Shown one piece after another: positions 1-64,000 of a stretch of 64,000 nt of DNA (the stretch's first letter is position 1; each line of letters starts with the position of its first letter). The DNA comes from an uncultured Clostridia bacterium (GTDB lineage Bacteria; Bacillota; Clostridia; Oscillospirales; Ruminococcaceae). The translations under genes were made by a program, and so were the position numbers. Under the pieces are notes generated by a model that saw only the letters and a program-made list of their open reading frames with translations, did no database searches and was not told the DNA's origin. The stretch covers positions 1 through 64,000 of the forward strand of contig CANQHA010000014.1 in the NCBI GenBank assembly GCA_947623585.1, given 5' to 3'.

Positions 1-143
1 AAAATAGCCTTTTTGTTTTACATTATAAAGATAATTAAATATAATCTTGGTAGCTGGATACAGAAAAAACCGCCGACAAATCGCCGACGGTCTTTCCATT
101 GTTTAGGAGATTTTATGAAATGGCTCTCACCTTTAGATGATGT

Positions 144-449
144 CTAATAATATAGCTGTCGAAGTCGCGCATACAAGTCTTTCAGTCCGCTCTCTGCCTC
201 TAATCGTTTCCGAGCGTCGCGCAGTTCTTTACAGTCGCCGCTCTTGCAACAAGACTGTTTACAATTCAAACAAAACTGTTTCAACTGTTCTTCAACTTCG
301 GCGTTTTTCCTGCTGATTTCCGAGGTCAATTCGCGCCTCTTTTTTTGTTTAAACTCCGCCATTGACATATTATAAATGTAAAGTTCTGCCAATTCTTCGG
401 AGTCAAGCCTTTTCGGCGGTCTGCCGCGTCGTCTTTGCTGTCTATCCAT
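144..449 (-). CDS. Small basic/Cys-containing protein of unknown function
   Basis: Predicted protein of 101 residues. The N-terminus is very basic with an AT-hook-like RRRGRPPKR (residues 6-14), which could contact DNA. The middle is a charged helix, followed by a CLNCKQSCC cluster (residues 60-68) that could bind metal. The start codon overlaps the stop of the upstream 232-residue gene by one base (TAATG), which points to translational coupling. It is the last gene of the leftward operon visible here. Family not recognised. Confidence 0.6.
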   Translation of the reverse strand: MDRQQRRRGRPPKRLDSEELAELYIYNMSMAEFKQKKRRELTSEISRKNAEVEEQLKQFCLNCKQSCCKSGDCKELRDARKRLEAESGLKDLYARLRQLYY

Positions 450-1147
450 TATTCGCCCTCCGCACCGTCAACTGCATTGTAAAATGATTCGAGCCTATCT
501 TCGCCCATACTCGGCAAAAGCTCTTTCATCGCCTCGCGCATATCCGTAAATGGTTCACGTTTCGGGAGGGGTCTGGATTCGCCTTTGCCGTATAAGTTGC
601 TATGAATTTGTTCGGCGATTCGCGCTGTCTTTTTAGTGTCAAATTCGAGAAAGTCATTAACATTTTTTGCAAGCTGTCTGAGTGCGCCCTCTGTTTCCTC
701 TATGGACATTTCTTTTGATTCAGCATAGTGATTATACCCTCTCAAATATCCCGCTTTCCTGCCTATTTCAGTTAGCGCAGAAAGGCAAGTCGGATTTCCT
801 TTTAAGGCGATCGCCGCAGATTCAAGTTCCTGCTCTGAAATATTATCTTTAAGTTTCAGTAACTGGAGAATGTTCAGTTCTTCAGCGGTAGGAGCTTTCA
901 TCGGTCTTTGCTTATTAGCCCGTTGCATAAATGAAATTATGTCGTTGAGATTATCGCCGCATTCAGCTTTTAATGCCTTCAAGGCGTTATCCCTTGCCGT
1001 CTGCGCCTTTGCGGATTCATCAACATAATATTGACTGCCTTTTGTGCGTTCAAGCTCTTTCATGCGCTTTTCATAAGTGCTGTTGATGTAGTTTCGTCCG
1101 TCTTGGAATTTTTTAACGGTTTTGAAAAATAGTTCGGTGTTTTTCAT
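449..1147 (-). CDS. Helical charged protein of unknown function
   Basis: Predicted 232-residue soluble protein, almost entirely charged and helix-favouring, with no signal peptide or membrane segment. The ATG at 1147 has AGGAG about 10 bases upstream, which supports the start. It lies in the leftward operon of the integrated element between a 116-residue and a 101-residue hypothetical. No catalytic motif was recognised. A DNA-packaging or replication accessory role would fit its position but is not shown by the sequence. Confidence 0.65.
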   Translation of the reverse strand: MKNTELFFKTVKKFQDGRNYINSTYEKRMKELERTKGSQYYVDESAKAQTARDNALKALKAECGDNLNDIISFMQRANKQRPMKAPTAEELNILQLLKLKDNISEQELESAAIALKGNPTCLSALTEIGRKAGYLRGYNHYAESKEMSIEETEGALRQLAKNVNDFLEFDTKKTARIAEQIHSNLYGKGESRPLPKREPFTDMREAMKELLPSMGEDRLESFYNAVDGAEGE

Positions 1148-1180
1148 AGTTTAAATTCTCCTTTTATAAATTGTTTTTTG

Positions 1181-1531
1181 TTACTGGATAATCCCTCGCG
1201 CTCGTAAATCGGCTTCTCTTTCGGCTACGGCGCGGGGGTCGTTGTATTCGGCTACTGCCTCGTCAATTAGCTTTCTAACCTCTTTTTGCCGTTCTCTATA
1301 TTCTTTGTCGCTGAGTTTGTGAGAAACAGGCAGGTCAAACATTTCGTTAACAAAGTTATCTGTTTCCTCGCGGTCAAAGTCCCAATATCGGCAATACAAG
1401 TTTTTTAAATTATCGGGCAATTCTGAATAGCCCGCTCCGCATTTTTCGTATTCTTTAAGCTCTTGAGGAAAGTCATCGCCTTTTAACGATTGAATTTTTC
1501 GCTCAATGGATTTCAACGTCGCTTTTGTCAT
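1181..1531 (-). CDS. Hypothetical protein of the integrated element
   Basis: Predicted 116-residue acidic/basic mixed protein. It has a long N-terminal segment rich in Lys/Glu and a C-terminal helix (KEVRKLIDEAVAEYND). A GGGGGC stretch a few bases before the ATG can serve as ribosome binding site. It is followed closely by the 232-residue gene. Nothing in it identifies a family. Confidence 0.55.
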   Translation of the reverse strand: MTKATLKSIERKIQSLKGDDFPQELKEYEKCGAGYSELPDNLKNLYCRYWDFDREETDNFVNEMFDLPVSHKLSDKEYRERQKEVRKLIDEAVAEYNDPRAVAEREADLRARGIIQ

Positions 1532-1540
1532 AATGCCCCC

Positions 1541-1807
1541 TTAGTCATCGCTCTGGAGTTCGGATAGCACCTGCTCAAGGTCGAGCGGGTCATCTGCTTT
1601 TACTCCGAGTTCAGTAAGATATTTTTTGATTAGCTCATAATGCCGAGGTCTGCCCACGATGTTGGGGTTTGACATAGACATTTCAAAAAGTGACCTGCTC
1701 AGCGGGTCGGCAGTTCGCCATAGCTCTGAAAATTCTTCAAAAGACGGCGGTCTGTCCTTTTTGGATAATTGAGCCGTCAAGCGGTCGAGCCTTGATGTAA
1801 TCGTCAT
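1541..1807 (-). CDS. Hypothetical protein of the integrated element
   Basis: Predicted 88-residue soluble protein. Its ATG overlaps the TGA of the upstream HTH/terminase-like gene (1804-2169), so the two are probably translationally coupled. The sequence includes SFEEFSELWRTADPLSRS and a C-terminal acidic helix. Family not recognised. The coupling suggests it works with its upstream neighbour. Confidence 0.55.
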   Translation of the reverse strand: MTITSRLDRLTAQLSKKDRPPSFEEFSELWRTADPLSRSLFEMSMSNPNIVGRPRHYELIKKYLTELGVKADDPLDLEQVLSELQSDD

Positions 1808-2169
1808 ACATTCGCCTCTTTCAGTTGATTTTCAAGTTCGCTAAGCCGCTTAAGTATTTCGCATTGTTCATGCAATTTCAGCGCGGTACTTAGTATCTCT
1901 TTGCAAGCTGATATTCTGCACATACTCCCTGCCCCATCATCGGCGCATATTTCAAGCAGGGTATCAAGCGCGGTCTGCATAGCGTTCTGGGATTGCCTTG
2001 CCGCGTCTTGAAATCTTTCGTCGAGCAGGTTATTATACTTCAATCTGAATTCTTCATCTTTCAAGTATCCCCTCATCGTCTTTTCGTCTATCCCTGCTGT
2101 CATCGCCGCCGCCTTTATCGTCGGAGCGTTCAGCAAGGCAGTGAGCGCCTTTTCTCTTTTCGGTGTCAT
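1804..2169 (-). CDS. Phage terminase small-subunit-like HTH protein (phBC6A51-type)
   Basis: Predicted 121-residue protein. Residues about 5-40 read as a helix-turn-helix (APTIKAAAMTAGIDEKTMRG), and the rest is helical and oligomerisation-like. This arrangement is typical of phBC6A51-family HTH proteins and phage terminase small subunits, which bind the packaging site. The start at 2169 has GGGGTGA upstream. No large subunit is visible, so in a satellite it would redirect a helper's packaging; that is inference. A plain DNA-binding regulator is the alternative. Its stop overlaps the start of the next gene. Confidence 0.5.
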   Translation of the reverse strand: MTPKREKALTALLNAPTIKAAAMTAGIDEKTMRGYLKDEEFRLKYNNLLDERFQDAARQSQNAMQTALDTLLEICADDGAGSMCRISACKEILSTALKLHEQCEILKRLSELENQLKEANV

Positions 2170-2175
2170 TCAAAA

Positions 2176-2562
2176 TCACCCCTTTCTCCCAAAAATTCCC
2201 GCTGAAAACGGCTTTAAAGTCAGATGTCCGAAAAATAGACGTAAAGTATAAACCTGCTTTTCTGATTTGTCATATAGTATAATTTTCTTGGACTTTACAA
2301 CTATTTTAATATTATCGGATTCAACCGCCGTATAGCCCTCTGAGGGCGTTTCTGTCGCGTGCTTTCGGGCAATACGAAAGTTATATTCTTTGCCGTCTGT
2401 ATGGCTGTAAATGACGATTCTGCCGCGCTCTTGCGAGATTGTTAAGCTGTTGTTATCGAGCAGGATTTGAGGTCGGTCGCGGCTCCATATAGCCGTTATC
2501 GCAGTAGCTGTAATGCTTGCCATTAGCAATACAGTCATAAAGATAAGTATAATTTTTTTCAT
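2176..2562 (-). CDS. Membrane-anchored small protein, unknown function
   Basis: Predicted 128 residues. Residues 3-25 are a hydrophobic segment after MKK, followed by WSRDRPQ, so it is a signal anchor or a poorly cleaved signal peptide. The remainder is a small beta-rich domain of unknown family. It sits between the TerS-like gene and the iteron-like dyad of the integrated element. It may act at the membrane or cell surface; no motif defines a function. Confidence 0.55.
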   Translation of the reverse strand: MKKIILIFMTVLLMASITATAITAIWSRDRPQILLDNNSLTISQERGRIVIYSHTDGKEYNFRIARKHATETPSEGYTAVESDNIKIVVKSKKIILYDKSEKQVYTLRLFFGHLTLKPFSAGIFGRKG

Positions 2563-2611
2563 AATCGTTCTCCCTTTATAGGCTGTTAATAGCCGTTTCT
2601 TAGATAGGAAA

Positions 2612-2682
2612 AAACAGTGTAATCGTGTAATTAGTAATACCCTTAACTATATCTTATAGGGTTTTACACTATTACACTATTA
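2612..2682. repeat. Iteron-like dyad next to the RepA-like gene (candidate origin)
   Basis: Two head-to-tail GTGTAAT-type units (AGTGTAATCGTGTAA, 2616-2630) face an inverted pair (TTACACTATTACACT, 2664-2678) across an AT-rich centre bounded by CCCT and AGGG. The 15-base arms differ at one base. It lies in the 143-base gap just downstream of the RepA-like ATPase. Iterons beside a replication gene are a usual layout for theta-type origins. A transcription terminator is less likely because no U-tract follows. Origin function is inferred. Confidence 0.45.
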
Positions 2683-2705
2683 TTTAAGCAGTAGAAACGT
2701 GTAGA

Positions 2706-3800
2706 TTAAGTCAGGCGTATAAGACGGAAACCTCTCTCAGTGCCAATCTTTATAGGACTGTTGCTTGACGTGGAGGTCTGAATTGTATATCCTAACCGTT
2801 CTTCAACACGAGGAGTGATGTCGTCTATAACGTATTTTGATTTGCCGTTGACGTTGAATGACGGCGCATAAGTGCTTATAAATTCCCGATAAGTAGACTG
2901 GCTCTCGCCGTTTGCAATCATCATCTCAATGCCATTGTAGAACATTTCAGCATAGTTTGGTGTGGCCTTAGAGGGCTTGGCTACTCGGCGGCTGTTCATA
3001 GCGATGACATAATCATCGGCGGTGACGTCGCTCTCGCCTACAACCTGATTACCCTGTTCGTTAATTGATAATTCAAGCGTCGGCTCTTTAAGCGCGTGAT
3101 TTGATTTAATATGAAATAAAAATCTCCTGTCGGCTCTGCCGTCCTTGAAGTCATTAGTCAAAAGCAGGACACTGCGCGCAGCATTATAAATATCATTTGA
3201 ACCGCATAGCAGGTCTGAGGCACTTGCTACGCTTTGACGCTTATTTAAATGCATTAGCAAAACAATGCAGCACCCTGCCCGCTCGGCAATGCTCGCCAAT
3301 TTATGCATTATCAGTCGGCAGTGGTTCTGCCGCGATAAGTCTGTAACTTCACCGACAAAACTTTGCAAGGGGTCAAGATAGACGAGTGAGGATTTTGTCG
3401 CCGTGATGAGTGCTTCAAGTTTAAAGGGGTCATCTGGGTCGCTGAGGTCAATTCCAAATTCAAGGCTGTCGAGCTTGTCAAGGATATAAACCTTTGACAT
3501 ATCGGCTTTAAAAGCGGCTCGGTCAAGACGGCGGCGAACATCGGAGGCGGTATCCTCGGCGCTGATTATAAGGCTGTTCAGCGGCTCGCCTGTCTTTATC
3601 CCTCTAAGCGTATATCCGTGCGAGGTGTAAGCTGTATGCAATGCCATTGTCTGCCCCTTTCCGACACCACCGCTCGCCGCGATAATTGAAACCTCGCCTA
3701 TCGGAAAACGCCTGTCACCGAGTAAGAATTTATGCTCGCTCGGTTCAACATCTGCCGCTGATTTTATAAAAGAGTTAAATGCTCTATCACTGCCGCTCAA
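2706..3800 (-). CDS. RepA-like AAA/RecA-fold ATPase (replication module)
   Basis: Predicted 364 residues starting at TTG (3800), with AAGGCGGTG upstream and the codon overlapping the stop of the 55-residue ORF. The P-loop ASGGVGKGQT (residues 42-51) is followed by a Walker-B-like SLVYLDPLQSF near residues 133-145 and a conserved LLMHLNK segment. This matches the hexameric RepA/AAA_25 helicase-like ATPases of plasmids and integrated elements. A C-terminal segment from about residue 270 looks like a separate winged-helix-type domain. It probably drives element replication with the nearby dyad at 2612-2682. Confidence 0.7.
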   Translation of the reverse strand: MSGSDRAFNSFIKSAADVEPSEHKFLLGDRRFPIGEVSIIAASGGVGKGQTMALHTAYTSHGYTLRGIKTGEPLNSLIISAEDTASDVRRRLDRAAFKADMSKVYILDKLDSLEFGIDLSDPDDPFKLEALITATKSSLVYLDPLQSFVGEVTDLSRQNHCRLIMHKLASIAERAGCCIVLLMHLNKRQSVASASDLLCGSNDIYNAARSVLLLTNDFKDGRADRRFLFHIKSNHALKEPTLELSINEQGNQVVGESDVTADDYVIAMNSRRVAKPSKATPNYAEMFYNGIEMMIANGESQSTYREFISTYAPSFNVNGKSKYVIDDITPRVEERLGYTIQTSTSSNSPIKIGTERGFRLIRLT

Positions 3801-3964
3801 TCTAATTCACCGCCTTTTTTCAACCACTCTTGATACTCCGCTTGATGTTCGGCGACATACGCCTTGATGTCGGGCAGTATCAGCTTGCCAAAGTCTTTTG
3901 CCCGCTTGTCGCTGATGACGGTATCAGCCCCAAATGTCTTGATTACAAGGGTCTGCTCAGTCAT
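3797..3964 (-). CDS. 55-residue ORF between regulator and ATPase
   Basis: Short gene reading ATG at 3964 to TGA at 3797 (begins MTEQTLVIKTFGADT, ends KKGGELD). Its ATG overlaps the TGA of the upstream HTH gene and its own TGA overlaps the TTG start of the ATPase. The three genes are thus chained by overlapping start/stop codons, which is strong support for real translation. No motif recognised. The position suggests a small partner of the replication ATPase. Confidence 0.6.
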   Translation of the reverse strand: MTEQTLVIKTFGADTVISDKRAKDFGKLILPDIKAYVAEHQAEYQEWLKKGGELD

Positions 3965-4139
3965 CACTGTCACCTGCTTTTAGCTCAGTGATAGCCGCTT
4001 TGATTTTTTCAACCTGCTCAGGGGTAAGTTCACGTCTGAACCATCGTGAGAAGTTGAATTCGCTGATACCTATTTTTGCGGCGATTTCGTATTGTTTAAA
4101 TCGGCTGTTTTTGATAAGTTCTTTAACTAAATAGTTCAC
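3957..4139 (-). CDS. Small Cro/CI-like HTH regulator
   Basis: Predicted 60 residues. Residues 14-36 form a helix-turn-helix (RFKQYEIAAKIGISEFNFSR), followed by a short basic and helical tail. Proteins of this size act as Cro-like repressors or excision/replication switches. It is first in the leftward operon and faces the rightward DUF6076-recombinase genes. The palindrome at 4256-4276 just downstream of the rightward -10 box is a plausible operator, though binding by this protein is inference. Confidence 0.7.
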   Translation of the reverse strand: MNYLVKELIKNSRFKQYEIAAKIGISEFNFSRWFRRELTPEQVEKIKAAITELKAGDSDD

Positions 4140-4223
4140 TGTTGAAAAAACTTCCTTTCGGATAAATTTTTGAACAGGAAATGCATCTCTCGGTTCTCTT
4201 TTATTATATATTGAAAATTGTTG

Positions 4224-4276
4224 TTGACTTCGGGAAAAATCTATGATATAATATTAAATGTAAATACGAAACATTT
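4224..4276 (+). promoter_or_regulatory. Rightward promoter with overlapping palindromic operator
   Basis: TTGACT (4224-4229), a 17-base spacer and TATAAT (4247-4252) form a strong sigma-A promoter for the DUF6076-recombinase genes. Four bases on, AAATGT (4256-4261) and ACATTT (4271-4276) make an inverted repeat with a 9-base spacer across the start-site region. This is where a repressor would block transcription. An AT-rich leftward promoter probably overlaps but is not clear. Confidence 0.6.
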
Positions 4277-4295
4277 TTCATAAGGCGGTGGCACT

Positions 4296-5192
4296 ATGTC
4301 AAACAGTATGGAGCAGGTTATCAGCTTTGAAGTAAATGATGATGACATTATTCTCTTTTCAAGCAATGGAGTAAGCGGTATATATCCCGCTCGCTTGTTC
4401 TTATGTGAAATTTATGAGCGTTTATCTGATTGCTTTGAGCGCGATATTCCTTGTGATGAGTTCTTTAATTATGTTGACCCTCGCGGCGCTTGGGAATTGC
4501 TTTCTGATTTTTTCGATAAAACAGATTATTTGCAGTATGCAACACTCAAAGATTTTGAAGAATATAGAGCGCGGTATAATATAAGTCTTGATTATAAAAA
4601 AGGCGAGATGTCCACTATATATGAAAAAGAACGCTCGGTATCCTCTTTAGCGGCTTTAAAAAGATATTCCAAAGAGCTTGATAAATGGAGAATATTTGAT
4701 AAAGCAACTGCGGATAATGCCGAGTATATCCCGAACATATTCAGATATTATTCTTGCAATACGATGATAGACTTTGTTTTTGCTATGGTGCATTACCTTA
4801 TATATAATGATTATCGGATAACACGGTGCGCCCATTGTGGCAAGCTGTTTGCAACCAAAAAAGGCAAGAAGAACGGCGGCGAGCTTTATTGTTCTCGCAA
4901 TTCTCCATATAGCGGTTATGAAGATAAAACCTGCAAGGCGGCTGTTAAGGCTATAAAGGATAAGCTCGAACATAAGCATATAATTGAGTATGAGCGCCTC
5001 AGACAAAGAGCTAATGAATATGGAGTAAAATCTAAGCATTATGATGTATTTAATGACTTTTGCGAAACCTGCAATGACTATAAAGACAGGATAAAAAAAG
5101 GCGCGTCCGAGGAATTACTTAAAGAGTATGAAAACTTCTTGTTTAATAGCGAAAATGTCCGTCCGAGATATGAACGTATAAAAAATTGGTGA
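4296..5192 (+). CDS. DUF6076-like zinc-binding protein
   Basis: Predicted 298 residues, function unknown. The C-terminal part carries CAHCGKLFATKK followed by a YCSR and a later TCK, a plausible Cys4 zinc site near residues 177-212. The N-terminal half is acidic and helical. DUF6076-type proteins are often found beside serine recombinases in gut Firmicutes elements (recalled, not searched). It lies 10 bases before the recombinase and shares its promoter, so a role in recombination directionality or control is possible but unproven. Confidence 0.6.
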   Translation: MSNSMEQVISFEVNDDDIILFSSNGVSGIYPARLFLCEIYERLSDCFERDIPCDEFFNYVDPRGAWELLSDFFDKTDYLQYATLKDFEEYRARYNISLDYKKGEMSTIYEKERSVSSLAALKRYSKELDKWRIFDKATADNAEYIPNIFRYYSCNTMIDFVFAMVHYLIYNDYRITRCAHCGKLFATKKGKKNGGELYCSRNSPYSGYEDKTCKAAVKAIKDKLEHKHIIEYERLRQRANEYGVKSKHYDVFNDFCETCNDYKDRIKKGASEELLKEYENFLFNSENVRPRYERIKNW

Positions 5193-5202
5193 GGTAGTAG
5201 TT

Positions 5203-6801
5203 ATGATGAACGCAGTAATATACGCGAGATACAGCTCTCATAATCAAACGGAGCAGTCAATAGAGGGGCAATTGCAAACCTGCAGTGAGTTCGCCGCGAA
5301 AAATGGATACAATATCATTGCAGAATACATCGACCGCGCTATTTCCGGCACTACAGACGCTCGCCCCGATTTCCTCAGAATGATTGACGATTCAGCTAAA
5401 AAAACTTTTCAATACGTTATCGTTTATCAGCTTGACCGCTTTGCCCGAAACCGTTATGACAGCGCGATATATAAATCAAAACTTAAAAAGAACGGTGTGC
5501 GCGTCCTATCGGCTCGCGAAAACATCACCAACGACGCGAGCGGGATTCTGGTAGAGGGATTGCTTGAAAGTATGGCAGAATATTATTCGGCTGAGCTGGC
5601 TCAGAAGATAAAGCGAGGAATGGATATAAACGCTTCCAAATGCCTATCCACTGGCGGCAATGTCGCCCTCGGTTATAAGGTCGATGATACAAAACACTTT
5701 ATAATTGATGAGGAAACCGCGCCCGTTGTGCAAAAGATTTTTGAGATGTATGCAAGCGGTCAGACGGTGGCTGAAATAACAGATAGCTTAAATGCTCAGG
5801 GATTAAGAACATCGCGAGGTGTGCCGTTTAATAAGAACAGTCTAAGGACAATGCTACAAAACAAAAGATATATAGGCGTTTATACTTACTGTGATACTGA
5901 GATTCCCGACGGTATGCCGCGCATAATATCAGATGAATTATTCAGAAAGGTGCAAGAGGAAATGACTAAAAACAGAAAAGCCCCTGCCCGACATAAGGCA
6001 AAGGCTGAATATATTTTAACTACTAAGCTGTTTTGCGGTAAGTGCCGCGATATGATGACTGGGGTATCCGCTAAAAGTCATACAGGTAAAGAGTTCTTTT
6101 ATTACAAGTGCAATAATGCCAAAATTAAGCAGTGCAATAAAAAGGCGGTAAGGAAAGAGTATATCGAGGATTTAGTAATAGATGAGTGCCGCAAGCTCTT
6201 GACCCCTGCTAATATTGATAAGATAGCCCGTGCGATAGTTGAAACCGCCGAGAAAGAAAAAGATACATCAACTCTCAGGCGGCTTGAAAAGCTGTTAAAG
6301 GATAATGAGCGCAAGCGCGGAAATCTTATGGCGGCTGTATCCGAGTGCGATATTGAAACGGTAAGGCGGCAGTTATACGGCGAGTTATCCCGACTGGGTT
6401 CAGAATATGAGGCTCTGGAAAATGAGCTTGCTATTGAGCAGGCAAGCGCGGTATCTGTTACAGCCTCGGAGATTAAATTCTTTTTATCTCAGCTTAGAAA
6501 GGGCAATGCAGACAGCTTGCAATACCGTAAAACGCTTATAAACATCTTTGTAAATGCAATATATCTGTATGATGACAGACTGCTCATAGCCTTTAATACA
6601 GGCGATAAGCCCGTAGAAATAACAGATGAATTGATTGATAAGCTGTACGAAGATAGCGAGTTAGCTTTTGAAAACAGTTGCTCCACCACGCCGTCGCGGA
6701 CTTCGTATCGTTCGCGGCGGCATTTTCATGCCGCCTCTCGCTCACTCCGTCGCTCCGGCCTTTTCCCCAAAAATGCCGGCATTTTTGGGGACCCCTTTTG
6801 A
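5203..6801 (+). CDS. Large serine recombinase (integrase of the element)
   Basis: Predicted 532 residues. The N-terminal resolvase domain has YARYSSHNQ with catalytic Ser near residue 11, and QLDRFARN (near residue 85). A recombinase domain spans about residues 150-260. A zinc-ribbon has CGKC at about 285 and later Cys residues (YYKCNN, QCNKK). A coiled coil lies at about 355-415. It catalyses site-specific integration and excision. From about residue 493 the frame reads through the attachment border, so the last 40 or so Ser/Arg-rich residues come from flanking chromosome and would change on excision. Confidence 0.9.
   Translation: MMNAVIYARYSSHNQTEQSIEGQLQTCSEFAAKNGYNIIAEYIDRAISGTTDARPDFLRMIDDSAKKTFQYVIVYQLDRFARNRYDSAIYKSKLKKNGVRVLSARENITNDASGILVEGLLESMAEYYSAELAQKIKRGMDINASKCLSTGGNVALGYKVDDTKHFIIDEETAPVVQKIFEMYASGQTVAEITDSLNAQGLRTSRGVPFNKNSLRTMLQNKRYIGVYTYCDTEIPDGMPRIISDELFRKVQEEMTKNRKAPARHKAKAEYILTTKLFCGKCRDMMTGVSAKSHTGKEFFYYKCNNAKIKQCNKKAVRKEYIEDLVIDECRKLLTPANIDKIARAIVETAEKEKDTSTLRRLEKLLKDNERKRGNLMAAVSECDIETVRRQLYGELSRLGSEYEALENELAIEQASAVSVTASEIKFFLSQLRKGNADSLQYRKTLINIFVNAIYLYDDRLLIAFNTGDKPVEITDELIDKLYEDSELAFENSCSTTPSRTSYRSRRHFHAASRSLRRSGLFPKNAGIFGDPF
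6681..6697 (+). other. Candidate attR: tRNA 3'-end-like sequence
   Basis: CTCCACCACGCCGTCGC matches the 3' end and first downstream bases of the tRNA-Ala gene at 11739-11754 (TCCACCACGGCGTCGC), one difference over 16 bases. No tRNA body precedes it here, as expected if the element inserted at the 3' end of a tRNA gene whose body now lies at the unseen left junction. The exact crossover dinucleotide cannot be fixed from one end. Confidence 0.5.
6694..6799 (+). repeat. tRNA-tail repeat, copy 1 (stacked hairpins)
   Basis: About 105 bases nearly identical to 11927-12031. It contains a terminator-like hairpin with GTATC-type loop, an overlapping hairpin GGCGGCAT/ATGCCGCC, and the perfect 26-base palindrome at 6765-6790 (CCCCAAAAATGCC half) followed by CCCCTTTT. 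The first two stems share bases, so only one can form at a time. It probably terminates tRNA transcription and here also encodes the recombinase tail. Confidence 0.7.
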
Positions 6802-6826
6802 CGTCCGCAAGGACGTCATTATTTTT
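6800..6826 (+). terminator. Rho-independent terminator
   Basis: GACGTCC, loop GCAA, GGACGTC, then ATTATTTTT. It sits right after the recombinase stop and would end transcription leaving the integrated element. Confidence 0.75.
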
Positions 6827-6875
6827 GGTTCAGGTGATGGGTTGAGAAATTGCGTGCTCCCACATATCAATTTTT

Positions 6876-6929
6876 GGCGAAGCCGGAAGTCTGCGCAGCA
6901 GACCCGAGGCAGAGCCGAGGCGGCTTCGC
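6876..6929. repeat. Nested-hairpin island 1
   Basis: Outer arms GGCGAAGCC and GGCTTCGC enclose the small hairpins GTCTGCGCAGCAGAC and GGCAGAGCC. The same design recurs at 8892-9015, 10416-10501 and 40365-40466. The rest of the gap to about 7100 holds no gene I can support. Confidence 0.55.
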
Positions 6930-7105
6930 GGAGGCGTCGTGACGAAAGCGACCGCGATATCAAAGTGCGGCGACGCCTTATTCTCGTCGCTGACGACCGC
7001 TCTGTTTTTCTGAGCACGGCAGGCGGCGGTGTTCGTTAAAATTCTTTTGTAAAATCTGCTCAAAAAAGTTCACAAAAATTAGGCAAAAATTTTTAAATAA
7101 TGCGC

Positions 7106-7131
7106 TTGACAATACGGGGGGGGGGTATGAT
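7106..7131 (+). promoter_or_regulatory. Promoter with a 10-G tract in its spacer
   Basis: TTGACA (7106-7111) and TATGAT (7126-7131) are separated by ATAC plus exactly ten G (7116-7125), a 14-base spacer. A functional sigma-A spacer is near 17 bases. Slippage of the G tract would move the promoter towards or away from the active spacing. It precedes the secreted Cys-rich protein at 7202. Confidence 0.5.
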
Positions 7132-7201
7132 ATCCTGTTAATTAGAAAATTGTCGCACTATGCGGGAATTCTCTAAATTCACAAGTAAGGAAGTAACAGA
7201 T

Positions 7202-8722
7202 ATGGTAAAAAGAATTTTAGCAGCGCTTCTGACGGTTGCGATGCTGCTTTCGGTTTGCAGCGTTGAGGCGTTTGCTGCGGAAACCGTTGACCCAGAGACC
7301 TGCGAGCATGACGGTGATTTTATTTACGAGTTTGACGCTGATTACTACGAAAACTATGGACCCGCTCACAACAAGATTTGCGCCAAGTGCGGAACTGTTG
7401 TTGAAAAGGACATAGAATGTGACACTGAGATAATAGAATATATACCCGCCGATATTTATTGGGAAGCCATTGAAGATTTGGATTCCGAGTATATACTTTA
7501 TCCTGATTGCCACTGGGTTTTGGGCAAGTGTAAATACTGCGAAGAAAGTTACTGGACAAATGAAAACGAGGAGCACGATTTTGAAGAAGTCACAACATAT
7601 GAAGTAACCGACATCGGACATATCAAGACGTCTACCAAGACCTGCACACTTTGCAAGGGCGTAATCGTCGAAGTCAGCGACGAGATCGCGCACGAATACG
7701 ACGATACCACCGGCAAGTGCGCTTGCGGCAAAGAAAAGCCCGAATGTGACCATGCTTCCAAAAAAGCCGTTGAGATCAAGGGCAAAGATATTGAACATAA
7801 AATCGTTTGCACCGATAAATGCGGCGAAATGTTGGGAACCGAAGGTCACAATTATGTAGACGGCGTTTGCACCGAATGTGGTCACAAATGCAACCACAAT
7901 TATGCTTATACTGCCGAATGGGGCTATAAAGACAACGGCGACGGAACTCACACGTATACGCGTGTTACAGCTTCCGAATGTGAAACTTGCGGCGCTCCTT
8001 CGGGAACAGTAACCGAGACCGTCGAGGAGCACTTTTATTATTCGGATCCCGATTACGGTGTGTGTAGTTGCGGTTCTGTTGTGCCGAGCGAGAACGCTCC
8101 TGCCGCTTCTGTTGATGTTGATACTTTAGGGGCGGTTGTGAGAGAATTAGAAGAAAAATATCCGGGCGTTAGCTTCTATTACGACATTACTGTAAAAGAC
8201 GCGTCCGAAACCGTTCCCGCCGCCGATAAAGAGCTCGTTGAGCTCGACACAAGCTACACCGTCGGCCAGTATCTGAACATTGAGCTTGTTAATACCATGT
8301 TTGATGAATACGGTTGGAGCCTCGGTACTGTGCTCGAGACCGAAACAAAGAACTTGCTTACAATAACCATTAACGTTCCCGAAGCGCTTCTCGCCACCGG
8401 CAGAACGTTCTCGATCGTCCGCGTTCACGACGGAATAGTAACCGTTCTCAAAGACGAGGACAGCGACCCCCGCACAATAACGTTCAGCACCAATCAGTTC
8501 TCGACCTATGCTATCGTTTACAAAGACACCGTTGCCGTCGAGGAGCAGGAGGACAAAGGCACTTCCGTCGGAAGAACGCCCGATATGCCCACCGCGCCGT
8601 TCGGCGCATACGTTGTCGATATGGGCGACAACCACGGAATCATCTATGGCGGGCACATCATCTCGATGCCTCACACCTACAACGCCGCCGGCGTCTGCAC
8701 GAGCTGCGGCCACGAGAGGTAA
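7202..8722 (+). CDS. Secreted Cys-x-x-Cys repeat protein
   Basis: Predicted 506 residues from ATG 7202, which has AAGGAAG upstream and places a signal peptide (KRILAALLTVAMLL, cleavage near AFAAE) at the terminus; an earlier in-frame ATG at 7160 lacks this. At least ten CxxC or CxC knuckles follow (CAKCG, CKYCE, CTLCKG, CTECGHKC, CETCG), ending in CTSCGH. A smoother beta-rich domain lies at about residues 300-460 (TFSTNQFSTYAIVYKDT). No sorting signal or membrane anchor is seen, so it is probably exported. Zinc binding or disulfide-stabilised adhesion is possible; the exact role is unknown. Confidence 0.8.
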   Translation: MVKRILAALLTVAMLLSVCSVEAFAAETVDPETCEHDGDFIYEFDADYYENYGPAHNKICAKCGTVVEKDIECDTEIIEYIPADIYWEAIEDLDSEYILYPDCHWVLGKCKYCEESYWTNENEEHDFEEVTTYEVTDIGHIKTSTKTCTLCKGVIVEVSDEIAHEYDDTTGKCACGKEKPECDHASKKAVEIKGKDIEHKIVCTDKCGEMLGTEGHNYVDGVCTECGHKCNHNYAYTAEWGYKDNGDGTHTYTRVTASECETCGAPSGTVTETVEEHFYYSDPDYGVCSCGSVVPSENAPAASVDVDTLGAVVRELEEKYPGVSFYYDITVKDASETVPAADKELVELDTSYTVGQYLNIELVNTMFDEYGWSLGTVLETETKNLLTITINVPEALLATGRTFSIVRVHDGIVTVLKDEDSDPRTITFSTNQFSTYAIVYKDTVAVEEQEDKGTSVGRTPDMPTAPFGAYVVDMGDNHGIIYGGHIISMPHTYNAAGVCTSCGHER

Positions 8723-8736
8723 AATTCAAAAAAACT

Positions 8737-8777
8737 GCGGAGCTGCTTTTTCAGGGCGGCTCCGCTTTTTCTTTTTT
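8737..8777 (+). terminator. Rho-independent terminator
   Basis: GCGGAGC and GCTCCGC arms with a Phe-rich loop region and a following T-rich run (TTTTTCTTTTTT). It ends the Cys-rich protein gene. Confidence 0.8.
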
Positions 8778-8891
8778 CGGAGCAGGAAAGGGCGTCAAAG
8801 CTCGCGGAATCAACTTTTGATTGAACTCTCGATTCGGCCGCTTTAGATTAAAAGTTTTCGCTCAAGCCTTTTTCAAAAGGCTTGTGGGGTC

Positions 8892-9015
8892 GAGGGGCGA
8901 AGCCCTCGCCGCTTCCGCAGAAGCGGAATCCCCTGCGAAGCAAAGCGCAGGAGGGGACGGAGCAATCCGTCCTGTGGACGGTTGCGACATGGGGAACCCT
9001 CGCCGGGGGTTCCCC
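8892..9015. repeat. Nested-hairpin island 2
   Basis: A chain of adjacent small hairpins fills most of the gap before apgM: GAGGGGCGAAGCCCTC, GCTTCCGCAGAAGC, CCTGCGAAGCAAAGCGCAGG, GGACGGAGCAATCCGTCC and GGGGAACCC/GGGTTCCCC. Loops are often GAA or GCAA. It resembles islands 1, 3 and 4 in design but not in exact sequence. Confidence 0.6.
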
Positions 9016-9124
9016 TGAAAATGTGCTCGGCTTGGGCGCTTCTATCTTTTGAAAATCACTTGCAATCGTCTCGGGTTTGTGCTATACTTTCGTGTGGAAA
9101 TTTTTTCTCAAAGGAGTTTTGGTT

Positions 9125-10330
9125 ATGAAATATCTTGTTTTACTCTGCGACGGCATGGCCGACCGCCCCGTTGACGAGCTCGGGGGAGTAACGCCGATGG
9201 CGAAAGCCCACAAGCCCAACATGGACGCTTTGGCGAAAAAGTCCGAGGTCGGGCTTGTCAAGACCGTTGCCGACGGGCTCAAGCCGGGCAGCGACGTTGC
9301 GAATCTTTCTGTTCTCGGCTATGACCCCGCTGTTTATTATTCGGGGAGGTCTCCCCTCGAGGCGGGTTCTATCGGAATAGATATGAAGCCCACCGACGTT
9401 TCGCTGCGGTGCAATCTGGTCACTCTTTCGGACGAGGAAAACTATGCCGACAAAACGATAATCGACTACTGCGCGGGCGACATTTCGACCGCCGAGGCGC
9501 GGATTCTCGTCGATTCTTTAAAAGAGGCGTTCGACGATGATGAGTTCACCCTTTATGCCGGAGTGAGCTATCGTCACTGCCTTATCTGGGCGAACGGCAC
9601 GCTCGATCTCGGCACGCTGACGCCTCCGCACGACATCACCGGCAAGCCGATAAAGGAATATCTTCCGAAGCATCCGAACGCCCGCAAGCTGCTAAAGATG
9701 ATGCAAAAAAGCTATGACGTTCTGAAAGATCACCCGCTCAACCTTGAAAGGGTGAAAAGGGGAGAACGCCCCGCGAATTCGATGTGGTTCTGGGGCGAGG
9801 GCGTGAGAAAGCCGCTTTCGTCATTCTCGGAAAAATACGGCGTCAGCGGCGCGATGATCTCGGCGGTGGATCTTCTCAAAGGAATAGGAAAATTCGCCGG
9901 AATGAAGGTCATAAACGTCGAGGGCGCGACGGGATATCTCGACACCAACTTTGAGGGCAAGGCTCGGGCGGCGATCGACGCGTTTGCCTCGGGCAGCGAT
10001 TTTGTCTATATTCATGTCGAGGCCCCGGACGAGTGCGGACACCGCCACGAGATCGAAAACAAGGTCAGGGCGATAGAGCTTATCGACGAAAAGATCCTCG
10101 GACCGGTTCTGAAAGCGCTTGAGGGCTATGACGATTTCAAGATAATGATACTTCCCGATCACCCCACGCCGCTTTCTCTGAGAACGCATACAAACGACCC
10201 CGTGCCCTATATGATCTATCACAAAAAGGGCGAGCGCCTCGGCGTAGACGTTCTGAGCGAGGAGAGCGCAGCAAAAACCGGCATTTTCGAGCCGATCGGC
10301 CATGAGCTTATGTCAAGGTTCATAAAGTGA
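9125..10330 (+). CDS. apgM: Cofactor-independent phosphoglycerate mutase, archaeal type (ApgM family)
   Basis: Predicted 401 residues from ATG 9125, with AAAGGAG ten bases upstream. The start KYLVLLCDGMADRP and the segments GSDVANLSVLGYDP, GRSPLEAGSIGI, CNLVTL and HVEAPDECGHRHE, then LPDHPTPLSLRTH, match the alkaline-phosphatase-fold metalloenzymes that interconvert 3- and 2-phosphoglycerate with two metal ions. Bacterial members of this family have also been proposed to serve as homoserine kinase when next to threonine genes; no such genes are nearby. Length is normal. It is a single cytoplasmic gene facing the hydrolase. Confidence 0.9.
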   Translation: MKYLVLLCDGMADRPVDELGGVTPMAKAHKPNMDALAKKSEVGLVKTVADGLKPGSDVANLSVLGYDPAVYYSGRSPLEAGSIGIDMKPTDVSLRCNLVTLSDEENYADKTIIDYCAGDISTAEARILVDSLKEAFDDDEFTLYAGVSYRHCLIWANGTLDLGTLTPPHDITGKPIKEYLPKHPNARKLLKMMQKSYDVLKDHPLNLERVKRGERPANSMWFWGEGVRKPLSSFSEKYGVSGAMISAVDLLKGIGKFAGMKVINVEGATGYLDTNFEGKARAAIDAFASGSDFVYIHVEAPDECGHRHEIENKVRAIELIDEKILGPVLKALEGYDDFKIMILPDHPTPLSLRTHTNDPVPYMIYHKKGERLGVDVLSEESAAKTGIFEPIGHELMSRFIK

Positions 10331-10415
10331 AAAGCGCTCCGGCAGGGGGTGAGAGCTCGCACTTGCCTGCCGTCTCGAAGCGCTCCTCGGCAGTTTGCGC
10401 CGATTTGCACGCAGC

Positions 10416-10501
10416 GCCCGGCGAAGCCTCCGGCGCTTCGCGCCGGCGCCGACCCCGCAGGGGGGTCGGCGGCGTCCCTGCGGGACGCGGGCTTCGCCCC
10501 C
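10416..10501. repeat. Nested-hairpin island 3
   Basis: Outer GGCGAAGCC and GGGCTTCGCCCC arms surround GCCGACCCC/GGGGTCGGC and GCGTCCCTGCGGGACGC hairpins. It lies between apgM and the converging hydrolase gene. It is too GC-rich and frame-neutral to be coding, although long frames pass through it. Confidence 0.55.
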
Positions 10502-10535
10502 GCAAACGCCGCCTCTCTCACCGAAATTTACCCTC

Positions 10536-10566
10536 GAAAAAAGCAGCCTTTCGACTGCTTTTTTCA
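10536..10566. terminator. Bidirectional terminator between apgM and hydrolase
   Basis: AAAAAAGCAG and CTGCTTTTTT arms with loop CCTTTCGA. A-run on one side and T-run on the other make it usable from both converging genes. Confidence 0.8.
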
Positions 10567-10599
10567 TTATTCATCAATTTTTCGGCCGAAAAATCTTTC

Positions 10600-11559
10600 C
10601 TATTTTTCCTCGAGGCACTCTTTAATAAACCTCTCCGAGGTCTCAACGTAAGCCTTCTCATCTACCATGTAAGCCGCGGCGTGAGGCGCTCCCGAGATGA
10701 TGAGCAGCTCTTTTTTCGAGGCGCAGGCGTCATAGATCTTATAGGCCATATCGCAGGGAACGTACCTGTCGTCGTCGCCGTGAATTATGAGGATAGGTAT
10801 ATCGGTGTGCTTCACGGCCTCAACGGCGCTCGACTCGTCGAGGTCGAAGCCGGCGCGCAGCTTGCAGCTCAGTTTAAGAAGCGGCCAGCAGAGCGAAACC
10901 GGGTAGCCGCCCTCTTTTGCGACCTTGCAAATTATTTCTTTGGGAGAAGAATAGCCGCAGTCGGCGATGATGCATTTAACGTTTTTCGGGAGCCCGGTAT
11001 CGGCCGCCATCAAAACGGTCGCCGCCCCGAGAGAAACGCCGGTCAGAATTATTTTCACGTCGGGGAAGCGGTCGGCGATATACTCGGCCCAATCGCGGCA
11101 GTCGAGCCTTTCGAGAATTCCGAATGTGATGACGTTTCCGCCGCTTTCACCGCTTGCGCGCTGATCGACCATGAGGATATTACGCTTTGTATCCTTTGCC
11201 ATCTTGAAGCCGCCGCAGCCGTCTCTCAAAGCGCTTCCGCGATAGCCGTGGAAGAAAATGAGGGTCTCGCTGTCGTCCCCGAAGCGGTAAAACCTTGCGC
11301 GAAGAGGCGTGCCGTCGCGAGAGGAGCGTATCTCGATGCGTTCGAATTTTTCCTTTTCGGCCTCGCCGATGAGTTGGTGCATACGGGGGTTTATATCGGC
11401 ATACTGGGCGCTCCCGAGCTCGATGTGAGGATTGGAATTTTTTTCTTTTTGGATGTCGGTCTGGCGGCAGGTAACGTTGAATACCTTGTCCGCAACGGCG
11501 GCTGCTCCCGCCGAAGCAAGCCCCATAGCGCCGATTATGCCGAGCAGTTTTTTGTTCAT
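10600..11559 (-). CDS. Alpha/beta hydrolase with N-terminal membrane anchor
   Basis: Predicted 319 residues from ATG 11559, chosen because GGGAGG sits just upstream; longer frames run through the tRNA gene. Residues 2-24 are a hydrophobic anchor. The hydrolase fold shows FFHGYRG (oxyanion side, about 102), VDQRASGESGG, nucleophile motif GVSLG (Ser176), IIHGDDDRYVP (Asp263/264) and APHAA (His293). Proteins of this type are serine esterases or peptidases on the outer membrane face or tethered to the cytoplasmic side; the substrate cannot be read. It converges with apgM. Confidence 0.8.
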   Translation of the reverse strand: MNKKLLGIIGAMGLASAGAAAVADKVFNVTCRQTDIQKEKNSNPHIELGSAQYADINPRMHQLIGEAEKEKFERIEIRSSRDGTPLRARFYRFGDDSETLIFFHGYRGSALRDGCGGFKMAKDTKRNILMVDQRASGESGGNVITFGILERLDCRDWAEYIADRFPDVKIILTGVSLGAATVLMAADTGLPKNVKCIIADCGYSSPKEIICKVAKEGGYPVSLCWPLLKLSCKLRAGFDLDESSAVEAVKHTDIPILIIHGDDDRYVPCDMAYKIYDACASKKELLIISGAPHAAAYMVDEKAYVETSERFIKECLEEK

Positions 11560-11626
11560 ATGAATACCTCCCGAAAAAGTTCTGTAATAAATTGTAACTC
11601 TTTTTAAAAAAACTGTCAATAAGGAC

Positions 11627-11655
11627 TTGACAAAACCGTCAAAATAAGATAAAAT
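11627..11655 (+). promoter_or_regulatory. tRNA-Ala promoter
   Basis: TTGACA, 17-base spacer and TAAAAT, 14 bases before the tRNA. A near-consensus stable-RNA promoter. Confidence 0.8.
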
Positions 11656-11669
11656 ACAAATCGCTGTAA

Positions 11670-11745
11670 GGGCTCGTAGCTTAGTTGGTAAAGCGCCGCG
11701 TTCGCAACGCGGAGACCGTGGGTTCGAGTCCCATCGGGTCCACCA
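11670..11745 (+). tRNA. tRNA-Ala (CGC)
   Basis: 76-base cloverleaf with encoded CCA. Acceptor GGGCTCG pairs with CGGGTCC, including the G3-U70 pair that specifies alanine. Anticodon arm CCGCG/CGCGG with loop TTCGCAA gives anticodon CGC (reads GCG). T-loop TTCGAGTC is normal. It is followed within six bases by a terminator-like hairpin. Confidence 0.97.
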
Positions 11746-11746
11746 C

Positions 11747-11785
11747 GGCGTCGCAAGCTGCATATCGCTTGCGGCGCTTTCTTTA
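11747..11785 (+). terminator. Terminator hairpin of tRNA-Ala
   Basis: GCGTCGCAAGC, loop TGCATATC, GCTTGCGGCGC, then TTTCTTT. Placed directly after the tRNA CCA end. The same stem type occurs after the tRNA-Leu relic at 61707. Confidence 0.75.
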
Positions 11786-11822
11786 TGCTTCGCATTTGAA
11801 ATCGCCGCTTCACTCATTCCGC
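11751..11822 (+). repeat. 72-bp tRNA-tail direct repeat, unit 1
   Basis: Identical to 12031-12102 except one base (GCGGCG versus GCGACG). It includes the hairpin after the tRNA and CGCTTCACTCATTCCGC downstream. Confidence 0.85.
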
Positions 11823-11926
11823 TGCTCCGCCTTTTCCGCGAAAAGGCACGCTTGTTTCGCCTGTTCGCTTGCAAGCGCGCTCACGACGGCTCCACTGCGC
11901 TACCACCTTTTCGCGGTCTTGATTTT

Positions 11927-12031
11927 TCGCGGACTACGTATCGTTCGCGGCGGCATTTTTATGCCGCCTCTCGCTCACTCCGTCGCTCCGGCTTTTCCCC
12001 AAAAATGCCGGCATTTTTGGGGACCCCTTTT
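11927..12031 (+). repeat. tRNA-tail repeat, copy 2
   Basis: Second copy of the 6694-6799 sequence, with the 26-base palindrome at 11997-12022. It is followed without gap by the second 72-bp unit. Together they form a mosaic of tail units after one tRNA gene, with no coding gene I can support between 11746 and 12298. Confidence 0.8.
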
Positions 12032-12102
12032 CGCAAGCTGCATATCGCTTGCGACGCTTTCTTTATGCTTCGCATTTGAAATCGCCGCTTCACTCATTCC
12101 GC
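12031..12102 (+). repeat. 72-bp tRNA-tail direct repeat, unit 2
   Basis: Second copy of 11751-11822, with one mismatch, 280 bases downstream and without a tRNA in front of it. Confidence 0.85.
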
Positions 12103-12111
12103 GCAAAGATG

Positions 12112-12178
12112 CGATTGCTTTTCCGCAAGACGACCAAGCCGGTTCGGCATGGCGAGGGAAGTCGAGCGGTTAAAAGCA
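12112..12178 (+). repeat. Diverged copy of the multibranched insert family
   Basis: Outer arms TTGCTTTT and AAAAGCAA enclose AAGACGACCAAGCC, GTTCGGCATGGCGA and GAAGTCGAGCGG, which align with the core of the longer repeats at 44215-44342 and 51703-51828 (shared TTCGGCATGGCG). The arms pair although their bases differ from the other copies. Confidence 0.5.
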
Positions 12179-12267
12179 ACGCTTCTTTTTCCGCCTTTTC
12201 CGCGGACTACGTATCGTTCGCAGCGCTTTCATTTTTTCATACACGAATTTTCGCACCCATCACAAAA

Positions 12268-12300
12268 GCGGAGGAGCTTTTTGCCCCTCCGCTCGTTTTT
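12268..12300. terminator. Terminator downstream of htrA
   Basis: GCGGAGG and CCTCCGC arms with T-run on the plus strand and A-run CAAAA on the other, so usable from both sides. It overlaps the htrA stop. Confidence 0.75.
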
Positions 12301-13675
12301 ATTCGTCCTCCGGCGCTGTATATTCCTCCCGCGGCTCCTCCTCGGGCTGTTCGTCCTCGACGTCCTCGCTTTCTTCCACGAAATCCGAGTTGTCCTCCAT
12401 CAGCCTGAAGCTGATCTCAAACTCGCGGGTCCTCGGCTGGTCGTCGGCGGCTTTCGGCGGAAGCACCCGAACGACCTTTGCGGTGAGCTCGTCGCCGGGC
12501 TTCATGTCGAGAATTATCGCATAAACATCGTCCGCAGAGCGCACCTTCTGACCGTTTATCTCGACGATATAGTCGCCGACCTGAAGCTCGGTGTTTGCGA
12601 TGTCGCAGTCCTCTGAGATCTCCGCGATCTCAAGCCCTGCCGGCGTGCCGTAAAGCTCCGCTATGGTATCTGAGATCTCATAGAACGAAATGCCGACTCT
12701 CGGGCGGCCGAGCACCCTGCCGTTTTCGATAAGCTGCTCGATGATAGGCTGAGCGGCCGATATCTCGATAGCGAAGCCGATGTTGCTGAATTCACCGATG
12801 TCGAGGCGCGAGGAAGTCATTCCTATGACCTGACCCCACATATTAAGCAGCGCACCGCCCGAGTTTCCGGGGTTTATGGCCGCGTCGATCTGAATACAGG
12901 ACATATCAATATTTGTCGATTCGACCTTAATCATTCTGTCAACGCCCGAAACGACGCCGGCGGTAACGCTTCCCTCAAACCCTGCGGGGGTGCCGATGGC
13001 GACGACCTGCTCGCCCGGCATGACCGCGTCCGAGTCTCCGAACTGAGCCGCCGGAAGCCCGCTCGCCTCGATTTTTATGACTGCGATATCGCTTCTTAAA
13101 TCGCTTCCGATGATTTTTGCGTTATATTCCTCGCCGTCCTTTGTCCTCACCTTGAGCGCAAGGTCGCTGTCAAGAACGACGTGAGCGTTTGTGAGGATAT
13201 ATCCGTCCGACGACATGATGATGCCGCTTCCCTGACCGTAACCCTCGAACACCGAATCGTCGCTGTAAGATGACACGGTCACGATGGAGGGCGACACCGC
13301 CTCGTAGACGCCCTCGACGGTAAATCTTCCGTCGGGCTGATAGAATCTGCCGTCAAGTTTCGGAATATCTGCTATGGGCAGAGTGAAGTGCTGACCGGGC
13401 TTTTCGCCGGTTATCATGTTTTTGAGCCAGCCCTTGCCGAACACCCTTCTTGCGCAGACCGAGAACAGAACGATAAACACCGCAAGCATCGAGAAGAACA
13501 CCTTTATAAAAAGGTAGTCTTTTTTTCTCAGCCTGCGCGGAGGCTTCGGCATATAGTCCCACTGTTCCGTCTCGGCTTTTGCAAGCTCCGAAAGCTCTCT
13601 GAGCGCTTCCGTCGCCGAGAACTCCTCGCTTTCCGGGGAGCTCTGTCCGACCGTTATCTCATTCTCGTTATCCAT
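12299..13675 (-). CDS. htrA: HtrA/DegP-family serine protease with PDZ domain
   Basis: Predicted 458 residues from ATG 13675 (AAAGGA upstream). A 50-residue acidic cytoplasmic segment precedes a basic stretch and one transmembrane helix (about 54-75), so the protease faces outside. The trypsin-like domain has His165 (TNAHVV), Asp196 (SDIAVI) and Ser272 (NPGNSGGA). A PDZ domain spans about 325-410 and the tail is strongly acidic (EEPREEY). HtrA degrades misfolded exported proteins. It is third in a leftward set after a response regulator and an acidic tail-anchored protein, which suggests an envelope-stress role. Confidence 0.93.
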   Translation of the reverse strand: MDNENEITVGQSSPESEEFSATEALRELSELAKAETEQWDYMPKPPRRLRKKDYLFIKVFFSMLAVFIVLFSVCARRVFGKGWLKNMITGEKPGQHFTLPIADIPKLDGRFYQPDGRFTVEGVYEAVSPSIVTVSSYSDDSVFEGYGQGSGIIMSSDGYILTNAHVVLDSDLALKVRTKDGEEYNAKIIGSDLRSDIAVIKIEASGLPAAQFGDSDAVMPGEQVVAIGTPAGFEGSVTAGVVSGVDRMIKVESTNIDMSCIQIDAAINPGNSGGALLNMWGQVIGMTSSRLDIGEFSNIGFAIEISAAQPIIEQLIENGRVLGRPRVGISFYEISDTIAELYGTPAGLEIAEISEDCDIANTELQVGDYIVEINGQKVRSADDVYAIILDMKPGDELTAKVVRVLPPKAADDQPRTREFEISFRLMEDNSDFVEESEDVEDEQPEEEPREEYTAPEDE

Positions 13676-13712
13676 TGAAAAAATCCTTTCCGAACGGGCT
13701 GATCCCGTCAAA

Positions 13713-14531
13713 TCACTTCTTTTTGCCGCCCAGTCTTAAAAGCCCCAAGGCGAGCGCCGCCGCTGCGGCCGCAACTCCAAGCCCTATGAGATTTTGCTTC
13801 GAGACGCTTGCGCCGACCTTTTTCTCGGGGACCTTGACCGGCAGATATTTTTTCTCCGAGGGCTGCTTTCTGCCGTATATCTCGGGGTGTTTATAAGCCG
13901 GGGTCTCCTCCTCGGCGTAATATCTTCCGTCGTAGGCGTAGCTGAAGCCCTCGCTAAGCTCGCCGTCTTCAAGGTTATCGACGGTGCGTTCCATGCTGTC
14001 CAGCTTTTCGCCGAGGTTTTTAAGCTCCTCGTGCAGATGCGCTTCAATTTCGTCGAGCGAAGCTATCTTCTCGCTGATGTCGGGCATGGGCTCGCTTTCG
14101 CCCGACGGCATCTCATGCACCGGCTCGTCGTTTTCCTCGGCTTCATAGCCGTCGTCCGGCTCGTCGTCGGACATATCGCTTTCCGAAATTTCGTCCGAGC
14201 TTTCCTCGGCGGTCTCCTCGGCAGGGGATTCCTCAGCAGGGGATTCCTCAGCAGGGGATTCCTCGACCGCAATCTCCTCCGCACCGTTCATAATACGCTC
14301 GATTTCCTGCGCATATCTCTCCTCGGCGGAAATTTCCTGCTCCGAGTGCTCCTCGGCGGCTTCCTCCGCAAATTCTTCGGCGGCGGGTTCATCAACGGTT
14401 ACGCCCTCAAGATCGATAACTCCGGTCTTTTCCTCCTCCGAGGCTTTTTCGGCATCCTCGGCAAGGCGTTTGTTATATTCTCCCTCCTGCTTTTTCGTCA
14501 GCGGAAAATCCTCGTCAAAAAAATCAAACAT
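13713..14531 (-). CDS. Acidic tail-anchored protein, unknown function
   Basis: Predicted 272 residues. Most is Glu/Ala/Ser-rich and probably disordered, with three tandem ESPAE units near residues 83-98 and a short coiled coil (about 150-180). It ends in one hydrophobic helix LIGLGVAAAAAALALGLLRL plus GGKKK, so the bulk faces the cytoplasm if inserted as a tail anchor. It lies 3 bases after the response regulator and 37 bases before htrA, so the three are probably co-transcribed. Family not recognised. Confidence 0.7.
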   Translation of the reverse strand: MFDFFDEDFPLTKKQEGEYNKRLAEDAEKASEEEKTGVIDLEGVTVDEPAAEEFAEEAAEEHSEQEISAEERYAQEIERIMNGAEEIAVEESPAEESPAEESPAEETAEESSDEISESDMSDDEPDDGYEAEENDEPVHEMPSGESEPMPDISEKIASLDEIEAHLHEELKNLGEKLDSMERTVDNLEDGELSEGFSYAYDGRYYAEEETPAYKHPEIYGRKQPSEKKYLPVKVPEKKVGASVSKQNLIGLGVAAAAAALALGLLRLGGKKK

Positions 14532-14533
14532 AG

Positions 14534-15289
14534 TCAGTTCTTCCTTTCGCGCACAGCTTTGCTTTTCTGAATGTCCTCCGGGCCCGCGGTCTCCTGTCCG
14601 TCGTCGAACGCGAATTTATACCCCACGCTCCAAACGGTTTCGAGCGACCACTCTTTTGAAACGCCGTCAAGTTTGTCTCTTAGGCGTTTTATGTGAACGT
14701 CCACCGTTCGCGAGCCGCCGTAATATTCAAATCCCCATACCGCGTCGAGAAGCTGATCGCGGTTAAAGACCGAATTCGGGTGAGTTGCGAGATAAAACAG
14801 CAGTTCAAGCTCTTTCGGCGGGGTGTAAAGAATCTTCCCTCTCACCGTCAGACGGTATTTCGTCATATCTATGTCCATTCCGTCATAGTGGACCTCTTTC
14901 GGTTGGTCGTCCTGATTTTTCGGAACGCTTCTGCGGCAGACCGCTTTTACCCTTGCGACGACTTCCTTTCCGTCGAACGGCTTGACGATATAGTCGTCGC
15001 CGCCGAGCTCAAGTCCGAGCACGCGGTCGAAGACCTCGGTTTTCGAGGTTACGAATATCAGCGGAAGCGAGGAGGTTTTTCTTATTTCGCGGCAGACCTG
15101 CCAGCCGTCTATCCTTGGCAAAACGGCGTCCAAAATAACGACGTCGGGCTTCATCTGAGAGAATTTCGCAAGTCCGTCCTCGCCGTCGGCGGCATGAATG
15201 ACCGCATAGCCCTCCTTTTCGAGGCATATCCTCAAAAGCTCCGACGAGCCGGGGTCGGCGTCCATTACCAGAATTTTCATCGACTGCAT
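14534..15289 (-). CDS. OmpR/PhoB-family response regulator (no adjacent kinase)
   Basis: Predicted 251 residues from ATG 15289; ATG 15280 is an alternative and AAAGGCGGTG lies upstream. The receiver domain has DADPG near the N-terminus, phosphoacceptor Asp54 (VVILDAVLPRIDGW), a Thr switch (FVTSKTEV) and VKPF. The winged-helix DNA-binding domain spans about 150-230 (PKELELLFYL, SRTVDVHIKRLR). No histidine kinase gene is next to it. It heads the set that includes the tail-anchored protein and HtrA, and may control envelope maintenance. Confidence 0.9.
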   Translation of the reverse strand: MQSMKILVMDADPGSSELLRICLEKEGYAVIHAADGEDGLAKFSQMKPDVVILDAVLPRIDGWQVCREIRKTSSLPLIFVTSKTEVFDRVLGLELGGDDYIVKPFDGKEVVARVKAVCRRSVPKNQDDQPKEVHYDGMDIDMTKYRLTVRGKILYTPPKELELLFYLATHPNSVFNRDQLLDAVWGFEYYGGSRTVDVHIKRLRDKLDGVSKEWSLETVWSVGYKFAFDDGQETAGPEDIQKSKAVRERKN

Positions 15290-15530
15290 AAAAAAGAAAA
15301 CACCGCCTTTCTCAAGCAATATACCATTATTATAAAGCAGTTCGGCGCGGATTGCAAGGCTTTTTGAAAATTTTGTTGCAAAAAGGTTAATAAACTGTTA
15401 AACTTGCCCGAGCGATTCATTTTTGAGAAATATTTTCCGTCTTTTTAGATAAAAATTACGAGCGCTGATTCAAAATAAGTGTAAATTTCAACAAATCGCT
15501 AAAAAATTCAAATTCGCCGACGTCAACCGC

Positions 15531-15589
15531 TTGATTTTTTTGAAATAGGTGGTACAATATATTTAGCACTCTGACAATGAGATTGCTAA
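15531..15589 (+). promoter_or_regulatory. groESL promoter with CIRCE operator
   Basis: TTGATT (15531-15536), 16 bases, TACAAT (15553-15558). The inverted repeat TTAGCACTC-N9-GATTGCTAA (15563-15589) is the CIRCE element, with one mismatch in the right arm. HrcA binds CIRCE and represses class I heat-shock genes. The 200 bases before it are AT-rich and hold nothing else I can support. Confidence 0.93.
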
Positions 15590-15623
15590 ATAAAGTCCGA
15601 AAATGGCGAAAGCCGAGAAATAA

Positions 15624-15926
<303 letters not shown>

Positions 15927-15929
15927 TAA

Positions 15930-17582
<1,653 letters not shown>

Positions 17583-17597
17583 TAAAAATTAAGCGGG

Positions 17598-17639
17598 CGG
17601 CGGCTTTCCGAGGCTGGAGAGCCGCCGTTTTGCTTTTTT
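17598..17639 (+). terminator. Terminator of groESL
   Basis: CGGCGGC and GCCGCCG arms (with extended CTTTCC/GGAGAG pairing partly mismatched) and TTTTGCTTTTTT. Confidence 0.8.
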
Positions 17640-17742
17640 CGAGCACCTTCGCCTGTACAGATTCACTGATTTCGACTTTGGCAAAAGCAGGGATTTCATC
17701 AAAATGTGCAAAAATCTGGTCAACTTTTGTTAATTGTGCTGA

Positions 17743-17771
17743 TTGAAAGTGAGACAGAAAGGTGCTATAAT
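17743..17771 (+). promoter_or_regulatory. Strong promoter of the CBM9-like surface protein
   Basis: TTGAAA, 17-base spacer and perfect TATAAT. GGAGGT follows at 17791 before the ATG. Confidence 0.8.
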
Positions 17772-17805
17772 AATCATACCAAATTTTATTGGAGGTAAAA
17801 ACCCT

Positions 17806-19566
17806 ATGAAAAAACTCTTAGCAATTTTTGTCGTAGCCGTCATGGTTCTCAGCCTGATGCCTATGACTATGAGCGCCGCTACCGCTGACTGGGTTGTCAA
17901 TTCGGTAGAAGGCACTGCCGTTATCGACGGCGTTAAGGACGAAGCCTATGACGCTTTTGAAGCTCTCGTATTCGAGACCTGCGGCGAAGGCTCTGGAAAC
18001 GGCGGAGGAGCAACTCTTGACACTCCTCTCGGATACGGCTACATCATGAACGACGCCGACTTTGTCTACTTCTTCATGGATGTTCACGATTCCGACATGG
18101 ACAACACTTCCGCCAACAACTACGAGCGCGACTCCGTTGAGATCTTCTTCATGGACGCTGCTGCTCTCAACGACGCCGGCAACCCTGTTACCGCAGGCGC
18201 CAAGGTTCAGTGGAGAGTCTGCTATGACGGCGACATGGGCGCTGACTCCGGTATTGTTCCCGTAGCCAACGACACCTGCGTTGTCAAGGTCAACGACGAC
18301 GGCTCCGGATACGTTGTTGAAGGTAAATTCCCGATCACCGAAGTTCTCAACAACCAGATCGAGATGCTCCTTCAGATCAACTCCGCTTCCGGCGGCGTCC
18401 GTTCTGCAACCGTTTACGCTTCCGGCCACCCCGAGGGCGACAACGGCTATCAGAGAAACAGCCGTGACACTACTTACGACTGCTGGATGACCCTTGCTCT
18501 TGCCGGCGATCATGCCGACACCCGCCGCGACCCCGTTGAGGTTCCTTATGAGTTCACCGCTAAGAACTATGTTGACGCTCAGTCCGCACCGTTCTTCTCT
18601 CAGCTCTTCGCTCAGGACGTTGTTTCTTGGGGTTGGTACGGAGTAGGTTCCGGTAAGGGCGGCGTTCTCGGCGACACTGTTGATTACAGCTGGAACGCTA
18701 TCGACCTCACTCAGCCTGTCTTCGACGCCACCAACACAAGCGATTGGACCGCTGCTCCTAACTATGCTATTCAGGTAAGCTGCAACGGCGTTCTCGACAC
18801 CGCCGGAGATAGCGCTCACTACGAGTTCTCCATCAGCGATATCGTCATCACCGCCGACGGCTATGACACCGTTACCATTCCTGCGCAGACCCTTGATTGC
18901 AAGTGGGTCGCCAAGGAAGAGTCTTGGGGTATCTCCGGAACCGACTCCTCCATCGAGCTCGGCGCTACTATCCGCGACACCCTCGGACTTACCGTTCAGC
19001 AGTTCTGCGAGGAATACATTCCCGCGATCTCCAACATCTCCTACTCTGTAACTCTTGACAAGTGGAACCTCGTCACCGCTGCCGACGTTCAGGCGTTCGT
19101 AGACGGTCTCGGAGCCCTTGAGGACGCATTCATCAACGAGTCTCTTGCCGAATACACCGACAGAGTCAACGCTGCTCTTGCAACCGCTTCCGCTGAGGGT
19201 GCAACTCCCGACGCTATCAAGGACGCCCTTGACGACGCCACCAAGGCTGTCAACAGAGCAAGAAAAGACAGTGAGAACAACGGTTATGTAAACGCCGCTT
19301 ATGCACACTGCGATTCGCTCCAGGCTATCGTCGATCAGATTCAGGGACTTTATGACGCCGCTGTTGCTGCTCAGTCCGCTCCTGCCGAAGAGCCTGTTGC
19401 TGCCGACAATGCTCCTGCCGATTCCGAAGCCAACGCTCCTGCCGATAGCGCTTCCTCCTCTTCTGAGGGCGGATCCTCCACCGGCCTGATCGTCGGAATC
19501 ATCGTAGTAGTAGTCGTCATCGTAGTAGTTGTCGCTGCTATCCTTCTCGGCAAAAAGAAGAAATAA
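17806..19566 (+). CDS. Membrane-anchored CBM9/DOMON-like surface protein
   Basis: Predicted 586 residues from ATG 17806 (GGAGGT upstream). Signal peptide (KKLLAIFVVAVMVLSLMPM, cleavage near SAA). Residues about 28-255 resemble the family 9 carbohydrate-binding module (VIDGVKDEAYDAFEAL, ADFVYFFMDVHDSD, RDSVEIFFMD), followed by a second beta-rich part, a helical segment (about 430-525), a Pro/Ala/Glu/Ser linker and a C-terminal membrane helix (GLIVGIIVVVVVIVVVVAAI) with LGKKKK. It probably displays a polysaccharide-binding domain on the cell surface. The strong promoter, terminator and uniform codon choice suggest high expression. The ligand is not known. Confidence 0.78.
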   Translation: MKKLLAIFVVAVMVLSLMPMTMSAATADWVVNSVEGTAVIDGVKDEAYDAFEALVFETCGEGSGNGGGATLDTPLGYGYIMNDADFVYFFMDVHDSDMDNTSANNYERDSVEIFFMDAAALNDAGNPVTAGAKVQWRVCYDGDMGADSGIVPVANDTCVVKVNDDGSGYVVEGKFPITEVLNNQIEMLLQINSASGGVRSATVYASGHPEGDNGYQRNSRDTTYDCWMTLALAGDHADTRRDPVEVPYEFTAKNYVDAQSAPFFSQLFAQDVVSWGWYGVGSGKGGVLGDTVDYSWNAIDLTQPVFDATNTSDWTAAPNYAIQVSCNGVLDTAGDSAHYEFSISDIVITADGYDTVTIPAQTLDCKWVAKEESWGISGTDSSIELGATIRDTLGLTVQQFCEEYIPAISNISYSVTLDKWNLVTAADVQAFVDGLGALEDAFINESLAEYTDRVNAALATASAEGATPDAIKDALDDATKAVNRARKDSENNGYVNAAYAHCDSLQAIVDQIQGLYDAAVAAQSAPAEEPVAADNAPADSEANAPADSASSSSEGGSSTGLIVGIIVVVVVIVVVVAAILLGKKKK

Positions 19567-19600
19567 TTGATTTCATCAATTGCATACCAATACTCTCTTC

Positions 19601-19638
19601 AAAGCAAGGACCCGCCTTTCGGCGGGTCTTGCTTTTTA
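19601..19638 (+). terminator. Terminator, strong
   Basis: AAAGCAAGGACCCGCC / GGCGGGTCTTGCTTTTT with a TTTC loop; nearly 16 paired bases. Ends the surface protein gene and also faces rpoD, whose stop is 43 bases away. Confidence 0.9.
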
Positions 19639-19680
19639 TCCGCGCAAAAAAATCCCCCTTGCGATGAAGGGGGATAGGTC

Positions 19681-20790
19681 TTAATCTATGAAGTCCTTGA
19701 CCTTGTTCGAGCGGTTCGGGTGGCGCAGCTTTCTTAAGGCTTTCGCCTCGATCTGCCTGATCCTTTCGCGGGTGACGTTGAACATCTGCCCGACCTCCTC
19801 GAGAGTGCGGCTGCGGCCGTCTTCAAGGCCGAATCTCAGTCTCAAAACCTTTTCCTCGCGGTCGGTAAGCGTTGAAAGCACCTGATTTATCTGCTCCTTG
19901 AGCAAAACGAGCGAAGCGGCCTCGGTAGGCTCGGGCGCGTTTTCGTCGGGAATGAAGTCGCCAAGGTGACTGTCCTCCTCCTCGCCGATAGGCGTTTCAA
20001 GCGAAACGGGATCCTGAGCGATGCGAAGAATCTCCCTCACGCGCTCGACCGGCATATCAAGCGACTGCGCGATCTCGTCGGCTGTCGGGTCGCGGCCGTT
20101 CTGGTGCAAAAGCTGGCTCGAGGTCTTTTTGACCTTTGTTATCGTTTCGACCATGTGCACCGGAATCCTTATGGTCCTCGCCTGATCGGCTATCGCCCTT
20201 GTTATCGACTGCCTGATCCACCACGTCGCATAGGTCGAGAACTTGAAGCCCTTTGTATAGTCGAATTTTTCGACCGCCTTGATAAGTCCGAGGTTGCCCT
20301 CCTGAATAAGGTCCAAAAAGCTCATGCCCCTGCCGCCATAGCGCTTTGCGATCGAAACGACAAGCCTTAGGTTTGCCTCGGCAAGACGTTTTTTCGCCTC
20401 TTTGTCGCCGTCCTTCATTCTCTGGGCGAGCTCGATCTCCTCCTCGGGCGTCAAAAGCGGAACTCTGCCGATCTCTTTGAGATAGATCTTGACGGGGTCG
20501 TCGATAGCTATGCTGTCGGCCGAGGCGTGCTCATAATCTTCGTCGCCCTCGCGTTCGGCGTCGGCGATGGTCTCCTCAAGCTCGATGAGATCGTCGATGT
20601 TTTCCGTCTCCATAACGATGTCGTCGATGATCTCGATTCCGTTGGCGGCGCAGGCGTCATAAAAGCCGTCTATGCGCTCAACATCGTAATCCATCTCTTC
20701 GAGCACTTCGGTTATTTCGCGCGTAGTCAGCTTGCCGACAGCCTTGCCGTGTTCCAGCAAACCTTCAATGGTAACTTTTTTTTCGCTCAT
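19681..20790 (-). CDS. rpoD: Primary RNA polymerase sigma factor SigA/RpoD
   Basis: 369 residues. Region 1.2 is [19 protein letters not shown], region 2 has [12 protein letters not shown] and [11 protein letters not shown], 2.4 is [17 protein letters not shown], and region 4.2 ends with [20 protein letters not shown]. The N-terminal 1.1-like part is shorter than in Proteobacteria, as usual in Bacillota. It directs housekeeping transcription. It follows dnaG by 24 bases in the dgt-dnaG-rpoD order, the conserved macromolecular-synthesis arrangement. Confidence 0.98.
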
Positions 20791-20813
20791 AATCTGCCTC
20801 CGTAATTATTATG

Positions 20814-22577
20814 TCAATTCCTTTTGGATTTGCTTAGCTCCGAATAAAATTTTCTGAGGTCGTCGTCCGACATCTCTGCGGGATCGTTTTCCGAAACGCC
20901 CTTTTTGAGAATGGCGATAAAGTCGTCGAGGGCTTCTCTGCCGACGGGAATTTCGCGGGAGCGGGCAAGAATACTTGATATTCTTCCCATTTCGTCGGCC
21001 GAAAATTCGCCGTTAAGCGTTCCAAGGCCGTAATCCGCGGTTTCCTCATAGCTTTTTTTGATCGCGGAGTAAAGTTTTTTGTAAAATCCCGTGACCATTT
21101 CGTCGGGGTGGAGCCGTTTAAAGACCTCCGAGGCGCCGTCGGGGTGAGAGAAAAGATAGGCGATGACGCCCTCCTCGGCCTTTGACTGCTTCGGATATTT
21201 TTTAGCGTCGGGGTTGACGTCGTCGCGTTTAACGCCCGAGGTGAGCTGAGTCCATTCTTTTTTGCGGGCTTGTCCTCTCTTTTTTTTGAGCAGCGCGCCG
21301 ACCTCGGCCGCGACTATCTCCTTTGAGACGTTTTGGTCCGAAGCCACCCGCGAGATATATACCTCGCGTTCGATGGGGCTTTCGATATCCGAAAGAACGT
21401 TTACCGCGCGTTTGAGATATTCGACCCTGCCGACGTCGCCGTCGAGGTCGAGACCGTTTTTAGCGTTTGCAAGGGCATAATCGGTCGAGCCCTCCGAGCC
21501 TCTCAAAAGCACCTTGAAGTGCTCGGCCCCGAATTTTCTGATATAGTCGTCAACGTCTTTAACGCCGTTTCCCGAGACCCTGACGACCTTTGTGCCGAGC
21601 CCCGCCGCCGAAAGTATCGAAATTGCGTTTTTCGTAGCTTTCTGGCCGGCCTCGTCGGCGTCATAGCATATGTAAACCTCGTCGCAGTATTGCGACATGA
21701 GCCTTGCGTGCTCGGGCGTTATCGCGGTGCCGCAGGTCGCGACCGCCTCGGTGAAGCCCGCCTGATGGAGCGAGATAACGTCAACGTTGCCCTCGCAGAG
21801 GATAAGCCTTTTCGACTTGACCGACTCGTTTTTTGCGAAATTCAGCGCAAAAAGGGTGCGGCTTTTTTTATAGAGCGGCGTCTCTCGCGAGTTGAGATAT
21901 TTTCCGCCCTTTGCGTCGGGGTCGAGAGTTCTGCCCGAAAAGGCGATGACGTTTCCGCGAATGTCAAATATAGGAAAGATAATTCTGTTCACAAAAAAGT
22001 CGAAGGTGCGGCCGTTTTTTTCGCTGAGAAGGCTCGCCGCGACAAGCTCATTCTCGGAATATCCGAGCCCGAGGAGGTGATTTTTAAGGCCTGTCCAATG
22101 GTTTGTCGCAACTCCGAGCCCGAAGCGCTTTATCGTTTCGGCGCTGAGGCCGCGCTTCTCGATGAGATATCTGAGGCCATCTTTTCCGGCCTCGGTCCTA
22201 AGATTCTGATAAAAATACCTTGCGGCGGCTTTGTTCATCTCCGAGAAGCGTTTTTTCTCACGAGCGGCTCGGTCGTCAAAGCCGTCCTCCGGCATAGGAA
22301 GCCCCGCCCTCTGTGCGAGCAGCTTTACCGCTTCAACATAGTCGAGGCTTTCGATCTTCATGATAAAGGTTATAACGTCTCCGCCGGCGCCGCAGCCAAA
22401 GCAGTAAAAGCTGCCGGTGTCGTCATAAACCGTGCAGGAGGGCGTTTTTTCCGAGTGAAAAGGGCAGAGGCATTTATAGTTGCGGCCGGCGCGCTTGAGA
22501 GAGACATAGCCCCTCATAACGTCGTCGATGCGGTTGGCGTCCTTCACTCTTTCAATGAATTCGGCGGGCAAAGGCAT
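20814..22577 (-). CDS. dnaG: DNA primase DnaG
   Basis: 587 residues. Zinc-binding domain with CPFHSEKTPSC and CFGCGAGGD (residues 36-66), then the TOPRIM core with EGNVDVISLHQAG and CYDADEAGQKAT, and a C-terminal helicase-binding domain. It makes RNA primers at the replication fork. It lies between dgt and rpoD; ATG 22577 has GGAGGGAG upstream. Confidence 0.98.
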   Translation of the reverse strand: MPLPAEFIERVKDANRIDDVMRGYVSLKRAGRNYKCLCPFHSEKTPSCTVYDDTGSFYCFGCGAGGDVITFIMKIESLDYVEAVKLLAQRAGLPMPEDGFDDRAAREKKRFSEMNKAAARYFYQNLRTEAGKDGLRYLIEKRGLSAETIKRFGLGVATNHWTGLKNHLLGLGYSENELVAASLLSEKNGRTFDFFVNRIIFPIFDIRGNVIAFSGRTLDPDAKGGKYLNSRETPLYKKSRTLFALNFAKNESVKSKRLILCEGNVDVISLHQAGFTEAVATCGTAITPEHARLMSQYCDEVYICYDADEAGQKATKNAISILSAAGLGTKVVRVSGNGVKDVDDYIRKFGAEHFKVLLRGSEGSTDYALANAKNGLDLDGDVGRVEYLKRAVNVLSDIESPIEREVYISRVASDQNVSKEIVAAEVGALLKKKRGQARKKEWTQLTSGVKRDDVNPDAKKYPKQSKAEEGVIAYLFSHPDGASEVFKRLHPDEMVTGFYKKLYSAIKKSYEETADYGLGTLNGEFSADEMGRISSILARSREIPVGREALDDFIAILKKGVSENDPAEMSDDDLRKFYSELSKSKRN

Positions 22578-22604
22578 ATAAACGCTCCCTCCTTTTTCGG
22601 TATA

Positions 22605-23609
22605 TTAAGTCATGCTCCAGCCTTTCGGAACGAAAATATCCAAAAACAGGTTGGTGCAGTATCCGTCGGTCATTCCGGCGATATAGTCGCAAATCGCGGT
22701 CTCGATCCCAAACCTTTCCGCAAGCCTGAGATAGTCGCTCGGAAGCGCCTCGGGCTTCTCCAAAAAGTGAGTATAGAGCTTTTCGATCATCAGCTTCGCC
22801 TTTGATTCCTCGGATTTGCAGACGGGATTTCGGTAAACGTTTTTAAACATGAACTCATAGAGAATATTTTTCGCCCTTTCAACCTCGGGGGAATATTCAA
22901 GTCTTTCCGCTCCGCTTTCGATAAGCGAGCTTACGAGCGCGGTTATTCTCTGAGATTTTGTGTGCCCCAAAATATCGACGGCTTCTTTAGGCAGGTCGTC
23001 CTTTGAGATGACGCCGGCGCGGATAGCGTCCTCAATGTCGTGATTTATATAGGCGATAACGTCGGCGAGCCTGACGACATAGCCCTCTTTTGTTGAGGCG
23101 ATCTGATCGGTGTGCTTTAAAATTCCGTCCCGAACCTCGGCGGTGAGGTTCAGGCCCTTTCCGTCTTTTTCGATATAATCGACGACCCGCAGACTTTGCT
23201 TATAGTGCTTGAAGCCGCAGGGCGAAATTTCCTCTAAAATCGCTTCTCCCGCATGGCCGAAAGGCGTGTGCCCAAGGTCGTGACCCAAAGCTATCGCCTC
23301 GGTGAGGTCCTCGTTGAGGCGAAGCGCCCGCGATATCGTTCGGGCGATCTGGCTGACCTCAAGGGTGTGGGTCAGGCGGGTGCGATAGTGATCTCCGGTC
23401 GGGTTGAGAAACACCTGAGTTTTTTGCTTGAGCCTCGCAAAAGCGTTGCAGTGGATAATTCTGTCGCGGTCGCGCTGAAAATCGGTGCGCAGAGGGCATT
23501 TCGGCTCATCACGAAGCCGCCCCGCGGTGTTTACGCTTAAAAAGGCGAGGGGAGACAGCACGGCTTTTTCCGCCTGCTCGGTAAATTCTCTCGGGCAAGG
23601 GTCTAACAT
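22605..23609 (-). CDS. dgt: dGTP triphosphohydrolase-like HD-domain protein
   Basis: Predicted 334 residues from ATG 23609 (AAAGGAG seven bases before it; an ATG nine codons earlier lacks one). HD-type metal motifs are RLTHTLEV and LGHDLGHTPFGHAGE, followed by DVIAYINHDIEDA. Such proteins hydrolyse dGTP to deoxyguanosine and triphosphate; Bacillota members are often called deoxyguanosinetriphosphate triphosphohydrolase-like. It is the first gene before dnaG and rpoD, linking nucleotide pools to primer synthesis. Confidence 0.9.
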   Translation of the reverse strand: MLDPCPREFTEQAEKAVLSPLAFLSVNTAGRLRDEPKCPLRTDFQRDRDRIIHCNAFARLKQKTQVFLNPTGDHYRTRLTHTLEVSQIARTISRALRLNEDLTEAIALGHDLGHTPFGHAGEAILEEISPCGFKHYKQSLRVVDYIEKDGKGLNLTAEVRDGILKHTDQIASTKEGYVVRLADVIAYINHDIEDAIRAGVISKDDLPKEAVDILGHTKSQRITALVSSLIESGAERLEYSPEVERAKNILYEFMFKNVYRNPVCKSEESKAKLMIEKLYTHFLEKPEALPSDYLRLAERFGIETAICDYIAGMTDGYCTNLFLDIFVPKGWSMT

Positions 23610-23766
23610 TCCGAACTCCTTTCGGCAAAAGGTCATTCCTTCCGGCTGCTTACATAGACTTTATACTACATAAAACGCTTTATACCTTTTATTTTTTTCA
23701 ATCTCGGAGAAAATTTTGTACGCTTGCACATAAATTGCACTAAAAATTTGTTGATTTTGCCGACAT

Positions 23767-24387
23767 TCAGGCGAAATCCGCAAAAAAGGTTTCCGAAAGC
23801 TCGGTCTTTATCTTTCCGTTCGAGACGTCTTTGAGCTTCAGGCAAAAGCTCTCGGCGATATCTTCTTTCACCAAAAGGCTGAGGGTAACGCTGTCCGAAA
23901 AATCCTGTCCGACGGTTTTGACCTCAAATTCGGGAAGAAGCCGCAAAATGCGCTCGTAGAGGGAATAGTCAAAGACGGCGGTGACGTTTTTCGCCTCGTT
24001 CATAAGCCTTATTTTAGCCGCCGCGACGGCTTTTGCCGCCGAGGAGGAATAAGCGCGGGTAAGCCCGCCTTTTCCGAGAAGTATCCCTCCGAAATAGCGG
24101 GTGACGACGACGCAGACGTCGGAAAGCCCCGATTTTTGAATCACCTCAAGTATCGGCTGACCCGCCGTTCCCTGCGGCTCGCCGTCGTCAGAGAAGCGCG
24201 TTTCAAAGCCCTCTCTGAGGGTATAGGCATAGCAGTTGTGGCGGGCGCGGCGATGCTCGGAGCGCACCGAGTCGATAAATGCCGCGGCCTCCTCAGAGGT
24301 TTTCACCGGCGATATTTTTGCGATGAATTCGGACTTTTCGATAACAAGGCTGTCCGAAGCGGGTTCCAGAACGGTTTTATAAGGCAT
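23767..24387 (-). CDS. yigZ: YigZ/IMPACT family protein
   Basis: 206 residues. Signature segments are KSEFIAKISPVKT near the N-terminus, RHNCYAYTLREG, DDGEPQGTAGQPIL and VVVTRYFGGILLGKGGLTRA. The family has an N-terminal UPF0029 fold and a C-terminal ferredoxin-like domain and is linked to translation control in eukaryotes, while its bacterial role is uncertain. Conserved motifs are intact and length is normal. GAGGTG precedes the ATG. It is cytoplasmic and lies between dgt and rpmE. Confidence 0.92.
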   Translation of the reverse strand: MPYKTVLEPASDSLVIEKSEFIAKISPVKTSEEAAAFIDSVRSEHRRARHNCYAYTLREGFETRFSDDGEPQGTAGQPILEVIQKSGLSDVCVVVTRYFGGILLGKGGLTRAYSSSAAKAVAAAKIRLMNEAKNVTAVFDYSLYERILRLLPEFEVKTVGQDFSDSVTLSLLVKEDIAESFCLKLKDVSNGKIKTELSETFFADFA

Positions 24388-24406
24388 TTCGCACCTCTTT
24401 TATAAG

Positions 24407-24432
24407 CAAAAAGAGGGTTTTGACCCTCTTTG
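24407..24432 (-). terminator. Terminator after rpmE
   Basis: On the minus strand AAAGAGGGT, loop CAAA, ACCCTCTTTTT. It lies just upstream of the yigZ start, so yigZ probably has its own promoter or reads through. Confidence 0.8.
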
Positions 24433-24441
24433 AATGCCGAT

Positions 24442-24657
24442 TTACTTTTTCTCGTTTCCGAGGCCGTAGCGCTTGTTGAAGCGGTCTACGCGTCCGCCGG
24501 TATCGACCAGCTTCTGCTTGCCGGTGAAGAACGGGTGGCACTTTGAGCAGATCTCGACTTTGATATCCTTTTTGGTCGAGCGGGTCTTAATGACATTTCC
24601 GCAGGCGCAGGTTATCGTGGTCTCCTCATACTTGGGGTGGATTCCTTCCTTAGCCAA
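24442..24657 (-). CDS. rpmE: 50S ribosomal protein L31 (zinc-binding type)
   Basis: 71 residues if the TTG at 24657 is used, with AAAGGAG about 12 bases upstream; a TTG at 24663 adds two residues. [14 protein letters not shown] and [13 protein letters not shown] are diagnostic. The CxC and CxxC residues form the zinc site of the C+ type. It forms the bridge near the small subunit. No ATG start is possible, so the annotation of the first residues is approximate. Confidence 0.95.
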
Positions 24658-24850
24658 TTTCAAAACTCCTTTCCGAATCGGTTATTTATACCAATAGCAG
24701 CCCATCGTTCCGATCCGGACAGTAGTGCTATCAGATTTTCGTTATGCCGAAAATTCGGCGAGAACAAGTATAACACAATCGCGAAAAAATTGCAAGTGTT
24801 TTTTGAGATTTTCGGCCCGTTCCCGAAAATTTCTCATTATTTTTCAATGC

Positions 24851-25909
24851 TCACTCGATATTTATATTGAAATAGCTGAGGTCTACGCCCTGAAGATCGC
24901 TTCTTTCAAGAGCAGTGAACACCAAATAGCAGGCGTCGGGCGGCTCGCCGTCTTCGGGCTGGTTTGCGTCTATGGTAATATAAATTTCAAGGTTGTTCAC
25001 AAAAAGCTCGGTGACCTCGGGCTTTTCAAGCCCCGAGACGGGGATTATCGTCGCCAAAATGATGTATCGCTGGCAGATCTCCCAGTTATAAAGCGTGCCG
25101 ATGTTGTCTCGGAACTCGGTGTCAAGGTCGAACGCCTCGCGATAGGTGTCATAGAAATAGACGAGCTCCTCATAGCCGTCGATGGCGTCAACCGTCACCG
25201 AGGGAGAATCGGTGAGCGCGTCGGTGCGATAAGTAAAGTGGTCTCCGCTGACGAATTCGGGATAATAAAGCCTGAAGCTGTCGGCGTCAAAAGCCGAGTT
25301 GTTTTCGGGGTCTATTATCTCGGAGATATTAACGTTGAGCTTTCGGTCGCCGATCCGGGAAAATTCACCCTTGGGAGCGGTGAAGATCAGATGATACTGC
25401 GTCTCGCTGAGGGGTGCGTTCTCCGAGATGTGGCGGGTGATGTTTACGGTTATCGAATCCTCAGAGATAACGATCGGCTCGGCGGTGTGGTTGACGTAAG
25501 AGCTCGGCTCGTTGATGACGACGACCATGACGTCGGTGTCTTCGAGAAATTCGTCGCTGAACGAGCCCATCGCGAGAACGAACTGGTTTCCGTACAAAAA
25601 TTCCTGATAGGTGTCGGAGTAGTAGTCGGATATCTGCTGATGCGTTGTGAAAACGCGGTAATAGGGCAGCCCGAGGGTATCAAGCGGCGTGGAGCCTATG
25701 TGCATAGTGAGATAGCTTCGATATAGCTGACCGACGGCGACCTCTTTTTCTTCGTCGTCGGGAGTAACATTCGGCGCGGGCTGATCGGAGGAAATATCGG
25801 TCTCGGTAACTATCGGCGACGGCGCGATGTTTCCTCGGCACCCGCAAAGAAAGGCAATTACCGCCGCAAGCAGCACCGCAGCGGCTTTTTTCATCGGTTG
25901 CAGTTTCAC
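24851..25909 (-). CDS. Lipoprotein of unknown function
   Basis: Predicted 352 residues from GTG 25909, chosen because AAAGGAG lies ten bases upstream; ATG 25894 is too far from it. The lipobox is FLCGC, cleaving before Cys near residue 23. The mature part is acidic with several Ser/Thr-rich stretches; a middle section (PYYRVFTTHQQI, YSDTYQEF) and a repeat-like beta region follow. It is probably tethered to the outer face of the membrane. No family recognised. Confidence 0.75.
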   Translation of the reverse strand: MKLQPMKKAAAVLLAAVIAFLCGCRGNIAPSPIVTETDISSDQPAPNVTPDDEEKEVAVGQLYRSYLTMHIGSTPLDTLGLPYYRVFTTHQQISDYYSDTYQEFLYGNQFVLAMGSFSDEFLEDTDVMVVVINEPSSYVNHTAEPIVISEDSITVNITRHISENAPLSETQYHLIFTAPKGEFSRIGDRKLNVNISEIIDPENNSAFDADSFRLYYPEFVSGDHFTYRTDALTDSPSVTVDAIDGYEELVYFYDTYREAFDLDTEFRDNIGTLYNWEICQRYIILATIIPVSGLEKPEVTELFVNNLEIYITIDANQPEDGEPPDACYLVFTALERSDLQGVDLSYFNINIE

Positions 25910-26021
25910 GGCTCGCAGCTCCTTTCTTTTCGGTATTATCTGTCGCCCTGAAAAATATATGTGCCCGCGCAAATACAAAATAATTATAGCACATTGTTTA
26001 TGAATTTGCAAGAGATGATAA

Positions 26022-26102
26022 GATGCGTCCTGAGCGGACGCATCAAGAATGCAGAGGTCAGAGGGCAGATAGGCGGAATTTCAAGGAGTCGCCTTCGGCG
26101 AC
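26022..26102 (+). repeat. Hairpin plus degenerate 7-mer module, copy 1
   Basis: Hairpin GATGCGTCC/GGACGCATC (26022-26044, loop TGAGC), CAAGAA, a 7-base-period tract CAGAGGT CAGAGGG CAGATAG (26052-26072) and then TTTCAAGG with hairpin GTCGCC/GGCGAC. The reverse-strand copy is at 60791-60870. The tracts between the shared hairpins differ. Confidence 0.7.
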
Positions 26103-26171
26103 GGATAAAAATGCAGGGGATAATGAGAGGGGTAAGGGATAAGTCGAGGGGACGGGCGGCGTTCGGAGGGG

Positions 26172-26398
26172 AAAAAGGTATCCATATTTTCCTCTGCCGG
26201 AAAATATGGATGCTATTGTTTATCACCCCACCCCCGGCGCACGGACTGCGGAGAGGCCTGTTTTTATGAAGCCCCCGCCCCTCGAGGGGCGGGGGCGTTC
26301 GCTTTGTTACCTTTTAGACAAACGTACTGTGGGGGTGGGGTGACTAAAAATAGCATGAAATCATTACCTCGTGAGAGGGAATGATTGAATACCTTTTA
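26172..26398. repeat. REPIN-like palindromic element, copy A (complete)
   Basis: Starts AAAAAGGTA and ends TACCTTTTAT. Left hairpin stem ATCCATATTTTCC/GGAAAATATGGAT, then GCTATTGTTTATC, CACCCCACCCCCGG, a central GCCCCCGCCCCT/AGGGGCGGGGGC hairpin, GGGGGTGGGG, TAGCATGAAA and right hairpin ATCATTACCTC/GAGGGAATGAT. The whole is an imperfect inverted repeat. No coding frame spans it. The rest of 25910-26506 holds only the neighbouring hairpin module. Confidence 0.9.
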
Positions 26399-26506
26399 TC
26401 CGCTCGCCCGCCAAAGTCTCCCACAATTCCATGCTCGTTATTCCTCAAAACCTATAAACATCAAAACCTCCCCGCCCTGTTCGGACGGGGAGGCACAAAT
26501 TTCTCC

Positions 26507-28231
26507 TCAGAACCCGAGCTTTGCCTTGAAGTCTGCCGCGATCTTCTCGCTCAGCTTAACGGCTTCGTCGTGGGTCGGGGCGATGGTGGTGTAATACGCC
26601 TTGACCTTCGGCTCGGTGCCGGACGGGCGGATTATGACCGAGGCGCCGTTTTCAAGTCTGAACTGGATAACGTCGGACTTGGGAAGGTCGATCGGGGTCT
26701 CCTTGCCGGTCAGAAGGTCTTTATCGACGCGCTTCTGATAGTCCGCAAGCCCGACGACCTTATATCCGGCGATCTCGGAATAAGGCGCGCTGTGAAGATC
26801 CGACATCAGCTTAGCCATTTCGGCCATGCCGGCAGCGCCCTCGCAGACGAAGTTTGCGATACCGTGATAATAGTTGCCGTATTTTTTATACATCGCTTCT
26901 CTTGCTTCAAGAAGCGAAATGCCCTTTGAGCGGTAGAACGCGGCCATCTCGCAAATGAGCATAGAACCGACGACGGCGTCCTTGTCTCTGACATATGAGC
27001 CGGCAAGATATCCGTAGCTTTCCTCGAAGCCGAATATGTAGCGGTCGGCTTCTCCGGCGGCTTCAAGATAGCCTATCTGCTCGCCGATGAATTTGAAGCC
27101 TGTCAGAACGTTTCTGAGCTCGACGCCGTATTCTTTCGCGATGGCCGAGGCGATATCGGTCGAGACGATAGATTTCACCGCGACGGGGTTTTTGGGCATC
27201 GTGCCGAGGGCTATGCGCTCCTTGCAGATATATTCGAGAAGCAGCGCTCCGACTTCGTTTCCGGTGAAGAGAACAAAGTCGCCCTTGCCGTCAGGCACCG
27301 CGATTCCGACGCGGTCGCAGTCGGGGTCGGTGGCAAGAAGAAGATCGGGCTGAACGGTTTTGCACAGCTTAAGCCCGCAGGCGAGAGCCTCTTTTATCTC
27401 GGGGTTCGGGAAGGGGCAGGTCGGGAAGTTTCCGTCGGGGTTCTCCTGCTCGGGAACGACGGTAACGTCGGTTATGCCGACCTTTTTGAGGATAGCGCGC
27501 ACCGGCTTGTTTCCGGTTCCGTTAAGCGGAGTGTAAACGACCTTGAGCCCTGCGGTGCCGGTCAGCTCGGGGTGGACCTGCTGCTTTGCAACTTCGTCCA
27601 AATAGCTGTCGATGACGTCCTGACCGATATATTCGATCATTTTGCTCGAAAGCCCCTCGTCGAATCCCACCAGCTTTGCGCCGCCGAACATCGGGACCTT
27701 TCCGATTGCCGCCAAAACGATATCCGCGGCTTCAATGGTCATCTGGCAGCCGTCGGCGCCGTATGCCTTATAGCCGTTATATTTCGAGGGGTTGTGCGAA
27801 GCGGTGCAGACGATACCCGCCTTGCAGCCGAGCTTTCTTACGGCCCATGAAAGCATCGGGGTCGGCATAAGCTCGGGATAGATATAAGCCTTGATACCGT
27901 TTCCGGCGAGAACGCGAGCGGCTTCTCGGGCAAAAACATCGGACTTTATGCGGCTGTCATAAGCTATCGCGACGGCCTTGTCCTCACCCTTGAAAGCGCC
28001 GTTGACATAGTCCGCAAGGCCCTGAGTTGCGCGGCGGATAGTATAGATGTTCAGGCGGTAAGTCCCTGCGCCGATCACCCCGCGAAGACCTCCGGTGCCG
28101 AATTCAAGGTCGCGGTAGAAGCGGTCTTTGATGGCTTCCTCGTCGCCCTCAATCGATTTAAGCTCGGCCTGAAGGTCGGGGTCCTCGGTGGCGTTTTCAA
28201 GCCACAGCCTGTAAAGTTCAAGTTCTCTCAT
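26507..28231 (-). CDS. pgm: Phosphoglucomutase/phosphomannomutase
   Basis: 574 residues, alpha-D-phosphohexomutase family. Active-site Ser loop GIVCTASHNPSKYNG (near residues 140-155), metal loop ATDPDCDRVGIAV, sugar-binding loop FEESYGY, and C-terminal phosphate-binding SGTEPKVKAYY. It interconverts hexose 1- and 6-phosphates for glycogen, sugar-nucleotide or wall synthesis. Normal length for the family. ATG 28231 has AAAGGAG upstream. It is a single leftward gene. Confidence 0.95.
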   Translation of the reverse strand: MRELELYRLWLENATEDPDLQAELKSIEGDEEAIKDRFYRDLEFGTGGLRGVIGAGTYRLNIYTIRRATQGLADYVNGAFKGEDKAVAIAYDSRIKSDVFAREAARVLAGNGIKAYIYPELMPTPMLSWAVRKLGCKAGIVCTASHNPSKYNGYKAYGADGCQMTIEAADIVLAAIGKVPMFGGAKLVGFDEGLSSKMIEYIGQDVIDSYLDEVAKQQVHPELTGTAGLKVVYTPLNGTGNKPVRAILKKVGITDVTVVPEQENPDGNFPTCPFPNPEIKEALACGLKLCKTVQPDLLLATDPDCDRVGIAVPDGKGDFVLFTGNEVGALLLEYICKERIALGTMPKNPVAVKSIVSTDIASAIAKEYGVELRNVLTGFKFIGEQIGYLEAAGEADRYIFGFEESYGYLAGSYVRDKDAVVGSMLICEMAAFYRSKGISLLEAREAMYKKYGNYYHGIANFVCEGAAGMAEMAKLMSDLHSAPYSEIAGYKVVGLADYQKRVDKDLLTGKETPIDLPKSDVIQFRLENGASVIIRPSGTEPKVKAYYTTIAPTHDEAVKLSEKIAADFKAKLGF

Positions 28232-28337
28232 ACTTTATAACTCCTTTCAGGGAAAAATATCGTAAAATAATTATACAACATTTCTCGGCGGATTTCAATA
28301 GCCGAAGCCGATTTTTTGAAAGAATTGCCCGATTTGC

Positions 28338-28366
28338 TTGACCGGTTTAACAAGATGTGCTAAAAT
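28338..28366 (+). promoter_or_regulatory. Promoter of the GNAT-comM set
   Basis: TTGACC, 17-base spacer, TAAAAT; 29 bases before the GNAT ATG. Confidence 0.7.
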
Positions 28367-28394
28367 AGCAGTATATTTCAGGGAGGCGGCGTTT

Positions 28395-28835
28395 ATGGTT
28401 ACTCTCAAAGAGGTCGATATCTATAATTTCAACGATATCGTGAATCTTCAACGAGAAAGCGTTCAATATGTCGGCTCGCCGGAATATGTCCTCGCGCAGG
28501 CGTATATCTATCGAAGCGACAGCGCGGCTTTCGGTATTTACAGCGGCGATATTCCGGTCGGGCTCGTTATAATCCGCGACCGCCCCGAAAAGGGCTATCC
28601 CTATTCCTTTACCGAGCTTTTTATCGCCGACGGTTTTCAGCGAAAGGGCCTCGGCCTTGAGGCGGTAGAAGCGATAATGCAAAAATTCCGCGCCGACGGT
28701 CTTCGCGATTCGGTCGAGATCCAGGTCAACGAGACGAACGTTTTTGCGCTGAAGATATATCGAAAATGCGGCTTCAGGGAGATCAGGCGCGCGGATCGGA
28801 ATCCCGATTTTATTGTGATGAGAGCTGAGCTTTAA
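28395..28835 (+). CDS. GNAT-family N-acetyltransferase
   Basis: Predicted 146 residues from ATG 28395 with GGGAGG upstream. The acetyl-CoA motif is GFQRKGLGLEAVEAIM (about residue 80), and the C-terminal NVFALKIYRKCGFRE is the usual GNAT ending. The substrate cannot be read. It lies 13 bases before comM and is probably co-transcribed with it and the M28 peptidase. Confidence 0.85.
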   Translation: MVTLKEVDIYNFNDIVNLQRESVQYVGSPEYVLAQAYIYRSDSAAFGIYSGDIPVGLVIIRDRPEKGYPYSFTELFIADGFQRKGLGLEAVEAIMQKFRADGLRDSVEIQVNETNVFALKIYRKCGFREIRRADRNPDFIVMRAEL

Positions 28836-28848
28836 GGAGGGCGGCGTT

Positions 28849-30378
28849 ATGTTTTGCAAGGTCAACGGAATGGGTCTTAACGGGCTCAACGCCTATCCGG
28901 TCGATGTTGAGATCGAGATAAGCCGGGGGATCGAGCGCTTTGACATCGTAGGTCTCGCCGACGCCGCGGTAAAGGAATCGCGCGAGAGGATCAAGTCGGC
29001 GTTCAGGTCCTCAAAAATTCGCTTTCCGAGCGCCTCGGTGATAATAAATCTCGCCCCGGCCGACGTTAAAAAGAGCGGCTCGTTCAACGATCTTCCGATA
29101 GCGGCGGCGGTCATGCAGGCGGCGGGAGAGATTCCGCCAGCGCCCGACGACTGCGCTTTTATCGGCGAGCTTTCCCTCGGGGGAGAGGTCAGGGGCGTGA
29201 ACGGCGTTCTCCCGATGACGATAACTGCGAAAAATCACGGCATAAAAACGCTTTTCGTTCCGAAAGAAAACGCCTATGAGGCTTCGGTCGTCAGCGGAAT
29301 AGACGTTTTCGGCATAGACACCCTCGACCGGCTGAGGCAGTTTCTAAACGGCGCCGTAAGGCTTGAAAAAATGCCGCCGTATGTTCCGAAAGCCGCACCG
29401 GCCTCGGACGGACTTGATTTTGCCGACGTGCGCGGCCAGCCCTTTGCGAAAAAAGCGCTCGAGGTCGCGGCCTGCGGGGGTCACAACGTCATCATGATAG
29501 GCTCGCCCGGCTCGGGCAAAAGTATGCTCGCAAAGAGGATACCCTCGATACTCCCCGCGATGACCTTTGAAGAATCCATCGAGACGACTAATATCTATTC
29601 GATAGCGGGAATGGTCAACAAGGACGCCCCGCTGATAACCTCGCGGCCTTTCCGCTCGCCGCACCACACCGTTTCGACGGCGGGCCTTACAGGCGGAGGC
29701 GGAATTCCACGCCCGGGCGAGATATCTCTTGCTCACAACGGACTTTTGTTTTTAGACGAGCTCGCCGAGTTTCCGCGCCTCACCCTTGAGGTCTTGCGCC
29801 AGCCGATCGAGGACAAAAAGGTGTCGATAAGCCGGGCCTCCGGCACGGTCACATATCCCTGCTCGGTGATGCTTGTAGCCGCGATGAACCCCTGCCCCTG
29901 CGGCTATTACGGCCACCCGACGAAAAAGTGCGTCTGCTCGAAAAAGCAGGTCTCGCAGTATCTTTCAAAGATATCCGGGCCGCTTCTTGACCGCTTCGAC
30001 CTTCACATCGAAATTGCGCCGGTCGAATATCAAAGCCTCGCTTCTCAGAAAAAAGAGGAGCCGAGCTCGATGATACGCGAGCGCGTTCAGCGGGCGAGAG
30101 AGATTCAGAACGAGCGCTATCGCGGCACCGGAATAAACTGCAACGCCGCGCTGACCCCCGATATTTTGCGCGAGGTCTGCGTTATGACCGACGGCGCGAG
30201 AGAGCTTTTGGGCGAGGTCTTTGACCGCCTCGGGCTTTCCGCGAGGGCTTACGACAAAATATTAAAAGTTGCGCGCACCGTCGCCGACATGGCGGGAAGC
30301 CGCGAAATAGACAGGGCGCACATCTCTCAGGCGGTAAGATATCGCACGCTTGACAGAAAATTCTGGGTCAACGAATGA
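28849..30378 (+). CDS. comM: ComM/YifB family Mg-chelatase-like AAA ATPase
   Basis: 509 residues. The N-terminal Lon-like fold (ESRERIKSAFRS, LPIAAAVMQAAG) is followed by the AAA domain with Walker A IGSPGSGKSMLAKRI (about 215-230), Walker B LLFLDELAEF and MNPCPCGYYG, a zinc-knuckle-like segment. ComM helicases promote branch migration during natural transformation in Gram-negatives; the role in Bacillota is less clear. It is cytoplasmic, in an operon with GNAT and M28 genes, with 18 bases to the latter. Confidence 0.93.
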   Translation: MFCKVNGMGLNGLNAYPVDVEIEISRGIERFDIVGLADAAVKESRERIKSAFRSSKIRFPSASVIINLAPADVKKSGSFNDLPIAAAVMQAAGEIPPAPDDCAFIGELSLGGEVRGVNGVLPMTITAKNHGIKTLFVPKENAYEASVVSGIDVFGIDTLDRLRQFLNGAVRLEKMPPYVPKAAPASDGLDFADVRGQPFAKKALEVAACGGHNVIMIGSPGSGKSMLAKRIPSILPAMTFEESIETTNIYSIAGMVNKDAPLITSRPFRSPHHTVSTAGLTGGGGIPRPGEISLAHNGLLFLDELAEFPRLTLEVLRQPIEDKKVSISRASGTVTYPCSVMLVAAMNPCPCGYYGHPTKKCVCSKKQVSQYLSKISGPLLDRFDLHIEIAPVEYQSLASQKKEEPSSMIRERVQRAREIQNERYRGTGINCNAALTPDILREVCVMTDGARELLGEVFDRLGLSARAYDKILKVARTVADMAGSREIDRAHISQAVRYRTLDRKFWVNE

Positions 30379-30396
30379 CTTTTAAGGAGGATAATT

Positions 30397-31626
30397 ATGA
30401 CATCGAAAAAGATATCTCAAATTTTTAAGGACACCGCTTATTCGCGGACCGGCGGCAGCAAGGAAGAGCTCAGATGCGCGGAATATCTCGTTTCAAAGTG
30501 CGCCGAGCTCGGTCTTTCGGCTTCGATATGGAGCTTTCCGGTCGATATGGCGAATTTAAAGCGCGCCGAGCTTTATGTTGACGGCAAAAAAATCGAGTGC
30601 AAGGGATATTATCTCTGCGGGTCGGGAGAGGTCGAAGCTGAGCTTTTGTATCTTCCCGATACCGATAAATTCTCGCTTTCACGCTGCAAGGGAAAAATAG
30701 TCATGGTTGACGGCCACCTCGGCTATTGGACCTATCAGGATATTTTGGAAAACGGAGCCGTCGGCTTCATCACCTATGACGGCAACGCGAACTACTCGGA
30801 TTCAGACATCGACCAGCGCGAGCTTCGCAGCTATTTTTCCAACGGCCGAAAGATACTCGGCGTGAACATCAACGCAAAAAGCGCGATAGCGATTGTTAAA
30901 TCGGGCGCCAAGACCGCGAAAATAATTGTCGAGCAGGAGGAATTCGAGGGCGAGTCGCGAAACGTCATAGCCGACATGAAGGGCGAGACCGACGAAACGA
31001 TAGTTTTCACCGCGCACTATGATTCCACCTCGCTTTCCGAGGGGGCATACGACAATATGTCGGGAAGCGTCGGGCTTTTGGGCATAGCCGAGTATTTCTC
31101 AAAGCGCCCTCACCGTTACAGCCTAAGGTTTATCTGGTGCGGCTCGGAAGAACGCGGGCTTTTGGGCTCGAAGGCTTACGTCGCCTCGCTTTCGGAGGAG
31201 GAGCTTAAAAAGACGGTCCTTAACGTCAACCTCGACATGATAGGCTCGATAATGGGAAAATTCATAGCCTGCTGCTCGAGCGAGGACAAGCTGGTTCACT
31301 ATATCGAATATTTCGCCCAGCAGCGGGGCTTCGGAATTTCCTGCCGTCAGGACGTTTATTCCTCCGATTCTACTCCGTTCGCCGACAAGGGCGTGCCCAG
31401 CCTCAGCTTTGCGCGGCTTGCCCCGAGCAACACCGCGACGATACACAATTCATACGACACCGCGAAGGTAATGAGCCCCGCTCAGACCGCGAGGGACATT
31501 GAATTTATCTGCGCCTTTTCCGATTCGATGGCGAACGCGGCGCGGCTTCCCGTTTCCTCCGAGATCCCCGAAAACGTCAAGAAAAAGCTCGACTATTATC
31601 TTCTTCGCGAGCGCGAGAAAAAGTGA
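30397..31626 (+). CDS. M28-family metallopeptidase with PA domain
   Basis: 409 residues without a signal peptide. A PA-domain-like insert (VMVDGHLGYWTYQDI, GAVGFITYDG) precedes the catalytic domain. Zinc ligands and catalytic residues are visible: HYDS, AYDNMSGSVG, WCGSEERGLLGSKAY, NLDMIGS and HNSYDT. Proteins of this type are aminopeptidases or carboxypeptidases using two zinc ions. It probably degrades peptides in the cytoplasm unless exported by a non-classical route. It follows comM by 18 bases with AAGGAGG. Confidence 0.88.
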   Translation: MTSKKISQIFKDTAYSRTGGSKEELRCAEYLVSKCAELGLSASIWSFPVDMANLKRAELYVDGKKIECKGYYLCGSGEVEAELLYLPDTDKFSLSRCKGKIVMVDGHLGYWTYQDILENGAVGFITYDGNANYSDSDIDQRELRSYFSNGRKILGVNINAKSAIAIVKSGAKTAKIIVEQEEFEGESRNVIADMKGETDETIVFTAHYDSTSLSEGAYDNMSGSVGLLGIAEYFSKRPHRYSLRFIWCGSEERGLLGSKAYVASLSEEELKKTVLNVNLDMIGSIMGKFIACCSSEDKLVHYIEYFAQQRGFGISCRQDVYSSDSTPFADKGVPSLSFARLAPSNTATIHNSYDTAKVMSPAQTARDIEFICAFSDSMANAARLPVSSEIPENVKKKLDYYLLREREKK

Positions 31627-31645
31627 GCGCAGTTTAATATTCCGA

Positions 31646-31671
31646 ATCCGGAGAGTTTTCTCCGGATTTTT
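31646..31671 (+). terminator. Terminator after the M28 peptidase
   Basis: AATCCGGAGA, loop GTTT, TCTCCGGATTTTT. A clean stem with T-run. Confidence 0.85.
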
Positions 31672-31746
31672 GGTATAAAATATTTTTTGAACGTTTGCGA
31701 TAAAATCGGGCTTTTGCGCGTTTACTTTGTGAAAGGGGGAGATGAA

Positions 31747-32277
31747 TTGACTGCAAACGGTGCGATCGACCGGCTTATTTTAAACGTAGCGGACGGCGAT
31801 ATGAGCGCTCTCGCCGAGCTTTACGGATATATAAGCGCGCCGGTCTTTTCATACGCCCTTTCGGTTTTGAAGAACCGCGCCGACGCCGAGGACGTTCTGC
31901 ACGACGTTCTGGTCGGCATAATCAGGCACGCAAAAAGCTATGAAAGCCGCGGAAAACCGATAGCGTGGGTAATAACCATGGCTCGAAACCTTTGCATGAG
32001 CAGACTGCGCGAAAGGTCTCGGTTTTCTGACGCTCCCGCCGAGGAGGTCTATCTTCCCGACAACGTTTCGCCCGAAGACAGGGCGACGCTGAGGGCCTGC
32101 ATGGAAAAACTCAAGGACGACGAGCGATCAATTGTGGTCATGCACGCGGCTGCGGGGCTTAAACACCGCGAAATAGCGCAGATTCTCGGTTTGCCGCTTT
32201 CGACGGTTCTTTCAAAATACAACCGTTCAATCAAAAAATTGCGGGAAACACTTAACGATAAGGAATACGGTGATTGA
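31747..32277 (+). CDS. ECF sigma factor
   Basis: Predicted 176 residues from TTG 31747, chosen because GGGGGAG lies five bases upstream; an upstream ATG at 31687 would add an unlikely 20 residues. Region 2 has AELYGYISAPVFSYALSVL, DAEDVLHDVLVGI, and region 4 has RSIVVMHAAAGLKHREIAQI. It redirects RNA polymerase to a small regulon. The start of the downstream PepSY-type gene overlaps its stop, which suggests sigma/anti-sigma pairing. Confidence 0.88.
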   Translation: MTANGAIDRLILNVADGDMSALAELYGYISAPVFSYALSVLKNRADAEDVLHDVLVGIIRHAKSYESRGKPIAWVITMARNLCMSRLRERSRFSDAPAEEVYLPDNVSPEDRATLRACMEKLKDDERSIVVMHAAAGLKHREIAQILGLPLSTVLSKYNRSIKKLRETLNDKEYGD

Positions 32278-33616
32278 TTTGGCAAGAAGTGTTATTGAGC
32301 GCAGAATATACAGCGCATTTACAAAATCCGTTCCCGATGTTTTGGATTCCGTCATCGAAAGGTCTCCCGAACAGAAAGGACAGGCGATCATCATGGCAGA
32401 AAAAACAAAACGCATTCGCCCGATTAAAACGGTCGCGATAGCGGCGGCAGCGGCGGTAATTCTTATGCTCGGAACATTCGCAGCCGCGGCGTTCACGGGG
32501 CTCGTCGGCGAGGAGGAAGCCTATAACGCGGCGAGGGCTTACGCAATCAGAGAGGCGCAAAAAAGCGGCGGCATAGACGCGTTCACGCTGTTTGACAAGC
32601 AGCTCGAATACGACAAAAGCGTCGAATACGACGAAAACAGCGGCATAGAGCTTTCGCTGTCGGGACTCAAAGCGGTTTATAACGTTTACTTCAAGATCGG
32701 CGGGTACTCCTATAAAATAACGGTAGACGCAAAGAGCGGCGTAGTCATCAACGGCAGCGCCTCGACCGACCCCGACTGGCAGAAGCACCTTGACGAGGTG
32801 GGCTTCAACGGCCCTGCCGACGGCAACTGGCAGCCGAAAGACGGTCTCGACTGCCTTATGATAGCCGAGGATTACCTCGGGCTGGGTCGCTGCGACGATA
32901 AGTCGCTGAACGCTTCGAGCGAGCCGAATTTTGACACTCAGCCTTATAGCTGCGACGTTAAAATTCTGCACGGCGGGTATAAATATACCGTCAACGTTGA
33001 CGGCGAGACCGGCGCGATAAACGCAGTCTTGGCCGAGGAGAGCGACGACTTTGACCCCGAGACTGCTCACAAGCACGAACACGACCCGAACGACCCCTAT
33101 ATCGGAATGTTTGAGGCGAAGGTCATCGCGATGAACCATCTCGGGATCACAAGCGACGACGGATATTCAGTCTATCTCACTTATGACAAGTACGGCAGAA
33201 CCGTCACCGGCGGCGACGGCGAGGAGATAGTCGTCAAAAATCCTTACGGCACGGACGTTTACTATGTTTATGCGCAGATACCGAACCAAAGCGTCAGAAG
33301 CGAGGTAGTCGTTGACGCCAAGACCGGCGAGATACTCGGAAAAGACGTTCAGACCGACGACCCGACTGCGCTTCCGAATCAGGAGGTCTCGACCGAGGCG
33401 CCCGAGGGAATGATAAGCGAGGCCGAGGCAAAGGCGATAGCGCTTTCGGACGGCGGCTTTGACGAGCAGCACGTTCACGGCTTTGCAATAGAGCTTTCGG
33501 ACGGCGAATACAGCATGATGTTCGAGGCTTCAAACGAAAACGGAATCTATGCTTGCAGATATTCTGTGAACGCCGAGACCGGAGAGATAACCGACAAAAA
33601 GGTAGATCCGATCTGA
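32270..33616 (+). CDS. Membrane PepSY-type protein, likely anti-sigma factor
   Basis: Predicted 448 residues from GTG 32270, overlapping the sigma stop, with AAGGAAT upstream. The first 50 residues are cytoplasmic, one membrane helix follows (about 53-72, VAIAAAAAVILMLG), and the extracytoplasmic part has three to four PepSY-like units (EAYNAARAYAIREAQK, MIAEDYLG, KVIAMNHLG, EAKAIALSDGG), each ending with GEI/GAV strands. A cytoplasmic head, one helix and sensor repeats are the usual form of an anti-sigma factor. Terminator follows. The signal sensed is unknown. Confidence 0.75.
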   Translation: MIDLARSVIERRIYSAFTKSVPDVLDSVIERSPEQKGQAIIMAEKTKRIRPIKTVAIAAAAAVILMLGTFAAAAFTGLVGEEEAYNAARAYAIREAQKSGGIDAFTLFDKQLEYDKSVEYDENSGIELSLSGLKAVYNVYFKIGGYSYKITVDAKSGVVINGSASTDPDWQKHLDEVGFNGPADGNWQPKDGLDCLMIAEDYLGLGRCDDKSLNASSEPNFDTQPYSCDVKILHGGYKYTVNVDGETGAINAVLAEESDDFDPETAHKHEHDPNDPYIGMFEAKVIAMNHLGITSDDGYSVYLTYDKYGRTVTGGDGEEIVVKNPYGTDVYYVYAQIPNQSVRSEVVVDAKTGEILGKDVQTDDPTALPNQEVSTEAPEGMISEAEAKAIALSDGGFDEQHVHGFAIELSDGEYSMMFEASNENGIYACRYSVNAETGEITDKKVDPI

Positions 33617-33642
33617 AAAATTTTTCAGGGCAAGAGCCCGCA

Positions 33643-33671
33643 GCCCCCGAACCTTTCGGGGGCTTTTTTAT
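33643..33671 (+). terminator. Terminator after the sigma/PepSY pair
   Basis: CCCCCGAA/TTCGGGGG stem with loop CC, followed by CTTTTTTA. Clear Rho-independent terminator. Confidence 0.85.
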
Positions 33672-33723
33672 GTGTTAAATGGGTGAAATAATAATTAAAT
33701 TTTCGGCGAGGGCGGCTAAAGTA

Positions 33724-33751
33724 TTGACTTTTTGTGCGATAAGGTTATAAT
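33724..33751 (+). promoter_or_regulatory. Promoter of the PepSY lipoprotein genes
   Basis: TTGACT, 16-base spacer, TATAAT, then GGAGGT before ATG 33782. It is a sigma-A-type promoter, so these genes need not depend on the upstream ECF factor. Confidence 0.75.
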
Positions 33752-33781
33752 AAAATCGAATCTGTTTAGGAGGTCTTTTCA

Positions 33782-35038
33782 ATGAAACTGTTATCGTTTA
33801 TCTGTGCTTTTGCCCTTGCATTGACAGTGCTGACCGGCTGCTCGGGAAAGACCGACGCTCCTGCCAGAGCTTCAGAGCAGGAATACATCGGGATCGATTC
33901 CGCAAAGGTCATCGCGCTTGAAAAAGCGGGGCTGAACGAATCCGATATATCGGGGCTTGAAATCGAGCTTGACCGCGAACGAACCTATGCCGCATATGAG
34001 ATCAGCTTTGTTTCGGGCGGCTTTGAATATGAATATGACGTGGACGCCGTTTCTGGCGAGATAGTCAGAACCTATCGCGAGGTCGATGACGACTCTAAGC
34101 TGCCGACCCCGACCCTTTCCGACGAAACTCCGTCGGCTCACCACGATGAAACTTCTGCCGAGCACCATGAGGAAGAGGAGCACCACGAGGAAACCTCAGC
34201 TTCTCACCACGAAGAAGAGGAGCACCACGAGGAAACCTCAGCTTCTCACCATGAGGAAGAGGAGCACCACGACGAGCACCACGAAGCCGTCACCACTGCT
34301 CCTGCCGCCGAAAACACCGCGCCTGCGGCGACCGAATCGGCTTATATCGGAGCCGAGAGCGCAAAGAATATCGCGCTCGAGCACGCGTCTCTTTCGGCGA
34401 GCGAGGTCTATGGCCTCGAGGCAGAGCTTGACCGCGAGCGCGGAGTGGTCGTATACGACGTCAGCTTCGACGCGGACGGCTTTGACTATGACTATGAGAT
34501 CGACGCCGTTTCGGGCGAGATTTTGAGGGCAGACAAGGAGCGCGACGACGATTACCGCCCCGCCTCAACGACCGCTTCGACCGACTATATCGGCTCGGAG
34601 AGGGCCGAGAAGATCGCCCTTGACCATGCCGGATATACCGCCGACGAGGTATATTCCTTAAAATCCGAGCTTGACCGCGAGGGCGGCGTCGTGATCTATG
34701 ACGTCAGCTTTGAGGTCGAGGGCTACGACTATGACTACGACATCAACGCGAGCAGCGGGCAGATAATAAGAAACGAAAAGGAGCCCGACAACGACGCTCC
34801 GAAAACCAAGCGCACCGACGATAAAAACAATTACATCACCGCTGACAAGGCCAAGGAGATAGCCCTCAAGCACGCGGGTCTTAACGCAAGCGACGTTTGG
34901 CAGCTTGAGGCCGAGTTTGACTTCGAGCACGGCGCGGCAATATACGACGTCAGCTTCGAGCAGGGCGGATATGAATACGATTACGATATCGACGCCGTTT
35001 CGGGCGAGATTGTGAGGTCTGATAAAGAGCGCGATTAA
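33782..35038 (+). CDS. Lipoprotein with four PepSY-like repeats and a His/Glu array
   Basis: Predicted 418 residues. Signal peptide and lipobox VLTGC (Cys20). Four repeats of about 68 residues follow, each starting YIG or YIT and carrying AL(E/K)HAGL, LD(R)E and GFDYDYDIDAVSGEI; the first is at about 37-107, the others from about 188. Between repeats 1 and 2 lies a His/Glu tract (about 120-167) made of HHEEEEHH and ETSAS units. PepSY proteins often inhibit proteases or sense in the envelope; the His/Glu tract could bind zinc or copper. Precise repeat duplication suggests recent unit gain. Confidence 0.82.
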   Translation: MKLLSFICAFALALTVLTGCSGKTDAPARASEQEYIGIDSAKVIALEKAGLNESDISGLEIELDRERTYAAYEISFVSGGFEYEYDVDAVSGEIVRTYREVDDDSKLPTPTLSDETPSAHHDETSAEHHEEEEHHEETSASHHEEEEHHEETSASHHEEEEHHDEHHEAVTTAPAAENTAPAATESAYIGAESAKNIALEHASLSASEVYGLEAELDRERGVVVYDVSFDADGFDYDYEIDAVSGEILRADKERDDDYRPASTTASTDYIGSERAEKIALDHAGYTADEVYSLKSELDREGGVVIYDVSFEVEGYDYDYDINASSGQIIRNEKEPDNDAPKTKRTDDKNNYITADKAKEIALKHAGLNASDVWQLEAEFDFEHGAAIYDVSFEQGGYEYDYDIDAVSGEIVRSDKERD

Positions 35039-35068
35039 ATATTTAAATACAAGGAGTGGTAGGTTTAG

Positions 35069-36148
35069 ATGAAAATTAAAAATTTGGCTTTTCTTTGCGC
35101 AGCAGCGGCGCTTTTATGCTCATGCGCAAAAAGCGGCGGCGCGCCCGTTGTCTCTGAGGCGGCTTCGAGCGCCGTTTCCGAGGCCGAGACCGCGACACGT
35201 TCCGAGCCGCTCGGCTATGGCGAGATCTTTGACAGCGCGCTCAGCGCCTATTTCTCGTCGCCGAAAACCGGCTGGAGCGAAAGCGAGCTCAACAGAGGCC
35301 GGCTCAACTATGTCTCGGAGCTTGACGGCGAGGTCTATAAGTTCAGCTTCGAGGACCCTGTCGGCGAGCTCAGCCTTTTGGTGGACGCTTACAGCGGCGA
35401 GGTCAGCGGCGAGAGCTTCAGCGCCGTGCCCGAAAAAGATTACACGCCTCTTGACGGCGATTCGGCGGAAGAAACCGTAACAGCCTCCGCGCTCGGCTAT
35501 TTCGGGCTTGAAACCGAGGACGCCGAAAACCTCTTGGTCGAATATGACAAAGAGGCGGAGCCCGAAAACAGGTGGTATTTCGTCCGATTCAGTTCGGGCG
35601 GCGTGGATTATGAGTGCCGGATAGATTCGGAGGGAGAGTTTTATACCTCCGACGTTGACATCGGCGCCCGAGGCTCGATAAGCCTTGCGCTCAGCGACTT
35701 TATGACGCATATCGACAGCCTCCCCGCCCGCGAGGACATCGCGAATCTTATACTCTCGGACGAATGTTATGACATGATGTCGGGCAGAAGCGATGAAAAC
35801 GGCGAAGTGACCTATTCCGTCAGCTTCAAGGTCGGAGGGTACGGCGCGGATTATCTGATATCCCGCTCGGGCGAAACGCTGAATTATTCGGTCGGGCCGG
35901 TCGAGGGCTGGGATAATGCCGTTGCCGGGGCGTTTTACTCGGCCGAAAACCGAATCGGCGAGCACAAAGCGCTTGAGATCGCGATTAACGACGCCGAATT
36001 CAGGGTGTCGGACCTCAGATACACCGACGTTTTGTATAACGACAACTACGGCTACGGGTTTTACACCGTCAGCTTCGGCGACGGCGAAAAGGTCTATACC
36101 TATGAGATCGACGCCTATACCGGAAAGATCATAAGCCCGCAAAAATAA
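35069..36148 (+). CDS. Lipoprotein with PepSY-like domains
   Basis: Predicted 359 residues. Lipobox LLCSC (Cys19), then a Ser/Ala/Glu linker and two to three degenerate PepSY-like units (GEVYKFSFEDPVGELSLLVD, YECRIDSEGE, KVYTYEIDAYTGKI). It follows the four-repeat lipoprotein by 30 bases and shares its transcript; a terminator follows. It probably works with its neighbours at the outer face of the membrane. No metal-binding tract is present, unlike its partner. Confidence 0.75.
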   Translation: MKIKNLAFLCAAAALLCSCAKSGGAPVVSEAASSAVSEAETATRSEPLGYGEIFDSALSAYFSSPKTGWSESELNRGRLNYVSELDGEVYKFSFEDPVGELSLLVDAYSGEVSGESFSAVPEKDYTPLDGDSAEETVTASALGYFGLETEDAENLLVEYDKEAEPENRWYFVRFSSGGVDYECRIDSEGEFYTSDVDIGARGSISLALSDFMTHIDSLPAREDIANLILSDECYDMMSGRSDENGEVTYSVSFKVGGYGADYLISRSGETLNYSVGPVEGWDNAVAGAFYSAENRIGEHKALEIAINDAEFRVSDLRYTDVLYNDNYGYGFYTVSFGDGEKVYTYEIDAYTGKIISPQK

Positions 36149-36176
36149 AGCCCGCGTTTCGGGCAAAAGAACGTTA

Positions 36177-36207
36177 AAAACGGCATGATTTCGGTCATGC
36201 CGCTTTT
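36177..36207 (+). terminator. Terminator after the PepSY lipoproteins
   Basis: CGGCATGA and TCATGCCG arms around TTTCGG, followed by CTTTT. Confidence 0.8.
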
Positions 36208-36309
36208 GCGATTTTAAAGAATATTCGGCGCACACATTGTTGCTGCTTTTTATTGACTTTTCCGAAGAAACGATTATAATAAAATAAGAAATTATCGGGA
36301 GGTCTTACC

Positions 36310-37275
36310 ATGAGAAAGTTTTTCGCGATCTTAACTGCAATTTTGCTTCTGATAAGTCTTTTCGGCTGCGGAGCAAAGCCCTATGAGGCCGAGTACAGCC
36401 TTTCAAACCCCAACGCCGACGACAAGACCAAGGAGATATACGACTATATCTGCGACAATTTCGGCAAAACCATGCTTTCCTGTCAGATGGAATCGACATG
36501 GATGGGCTCGCCAGATTACGAGGTCGATTATGTTTTCGATACGACCGGAAAATACCCCGCTATGCGTGGGCTCGACTTTATGAACGGCGATTTTGACGGC
36601 GTGGTCGAGCGCGCAAAGGAGTGGGACAAAAAGGGCGGCCTTGTGACGATATGCTGGCACACAGGGGTCGGAAACAGCGGCTATAACGAGTCTAAAAGCG
36701 ACCTGCCCGACTTCGATCGGCTTCTTACCGAGGGCACCGAGGAATACGAGAGCCTTATGCAGACATGGCAGCTTGCCGCCGACGCGCTTTCCGAGCTTCA
36801 GGACGCGGGAGTCACCGTTTTTTGGCGGCCTTTTCACGAGTTCGACGGACAGTGGTTCTGGTGGGGAAAAGGCGGCGCGGATAACTTTGTAAAGCTCTGG
36901 CGGCTCATGTATGACAAATTCACCAACGAATATAAGCTGAACAACCTCATCTGGGTCTTGGGCTATTCGGGAGACGTGAAGTCGGGGTGGTATCCGGGAG
37001 ACGAGTATTGCGACGTCGTCGGCTCGGACACATATGACAACGGCTCGACCCATAAAAAAGCGTGGAACGCGCTCGAAAAGATAACCTCAAAGCCCCTTGC
37101 ACTGCACGAATGCGGAATTTTGCCGAAGGTCTCGGATTTTGAGAACGACGGCGACGTTTGGAGCTGGTTCATGGTGTGGCACACCGATTATATAACCAAC
37201 AATGATAAGGACAATCTCAGCGAGGTATATAACAGCCCGCTCGTCATAACTCTCGACGAGCTTCCGGATTTCTGA
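36310..37275 (+). CDS. GH26-like glycosyl hydrolase, lipoprotein
   Basis: Predicted 321 residues. Signal peptide with lipobox LFGC (Cys20), so it is surface-tethered. GH26 signatures: RGLDFMNGDF, TICWHTGVG, and acid/base Glu177 in RPFHEFDGQWFWWGK. Nucleophile Glu267 lies in ALHECG, where position and context agree. GH26 enzymes are mostly beta-mannanases, though some cleave beta-1,3-xylan or other glucans. GGGAGG precedes the ATG. The adjacent cytoplasmic paralogue at 37287 shares most motif segments. Confidence 0.85.
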   Translation: MRKFFAILTAILLLISLFGCGAKPYEAEYSLSNPNADDKTKEIYDYICDNFGKTMLSCQMESTWMGSPDYEVDYVFDTTGKYPAMRGLDFMNGDFDGVVERAKEWDKKGGLVTICWHTGVGNSGYNESKSDLPDFDRLLTEGTEEYESLMQTWQLAADALSELQDAGVTVFWRPFHEFDGQWFWWGKGGADNFVKLWRLMYDKFTNEYKLNNLIWVLGYSGDVKSGWYPGDEYCDVVGSDTYDNGSTHKKAWNALEKITSKPLALHECGILPKVSDFENDGDVWSWFMVWHTDYITNNDKDNLSEVYNSPLVITLDELPDF

Positions 37276-37286
37276 AAGGGGTTCGC

Positions 37287-38177
37287 ATGAAACTTTCAAA
37301 CAAAAACGCCTCCGCCGAGGCTGCGGGGCTTTATGATCTCATTCTTGAAAATTACGGCAAAAAAATCATCTCGGCGGTTCAGGAATGTCCCGGCAGGGGA
37401 CATCACGAGCTTGAGATGAAATATCTCTATGAGAATTTGGAAAAGCTCCCCGCGATAAGAGGGCTCGATTTTATCCACGACGATTACGACGGCGTGGTGC
37501 GAAGGGCGATCGAGTGGCGCTTGCGCGGAGGCATCGTTACGATATGCTGGCACACCGGCGTCGAGGGCAACAGCTATCCCGCCTCAAAGGAGGAGACCCC
37601 CGATTTCGACCGCCTTTTTGAGAACGGCACCCGCGAGCGCGAGCTGCTTCTTTGGCGATGGGAAAGGGCGGCGAACGCGCTTTCGGCCTTGCGCGATGAA
37701 AAAATACCGGTCCTCTGGCGGCCTTTTCACGAGTTCGACGGACAGTGGTTCTGGTGGGGCAAAAGGGGCGGAGAAGCGTTCATAAAGCTCTGGCGCGAGA
37801 TGTATGAGATCTTTACCGAAAAATACAAGCTGAACAATCTTGTCTGGGTCTTGGGCTATTCGGGCGCGGTGAAGCCGTGCTGGTACCCGGGAGACGAGTA
37901 TTGCGACGTCGTCGGCTCGGACAATTATGACGGCACGACGAACTCGGCCGCATGGAAGCGCCTTGAAGAGCTCACCAAAAAACCGCTTGCGTTTCACGAG
38001 GTCGGGCAGCTCAGACCCATCGACGAATATTTTGCCGACGGCTGCGTTTGGAGCTGGTTCATGAACTGGCACACAAAATATCTCATCGAGGACAACCCGA
38101 TCGGGCTTCTTTCAGACGTTTATAACGACCCTCGGGTGATCACCCTTGACGACATCAAGCGACGAAAGGGATTTTGA
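37287..38177 (+). CDS. GH26-like glycosyl hydrolase, cytoplasmic paralogue
   Basis: Predicted 296 residues, no signal peptide. It keeps RGLDFIHDDY, TICWHTGVEG, acid/base Glu149 (PFHEFDGQWFWWG) and nucleophile Glu238 (AFHEVG), the same residues as its secreted neighbour. It starts 11 bases after that gene with AAAGGGG. The pair suggests outside cleavage followed by inside processing of the same sugar chain. It arose by tandem duplication plus loss (or gain) of the export signal; the order is not decidable here. Confidence 0.85.
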   Translation: MKLSNKNASAEAAGLYDLILENYGKKIISAVQECPGRGHHELEMKYLYENLEKLPAIRGLDFIHDDYDGVVRRAIEWRLRGGIVTICWHTGVEGNSYPASKEETPDFDRLFENGTRERELLLWRWERAANALSALRDEKIPVLWRPFHEFDGQWFWWGKRGGEAFIKLWREMYEIFTEKYKLNNLVWVLGYSGAVKPCWYPGDEYCDVVGSDNYDGTTNSAAWKRLEELTKKPLAFHEVGQLRPIDEYFADGCVWSWFMNWHTKYLIEDNPIGLLSDVYNDPRVITLDDIKRRKGF

Positions 38178-38179
38178 GG

Positions 38180-38211
38180 AAAAAAGCAGACTTTTTAAGG
38201 TCTGCTTTTTT
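38180..38211 (+). terminator. Terminator after the GH26 pair
   Basis: AAAAAAGCAGACTT and AAGGTCTGCTTTTTT. A symmetric stem, so it may also serve the leftward methyltransferase. Confidence 0.85.
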
Positions 38212-38258
38212 GTGTAGAACGGAGCTTATAAAAAGCCGCCTGACGGATAAAACGGGAT

Positions 38259-38840
38259 TTAGCGTTTTCTGCCAAAATATCGGCAGACCTTTTTCTTATA
38301 TTGCAGATACTCATTTCCAAATGTGGAAAGCAGAAATTTCTCCTCAACATAGACGATTTGCAAATGATACATGATGATGGCAAAAGCGGTCAAAAAGCAC
38401 AATATCCAGTTAAAAAACATCAATAACATACCAATATCAAAAAGGTCAAATCCCAAAAAAGCGGGATTTCGGCTGAATTGAAAAATACCGTTTGTTACAA
38501 GCTCCGTTTTATCGGTTTTGGAAACTCCTGCCCGCCAGCTATCGCGCATAGTATGTACTGCGGCAATGAATATGATTGTTCCCACGGCGCTCATCGCCGC
38601 ACCAATAATTCTGATGGCGGTAGGACTGCTACTTGCGTCGCTGAAAATACTGAAAATTTCCGCCGCAGCAACAAGGATAGCGGCAATCTTCATTGTTACT
38701 TCCACGTATTTTTCAAAGCCGACTTTGCCCTTGCCAAGTTGGTCAGTCCGGATGCCCTGCGCTTTTTGCTGAAGCATTTTTGAAAAATAGCAACCGTAGA
38801 AAATAACTAAGATTGCTATGGAAATAATTTTGAATACCAT
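38259..38840 (-). CDS. Isoprenylcysteine carboxyl methyltransferase-like membrane protein
   Basis: Predicted 193 residues, at least four membrane helices (at about 1-16, 50-66, 75-97 and 140-165). The C-terminal NGIFQFSRNPAFLGFD and the EEKFL..F..EY..Y pattern are those of the ICMT/PEMT methyltransferase fold that uses S-adenosylmethionine. In bacteria the substrate (lipid, sterol-like or small molecule) is usually unknown. The gene is visibly more AT-rich than purB and the GH26 genes, which is consistent with recent acquisition. AAGGTGA precedes the ATG. Confidence 0.78.
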   Translation of the reverse strand: MVFKIISIAILVIFYGCYFSKMLQQKAQGIRTDQLGKGKVGFEKYVEVTMKIAAILVAAAEIFSIFSDASSSPTAIRIIGAAMSAVGTIIFIAAVHTMRDSWRAGVSKTDKTELVTNGIFQFSRNPAFLGFDLFDIGMLLMFFNWILCFLTAFAIIMYHLQIVYVEEKFLLSTFGNEYLQYKKKVCRYFGRKR

Positions 38841-38911
38841 TGATTTTCACCTTATAATTCAGCTTTACCGCGCTTTCCGTCCTCGCCAAACCGTGCTCAT
38901 ACCCCGCGGGG

Positions 38912-40336
38912 TCACAGTATCTCCACCTCGGCGGTTTTCATTATCTCGATTTTCGAGACGGCGGCGCGGACCTCGGCGACAAGCCTTTCGACCTGTTCGG
39001 GGCATCGCCCGGTGTAAAGCGTCGGCTCTAAAACGGCTTGCATTTCCGCCTCGGTCATTGAAAATTCCTCGTGCGAGGCGAGCCTTGCAAGCAGGTCGCA
39101 GCTTTCGCCCTCTTTCATTTTTGCGGTCGCCTCCATCGAGCAGACCCTTATTATCTCGTGCAGCTTCTGCCGGTCGCCCCCGCGCTTGACGGCTTCCATC
39201 ATAAGGTTTTCGGTCGCGATGAACGGCAGATATTCTCTGACCGCCCGCTCGACCATTTTTTCGTTGACGTGCATTCCGTCGGTAACGTTCTGCGCAAGCC
39301 TTAAAATCGAGTCGGCGCAAAGATATCCCTCGGGCAGAGAAATTCTTCTGTTAGCCGAATCGTCAAGGGTGCGCTCGAGCCACTGGGTCGAGGCGGTCAT
39401 CGGGGCGTTCAGGGCGTCGGCCATCAAATATCTTGAAAGCGAGCAGATCCGCTCGCACCTCATCGGGTTGCGTTTATACGCCATCGCCGACGAGCCGATC
39501 TGATTTTTCTCAAACGGCTCCTCGACCTGTCTGTCGTGCTGCAAAAGCCTCAAGTCGTTCGCCATGCGATAGCAGCTTTGCGCTATCGAGGAGAGAACGT
39601 TAAGAATTCGCGAATCGAATTTTCGCGGATAGGTCTGCCCCGAGACGGTGAAGCACTTTTCAAAGCCGAATTCCGAGGCGATCATTTTGTTCATCTCGTC
39701 GATTTTTTCGCCGTCGCCCTCAAAGAGGTCCATAAAGCTGGCCTCGGTGCCGGTCGTGCCGCGGCAGCCGAGGAATTTGAAGCTGTCGATGACAAAATCG
39801 AGCTCCTCAAGGTCGGAGAGGAAGTCCTGCGCCCAAAGCGAAGCGCGTTTTCCGACGGTAACGAGCTGCGCGGGCTGATAGTGAGTATATCCGAGCGTCG
39901 GCATCGCCTTATATTTTTCGGCAAAATCAGCGAGGTTTTTAAGCACTTTTGCGACCTCTCCGCGAAGATATTTAAGCCCGTCGCGATAGATAATGAGGTC
40001 GGCGTTGTCGGTCACATAGCAGCTCGTTGCGCCGAGGTGGATTATCCCCGCCGCCGAGGGCGCTGCCTTGCCGTAGGTATAGATATGCGCCATAACGTCG
40101 TGGCGCACCTCTTTTTCGCGGAGGCGTTCGGTCTCATAGTCGATGTCGGTTATGTGCGTCTCAAGCTCTTTGACCTGCTCCTCGGTTATCGGCAGACCGA
40201 GCTTGTGCTCGGCCCTTGCGAGCGCTACCCAAAGGCGGCGCCATGTTTCGATCCTTTTGTCCATGGAAAACAGGTTGAGCATATAGGGCGAGGCGTAGCG
40301 CGATGAAAGAGGGGATTCGTAGATGTTGGTTGACAT
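38912..40336 (-). CDS. purB: Adenylosuccinate lyase
   Basis: 474 residues, fumarase/aspartase superfamily. HYQPAQLVTVGKRASLW, the signature loop SSAMAYKRNPMRCE (near residue 280) with its catalytic Ser, and LDDSANRRISLPE. It catalyses two eliminations in purine synthesis (SAICAR to AICAR, adenylosuccinate to AMP). It lies leftward after purA with a 151-base gap holding a nested-hairpin island. GAAAGGAAG precedes the ATG. Confidence 0.97.
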   Translation of the reverse strand: MSTNIYESPLSSRYASPYMLNLFSMDKRIETWRRLWVALARAEHKLGLPITEEQVKELETHITDIDYETERLREKEVRHDVMAHIYTYGKAAPSAAGIIHLGATSCYVTDNADLIIYRDGLKYLRGEVAKVLKNLADFAEKYKAMPTLGYTHYQPAQLVTVGKRASLWAQDFLSDLEELDFVIDSFKFLGCRGTTGTEASFMDLFEGDGEKIDEMNKMIASEFGFEKCFTVSGQTYPRKFDSRILNVLSSIAQSCYRMANDLRLLQHDRQVEEPFEKNQIGSSAMAYKRNPMRCERICSLSRYLMADALNAPMTASTQWLERTLDDSANRRISLPEGYLCADSILRLAQNVTDGMHVNEKMVERAVREYLPFIATENLMMEAVKRGGDRQKLHEIIRVCSMEATAKMKEGESCDLLARLASHEEFSMTEAEMQAVLEPTLYTGRCPEQVERLVAEVRAAVSKIEIMKTAEVEIL

Positions 40337-40364
40337 ATTATTCTTCCTTTCAGACGGTGCGCGG

Positions 40365-40466
40365 CGTTCGGGGCGAAGCCCTTAAAACCCGCTTTGCGGG
40401 TTTTACCGCGGCTTTGCCGCGGCTGCCGTCGGGCGCAGCCCGACGGCAGGGGCTTCGCCCCGACGC
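40365..40466. repeat. Nested-hairpin island 4
   Basis: Outer arms GCGTTCGGGGCGAAGCCC and GGGGCTTCGCCCCGACGC pair over about 17 bases and enclose AAACCCGC/GCGGGTTT, CCGCGGC/GCCGCGG and TGCCGTCGGGC/GCCCGACGGCA. It is the most complete island, between purA and purB on the same transcript. It could act as an RNA structure in the intercistronic region. Confidence 0.7.
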
Positions 40467-40487
40467 CTTGATCGCAGCCGCAGTCTT

Positions 40488-41762
40488 TTATCTGATTATA
40501 ATGCTTTCGCGCTCGGGGCCGACCGAAACATAGCCGATGCGGCAGCCGATCTCGCGCTCGACGTATTCGACATAATCTCTCGCCTCTTTGGGAAGCTCCT
40601 CCCATTTTCTGCAAGAGGAGATGTCGCACTTCCAGCCGGGCATGGTCTTTATGATGGGCTTAGCGTCCGAAAGAACGGCGGGGAACGGGAAGCGGTCGGT
40701 TACTTCTCCGAAAAGCTCATATTTTTCGCAGATGGGTATCTCGTCCATATAGCTGAGAACATCGAGCTTTGTCAGGGCGATGTTCGTCGCCCCTTGGGTC
40801 TCGACTCCGTATCTTGTCGCAACGATGTCGATAGGCCCCACGCGGCGGGGTCTGCCGGTTTTTGCACCGTATTCCGCGCCCGCCTCTCGGAGCTTTTCGG
40901 CCTGCTCGCCGAACCATTCGCAGGTAAACGGGCCCTCGCCGACGCAGGAGGAATATGCCTTCACAACGCCGATAACGCTGTCGATCTTAACGCCCGGAAG
41001 CCCCGAGCCGACCGGCGCAAAGGCTGCTATCGTGTTTGACGAGGTGGTATAAGGCACAATACCGTAGTCGAGGTCGCGAAGCGCCCCGAGCTGCGCCTCA
41101 AAGAGAATGCTTTTTCCCTCGGCAACGGATTTTTTGAGATATTCTCCGGTATCGCGTACAAACGGCCTTATTTTTTCGCCGTAATCCGCCACCCAGTCCT
41201 CGAGCTGCGCCATGGTATAACCCTCGGCGCCGTAGACGTTTTTGAGGGTGAGGTTTTTCCATTCCAAAAGGTCGAGAAGGTGCGCCCGAAGATGCTCGGG
41301 ATAGTTAAGTTCTCCCGCCAAAACAGTTTTTTTAGAATATTTATCGGAGTAAAAAGGCGCTATGCCCTGCCTCGTCGAGCCGTATTTTTTATCAGCAAGG
41401 CGGGCTTCTTCAAGTCCGTCAAGCTCGCGGTGCCAAGGCAAAAGCAGCGAAGCCCTGTCGCTTACGGCAAGGTTTTCGGGCGAGATCTCTACCCCGCGCG
41501 TGCGAACGTCTTCGATCTCTTTCCAGAGGTTTTCGCAGTCAAGCGCGACGCCGTTTCCCAAAACGTTCATGACGCCCTTTGTGAAGATGCCCGACGGCAA
41601 AAGGTGCAGCGCAAATTTGCCGTATTCGTTTATAATGGTGTGACCGGCGTTTCCGCCGCCCTGATATCTCACCACGATATCGTGTCCGCGGGTAAGAAGG
41701 TCAACCATGCGTCCCTTGCCCTCGTCGCCCCAGTTTATTCCGACTATTGCAGTGTTTGCCAT
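40488..41762 (-). CDS. purA: Adenylosuccinate synthetase
   Basis: 424 residues. GTP-binding start NWGDEGKGRMVD with the His loop GNAGHT, GFLPALRD-like EAQLGALRDLDYGIVP, and GRPRRVGPIDIVATRY. It condenses IMP and aspartate with GTP to adenylosuccinate, the step before PurB. Length is normal. It is separated from purB only by the structured 40365-40466 island, so the two may form an operon. Confidence 0.97.
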   Translation of the reverse strand: MANTAIVGINWGDEGKGRMVDLLTRGHDIVVRYQGGGNAGHTIINEYGKFALHLLPSGIFTKGVMNVLGNGVALDCENLWKEIEDVRTRGVEISPENLAVSDRASLLLPWHRELDGLEEARLADKKYGSTRQGIAPFYSDKYSKKTVLAGELNYPEHLRAHLLDLLEWKNLTLKNVYGAEGYTMAQLEDWVADYGEKIRPFVRDTGEYLKKSVAEGKSILFEAQLGALRDLDYGIVPYTTSSNTIAAFAPVGSGLPGVKIDSVIGVVKAYSSCVGEGPFTCEWFGEQAEKLREAGAEYGAKTGRPRRVGPIDIVATRYGVETQGATNIALTKLDVLSYMDEIPICEKYELFGEVTDRFPFPAVLSDAKPIIKTMPGWKCDISSCRKWEELPKEARDYVEYVEREIGCRIGYVSVGPERESIIIR

Positions 41763-42002
41763 TTAAATCTTTCCTTTCATGATTTGCTGTCGTGATTGCC
41801 CGACACATACGCATATATCATAGCAGATTTTTCACCGGGATTCAATATATAAAGTGAATTTTTATAAAATTTTTCAAAAAAGTTTTATGGAGGGGAGAGT
41901 GCGGAGAAAAGAGGGGCGGATTTTCGATGCTGTGGCATATGAGCAATAATAGGCTGACGGCGTATGGAGTTTATCCATACGTTTGCAGGAGCGATACGGA
42001 CT

Positions 42003-42290
42003 GCGGCAAAGATAGGGGGGTAAAGCTACAAGCGTTGAGGCTGCGCTTGCGCCGGCGGCGGCTGAGCGAGGTAAAAGGTATTCAATCGCTCCCTCTTGCG
42101 AGGGAGTGATTTCATGCTATTTTAAGTCACCCCACCCCCGTCATACTGCCTGCGGGCAGGAAAGATATCGAAGCCCCCGCCCCTTGTAGGGGCGGGGGCT
42201 CTCTAACTTAGCCGTTCCGCAGGTAGTATAGCGGGGGTGGGGTGCTAAACGATAGTATTCATCTTCCTCATGGGAAGATGAATACCTTTT
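42003..42290. repeat. REPIN-like palindromic element, copy B with outer linker
   Basis: Linker 42003-42072 (GCGGCAAAGATAGGGG, GCGTTGAGGCTGCGC) runs into AAAAGGTATTC at 42073. Left hairpin AATCGCTCCCTC/GAGGGAGTGATT, GCTATTTTAAGTC, CACCCCACCCCCG, central GCCCCCGCCCC hairpin, GGGGGTGGGGTG, GATAGTATTC and right hairpin ATCTTCC/GGAAGAT, ending AATACCTTTT at 42290. Compared with copies C and F the orientation is reversed. The 41763-42395 gap holds only this and a small hairpin near 41955. Confidence 0.85.
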
Positions 42291-42395
42291 ACCCCCCTCG
42301 CCTGCCTATGTCGCCAACAGTTCACCGGCTCGGAACATTTTCACTCAATTTGTGCCAACCCGCACGCAGTGTGCGGCGAAGCGCTGCGCTCACCC

Positions 42396-42872
42396 TCACC
42401 CTCCTGCGAAATCCAGCCTGTGCCTCACCAGCCTGTCGCCGTCATATTCGAGCTTCAGCAGGAAAAACCGCTTCTCCTTATTCAAAAGCTCAAGAAAGAT
42501 CTTATCGCCCTCCCAAATCGGCAGCGAGAGAACCATATCTTTCGGCACCCATTCAAGCTCGCCCTCGCTGCAATCGCCGCTGAGGCTGCCCGAAAATTTC
42601 TCGCAGGTGAAAAGGTGCATCTGTTCGGTCAGGGCTTTCTCGCCTTCGGAGAAGCAAAAGGTCACAAGCCCGCGATATTTCGGCTCATCGAGCGCAAGGC
42701 CGGTTTCCTCAAAGGTCTCGCGGATAACGCAGTCAAGCGGAGATTCGCCCTCTTCCATCTTTCCGCCGACGCCTATCCACTTGTCGCGGTTGAGGTCGTT
42801 CTCTTTTTTAATGCGGTGAAGCATGAGGTACTTCCCGTCTTTTTCGATATAGCAAAGCGTTGAATTCAGCAT
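42396..42872 (-). CDS. Nudix hydrolase (MutT-like)
   Basis: Predicted 158 residues. The Nudix box GGKMEEGESPLDCVIRETFE (residues 36-55) followed by ETGL is complete: G-x5-E-x7-RE-x2-EE. Such enzymes remove a nucleoside diphosphate moiety, for example 8-oxo-dGTP sanitation; the exact substrate is not visible. The ATG overlaps the mnmA stop by 7 bases, so translation is probably coupled. Confidence 0.9.
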   Translation of the reverse strand: MLNSTLCYIEKDGKYLMLHRIKKENDLNRDKWIGVGGKMEEGESPLDCVIRETFEETGLALDEPKYRGLVTFCFSEGEKALTEQMHLFTCEKFSGSLSGDCSEGELEWVPKDMVLSLPIWEGDKIFLELLNKEKRFFLLKLEYDGDRLVRHRLDFAGG

Positions 42873-43933
42873 AAGCGCTCCCGAGTTATGACGCCTCCGC
42901 CCAAAACCTCGTCGCCGTCGTATAAAACTGCGGACTGTCCCGGAGTTATCGCGCGCTGAGGCTCGTCGAAGTTTATTTTAACGCGTCCGTCCGAGAGAAC
43001 CTCGGCTTCGGCGGGCTGTTCTTGGTGACGGTATCTTATTTTTGCCGAGCAGCGGAGCTTTCCCGAGGGCGCTTCTCCCGAGATCCAGTTGAAATCCTCG
43101 GCGACAAGGCTTTTTGAAAATAGATTTTCCTCGGTGCCGAGGGTGACGGTGTTGCTTTCGGGGTCTACCGAGACGACGAACATTCTGTCCGGATAGTTTC
43201 CGCCGAGCCCCTTGTGCTGCCCGACCGTATAGCGGATTATGCCCTTGTGGCGGCCGATGATTTTTCCGCTCGTGTCTATAAAATCTCCCTCGGGCGAGGG
43301 TTTTGCACAAAGCCTCTCGACCGCTTCGGCATATTTTCCGTCCGGCACAAAGCATATGTCCTGAGAATCGCGCTTTGCCGAATTTATAAATCCGTTTTCC
43401 TGAGCGATCCTTCTCACCTCGGTTTTGCAAAGCTCTCCGAGAGGAAACAGCGTCGCCGCAAGCTGGCGCTGAGTGAGCCGATATAAAACATAGCTCTGGT
43501 CTTTTTTGAGATCGAGCGCCTTTTTCAAAACGAATCTGCCGCTTCGCTCCTCGATCCTTGCATAGTGACCGGTGACTATCTTTTGGCAGTCGAGCTGTTC
43601 TGCTCGACCAAGCAGCTTTTCAAACTTCATGCTGCTGTTGCACTCGATGCAGGGGTTGGGCGTTCGCCCGCCGAGATAGTCGGAAACAAAGCGGTTTATG
43701 ACCTTCTCGCGAAAATCCTCGCAGAAATTAAAAACGTAAAAAGGCATTCCGAGCGAAAATGCCACGCTTTTGGCGTCGAAAGCGTCGTCGGCCGAGCAAC
43801 AGCCGCTCTCGGCTCCGTCCGGCGGGTCGTACAGCTTCATCATGCATCCGACGCACTCGTATCCCATATCCTTAGTCAGTTTTGCCGCGACCGAGCTGTC
43901 AACTCCGCCGCTCATCGCAATAAGCGCCCGCAT
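42866..43933 (-). CDS. mnmA: tRNA 2-thiouridylase MnmA
   Basis: Predicted 355 residues from ATG 43933, chosen because GAGGAGG sits just before it; the frame is open to 43984. PP-loop AMSGGVDSSVAAKL (residues 6-19), NPCIECN (nucleophile Cys near 98), DQSYVLYRL, and SQDICFV with the second catalytic Cys. It makes 2-thiouridine at position 34 of tRNA-Lys, Glu and Gln using sulfur from a desulfurase. The Nudix gene overlaps its end. Confidence 0.95.
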   Translation of the reverse strand: MRALIAMSGGVDSSVAAKLTKDMGYECVGCMMKLYDPPDGAESGCCSADDAFDAKSVAFSLGMPFYVFNFCEDFREKVINRFVSDYLGGRTPNPCIECNSSMKFEKLLGRAEQLDCQKIVTGHYARIEERSGRFVLKKALDLKKDQSYVLYRLTQRQLAATLFPLGELCKTEVRRIAQENGFINSAKRDSQDICFVPDGKYAEAVERLCAKPSPEGDFIDTSGKIIGRHKGIIRYTVGQHKGLGGNYPDRMFVVSVDPESNTVTLGTEENLFSKSLVAEDFNWISGEAPSGKLRCSAKIRYRHQEQPAEAEVLSDGRVKINFDEPQRAITPGQSAVLYDGDEVLGGGVITRERLC

Positions 43934-44061
43934 ATCACACGCCTCCTCATCAACCATTTTAATACCACATCTCCGCTGTGTCAAGCGGAAAAGGGGGGAG
44001 AGGTTGGGAGGGGGCGACGGGATTGAGGATTTATACCTGCGTTTGGCGGAAGACGGGCTGA

Positions 44062-44370
44062 GCGGGGAAAAGGTAGCCTTTCGGTTTGCGCTTTATCCCT
44101 ATCTTTGCCGCCGGCCGAACCGAGCGACAAAAAGGTATTCGCAAAATCCCGCCGCGGGGCGGAATTTTAGCGAATGCTATCGTCTATCACCCCACCCCCG
44201 CTCGCTATGTTACAAAACGCTCCATGCGCACAAAAGCCCCGTAGGGGCGTTGTGCCACAGACGCGGGGTTTTGCCCAAGAGGACGAGCCGCCGATTCGGC
44301 ATGGCGGCGAAGTTCGATTGGCAGCAAAACCAGCTTCTGTTGCCCTCGAGGGGAGGGGGCGTTCGCTATT
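44062..44370. repeat. REPIN-like element, copy D, interrupted
   Basis: Linker 44062-44128 (TTTGCGCTTTATCCCTATC, TTTGCCGCCGGCC), then AAAAAGGTATTC at 44129 with hairpin GCAAAATCCCGCC/GGCGGAATTTTAGC, GAATGCTATCGTCTATC and CACCCCACCCCCGC. A 128-base insert (44215-44342) follows, and then only the remnant GAGGGGAGGGGGCGTTCGC of the core. The right half is missing. The insertion is inside the element. Confidence 0.75.
44215..44342. repeat. Multibranched insert repeat, copy 1
   Basis: Shares about 125 bases with 51703-51828. It folds as GCACAAA/TTGTGC plus a large hairpin: outer GGTTTTG/CAAAACC arms around a GCCGCC/GGCGGC stem with loop GATTCGGCAT. Both copies lie in the same orientation on either side of the 7-kb glucan synthase gene. 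Confidence 0.8.
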
Positions 44371-47300
44371 CCTTTCCCCACCCCTCCCTCATCGCGCGGT
44401 AATACCACGCCGCAGAGCCGGTATAGATCGACCAGCCGCCCCTGCCGAGGCAGTTTTTGTTCGAGTAAACGTCTCCGCAGAGATAATAAGGCTCGGTCAT
44501 ATACTTCGCATATCCGCCGTTTTGCGAGCGCCTGATCGGGCTTATCGCCTCGAGAATTTTTCGCCCCTCGTCGAAAAGCCCGGCGCGCAGGCAGGCCATT
44601 GCAAGCCACACCGCCGCGTGAGTATACTGCCCGCCGTTCTCCCTTATCCCCTCGGGGTAGTCTTTGACGTATCCCGGGTCTGGGTCGGCCGAGTCCGAAA
44701 ACGCCGGAGCGAACAGCTTGACTATCCCGCGCTTTTCGTCAAAAAGCGCCTCGCAGGCCGATTGCAGCGCCTTTTTTGAGAATCCGTCCTTTCCGAGGCC
44801 CGCGAACTCAGCAAACGACTGTGCAACCGAATCTATTTTGCACTCCTGATTTTTTTGGCTGCCCAGCTTTGCGCCGCCGTCAAAATATCCGCGCAGATAA
44901 TAATTCTCGTCCCGGCCCGACGCTTCGACCGCTTCCGAAAGGGCTGCCGCGTATTCTTCAAGAGACCCCGCATAGGTCATGTCGCCGACACTTTCCGCGA
45001 TTTTTGCAAATCTTTTCAGCACGATGATATAGAATTCGCTCAGCCAGACCGATTCGCCGAGACCCTCCTGTCCGACCCTGTTGAAGCCGTCGTTCCAGTC
45101 GCCCGAGCCGATGAGCATAAGTCCGTGCCTACCGGTTTTTCCGGCTTTAAGGTCCACCGCGCGGCGGCAGTGAAGATAAACGCTTTCCCTGAGCGCGGTC
45201 TTATAGACCTCGCCATAGCGCTCCTTTTCGTTTTCGTGGAGCTCAAGACCGTCGCAGTAAGCCGCTTCGAGCGAGAGTATCGAGCGGTCGCCGGTTATTT
45301 CAAGGTATTCGCTCAAAGCATAGGGCAGCCAGAGGGCGTCGTCCGAAATAAGCGTTCTTATGCCTTTTGTTTTGCAGCCGGGGAGGCTGTGCCACCAGTG
45401 CAAAACGTCGCCTTGGCGGAACTGCGCCATGCAGCAGCGAAGTATCTGCGTTTTAAGCACGCTCGGGTTTTCGGGGGCGATGCACGCCGCGTCCTGAAGC
45501 TGATCGCGGAAGCCGTAAGCGCCGGAGCACTGCCAGAACCCGGTTCTTGCATAAATCCTCGCATGAAGCGCCTGATATCTCAGCCAGCGGTTTGAAAGAA
45601 TATCCGAAGCGGGGTCGCCGGTTTTTACGTCGCGTATAAGCTCCCTGCTGTCGGTTTGGGTCAAAAAGTATTTCGGCATGATCTTTGCCGCGCGTTTTGA
45701 AAGAGCATAGGTCATAAAGAAGTCGATTTTTTCTTTTTCCGAGCAGAAAACGCTCACCGCGCCGATAACGTCGGGCAAAGGCGCGATCTCGCCCTCCGTT
45801 TCTCCCGCCCAGAACGCCTCGCGGCTGCAAACCGTTTTGCAGGGCTTTGAAGCGCCGATGAACATAAATCCCGCGGCGTCCGAAGCCGGGGCGGCGAAAA
45901 GAATTCCGTTCTCGGCCCTTTCGGGAACGATAAGTCCGCACCTCGAGCGGTCGGGGCCCATGCACGGCTCGACGTAATAAATTATCTCGGCGGGGCTTTT
46001 TGATTCGATTTTTACGCTTATTTTTTTGCACATTCCCTTCGCCGAGACCTCGACGGCAATTTTCGCTTCAAACCCCTCTCCGCATGAGAAATACTCCGCC
46101 TTATACGGCGAAAAGACTGCCGCCGCGCCGTTTATAAGGTCAAATACCTTTCCGTTAATTTTGATCAGCAGCCGCTCGCCCGAATTGTCCTCGGCGGGGT
46201 CGTTGTCCCAAGGCGTAAGGCGGTTTTCCCGAGAGTTAAAAGCAAAGCTGAATCCGAGCGAGGCGTTTGAAAGAAGCGTTCCGAAGACCGGGTTTGAAAG
46301 AACATGGCACCACGGCAGGGGAGGCTTTTCGTTGATAACGTAGCCCTCGCCCGAAAATCCTCCGAGCGCTATGGGTATTTCGACCTTTTGCGCTTTCGGC
46401 GACGACGGCAGAATTTCCATTATCGGCTTCGCCTCGGTTTTTTGTTCTGTCGGAGCGATTTCGCCCGAGCAGAGATGGCAGGCCGCGGCGCGGCAAAGGT
46501 CCGAAAGCCCCTCTCTTGTTTTTGAGAGGTCGAGCGGCAGAATTCCTCCGCTCGAATAGACCGAGCTTTCAAGTCCCTCCGCCCTTGCCGCCGCGATTAG
46601 GTCCGAATAGTGTTCGCGCTCATATCTTCCGCCGTCGTCAAAGATGAAAACTATTTGCAGCTCGACCCCGCAAAGCCTCAGCAGCTTATACGCCCCGAGG
46701 TATGCCGACAGCTTCTGAGCGTCGTTTCTGCCGTTAAGCTCGACCGCTGCAAGCGGCAGGTCGGTCGATACCGAAAGCTCCCAAAGCGCGCGCAGAGGGA
46801 GGCGGTTTTTTTCTGCGGCTTTAATTCTCTGCGGGCTTTTTTTAAGGTCAAAGAGAATGTCCGCCAAAAGCGCCGAAGCGACCCTGCCCCTTGCGGTGTC
46901 AAGCCGGGGAAGCGTGCAAAATCTCGGCTTTTTTCTGCGAATAGCGCTTATTCGGTTGACAAGCTCCTCCTTTGAATCCGCGAGCGCCAAAAACATCGTA
47001 AGCTCGGTCTCGGCTTTCGGAGGAAGCTCCAAAAAAGTCCTTATAAAAACGCAGGGGTCGGGCTCGCAAACAAGGCTCGGCGATATCTCCTCAAACCGCT
47101 TTGAAAGCCCTTTAAGCCCCTCCTGAGACCTAAGCACATCGCCCCGGTCGAAGCTGACGGTCTCGCGCACGTCCTCAACAAATCCTATTCCGAGATAGAT
47201 TTTTCGGTCCTCTCTCACCCTTGTGACAATGCAGACGTTCCACTCGGGGTCGCGCTCAAGCCTTAAAAACATCTTTGAAAAAGCTGGGTGCGCGCGTTCG

Positions 47301-50300
47301 GCGCGGTCGTCCTGAAGCGACGGCTCGATATAGCTTATCACCGATACCGAAAGCGGCGCCGACGTCTCGTTTTTAAGGGCGAATCTTCTTATCTCGCAGG
47401 GATAGTTTTCGTGCAGGCTGATCTTCATGCCCGACGACAGCTTTTCGGTGTTAAGATAAAACGCCGCGCCGTCGTCCGAAAATTCCGCGCTCATGCCGTC
47501 GCTTTTTCCGAGCAGGGGGCTGAAAGGCAGAGCCTCGCCGCCGTCGCTTAAAAAGCAGAAAACGCCTTTCGGCCTTGAAAGCAGGTCTCTTGTGCGAAGA
47601 TACACGTTTTTCGAGCGATATATCGAGGCGCTCGCCCCGCTGTCGGTTATCATAAGCGTCAGCTCGCCGTTGCAAAGCAGCTTGATACGCGGCGCAAAAA
47701 GGTTGAATTCGCTGAATGATTCGGTCTCAGAGGCGTTTTCCGTCGGCTCCGAGAGCTTCGGGCGTCTCAGATCGTTTTCAAAAACCGCCGTGCCGAGGTG
47801 GAACCGCTCGTCCAAAAGCTCGAGCGCCCCGCAAACTCTCGGGTCTTTTGCAAAGCGCTTTTGCATGATACCCCCGCTCAGAACGTTGTCGCAGGAAAGA
47901 ATGCTCATTCCGACGTGGTGCGCCATATAGCTTCTTACCGGCTCGGGCTTTTCCGAATCGGGCGGCGTAAAGTCGAGCGCCTCATAAAGCCCATAGCTGC
48001 CGCACATTCCGAATTCCGCGATCTTTCTTAAATTTTCAACGCCCTCTCCGCCCGAATATCCGAGCGAAATAAAGGTCGAATAAGGCGAAACGACATAGCT
48101 TTGCCCCAGCCCGCGCCCGATGCCGGTGTTCGGCACTCCGTGAGCCATATAGCGATAATTCAGCGCGCTGTCGAAGCTGTAATAGCCGCTTTCCGACACT
48201 CCGAACGGTCTGCCGAGGTCTTTGGCGTATTTTTTCTGCACCCAAAGCGCATATCTGAGGCTTTCGCCGAAAAGCGAGCCCTCGGGGCTTTTGAGGAATA
48301 TCTCGGGCATGAAAAATTCAAACATGGTGCCGGAATACGAGGCCGCCCCGCCGAAGAACCCGCAGCGAAGCATAGCCCTCGAGAGCCTTTGCCAGTGACT
48401 TTTCGGCACCTGTCTTGAAGCTATCGCCCAAAACGAGGCAAGCCTCGCCTCGCTCATCATATAGTCGTAATGCGAGCGGCGGTTTTTGCCCTTTTCGGGG
48501 TCGATGCCCAAAGACATCAGCCCTCTTATCGGGTCATAGAACACCCCTAAGTCGCAGGAATCTATCAGCTTTTCAATTCTTTTTATCAGAGCAGCCGCGG
48601 CGGGCGTTTGTTCAAGCTCATAAAGACCCTCCTTGAGGGTAACGAGGCAGACGGTGAAATTTCCGCTGTCAACGCTTGAAACGAACGGAGCGGGGCAGAT
48701 CTTCAGCGTTTTTGTGTCATACCAGTTATAGAGGTTCCCCGCGTATTTTTCAAGCCTTTCCACCGTCGAAACGGTCTTTTCAAGCCGTGAAAGAAGCTGA
48801 TCTCGGTTGATAAGTTTTCGGTCGAAAGCCGCGAGCGCCGAAAGAAGATAAAGCCCGATATTTGTCGGCGAGGTTCTGTGCGCCACCCTGAAAACCGGCG
48901 CGAACTGAACGTTGTCGGGCGGAAGATAGTTGTCGGCCCGGGTGACATAGTTTTCAAAGAAGCCCCACATATCCGCGGTCTGCTTTGATATTTCCCTGCC
49001 GTCGCGGTATTTCAGCTTTACCTCTGAGGCCGAGGCGCTTTGACGGTCAAGGCACAAAAGCGCCGGCATTGAAATGAATATCGCGCCGAACAGCCTTATA
49101 AGGTAGTCGGGCGACCAAAGAAGCGAAACGCTCAGAAGCTCGGGCAGAAGATAGAAAGCGAACGGGCTTTGCGACGAGCGGTCCGCCGAATCAGCAGTCG
49201 TCCAGTTTAAAAGCCCTCGGCCGGTAAAAAGCCTTATTATCGCGGTGAATATCGCCCCGAGCGATTTTACCGCCAAAACCGGCAGCATTACGGTGCTGTA
49301 AAGAATATATCTCACGCTTTGCGAGGCCGAGCTGATTATTCCCGAATAAAATCTCCGAGAGCGCGTTCTGTCCGAGAAAAACGCTCCCAAAGCGCCGACT
49401 GCGGCGGGCAAAAGCCACAGCGCCAAAGCCGAGCCGGCGATTATCGCCGAAGATACCGGCTCGATGAAAAAGCCGAGGAAAAACGCCGAAAAAACCGTCG
49501 GCGGGATCGCCGCCCGCCTCAGATTGTCGGCGAGCTTCAGCTTTGAAAGAGCGGAAAACCTCTTTGAAAAAAGCTCGGGAATGTTCTGAAAATCCCCGCG
49601 TATCCAGCGGTCGAGCCGCCGATAATAACTCTGCGGGGTCTTCGGAAATCCCTCCGTGAACAAAACGTCGCCCGCGCAGGCGGTTTTAAGAAGCTCGCCC
49701 TCCAAAATGTCGTGAGAAAGTATCCTCTCACCTTTAAGGCATGAGGCGCATTCGGTCAGCGCCGCAACGTTGATGAGCCCCTTTCCGCAAAAAGTTCCCT
49801 GCCCGAAAACGTCCTGATAAAGGTTTGCGGCCTCCTCGTCATAGCTTGATTTCGAGCCTATTCCGCCGAGGCTTTTCGAGAATTCCGAGCGTATCGAATC
49901 TTTCAGCCTTGTTACCATTCTCGGCGCGACGACGCCGAAGCCCTTGACTACGCGCCCGTTTTTCACCGAGACCTTGTTAGCCGGGTGCAGCGCTATCGCC
50001 AAAAGCTCGTTTACAGAATCCATCAGCGGCAGGGTATCGCTGTCCACGGCGCAGATATATTCTGTGCCGACGAGCGATTTGATGTTTCCCGCCGTCGCAT
50101 AAAAATCGCCCTCGCCGGTCTTCATGTAAAGTGCGATGTCCATAAGAGCGCCGCGTTTTCGCTCCCTGCCCATATATTCCTGCTGGCTTTCCGAAAATGT
50201 TCTTTTTCTTATCGCGCTGCAAAACTTTTCGGGGCAGATCTTTTCGAGCCGTTCGATAGCCTCCGAAACGCTGTCGATAACGGCGCGGTCCTCCGAGGTC

Positions 50301-51364
50301 ATCGGCACCTGTTCGGGTGCAAGGTCGATAAGCGCGCAGATCTTAATGTTTTCCGAGGGATTAAGGCAGTGCAGCTTAAGCAGCTTGTCATAAAGCCGCG
50401 AGGCGTCCTCGGGGTCGAATACCGCCGCCGAAAGAACGATGGCGACCGGCGTTTTTGCGACCTCTTTTGATTTTAAATCGAGCCGCATAAGCCTTGTCGG
50501 CGGGCGTTTTCCGCTTAAAATCCTGTCGCTCAAAGGGCGAAGGGCCTCGGTCGCCGGAAGAAAAATCAGCGCCGCCGCAAGGGGAGCCTCCGCCCAAAAA
50601 GCTGTTGCAAGCGATATCGCAGCCGCTCCCAAAACAATAAGAGCCGCCGCAGTCAAAGCCGCCGATGGCTTTTTTCTGCCGCTTTTTATGACCTCAAGGC
50701 TTGAAATGTCGATGTCTTCACCCGAGTATTTTTCTTTCAGCTCCTCGCAGAGCTTGATTTCGTCAAGTGAGAATTTTCGCGCCGTCGCATAAATTGCTTC
50801 TCTGTATAAAAGTTGGGTCTTGGGGTCGCTTTTCGAGTATGCGCCGTCGGATGAAAGGCTTATCGCGACGGGGTTTAAAACGTCGTTTATCGCCGCCTCG
50901 TCGATGCTCGCGACGTCGGAAAGAAGAGATATTATGCGCAAAAGGTTTTTATCCCAGCTTTTGACATATTCCGAAACGGCCTCGATGAGGGTATACGTCA
51001 CCGTAAATTTGAGGTATTCTGTCTCGCAGCCGAAAATTTTCCTGCCCGAGGAAGCCTCGCGCAGACGAATGATTATTTCGTCGGTATCGGGAAAGCGATC
51101 GTCTGAGCAGTCTATCAGCGCTTTGGCGAGCATGAATCCGCCGTCAGAGTATACGAGCCGCTCCGGCTTTTTCGGAAAAGCCCGGGTTCCCGCCGCGCTC
51201 AATATCGTGTGAAAATTGTCCGCGAAAAAAGCCGCGGTCTCGTTCTGCGCTCCGTCGGCGCAAAGCGATGAATAGATTCTTTTCAGCGTTCTAACTCTTC
51301 CCGCGGTTTTCCGAGAAAGGCTGCAAAGGCTTACAAAGCCGCCGCGCGCGTCGCCGTGACCCAT
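44366..51364 (-). CDS. Cyclic beta-1,2-glucan synthase-like protein (GT84 + GH94)
   Basis: Predicted 2332 residues from ATG 51364, where AAAGGAAG lies upstream. The N-terminal part is cytoplasmic; two membrane helices sit near 250-290; the GT84-type glycosyltransferase has CAVDSDTLPLMD and RLDRWIRGDFQ; more membrane helices follow (about 630-780). A glycoamylase-like region (LGYSGGEGVENLRKIAEFG, GSYGLYEALDFT) and the C-terminal GH94-type domain with IGSGDWNDGFNRVG near 2070 follow. Its relatives initiate, elongate, cyclise and phosphorolyse beta-1,2-glucans. It is one of the largest genes here and lies between repeat clusters. The product in this host is not shown. Confidence 0.88.
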   Translation of the reverse strand: MGHGDARGGFVSLCSLSRKTAGRVRTLKRIYSSLCADGAQNETAAFFADNFHTILSAAGTRAFPKKPERLVYSDGGFMLAKALIDCSDDRFPDTDEIIIRLREASSGRKIFGCETEYLKFTVTYTLIEAVSEYVKSWDKNLLRIISLLSDVASIDEAAINDVLNPVAISLSSDGAYSKSDPKTQLLYREAIYATARKFSLDEIKLCEELKEKYSGEDIDISSLEVIKSGRKKPSAALTAAALIVLGAAAISLATAFWAEAPLAAALIFLPATEALRPLSDRILSGKRPPTRLMRLDLKSKEVAKTPVAIVLSAAVFDPEDASRLYDKLLKLHCLNPSENIKICALIDLAPEQVPMTSEDRAVIDSVSEAIERLEKICPEKFCSAIRKRTFSESQQEYMGRERKRGALMDIALYMKTGEGDFYATAGNIKSLVGTEYICAVDSDTLPLMDSVNELLAIALHPANKVSVKNGRVVKGFGVVAPRMVTRLKDSIRSEFSKSLGGIGSKSSYDEEAANLYQDVFGQGTFCGKGLINVAALTECASCLKGERILSHDILEGELLKTACAGDVLFTEGFPKTPQSYYRRLDRWIRGDFQNIPELFSKRFSALSKLKLADNLRRAAIPPTVFSAFFLGFFIEPVSSAIIAGSALALWLLPAAVGALGAFFSDRTRSRRFYSGIISSASQSVRYILYSTVMLPVLAVKSLGAIFTAIIRLFTGRGLLNWTTADSADRSSQSPFAFYLLPELLSVSLLWSPDYLIRLFGAIFISMPALLCLDRQSASASEVKLKYRDGREISKQTADMWGFFENYVTRADNYLPPDNVQFAPVFRVAHRTSPTNIGLYLLSALAAFDRKLINRDQLLSRLEKTVSTVERLEKYAGNLYNWYDTKTLKICPAPFVSSVDSGNFTVCLVTLKEGLYELEQTPAAAALIKRIEKLIDSCDLGVFYDPIRGLMSLGIDPEKGKNRRSHYDYMMSEARLASFWAIASRQVPKSHWQRLSRAMLRCGFFGGAASYSGTMFEFFMPEIFLKSPEGSLFGESLRYALWVQKKYAKDLGRPFGVSESGYYSFDSALNYRYMAHGVPNTGIGRGLGQSYVVSPYSTFISLGYSGGEGVENLRKIAEFGMCGSYGLYEALDFTPPDSEKPEPVRSYMAHHVGMSILSCDNVLSGGIMQKRFAKDPRVCGALELLDERFHLGTAVFENDLRRPKLSEPTENASETESFSEFNLFAPRIKLLCNGELTLMITDSGASASIYRSKNVYLRTRDLLSRPKGVFCFLSDGGEALPFSPLLGKSDGMSAEFSDDGAAFYLNTEKLSSGMKISLHENYPCEIRRFALKNETSAPLSVSVISYIEPSLQDDRAERAHPAFSKMFLRLERDPEWNVCIVTRVREDRKIYLGIGFVEDVRETVSFDRGDVLRSQEGLKGLSKRFEEISPSLVCEPDPCVFIRTFLELPPKAETELTMFLALADSKEELVNRISAIRRKKPRFCTLPRLDTARGRVASALLADILFDLKKSPQRIKAAEKNRLPLRALWELSVSTDLPLAAVELNGRNDAQKLSAYLGAYKLLRLCGVELQIVFIFDDGGRYEREHYSDLIAAARAEGLESSVYSSGGILPLDLSKTREGLSDLCRAAACHLCSGEIAPTEQKTEAKPIMEILPSSPKAQKVEIPIALGGFSGEGYVINEKPPLPWCHVLSNPVFGTLLSNASLGFSFAFNSRENRLTPWDNDPAEDNSGERLLIKINGKVFDLINGAAAVFSPYKAEYFSCGEGFEAKIAVEVSAKGMCKKISVKIESKSPAEIIYYVEPCMGPDRSRCGLIVPERAENGILFAAPASDAAGFMFIGASKPCKTVCSREAFWAGETEGEIAPLPDVIGAVSVFCSEKEKIDFFMTYALSKRAAKIMPKYFLTQTDSRELIRDVKTGDPASDILSNRWLRYQALHARIYARTGFWQCSGAYGFRDQLQDAACIAPENPSVLKTQILRCCMAQFRQGDVLHWWHSLPGCKTKGIRTLISDDALWLPYALSEYLEITGDRSILSLEAAYCDGLELHENEKERYGEVYKTALRESVYLHCRRAVDLKAGKTGRHGLMLIGSGDWNDGFNRVGQEGLGESVWLSEFYIIVLKRFAKIAESVGDMTYAGSLEEYAAALSEAVEASGRDENYYLRGYFDGGAKLGSQKNQECKIDSVAQSFAEFAGLGKDGFSKKALQSACEALFDEKRGIVKLFAPAFSDSADPDPGYVKDYPEGIRENGGQYTHAAVWLAMACLRAGLFDEGRKILEAISPIRRSQNGGYAKYMTEPYYLCGDVYSNKNCLGRGGWSIYTGSAAWYYRAMREGWGKE

Positions 51365-51460
51365 GAAAATACTTCCTTTCGAGCAGGTTTTTTTAGGATA
51401 TTGTTTGCACGCCGCGCGCAATTATTCAGCGCTTTCAAACTTCCTGCAGGTCTGCGGGGT

Positions 51461-51681
51461 AAAAAGGTATTCATCTTCCCCATGGGAAGATGAATGCTAT
51501 CGTCTATTACCCCACCCCCGCTATGTTGCCTGCGTGGAGGCCGGTTTTTATGAAGCCCCCGCCCCTCGAGGGGCGGGGGCGTTGCAAAATGCCCCTTTCT
51601 GTTGTACTTTCGACGGGGGTGGGGTGACTTAAAATAACATGAAATATTTTCCTCGAAAGAGGAAAATATTGAATTCCTTTT
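51461..51681. repeat. REPIN-like palindromic element, copy C (complete)
   Basis: AAAAAGGTATTC, left hairpin ATCTTCCCC/GGGAAGAT, GAATGCTATCGTCTATTAC, CCCACCCCCGC, central GCCCCCGCCCCT/AGGGGCGGGGGC, GGGGGTGGGGTGAC, AACATGAA and right hairpin AATATTTTCCTC/GAGGAAAATATT, ending GAATTCCTTTT. Left hairpin matches the right hairpin of copy B. Confidence 0.9.
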
Positions 51682-51702
51682 CTTCTTCTGCGCTATGCCC
51701 CT

Positions 51703-51828
51703 AAACGTTCCATGCGCACAAAGCCCCGCAGGGGATTTGTGCCACAGAAGCGGGTTTTGTCCAAGAGAACGAGCCGCCGATTCGGTATGGCGGCGAAGTT
51801 CGATTGGCTACAAAACCCGCTTATGTTG
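51703..51828. repeat. Multibranched insert repeat, copy 2
   Basis: Same core as 44215-44342, in the same orientation. The outer stem GCGGGTTTTG/CAAAACCCGC is longer here; inner GCCGCC/GGCGGC with loop GATTCGGTAT. GTCCAAGAGAACGA and GAAGTTCGATTGGC also pair. Confidence 0.8.
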
Positions 51829-52080
51829 ACCTCAGCAGAGGGAATGATTGAATACCTTTAGCTCGCCCGCCGTCGGCGCAAACGCAACCTCAACGTTTGC
51901 AGCTTTATCTCTACCTTTGCCGCCAACCGAGCCGACCTGCAAAAAGGTATTCGCAAAATCCCGCCTCGGGGCGGAATTTTAGCGAATGCTATCGTCTATC
52001 ACCCCGCCCCCGCCATGTTGCCTGCTGGCAGGAAAAATATCGAAGCCCCCGCCCCTCAAGGGGGCGGGGGCGGGGTCTTT
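51829..52080. repeat. REPIN-like element, copy E with linker and preceding right end
   Basis: 51831-51859 is a right end (GAGGGAATGATTGAATACC). The linker follows (CGCCCGCCGTCGGCGC, TTTATCTCTACCTTTGCC) and then the left end AAAAAGGTATTC at 51941 with hairpin GCAAAATCCCGCC/GGGGCGGAATTTTAGC, GAATGCTATC, CACCCCGCCCCCGCC and a GCCCCCGCCCC core that stops at 52080. The right half is absent. Confidence 0.75.
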
Positions 52081-52119
52081 AGCGTACCGCTTCCATACAA
52101 AGCCTTGCCTAAAGCGTTC

Positions 52120-53712
52120 TTATCCTTCTCCCCCCAATATCACGTGTACTGTCGCCGTGCTGTTTGCGGGGTCTTCGGGAAGGCTGAGCCTTCCGGCCTT
52201 GATCTCCTCGTCGGCGACAAAACCGCGAATGTGGTTAGCTATATTTACCACTCCGGGGAGATATTTTTTGACGTATGGATTGCTCTCGGACTTCAGCAGT
52301 TCAAGAATATCTTCGCCGTTTTTTCGCATGATTCCGACGAGCTTTTCATATTTCGGATGCTCATTGATCACCTTTTCTATCGCTTCGTATTCATCGCCGC
52401 TCATTATGAGAATATCCGAGACGAGCTTGCCGTCCGGTTCGGCGTGGAAAAGCGCTTTAAGGCTGTCGAAAGTAGTCTTTTCGTGGTCGGTGAGGTCGTT
52501 GTAATTTCTGCCCGAGCGTATCAGCTTTGCCGCCCAGATGGCGTTTGCAACATTGAAGTTTTGCACGTCAGTATTTTCGCAGAGATTGCGGCTGTGCATG
52601 ACAAAGGCTCCTAAAAATTCGCCGCGGCCATTATAGCTCACAAAGTTGTATTCGGGCTGTTCGCCGCCCTCCTCGAAGCCGTAGAATTCCCAGTCGTCGC
52701 CGTTTGAGCGCGGCTCGCGTTCAAAACTCAGGTGCGAGTCTGCCTCCGCCTCGACGAGCGTCGCAAAAACCGCATACCATTTGAGGCTGCTGCCGTCAAG
52801 GCTTGAATTATCGGTGCAGCCCATATCTATGAGTTTCTTAACGGCGTCATTTGCGATCTCATCTGCGTACTCCGCCGCTTTCGGCGCGGACTTTTTCAGA
52901 ATTTCGACTGCTTCCGTGCGCTTTCCCGCCGAAACGATAGGAAAGTCGGTCACATATTTTTTGCCGTCTATGGCTTTTAAAAGCGTGGCGCAAACGAGTT
53001 TGTCAACTTCTTCCCTCATATAAGGCGCCGCTATTCCGAGGGCGACCGCCAATTCCTCGACGGTCGATGGGTTGTCCGACGCTTCGATAAGGACGTTTTT
53101 TGAAAGCATCGTCCCTACTGCTCCCCACGGAAGCTGAGGGGTAACGTGTCCGCTTGCGACGAATGAAATGTTCTCCGGTTTATAGCTTTTCGGACCGAAT
53201 TCTCTTGCCATATCTATTCCTTCTTTCAGTATTTTTCTTGCACGGAAAAGTTTTGATTTGACCGTGTTTTCCGGGAGACCGAGCGATGCGGAAATGTCTT
53301 TTACCGAGCGGTCGTCGATATAAAACGCAACGACGATCTTTCGGTATTCCTCCGATATAAACGCAAGCTCGCGCCGCAAAAGACTGAGCTGTTCGCTTAA
53401 AACTGCCGACTCTTCGGGGCTTTTTTCGTCGCCCGCAAGCTCGAGCTCATAAACGTCGCCGCCGTCGCGTTCACGGGTTTTGCGTCGGTTTTCGGAATAA
53501 TCCGCATAGCGGTTGCGCGCCGACCGCCAGACGTATGCCGCAAGATCATTAGGCTGCGCGCCCTTTGAGAGCGAGCTTATTATTCCTAAAGAAATATCCT
53601 GCGCAAGGTCTAAAGCGTCATCGGGTGAGCCGGTCTTTTTCAGACAGAAGTAGTAGACCTTCTCCATAAATTCCGAGACGTATTCGCGGATAAGTATTTC
53701 CGATGTTATCAT
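52120..53712 (-). CDS. ECF sigma factor with long C-terminal extension
   Basis: Predicted 530 residues from ATG 53712 (AAAGGAGG upstream). Residues 1-165 are a complete sigma-70 region 2/4 pair (PDDALDLAQDISLGIISSL, ARNRYADYSENRRK, DISASLGLPENTVKSKLF). The remaining 365 residues are not typical of ECF factors. About 190-290 look like a winged-helix/regulatory domain (NPSTVEELAVALGIAAPYM) and about 300-500 are helical. It resembles ECF groups with fused C-terminal domains that sense signals without an anti-sigma protein. A broken duplicate lies upstream. Target genes are unknown. Confidence 0.8.
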   Translation of the reverse strand: MITSEILIREYVSEFMEKVYYFCLKKTGSPDDALDLAQDISLGIISSLSKGAQPNDLAAYVWRSARNRYADYSENRRKTRERDGGDVYELELAGDEKSPEESAVLSEQLSLLRRELAFISEEYRKIVVAFYIDDRSVKDISASLGLPENTVKSKLFRARKILKEGIDMAREFGPKSYKPENISFVASGHVTPQLPWGAVGTMLSKNVLIEASDNPSTVEELAVALGIAAPYMREEVDKLVCATLLKAIDGKKYVTDFPIVSAGKRTEAVEILKKSAPKAAEYADEIANDAVKKLIDMGCTDNSSLDGSSLKWYAVFATLVEAEADSHLSFEREPRSNGDDWEFYGFEEGGEQPEYNFVSYNGRGEFLGAFVMHSRNLCENTDVQNFNVANAIWAAKLIRSGRNYNDLTDHEKTTFDSLKALFHAEPDGKLVSDILIMSGDEYEAIEKVINEHPKYEKLVGIMRKNGEDILELLKSESNPYVKKYLPGVVNIANHIRGFVADEEIKAGRLSLPEDPANSTATVHVILGGEG

Positions 53713-53723
53713 GCTTTCGGCCT

Positions 53724-53807
53724 CCTTTCGCTGATATAGTCGGCGCAGATGAAAAAAGGTTGCGATTTTATTTTAGCAGATTTTTCGCTCAAATCAAGCG
53801 CGCCGAG
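53724..53807 (-). repeat. 84-bp direct repeat upstream of the ECF gene, unit 1
   Basis: Almost identical to 54075-54158 (two or three differences). It spans the ribosome-binding end and upstream region of the intact ECF gene, so the duplication included its control region. Confidence 0.88.
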
Positions 53808-53814
53808 TCTTGAT

Positions 53815-54056
53815 TCAGCGCTCAAAGCTCCTTGCAATGGCGTTCGCGACCGCTTCGACTGTCGAGAAGCCGCCCGATGTTTCTATGAGAACGTTTTTTG
53901 AAAATACCGTCCCGATTGTGCTCCAAGTGCGCCGATGAGCGGCGCGCCCGTTTGCAAAAAGCGCCGCGTTCTCGGGTCTGAAACTTTTCTGCCCGAATCC
54001 TCTTGACATTTTTATTCCTTCTTTCAAAATCTTTTTGAAAGGCTCGAACGGCGGCG
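53815..54056 (-). pseudogene. Remnant of a duplicated ECF sigma gene
   Basis: Reading from about 54056 the frame has KKILKEGIKMSRGFGQKSF, RPENAALFANGRAAHRR, SKNVLIETSGGFSTVEAVA, then a stop at 53815-53817. This aligns with residues about 155-235 of the intact gene, while the sigma part and the rest of the C-terminus are lost. The upstream region duplicates the intact gene's 84-bp upstream repeat. Confidence 0.82.
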
Positions 54057-54074
54057 GTTTGCCTCGCTCCTGCG

Positions 54075-54158
54075 CCTTTCGCTGATATAGTCGGCGCAGA
54101 TGAAAAAAGGTTGCGATTTTATTTTAGCAGATTTTTCGCCCGAATCAAGCGCGCCGAG
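54075..54158 (-). repeat. 84-bp direct repeat, unit 2
   Basis: Second unit of the direct repeat, 351 bases from the first, upstream of the ECF remnant. It also forms the start of the gap before the LspA-like gene. Confidence 0.88.
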
Positions 54159-54176
54159 CCCTGCCGCGCCCAAAAC

Positions 54177-54206
54177 TTGACAAAATTAACCGATATAGGG
54201 TATAAT
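54177..54206 (+). promoter_or_regulatory. Promoter of the LspA-like gene
   Basis: TTGACA, 18-base spacer, TATAAT; 31 bases before GTG 54237. Confidence 0.78.
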
Positions 54207-54236
54207 TTACGCATACTTATTCGGGAGGGGAAAGAA

Positions 54237-54893
54237 GTGAAGAAAAAGGGCGTTTTTGCTATCATAGCGATAGCCGTGCTGATATTTGCCGACCAGTGTT
54301 CAAAGCTCCTTGCGAGGGCGTTTGCGCCGTCCGAGGCCGCGCCGCTGATACATATTCACGCGGCATCGGGGTGGTTTTCATTCGCGTTTTATCCTGAGCT
54401 CCACGACCGTTGGTCGCTGCCCGCCGATATAGTGATGGCGGTTTTGGGAGCGGCGATAACTGCGGGGTTCGTTTTTTATTTCAAATACGAGCGTGCGGCG
54501 CTTTTTCGGGATATAAAAGGCGCGGAAAGGATCAAATGCTGCTCGGGGCTGACCCTTGCGGCGATGATCTTCTGGACTGCGGGTATCGTCTGCTCGGTGT
54601 TTTTCGACGCGTTTTTATGGGGCGGCTCGCTTGATTTTCTCTGTTTTGATTGGGCGAAGCTGCACAAGGGCGACCCGAGCCTTGCCGACCTATATCATCT
54701 CAACCTCGACCTGAAAGACATTTTTGCCGTTCTCGGAACGTTTTTGCTGCTTCTTCGCATGGCTATCAGGCAGATATCGCTTTTTTCGCTCGACAGGCCT
54801 GCCCGCAAGCTGATCTCAAAGCGCGAGTTCCACTTTATAAAGAGCGTTCGAGAGGCTAAAAGCGCCGCCGAAAACTCGTCCGAGACGTTTTAG
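54237..54893 (+). CDS. LspA-like membrane protein (diverged signal peptidase II)
   Basis: Predicted 218 residues from GTG 54237 (GGGAGGGG upstream). Four hydrophobic segments (about 5-20, 54-80, 93-130, 160-182). ADQCSKLLAR near the start recalls the signal peptidase II DQ-x-x-K motif, and LKDIFAVLGTFLLLLRM recalls its last helix. The expected NxGAAF and GNxxDR active-site motifs are not seen, so lipoprotein processing is doubtful. It could be a paralogue with lost activity. A terminator follows. Confidence 0.55.
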   Translation: MKKKGVFAIIAIAVLIFADQCSKLLARAFAPSEAAPLIHIHAASGWFSFAFYPELHDRWSLPADIVMAVLGAAITAGFVFYFKYERAALFRDIKGAERIKCCSGLTLAAMIFWTAGIVCSVFFDAFLWGGSLDFLCFDWAKLHKGDPSLADLYHLNLDLKDIFAVLGTFLLLLRMAIRQISLFSLDRPARKLISKREFHFIKSVREAKSAAENSSETF

Positions 54894-54910
54894 TCTCCCC
54901 GCCAAAGAGA

Positions 54911-54945
54911 AAAGCAGGAAACCGTTTCGCGGTTCCTGCTTTTAT
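54911..54945 (+). terminator. Terminator after the LspA-like gene
   Basis: AAAGCAGGAAACCG and CGGTTCCTGCTTTTAT with loop TTTCG. It also faces the leftward XRE gene end. Confidence 0.85.
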
Positions 54946-54976
54946 ATTGCTTCAATTTTTCCTCAGCCGCACCGCT

Positions 54977-56185
54977 TTACTCCGTGCGCGTTTCGACGAG
55001 GTTTTCAACACGCTTCACGCACGCCTTATATCTCGGCTCGTTTCTTATCGGGTCGAACCATTCCCAGCCGCGCTCGGCGGTGAGCATATAGAGATACTGC
55101 GACGGATAAACGCAGAAGCAGCAGTTGCCCGAGCTGTCTATAAAGATGTTTCTTTCAAGCGGTCCCGGCTGCGAATTCGGGTTGTACCAGCTTTCCTCTG
55201 CCGTCCATTTTACAGTCGGGGTAAAGCGCGAGGTCTCAAGCTCAACTTTGTCGGTTATCTTCATGACATCTTCAAGCAGCGACACAACGTCCTCTAAGAC
55301 CGTAAGCGCCTCGTCGCGCCTGTCCATAGAAGCCAAATAGCACGAGCGGCGAATTCCTATCTCGATTCTCGATTCCGCCCAATAGTCAACGCCTTTTCCG
55401 CAGGTTATCGGGTGCTCGGGCGTAGGGGTCTCCTCGGCGAACGCGTGAAGGATTCCGAGACGGGCGGTATTTTCCGCAAAGCAGTGTTCAAGCGTTCTGC
55501 TATTGAGGTTCAGATACATCGCTCGGGAATTCACCGCGTCGTCGATGATCTCAAACAGCTTTTGATTCTGAAGCGGCGTCGCCTTATCGGGCTCGTTTCT
55601 CTGCATATAACGTCTCATCAAAAGCGCGTCCCTGCCGATGTCGTAGGGCGTTGCATAGCGCTTTAAAAACGCTTCGATGCGGTCTTCGTCCTCGATTATC
55701 GCCATTTTTTCAATGACGTCGGTGCTGTAAGGGCGCCTTTCAAGTCTTTCCTCGGCAAAAAGTCTGACCTCGGGCATGAGCCTTTTGTCTTTCAGAATTT
55801 GGTCAAAGCCGCTCATCCAGAATTTCCACACCGCGTCGCAGGCCGAATAGTCTCGGCGAAGCTCAACGACAATTTCCGCGAGCCTTTCAAAGCGCTCGTT
55901 CTCCTTTTCTTTGGGCATATCCGCGCTTTGAAGCCTGCAAAACTCGTCGCAAAGCTCCTCGGCCCGTTTTTCCTTTTCGCCCTCGGGTATACCCAAAAGC
56001 TCGTCGACCGGCACCGAGAAAATCTCGGATATCGCCGGCAAAAGCTCCATATCGGGGTATGCCGAGCCGGTCTCCCAGCGGCTCACAGACTGATAAGTCA
56101 CTCCGAGGCGGTCGGCAAGCTGCTCCTGAGTGAGATCTTTTTGTCGGCGCAAGCGCCTGATGTTTTCACCTATTGATAATTTCAT
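54977..56185 (-). CDS. XRE-family regulator with long helical C-terminal domain
   Basis: Predicted 402 residues. An N-terminal HTH (residues 4-60: QEQLADRLGVTYQSVSRWE) of the XRE/Cro type is followed by a 340-residue helical and TPR-like sensing part. Large XRE-type regulators with such tails often respond to peptides or small ligands. The 300-base gap upstream (56186-56484) holds palindromic AT-rich stretches (CTCATAAAGTGAG, CATATGAG) that could be its operator. Target genes are not known; the divergent flavodoxin gene is a candidate. Confidence 0.85.
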   Translation of the reverse strand: MKLSIGENIRRLRRQKDLTQEQLADRLGVTYQSVSRWETGSAYPDMELLPAISEIFSVPVDELLGIPEGEKEKRAEELCDEFCRLQSADMPKEKENERFERLAEIVVELRRDYSACDAVWKFWMSGFDQILKDKRLMPEVRLFAEERLERRPYSTDVIEKMAIIEDEDRIEAFLKRYATPYDIGRDALLMRRYMQRNEPDKATPLQNQKLFEIIDDAVNSRAMYLNLNSRTLEHCFAENTARLGILHAFAEETPTPEHPITCGKGVDYWAESRIEIGIRRSCYLASMDRRDEALTVLEDVVSLLEDVMKITDKVELETSRFTPTVKWTAEESWYNPNSQPGPLERNIFIDSSGNCCFCVYPSQYLYMLTAERGWEWFDPIRNEPRYKACVKRVENLVETRTE

Positions 56186-56426
56186 ATCGGATCACTCCTT
56201 GCAAAAATTTTCTTCGCGAAGTTTTCTGAGCTCATCAAAAGGATAACATAAGATATCGCACAAATCAATAACTCATAAAGTGAGAATTTTTCAACATATG
56301 AGTGAATTATAATTTTTTCGGAGCAGCGCCGCTTTCCAAAATGCGCATATTCTCCCTCCGAGCCGCTTGCGACCGCGCTTTTCGGGTTTGCCAGATTTTT
56401 CAAGTCGATTTTTGGGATTTTTCGGC

Positions 56427-56454
56427 TTGACAAAACGCAAAATAGTGGTAAAAT
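56427..56454 (+). promoter_or_regulatory. Promoter of the flavodoxin set
   Basis: TTGACA, 16-base spacer, TAAAAT; 30 bases before ATG 56485. Confidence 0.75.
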
Positions 56455-56484
56455 CATTGCAGAGCATTTGATTCGGAGGTTTAT

Positions 56485-56901
56485 ATGAATATTGCCGTAA
56501 GATATTATACCCGCTCGGGAAACACCAAAAAGCTCGCCGAGGCGATAGGCGGGGCGCTCGGCGTCAAGGCCGAGAACGTCTCGGTATCGCTGCCCGAAAA
56601 CGCCGATCTTCTGTTTCTCGGCTGTTCGGTTTATGCCGGAGGGTGCGCGCCCGAGGTCTCGCAGTTTATCGAGAGCAACTCTGACAGAATAGGAAAGATC
56701 GCGGTGTTCGGCTCGTCGGCATCTGGTAAATCGACCATCAAAAAGATAAAAGCCGCCGCCGGAAAAAACGGTCTTGAGGTTTGCGGACGAGAGTATATCT
56801 GCCGCGGAAAATTCCTCTTTTTAAACGGAGGCAGACCCAACGAGGACGATCTTGCCGGCGCGGTAGCCTTTGCCGACGCTGTTTCAGGGGCGCTCGAGTG
56901 A
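56485..56901 (+). CDS. Flavodoxin-like protein
   Basis: Predicted 138 residues. The P-loop TRSGNTKKLAEAIGG (residues 9-23) binds FMN phosphate, and ADLLFLGCSVYAGG is the usual second loop. Flavodoxins carry electrons in anaerobes; short forms also occur as NAD(P)H quinone reductase-like domains. It leads a short rightward set with a DNA glycosylase-like and a nitroreductase gene. Confidence 0.85.
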   Translation: MNIAVRYYTRSGNTKKLAEAIGGALGVKAENVSVSLPENADLLFLGCSVYAGGCAPEVSQFIESNSDRIGKIAVFGSSASGKSTIKKIKAAAGKNGLEVCGREYICRGKFLFLNGGRPNEDDLAGAVAFADAVSGALE

Positions 56902-56933
56902 TATTTTAAAAGATTTTCCGAAAGGTGACGTCG

Positions 56934-57419
56934 ATGAGGCAGACGCATGGGTTTCCGCCGTTTTTTGACAAAAGCAGCGAAATTCTGATACTCGGCAGCT
57001 TCCCCTCGGTTAAAAGTCGGGGGGAAGCCTTTTATTACGCGCACCCGCAAAACCGCTTCTGGAGGGTTTTGGCGCTTTGCTTCGGCGATAGCGTTCCCCA
57101 AACCCTTGACGAGAAGAAAAGTTTTCTCACAAAAAATAAGATCGCGCTTTGGGACGTTATCGAGAGCTGCGAGATAGTCGGCTCAAGCGATTCGTCTATT
57201 CGTTTTCCCGAGGCGGCGGATATTGCTTCGCTGCTCGGAAAAACAGATGTCAAAAAGGTGATTTTGAACGGAAAGACCGCCGAACGGTGGTTTTTAAAAT
57301 TTTATCCGAATTTTCCGCTGCCAAAAGCAACGCTGCCCTCAACGAGCCCCGCAAACGCCTCGTGGAGCGTCGAGCGGTTGGCGGCGGCGTGGAAAAGCGA
57401 AATTATCGGGGAGGTATAA
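56934..57419 (+). CDS. Family 6-type uracil/hypoxanthine-DNA glycosylase-like protein
   Basis: Predicted 161 residues from ATG 56934, with AAAGGTGA six bases upstream. ILILGSFPSVKSRG (motif with GSFPS) and YYAHPQNRFWRVL, then IALWDVIESC, then LPSTSPAN near the end, match the Mug/UDG family-6 hypoxanthine-DNA glycosylases that excise deaminated bases. The GSFPS and SPAN segments form the active site. It lies 32 bases after the flavodoxin gene and ends 2 bases before the nitroreductase. Confidence 0.88.
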   Translation: MRQTHGFPPFFDKSSEILILGSFPSVKSRGEAFYYAHPQNRFWRVLALCFGDSVPQTLDEKKSFLTKNKIALWDVIESCEIVGSSDSSIRFPEAADIASLLGKTDVKKVILNGKTAERWFLKFYPNFPLPKATLPSTSPANASWSVERLAAAWKSEIIGEV

Positions 57420-57421
57420 AA

Positions 57422-57937
57422 ATGTCGCTTACCGAGCTTATGCAAAAAAGATTTTCCGTCAGGAGCTTCGACGGAAAGAGGGTGGAGGGCGAAACGCTTG
57501 CCGAAATACTTGAAGCGGGCAGGCTTGCGCCGACGGCGAAAAACAATCAGCCGCAAAAGATCTATGTCGTTCAGAGCGATTCGGCGCTTGAAAAGCTGAA
57601 CGCGGTCTGCAAGTGCGTTTTCGGGGCGAGAACGGTGCTCGCAGTCGGCTATGACCGCGAACTTGACTGGAAAAACCCGCTCATGCCGCCCTATCATTCG
57701 GGAGAGACCGACGCGGCGATAGTCTGCACTCACATGATGCTCAAGGCGAGAGAGCTCAGCGTCGGAAGCTGCTGGGTCGGATTTTTCAACGCCGACGAGG
57801 TATCAAAGGCGCTCGGGCTGCCCGAGAACGTCGTTTTGACCGCGCTTCTGCCGATAGGTTACCCCTCCGAGAACGCGGCTGCTTCAGAGCGGCATTTTTC
57901 ACGCAAGCCGCTTTCCGAGACGGTCGAATACTTATAA
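57422..57937 (+). CDS. Nitroreductase family protein
   Basis: Predicted 171 residues from ATG 57422 with GGGAGG at the end of the preceding gene. RFSVRSFDGKRV and ILEAGRLAPTAKNNQPQKI are the family's FMN-binding start, GSCWVGFF and ALLPIGYPS close the fold. Such enzymes reduce nitro, quinone or flavin substrates with NAD(P)H. The adjacent flavodoxin and DNA glycosylase suggest a small redox/repair set, but function is not shown. Confidence 0.92.
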   Translation: MSLTELMQKRFSVRSFDGKRVEGETLAEILEAGRLAPTAKNNQPQKIYVVQSDSALEKLNAVCKCVFGARTVLAVGYDRELDWKNPLMPPYHSGETDAAIVCTHMMLKARELSVGSCWVGFFNADEVSKALGLPENVVLTALLPIGYPSENAAASERHFSRKPLSETVEYL

Positions 57938-58007
57938 AAAATTCCGGCGGGTGCAATTTTTCGGCCCGCCGGCGCGTATTATATGTGAACCGAAGGGAGA
58001 TGTCCGC

Positions 58008-59204
58008 ATGAAAAAACTGCTTGTTCCGTTAATTCTGGCGCTTTTTCTCTGCGCCTGCACGGTCGGCCCCGAAGAGGCTCCGCATAATGATATTTTAAAC
58101 CCGCAAAGCCCCGCAGCCTCCGATCGGCCCGATGTTTCCGCGCCCGCCGTTTCGCCGGAAGACGTTTCCTCCGAGCCCGAGCCGGGCGAAGATGTCGGCG
58201 ATACGACCTCGGAGGATATACCCATACCCGACGAGCCGGAGGACGTTTTGGAGATACCCGAAGAACCCGAGATAAGCGATACGGCGGAACCTGACGCGAT
58301 AGATGTTGAGCTTTTCGACGAGCCGGTAACGATGTCATCGACCATATCGCTTAATGTGCGAAGCGGGCCCTCGACCGACTATGAGCCGATAGGGATCATC
58401 GAGCCTGACGACAAAGTGACGGCTTTCGGAGAGTCCGATGGCTGGTATGCGATAACGTATAAAGAAGCGACCGGTTTTGTCAGCGCAAAATATATGAAAG
58501 CGGAGGAATCTTCTCAGCTCGACCCGCTCGACCACGCCGCGGCGGCCTCGATAATCGAGGCTTATGCCCGCCTTGACGGCCGAGACCCGAAGCTGGTCGC
58601 TTTGGGCGGATATTTCGGAGAATACGGCGGCGGCTTCGCGGTGCTGATGTATTCCGACAGCGCCGAGGGCTTTGAGGACTATGATTTCGGCTACTGCACA
58701 TTTGAGCTCGATCTGACCGAGCGGCTTTTCTATTATAAAAACGGCGAATTCACGCCTTTGGGCGAGGCAAAATCTGCGGGCGAACTCAGCGACGAGGAAA
58801 TAAAGACTATCCACCGTTATTTTGAAGAGATGAGAAAAAATGACGAGGCATCAAATCTTTCGCTTCCCGAGCTTGAACCGCTCAGCGCTCGTCAAGAGGA
58901 TTCTCTTGCAAAAGATTGGATAGAGCAGTATTGCGGCGGCGAAGACCCCGGCGGGGTCAGAACGGCGAGGTATTTCGGCACATACGGCGGCTCGGAGGTA
59001 GTTGTCATGACCTCAGCGGAAAACGCCGCCAATGATGTGGAGAGCGCAATAAACATCGCGGGGTATATCATAAGGTTTTGGGATTCAAACCAAAATATCC
59101 TTTTGCACCGCGGCCATGAGTTTTTCCCTCTCGAAACGGCATATCTCTATGATTATATCAGCGACGAGGACCTTGCGAGGATAAGTTATTATTCGGGGAA
59201 GTGA
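58008..59204 (+). CDS. Lipoprotein with bacterial SH3 domain
   Basis: Predicted 398 residues from ATG 58008 (AAGGGAGA upstream). Lipobox LFLCAC (Cys at about 18), an acidic Pro/Ser linker rich in Glu/Asp, and an SH3b domain at about 105-165 (TISLNVRSGPSTDYEPIG, GWYAITYKEATGFVS). The rest (about 170-398) contains two similar alpha/beta units (LVALGGYFGEYGGGFAVL, GTYGGSEVVVM). SH3b domains bind peptidoglycan, so it is probably wall-associated. No catalytic site recognised. Confidence 0.82.
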   Translation: MKKLLVPLILALFLCACTVGPEEAPHNDILNPQSPAASDRPDVSAPAVSPEDVSSEPEPGEDVGDTTSEDIPIPDEPEDVLEIPEEPEISDTAEPDAIDVELFDEPVTMSSTISLNVRSGPSTDYEPIGIIEPDDKVTAFGESDGWYAITYKEATGFVSAKYMKAEESSQLDPLDHAAAASIIEAYARLDGRDPKLVALGGYFGEYGGGFAVLMYSDSAEGFEDYDFGYCTFELDLTERLFYYKNGEFTPLGEAKSAGELSDEEIKTIHRYFEEMRKNDEASNLSLPELEPLSARQEDSLAKDWIEQYCGGEDPGGVRTARYFGTYGGSEVVVMTSAENAANDVESAINIAGYIIRFWDSNQNILLHRGHEFFPLETAYLYDYISDEDLARISYYSGK

Positions 59205-59267
59205 GGGGAACGCCGCGCTGCGATTTATGCAGATATTTTACTTTCTGCGGAGATTGTGAAGTTGCTT

Positions 59268-59493
59268 AAAAGGTATTCATCTTCCCCGCTCACGCGGGTA
59301 AGAAGAATGCTATCGTCTATCACCCCACCCCCGCTATACTTTCTGCGGAACGGCTAAATTAGAGAGCCCCCTCCCCTTTGAGGGGAGGGGGCGTTCGCTT
59401 TGCGACCTTTCCGGCAAACGTACCGTGGGGGCGGGGTGACTTAAAATAGTATGAAATCATTACCTCGTGAGAGGGAATGATTGAATACCTTTT
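59268..59493. repeat. REPIN-like palindromic element, copy F (complete)
   Basis: AAAAGGTATTC at 59268; left hairpin is imperfect (ATCTTCCCCGC, GCGGGTAAGA); GAATGCTATCGTCTATCAC, CCCACCCCCGC; central GCCCCCTCCCCT/AGGGGAGGGGGC; GGGGGCGGGGTGAC, TAGTATGAAA, right hairpin ATCATTACCTC/GAGGGAATGAT; ends GAATACCTTTT at 59493. Its right hairpin equals that of copy A. Nothing else is supported in the 59205-59630 gap. Confidence 0.9.
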
Positions 59494-59630
59494 AGCCCGT
59501 AAACGTCGGGCACTTTTCACACTTCCCCGCACTCTCAACTCCTGAATTGCCCCGCTTCCCTTCCCCCTCTCCTTGCATTTTCCCTCGCTATATGTTATAA
59601 TACCCAAAAGACGCAAAAGGGGGACGTGCT

Positions 59631-60638
59631 ATGGACGGCGAAAAGGTTGCTTTTGAGAAGCAGGCGGTTTCCGAGGAGCTTTCCTTTAAGAGCGCCGAGC
59701 TTGCGGAGGACGTAAAAAAGTTGGGCGACGACCTTGAAAAGAGGTATTATGTGCCGCTTGCGGTCGAGGCGGAGATGCGCCGCAAGGACAGCAAATGCTT
59801 TGACGAGGCCGAGCATGAGATAGACGTGCTCCATGGGACTGCGCGGAGCCTTTTGCAGTCATACCAGACCGTTACCGCGCTTGAGGACGAGCTCAAGTCG
59901 CGCACGCATGACACAAAGAGGGCGGTCAAGCGAAAGCTGCCGGTCTTCAACCCGCCGACGAACGGCGCCATCGACCTTGAAGAGGAGCGAAAAGATCACT
60001 TTGCGCGGGGAATTAATATATACAAGCTGCTTTTGCTTTTGGCGGTGGGCAGCTTTGCGGGCGTCATCGTCGAGATGCTTTGGTGCTATCTCACCCGAGG
60101 ATATTTAGAGAGCAGGAGAGGGCTCGTCTACGGTCCGTTCAATCTTTTATACGGCGCCGGAGCGGTGCTTCTGACGCTTACGCTTTACAGATTCAGAAAT
60201 CGCGGCTATTTCTGGTCGTTTATCGGAGGCTTCACCGTCGGCAGCGCGCTTGAATATCTCTGCTCGCTGTTTCAGGAGCTTCTTTTGGGCTCGCGTTCTT
60301 GGGATTACAGCGAAATGCCCTTTAACATCAACGGCCGAATTTGTCTTGCATATTCAATTTTTTGGGGAGTGCTGGGCGTTTTGTGGATAAAGGATATCTA
60401 TCCGCGAGCGGCAAAGCTGATACTTCGCATTCCGAACAAATGGGGCAGAATAATAACCGTTTCGATAGCTGTTTTTCTCGCGTTTGACGCCGCCGTAACG
60501 GCAGTCGCGCTTGCCCGCTGGTCAATGAGGATAAAAGGCGACCCCGCCTCGAACGCCCTCGCCGAATTTGTTGACGAGCGCTTCCCCGACGAGCGCATGG
60601 AGCGTATCTTTGCGAACATGGAGTTCGGCGAAAATTAG
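59631..60638 (+). CDS. CmpB-family (ABC_trans_CmpB) membrane protein
   Basis: Predicted 335 residues. The first 125 residues are charged and coiled-coil-like; the membrane part (about 126-320) has GSFAGVIVEMLWCYLTRGYL, RRGLVYGPFNLLYGAGAV and four or more helices, matching the putative ABC permease family PF06541. Despite the name no transporter role is established. A coding ATPase partner is not adjacent. The start ATG has AAGGGGG upstream. Confidence 0.8.
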   Translation: MDGEKVAFEKQAVSEELSFKSAELAEDVKKLGDDLEKRYYVPLAVEAEMRRKDSKCFDEAEHEIDVLHGTARSLLQSYQTVTALEDELKSRTHDTKRAVKRKLPVFNPPTNGAIDLEEERKDHFARGINIYKLLLLLAVGSFAGVIVEMLWCYLTRGYLESRRGLVYGPFNLLYGAGAVLLTLTLYRFRNRGYFWSFIGGFTVGSALEYLCSLFQELLLGSRSWDYSEMPFNINGRICLAYSIFWGVLGVLWIKDIYPRAAKLILRIPNKWGRIITVSIAVFLAFDAAVTAVALARWSMRIKGDPASNALAEFVDERFPDERMERIFANMEFGEN

Positions 60639-60714
60639 TTTTCGCAGTTGTAGAACGGTTCTTTTGCGAGCCGCCCGCCCGCATATGCTCGGATTTTAAA
60701 CTAATTCCGACGAT

Positions 60715-60870
60715 CCGACTTCTGACCTCTGATTTCTGTTTTCTTTAGGGGAGCATCCATTCTGCACGTATTATTCACAAAATAAAATATGTCGCCAAAG
60801 GCGACACCTTGAAACTCTAACATCTAATATCTTATTTCTATCTTCTTGATGCGCCCGCTCAGGGCACATC
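60715..60870 (-). repeat. Hairpin plus degenerate 7-mer module, copy 2
   Basis: On the minus strand 60870-60791 reads GATGTGCCC/GGGCGCATC hairpin, CAAGAA, a 7-base-period tract (AAGATAG AAATAAG ATATTAG ATGTTAG) and TTTCAAGG with hairpin GTCGCC/GGCGAC, the design of 26022-26102. A separate 7-mer tract of the same kind lies at about 60715-60746 (AGAAATC AGAGGTC AGAAGTC). No gene is supported in 60639-60922. Confidence 0.65.
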
Positions 60871-60884
60871 TCTATTCTCACCGA

Positions 60885-60913
60885 TTGACAAACGCCCACA
60901 AAGGTGTTAAAAT
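60885..60913 (+). promoter_or_regulatory. tRNA-Leu promoter
   Basis: TTGACA, 17-base spacer, TAAAAT. Near-consensus stable-RNA promoter, nine bases before the tRNA. Confidence 0.85.
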
Positions 60914-60922
60914 ATCGGTTGC

Positions 60923-61006
60923 GCGGGTATGGCGGAATTGGCAGACGCGCCAGATTTAGGTTCTGGTGTCCAACACGTGCAGGTTCAAGTCCTGTTACCC
61001 GCACCA
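60923..61006 (+). tRNA. tRNA-Leu (UAG)
   Basis: 84 bases with long variable arm and encoded CCA. Acceptor GCGGGTA/TACCCGC, anticodon arm CCAGA/TCTGG with loop TTTAGGT gives UAG (reads CUA). T-loop TTCAAGTC is normal. Terminator follows at 61015. Confidence 0.97.
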
Positions 61007-61014
61007 AATAAGTA

Positions 61015-61055
61015 CGCTAATTTGATACAATCGGTATCGAATCAGCGTATTTTAT
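61015..61055 (+). terminator. Terminator of tRNA-Leu
   Basis: ACGCTAATTTGATAC and GTATCGAATCAGCGT arms (two mismatches) followed by ATTTTATTT. Confidence 0.8.
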
Positions 61056-61102
61056 TTGACTGTACGACTTTTTAAATCTGATTTTCGATACGGAGGGAAT
61101 CA

Positions 61103-61582
61103 ATGGAAATAAATGTAAGAAAAGCTCTGCCGGAGGATTTTAAACTTATCGGCAGGCTGCTGAACGAAATTTTAAAACAGCACAGCGACGGTCGCCCGGA
61201 CCTTTTCGAGGGCGGTGAATCCTCGGGAAAATACGACCGCGAACACTTTGAGACGCTTCTTAACGACCCGGGATGCGTGGTTTTCACAGCCGAGTGCGAC
61301 GGCGAGCCGGCGGGGTATCTCATATGTAAAATTATTACAGAACGTCCGAACACAGTCCTGAAAGCGATAAAAACGCTCTACCTCGACGACCTCTGCGTCG
61401 ACAAAAATCGGCGCGGGATGGGGGTTGGGCGCGCGCTGATGGCCGCGGCGGAGAGCTATGCAAGAGCGAGTGATTTCCATAATATTACACTTAATGTCTG
61501 GGAATTCAACGCCTCGGCCCGCGGCTTTTACGAGAGCCTCGGCTACACGACCCAGCGCCGGGAGATGGAGAAGGTGCTTTAA
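61103..61582 (+). CDS. GNAT-family N-acetyltransferase
   Basis: Predicted 159 residues. The acetyl-CoA loop is VDKNRRGMGVGRALMAA and the C-terminal FNASARGFYESLGY. Substrate unknown. ATG 61103 has GGAGGG upstream. It lies between the intact tRNA-Leu and the relic at 61632. Confidence 0.88.
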   Translation: MEINVRKALPEDFKLIGRLLNEILKQHSDGRPDLFEGGESSGKYDREHFETLLNDPGCVVFTAECDGEPAGYLICKIITERPNTVLKAIKTLYLDDLCVDKNRRGMGVGRALMAAAESYARASDFHNITLNVWEFNASARGFYESLGYTTQRREMEKVL

Positions 61583-61631
61583 CATACTCAGCAGAGAAAT
61601 CCGGGCAAAAAAATGTGGTAGAAGGCCGCCT

Positions 61632-61712
61632 GCGGGTATGATGAATTGGCAGACGCGCCGGGTTTAGATCCCGGCGGCAGCCCCGTGCAGGTTAAAGTCC
61701 TGTCACAGCGTC
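61632..61712 (+). pseudogene. tRNA-Leu (UAG) pseudogene
   Basis: GCGGGTATGATGAATTGGCAG resembles the start of the 60923 gene (one stem base and D-arm differ). The anticodon arm CCGGG/CCCGG with TTTAGAT keeps UAG. The T-loop is TTAAAGTC (C56 replaced), and the 3' acceptor half is TCACAGC, which cannot pair with GCGGGTA. There is no CCA. The tail hairpin GCGTCGCAAGC/GCTTGCGGTG follows. It looks like a decayed or recombined second copy. Confidence 0.75.
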
Positions 61713-61740
61713 GCAAGCTCCAGAGCGCTTGCGGTGATTT
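61707..61740 (+). terminator. Terminator hairpin after the tRNA-Leu relic
   Basis: GCGTCGCAAGC, loop TCCAGA, GCGCTTGCGGTG, then ATTTTTATAA. Same stem type as after tRNA-Ala. Confidence 0.65.
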
Positions 61741-61902
61741 TTATAATGTGAATCTCTATTATAATCCGAACCTGTTCCCGATAGGCGACACGTTCGGATT
61801 ATTGGTTTTCTTCGACAGATATGAAGAAACTCACTTCAGAAATGGCAAGAAAATTCTTCCGACTTCAAAACCGCGAGGACCAAGAAAAAAGAAATAACAA
61901 AA

Positions 61903-61939
61903 AAACAGGCGCACCGCTCGGTACGCCTGTACTTTTTAT
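61903..61939. terminator. Bidirectional terminator
   Basis: ACAGGCG and CGCCTGT arms with CACCGCTCGGTA loop, A-run on one side and CTTTTTA on the other. It ends the small leftward gene set. Confidence 0.75.
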
Positions 61940-62113
61940 TCAATTTTTCTGCATCTTGTTTTCTTCCTGCTGCCGCTTCCACTCGGCGAACTCGCGCTGA
62001 CCCTCCTCGCTTTCGTAAAATGCGATGATGTCGGGCAACAGGCATCGAGCGATCGCCTCAATTTTGTGCTGCGGTATGGCAGTGTTGTTTACTAACTTTT
62101 TTCGTCTGCTCAA
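61940..62113 (-). CDS. Small conserved-looking protein of mobile-element type
   Basis: Predicted 57 residues if the TTG at 62113 is used (GGAGGT four bases before); a TTG at 62125 would contain that site. Sequence SRRKKLVNNTAIPQHKIEAI continues to a Glu/Arg-rich helix (EGQREFAEWKRQQEE). Basic N-terminus then amphipathic helices. Similar small ORFs accompany regulators in Firmicutes elements (recalled, not searched). Function unknown. Confidence 0.65.
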   Translation of the reverse strand: MSRRKKLVNNTAIPQHKIEAIARCLLPDIIAFYESEEGQREFAEWKRQQEENKMQKN

Positions 62114-62196
62114 AAGTACCTCCAAGACTTTACAAGATGCAATTTTCCGCGGCTTCCAATTTCACTTAGTTTATCACCTCCTCGCTAAATTTCTGA

Positions 62197-62409
62197 TTAC
62201 CTTGCCCGCCTTTGCCAGACGATTTCGTACCCGAGCGCGTCGGCAAGCTCGACGGCTTCTTTATACCGCAGAGATTCGCGGTTTAGCTTGCCCGAGAAGT
62301 TTGAAACGCTGTTGCTCCAACCGTAATCGACTGACAGCTTGTCCACAATCTCTTGCATGGTGAACCCCGCGCGGACGATGTTTGCTTTGATTTCGTTTCT
62401 GATACTCAT
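62197..62409 (-). CDS. Small HTH-like protein
   Basis: Predicted 70 residues from ATG 62409, with GGAGG six bases upstream; the longer frame to 62541 has no ribosome binding site. KANIVRAGFTMQEIVDKLS and VSNFSGKLNRESLRY look like a short Cro-like DNA-binding fold, followed by EAVELADALGYEIVW. It precedes the 57-residue gene by 83 bases, so they are probably co-transcribed. Often found near mobile DNA. Confidence 0.7.
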   Translation of the reverse strand: MSIRNEIKANIVRAGFTMQEIVDKLSVDYGWSNSVSNFSGKLNRESLRYKEAVELADALGYEIVWQRRAR

Positions 62410-62685
62410 AAATTCCTCCGTAAAATTGTTTTTGTTGGTTAATGAAATACTTTTGCCGTATAGCGATTTGCTTACTCTATGCAGCGCATTTTTCTTTTCA
62501 CATTCAGCCGCTCCGTTTTGACGGTATGAACAGCTGCCCATAGGCAGGGGTAGTCGTTTTCACAGTCTGATGTGACTTTGCGCTAATCCGTGAAAATACA
62601 TGCTTTATGGCGTATTGCTTTCACTACTCAACGTGCCGCTGAATGGCGAAATATGTTCGTTTAACCGTCAAAAACTTCACTGTTT

Positions 62686-62988
62686 TCAACTTCCTTGAAA
62701 ATATGGGTTGAAATCAGGAGCATCGTAAAGCACATACCCGCCGTCGCACCTGCTTAAGTATCCCAAATCGGTCAGACTTTTAAGTATTTCTATCACCTCC
62801 TCGACAGTTATCCTGCACTGCCCCGACAAGCTCCACTCGTCGGTTTTTTCGCCTTGCAAGTCGTACAAGGCGCATAAAAATCCGAGTTGTTCAAGCGACA
62901 GCCGCCTGTCGCAAAGAGCTTCCTGCGGAACGAGAAAGTAGTCCGTTCGTCGTTTGATTTGAACTACAATACGAAAATAGATGATTAA
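62686..62988 (-). pseudogene. HTH/replication-type N-domain fragment without clear start
   Basis: An open frame of about 100 codons lacks any ATG, GTG or TTG near its beginning. It reads RRTDYFLVPQEALC, RRLSLEQLGFLCALYD and TVEEVIEILKSLTDLGYLS, like the winged-helix N-domain of plasmid- or phage-type replication proteins (the 'fixed start, LL.L' pattern), then stops at 62686. Only a shorter ATG-less tail is otherwise available. It is probably a truncated remnant. Confidence 0.5.
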
Positions 62989-63131
62989 TTATGGCCGTTA
63001 ATTGCCGAAAGATAATAACAATTCCTCATCCATTATACTACGTTACTTTTCCTAAAGCACTTATGACAACAAAAGCATAAAACCCAATTTATAATTGTTC
63101 ATTATTGATTTTGAAATGTGTAAAAATATGC

Positions 63132-63160
63132 TTGACAGAGCAAAGAAAAAGCGGTAGTAT
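63132..63160 (+). promoter_or_regulatory. Promoter of the HAD-IIIC gene
   Basis: TTGACA, 17-base spacer, TAGTAT. The leader continues through a G-tract hairpin (63208-63240) to ATG 63286. Confidence 0.75.
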
Positions 63161-63207
63161 ATTAAAAATGATTCTCTATGCAATCTTTTAATGTAAATTA
63201 TTACCTT

Positions 63208-63240
63208 CCCTCGCGGATGAAAAATTCCGCGGGGGGGGGG
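63208..63240 (+). other. Leader hairpin ending in a 10-G tract
   Basis: CCCTCGCGGA, loop TGAAAAAT, TCCGCG and then ten G (63231-63240); the first arm can pair into the G run, and the length of the run changes how. The tract sits about 45 bases before the ATG. Leader control or slippage-based variation is possible. Confidence 0.5.
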
Positions 63241-63285
63241 TAATAACTGTTATATAAGCAAAAATAAAGAAAACGAGGTTCACCA

Positions 63286-64000
63286 ATGTACACCTTTAAA
63301 TTGCTAAGAAAGAATTCCAAGCAGTCCGTGGCAGACGGAGCACGCCGCCTCGCCATATTGGGCAACATTTCCACCCAGTTTTTAGCCGTTGCGATTCGCG
63401 GTTACGCTGCTCTTGAAAACTTACCGCTTTCGGTTTACGACGCCGACTATAACCAAATCGACGCGCAGCTTTTGGACCCGGCTTCCGAAGTCTACGGCTT
63501 CGGACCGGACAGCATACTTTTGTGGCTCGGAACGGACAAGCTGTACGAGGAGTTTTTAGACCTGTCGCTTGAAGCGCGGTCGGGGTTCGCCGCATCGGTG
63601 ATGCAAAAAATCACGATGTACTGGGACCTCATCTCCAAAAACAGCAAGGCGAATATTTTGCAGATGAACTTCACCGAAATCGACGATCGGGCGCTCGGGA
63701 ACTACTCCTGCAAAGTAGGTTCGGCGTTTGTCTATCAGATCCGCAAGCTGAATTTCATGCTTGAGGAAGCGATGGAGCAGCGCAAAAACGCTTATCCGAT
63801 CGATCTTTTATCCGTTCAGGTTCGTCTCGGAGCAACGGCGTTTTACGACGCGCCTCTTTACTACAATGCAAAGATGAGCGTTTCGACCGACGCGCTGCCC
63901 TATGTTGCAAAGGCGGTTATAGACGTTCAGAAAGCGCTTGCCGGAAGAATCAAAAAGTGCGTCGTTTTGGACCTTGACAACACCCTTTGGGGCGGCGTCA
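63286..64000 (+). CDS. FkbH-like HAD-superfamily (subfamily IIIC) protein, start
   Basis: 238 codons read from ATG 63286 and run off the window; no stop is seen. The first 170 residues are an N-terminal domain (RRLAILGNISTQFLAVAIRG, AQLLDPASEVYGFGPDSIL) typical of FkbH-like proteins, followed by CVVLDLDNTLWGGV, the HAD-IIIC catalytic motif with two Asp. Relatives load glyceryl or glycolytic units in polyketide, polysaccharide or lipid pathways. AAACGAGG precedes the ATG. Downstream genes would show the pathway. Confidence 0.85.
   Translation, partial: MYTFKLLRKNSKQSVADGARRLAILGNISTQFLAVAIRGYAALENLPLSVYDADYNQIDAQLLDPASEVYGFGPDSILLWLGTDKLYEEFLDLSLEARSGFAASVMQKITMYWDLISKNSKANILQMNFTEIDDRALGNYSCKVGSAFVYQIRKLNFMLEEAMEQRKNAYPIDLLSVQVRLGATAFYDAPLYYNAKMSVSTDALPYVAKAVIDVQKALAGRIKKCVVLDLDNTLWGGV

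Follow-up and report, generated by a model that had tools for sequence, protein, structure and literature searches.

We identified a family of palindromic repeats in the genome of an uncultured Clostridia bacterium in which nearly every two-ended copy has different hairpin stems at its two ends. Only one of 54 two-ended copies has the same stem class at both ends, against 12.7 expected, and none of 100,000 shuffles gave a value as low. This near-absence of matching ends within one copy, measured here, is what is new about the family. We consider it reasonably probable (about 0.6) that the repeats are lineage-restricted, non-autonomous palindromic dimers that are reshuffled by recombination, and whose equal-ended forms are purged or unable to fold. 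The 54 copies were drawn from the window (the whole 64,000-nucleotide stretch of DNA analysed) and from loci L001-L054 and L114-L133, that is, from part of the genome, and ends more than one mismatch away or copies outside 190-260 bp were excluded. The stem classes are our own patterns, and the earlier and the revised sets (one class split, one widened) both give one equal copy.

Each end of the repeat consists of a hairpin whose foot (GTAT..ATRC) is conserved and whose stem varies. The end hairpins face inward; between them lie an inner C-rich/G-rich stem and a central GC hairpin, and thus a single DNA strand would be able to fold into a cloverleaf-like structure with two side hairpins. The unit measures about 225 bp, or about 300 bp with its outer flanks. 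All six places proposed in the original prediction hold copies, of which A, B, D and F are two-ended and C and E partial. The places were right but the limits too short, as at many ends the repeat includes an outer flank of about 40 bases beyond AAAAGG (of 51 outer-flank matches in the stretches of this genome that were scanned, 48 abut AAAGG). The features in the window are as follows.

26172..26398: copy A, two-ended; left hairpin ATAT 26178-26213, central GC hairpin 26271-26296, right hairpin AATC 26353-26392 (limits by eye)
42073..42290: copy B, two-ended; left hairpin AATC 42078-42117, central GC hairpin 42173-42199, right hairpin ATCTT 42255-42285 (limits by eye)
44091..44128, forward strand: outer flank (about 40 bases, CTTTAT...) adjoining the left end of copy C
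44129..44202, forward strand: copy C, left half only, hairpin class GCAAA
44203..44341, forward strand: module 2, a second repeat family, joined into copy C in place of its missing parts (approximate limits)
44342..44363, forward strand: remnant of the central GC hairpin of copy C (loop and right arm)
51461..51681: copy D, two-ended; left class ATCTT, right class AATAT
51690..51832, forward strand: module 2 copy between D and E (approximate limits)
51833..51860, forward strand: right-end fragment (..AGAGGGAATGATTGAATACCTTT)
51903..51940, forward strand: outer flank of copy E
51941..52080, forward strand: copy E, left half (class GCAAA) and central GC hairpin, without the right half
59268..59493: copy F, two-ended; left hairpin ATCTT 59273-59310, central GC hairpin 59366-59392, right hairpin AATC 59449-59488 (end-hairpin limits by eye)

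The motifs said to be shared by these copies are present, but with variants: the left end of copy A reads AAAAAGGTATCC, the right end of copy D reads GAATTCCTTTT, and among the six copies GCTATCGTCTATCAC is exact only in C, E and F. Across the 2.07 Mb genome, AAAGGTATTC occurs 95+93 times (control 3+3), CACCCCRCCCCCG 73+70 times (control 0) and the 15-mer GCTATCGTCTATCAC 12+6 times (control 0). The proposed sharing of stems holds for the right ends of A and F. The right stem of B, however, resembles the left stem of D (ATCTTCC..) and not that of C, and D does not equal E; the left stems of C and E are identical (GCAAAATCCCGCC). The T.R foot pair was partly imposed by our first search pattern, and a recount of 166 ends at loci of this genome, free of that limit, gave T/G in 87, T/A in 40, A/G in 6 and A/A in 1, with 32 ends without the inner motif. 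The TC/TC of the foot is unpaired in 80 of 142 distinct hairpins, and C.T also occurs within the stem.

A pattern scan of 31 genomes of the genus (uncultured Clostridia) and of 29 outside it revealed related repeats in 8 of the former and none of the latter, with the most pattern matches among the eight in the genome studied here. A contig scan with one strict pattern found 33 stretches with the repeat in three rabbit-gut metagenome-assembled genomes. Viral contigs gave no match to one strict pattern, and plasmids and phages none to copy F, so we rejected carriage on phages or plasmids as the route of spread. Roughly, the copies are mainly intergenic: 35 of the 54 overlap no open reading frame of at least 90 codons and 19 do, as judged with a crude ORF caller. 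No pair among the 54 exceeds 91.5% identity, which suggests old spread, fast divergence of the stems, or loss of identical copies in the draft assembly. In the window, Rfam reported only two tRNAs above threshold and no known structured RNA, and its four weak matches at copy F all lie far below the cut-offs. Neither the repeat family nor the unequal-end rule was named in the titles and abstract openings among the matches listed by our literature search.

The stem letters change, their self-complementarity stays, and stems are reassorted among copies. Arm positions are paired in 116 of 135 cases, whereas 20,000 shuffles reach at most 69; the set comprised 27 left-arm classes, some of them near variants of one another, from 106 stem-loops of at least 13 bases, drawn from 6 genomes (of 118 in all, 12 were shorter and were excluded). 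Within 22 AATC-class hairpins, hand-picked out of 41 distinct ones, 7 of 15 pairs are altered on both sides (0 of 500 shuffles). The claim that both arms change together is thus confirmed, and the exchange of stems among copies is supported: at least two pairs of identical inner spacers carry different stems, and 58 of 97 close inner-spacer neighbours bear another hairpin class. Exchange is not free, since stem class partly follows the outer flank (39 of 71 the same against 16.7 expected) and likewise the inner spacer (39 of 97 the same against 22.9 expected). We tried to identify the folding strand from stem mismatches and dropped the attempt, as G-T (27) against A-C (23) gave no pointer.

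The end classes are partly fixed by position. The inner arms are TT x CG in 42 of 50 copies, with 8 equal against 25.1 expected, and therefore part of the unequal-end effect could reflect two functional ends instead of an exclusion of equal ones. A post hoc subset without the AAT classes has 0 of 13 equal copies against 3.4 expected (P 0.02). Those two-ended copies of sister species that are recognizable by eye also bear two different hairpins; this reading covered stretches of 7 genomes, with 18 two-ended candidates from 5 of them under a loose rule, several of which are nested, spurious or plain coding sequence. The original prediction, which described palindromic REPIN-like dimers, a description that the 54 two-ended copies and the covarying stems support, had missed the near-absence of equal stem classes at a copy's two ends.

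DNA folding offers a concrete reason for this preference. Both side hairpins are retained in the predicted folds of 47 of 53 natural copies and in none of 106 equal-ended controls (one of the 54 copies was left out, as its inner motif was not found); the other 6 natural copies do not retain the full pair of side hairpins. The models thus indicate that unequal ends prevent the side hairpins from collapsing into a single long hairpin. We propose that hairpins may be swapped between copies by recombination or template switching through the conserved blocks. Equal-ended products would then be lost because the one long hairpin would stall replication and be cut, as in SbcCD-type removal; a search for SbcD gave a match above the cut-off in this genome. 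Alternatively, equal-ended products may be lost because they could not offer two side hairpins to the mover or user of the repeat. Spread itself would occur by single-strand transposition or an equivalent process, with an enzyme that we did not find in the organism's own genome.

One orthologous site, occupied here and empty in a sister species, supports such spread. At one gene pair, which we take from the sequence to be argD and a GDSL-like gene, two aligned stretches lie 61 bp apart in the sister genome G022 and 742 bp apart here. The search for empty sites that had been suggested thus succeeded in one case, between species rather than strains; it is the only clean one found, and the difference spans several modules. 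By eye, a separate terminator-like hairpin lies 3' of the gene in both genomes, and the repeat lies beyond it. Three 19-kb stretches, compared with G016 and G022 only and with short repeat-type matches excluded, gave 20 site-by-relative pairs. Flanks were usable in 16 of them (with a gap of up to 2.1 kb in this genome); one was collinear and 15 of 16 were not, which points to rearrangement, although contig ends of the draft genomes may be scored as breaks. Element-free intervals at 1500 bases gave 379 of 494 and 382 of 463, but these are overlapping windows that include positions inside genes, and the contrast is thus biased upward. At copy F, good matches in the relatives were limited to the right-hand gene, and the flanking genes of copies B-E, where both matched, lie on different contigs. 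Inverted ends are present, and 28 flank pairs inspected by eye show no evident target-site duplication of the kind that marks a classical DDE MITE.

Could the repeats be a neutral by-product without function or present mobility? Quasi-palindrome correction and gene conversion would preserve the palindromic form of the stems and shuffle them, and long perfect inverted repeats would be deleted. Template switching can copy one arm from the other, and would then give covariation without selection. The unclear G-T preference, the lack of near-identical copies among the 54, the SbcD match and the failure to find a Y1 mover in the genome (PF01797) all fit this explanation. However, the conserved foot and spacing, and a design shared by several species whose stems are unrelated, suggest a recognized structure, and the occupied/empty site requires insertion or deletion of a whole block. 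We regard a neutral origin as unlikely, if worth keeping in mind.

Integron attC sites are recognized by shape rather than letters. The ends of the repeat may likewise be recognized by shape, with a putative single-strand recombinase using two orthogonal side hairpins on one strand and the diversity of stems keeping the left end from pairing with the right. If this were true, the stems would be exchangeable, mutually exclusive end labels; we hold this possibility to be rather improbable.

The lineage-restricted dimers favoured here are built like heterodimeric REP/REPIN repeats, with many dispersed copies of a short palindrome, an inverted hairpin pair as the unit (54 two-ended copies in the stretches of this genome) and unequal partners in 53 of 54 cases, yet neither of two defining features, the tag and a Y1 gene, was found in this genome. 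No unpaired GTAG or CGTC tag was seen by eye beside the hairpin, where the GTAT of the foot pairs with ATRC. The repeats could nonetheless be true REPINs, moved by a RAYT or IS200-like Y1 enzyme that reads the end hairpins and has been lost or missed here. The head-to-head hairpin pairs and unequal dimers point that way, as do mismatches in many stems, comparable to the bulge described for E. coli REPs in the accessible text of PMC8266576. Of the 8 genomes that carry the repeat, 5 have a Y1 match above the cut-off, as do 3 of the 23 that lack it (Fisher P 0.013), an association confounded by relatedness. Against this, the RAYT-type mover that had been anticipated did not materialize: PF01797 has no match in the organism's own genome, which is 99.47% complete and the richest of the eight in pattern matches. 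All 19 Y1 matches over the 31 genomes lie in sister species, and the 8 that were compared are IS200-like (a judgement from size and layout), have other ends and are not bounded by the repeat. We thus rejected RAYT/IS200 as the mover, and this search tied no transposase or other mover to the repeat; true REPINs appear doubtful.

Bidirectional terminators or mRNA 3' structures, in which each hairpin is read outward and followed by a short T run, are very improbable. In their favour, 4-5 T directly follow 99 of 108 outer ends, 41800-60000 holds 50 terminator-like sites against 31.4 in shuffles, and 12 of the 50 (our own count) lie within copies B-F, which make up about 6% of that interval. In G016, moreover, one copy of an IS200-like element sits at the repeat's end, and the element's other copies come after a hairpin and T run. 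Against them, at the empty site a separate terminator-like hairpin already precedes the repeat, the crude ORF caller shows no clear 3' bias (22 tandem, 16 convergent and 14 divergent of 52, against 74, 30 and 30 of 134 for all gaps), and the unequal ends are left unexplained.

Dispersed repeats are known in Firmicutes, bcr1 among them, and the family resembles these, by description alone, in being dispersed. To say that the hairpin sequence of known REPs is constant goes too far, as heterodimers and REP families whose stems carry alternative complementary residues have been published (Di Nocera et al. 2013, PMC3733652). The accessible text of that survey describes GTAG/CGTC-tagged REPs that share with our repeat high-copy intergenic hairpins, head-to-head dimers, alternative-stem subfamilies, a preference for heterodimers in many families and the nesting of some dimers in longer palindromes. 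In contrast to these, the repeat described here has no tag, is longer, contains an inner stem and a central GC hairpin, and exchanges six classes on one foot under an unequal-end rule that was measured. Hairpin-linked units also occur in REPINs with RAYT (PMC3116915), and different REP types occur in one BIME in the E. coli TnpA-REP system (y with z1 or z2; PMC8266576); unlike in those systems, no Y1 gene was found in the genome and the stems vary instead of sharing a single conserved sequence. Mitochondrial double-hairpin, or repetitive hairpin-forming, elements are likewise dispersed, come in two types that a few complementary substitutions set apart, and are possible recombination sites. 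They are organellar, however, and the accessible text of PMC2800124 emphasizes conserved stems and variable loops, the reverse of the repeat here.

According to the accessible text of the 2013 survey, REP families often favour unequal dimers with "no obvious explanation" (PMC3733652). Six stem classes on one conserved foot within one genome make the unequal-end rule measurable, and the repeat therefore allows us to ask why known bacterial REP-type repeats prefer unequal partners. Sister species, in which unrelated stems sit on this design, provide a natural experiment to tell whether the repeat is kept by its shape, by its sequence or simply by its stability.

The window is part of contig C14 in a 2.07-Mb draft genome (G000), and reading of its sequence identified six palindromic repeat copies at the places named in the original prediction (A, 26172-26398; B, 42073-42290; C, from 44129; D, 51461-51681; E, 51941-52080; F, 59268-59493), four of them two-ended, with a left and a right end hairpin. 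Across G000, there are 95+93 occurrences of the end motif AAAGGTATTC, versus 3+3 for the reversed control, and 73+70 of the inner motif CACCCCRCCCCCG, versus 0 in the control; in 28 copies, both ends are perfect and lie within 200-230 bp. Among 60 genomes searched, the end-plus-inner pattern was present in 8 of 31 from the genus, G000 included, and in none of the 29 that belong to different genera in that family and order. A search of a genome collection recovered 33 stretches with the repeat, all from three uncultured Clostridia MAGs with isolate names (Lapin) suggestive of a rabbit source; the viral, plasmid and phage collections searched gave no match. The best identity between any two of the 54 two-ended copies in the stretches examined from the window and G000 is 91.5%, so the spread of the repeat may be old, or identical copies may have been lost in assembly.

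From the outside inwards, the unit is organized as follows:

Outer flank: outermost, about 40 bases, CTTTATACCTGCGTTTGCCGCAAGCCGAACCGACCGCTT or kin
AAAAGG: inward of the outer flank, before the hairpin, at either end
End hairpin: inward of AAAAGG, with conserved foot GTAT..ATRC and variable stem
CTAT: inward of the end hairpin, at either end
Short arm: after CTAT, mainly TTTAAGT or CGCTTAT
CACCCCACCCCCG: inward of the short arm, followed by a spacer
Central GC hairpin: innermost, beyond the spacer, common to both halves

The outer flank adjoins the end motif at 48 of the 51 sites where a flank was found. The copies examined from three other genomes (G015, G017 and G018) reach the GC hairpin and have no recognisable second end; thus, the lone half unit is common in some species, and many copies in G000 are dimers. 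G018 also yields two two-ended candidates.

Both arms of the stems change together across copies, as had been proposed. Stem-loops were collected from loci of 8 genomes (118 distinct sequences), and the test used 106 of at least 13 bases from 6 genomes, in 27 classes defined by their first five bases. With one representative per class, some classes being near variants of each other, Watson-Crick pairing is found at 116 of 135 arm positions, versus a maximum of 69 in 20,000 right-arm reshufflings. Within the AATC class (22 sequences hand-picked from 41 distinct), both sides change in 7 of 15 pairs (27 cells), a result reached in 0 of 500 shuffles. Among stem mismatches in 142 distinct hairpins, G-T (27) is barely commoner than A-C (23), so these counts do not tell RNA from DNA folding, nor which strand folds.

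The two ends of a copy almost never carry the same stem. By our own class patterns, the ends of the 54 two-ended copies comprise AATC (39), ATCTT (25), ATAT (22), GCAAA (12), CCATT (7) and AATAT (3), and a single copy (AATC-AATC) has equal ends, versus 12.7 expected by random pairing (0 of 100,000 shuffles gave a count as low). Copies without any AAT class, a subset chosen post hoc, likewise include 0 of 13 with equal ends (3.4 expected, P 0.02). The inner arms are unequal as well: 42 of 50 scorable copies combine a TT arm with a CG arm, and 8 have equal arms, versus 25.1 expected. The effect thus reflects in part a division of ends into two kinds and in part what looks like a tendency to avoid equal pairs within one kind. 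In sister species, the two-ended copies that can be recognised by eye likewise have two different hairpins.

Under DNA folding parameters, 47 of 53 natural copies retain the two side hairpins (local pairing of 60% or more of the stem-loop bases), versus none of 106 controls built with the same half at both ends, whose ends pair with one another (mean energy −105, versus −65 in natural copies). In this model, side hairpins are predicted to require unequal ends, which would also prevent a long hairpin whose removal by the cell would be expected. A profile match for SbcD, the only subunit searched, is above cut-off in 11 of the 31 genus genomes, G000 among them: 6 of 8 with the repeat versus 5 of 23 without (Fisher P 0.012, confounded by relatedness). 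G015 and G017, single-ended in the examples read, have no SbcD match above cut-off; G018, also single-ended in the examples read, has one.

The proposed exchange of stems among copies is borne out by at least two pairs with an identical 25-base spacer and different hairpins. For nearest neighbours by inner spacer (97 of 108 ends), the hairpin class is the same in 39 (22.9 expected) and different in 58. Nearest neighbours by outer flank (at least 70% alike, 71 of 108 ends) share it in 39 versus 16.7 expected, which indicates that flank and hairpin class are linked, though 32 differ. In the arrays read, hairpin loops are where a second repeat family (module 2) connects to the first, taking the place of some of its parts, as in copy C; portions of module 2 recur in the 7 sister genomes searched, among the matches listed. 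A third repeat lies beside copies of the first and has many matches in two other genomes, G022 and G020.

Window 44203-44341 and 51690-51832: module 2, structured repeat AACAGAAGC.GGTTTTG ... GCATGGAGCGTTCAGGGACATAGCG
L132 (G000, contig C2) 12005-12108 and 14758-14861: third repeat, GAAGATAGAAATTAGAGGTTAGAG ... GGTGTCGCC

An occupied and an empty site were found once, between species rather than strains: downstream of a gene that we take to be argD-like, aligned stretches are separated by 742 bp in G000 (one two-ended copy plus module 2) and 61 bp in G022, with a terminator-like hairpin after the gene in both. Collinearity is absent in 15 of the 16 site-by-relative comparisons whose flanks were usable, whereas element-free intervals of 700 bases are collinear in 553 of 606 and in 538 of 580 cases (overlapping windows that include gene interiors; draft contig ends may score as breaks). 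At L132:12155-15137, two copies flank a segment of ~2 kb whose order and orientation are unlike the arrangement common to G016 and G022. Repeat copies thus tend to sit at rearrangement points. Between copies C and D, the window contains a 2351-codon ORF (44366-51421, minus strand) with sister-species matches of ~66-73% identity, whose neighbours there are on other contigs.

The RAYT/IS200-type transposase suggested as a mover was not recovered: the PF01797 profile (Y1) has no match in G000, and the 8 of 19 sister-species matches compared are IS200-like in appearance, the best-defined set having ~725 bp in common and its own ends. One IS200-like copy (L063, G016:C13) immediately adjoins a repeat at its outer CCTTTTT end. 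This element may target terminator-like sites, as its relatives at L064 and L071 are placed after a hairpin and T run.

According to a 2013 survey, REPs form head-to-head dimers with alternative complementary stem residues, some nested in palindromes; their heterodimer preference "has no obvious explanation", and protection from SbcCD-type removal is suggested (PMC3733652). TnpA-REP proteins are described as recognising both the GTAG tag and the palindrome with its stem irregularities, to an extent that varies between systems (PMC8266576). The present repeats have the same design but lack the GTAG tag, and the PF01797 search of G000 gave no such enzyme. "REPIN-like" holds as a description of build and not as membership. 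On its main point the original observation holds, and what is new here is a strict rule by which the ends are unequal, exchangeable and covarying, together with a folding reason for that rule.
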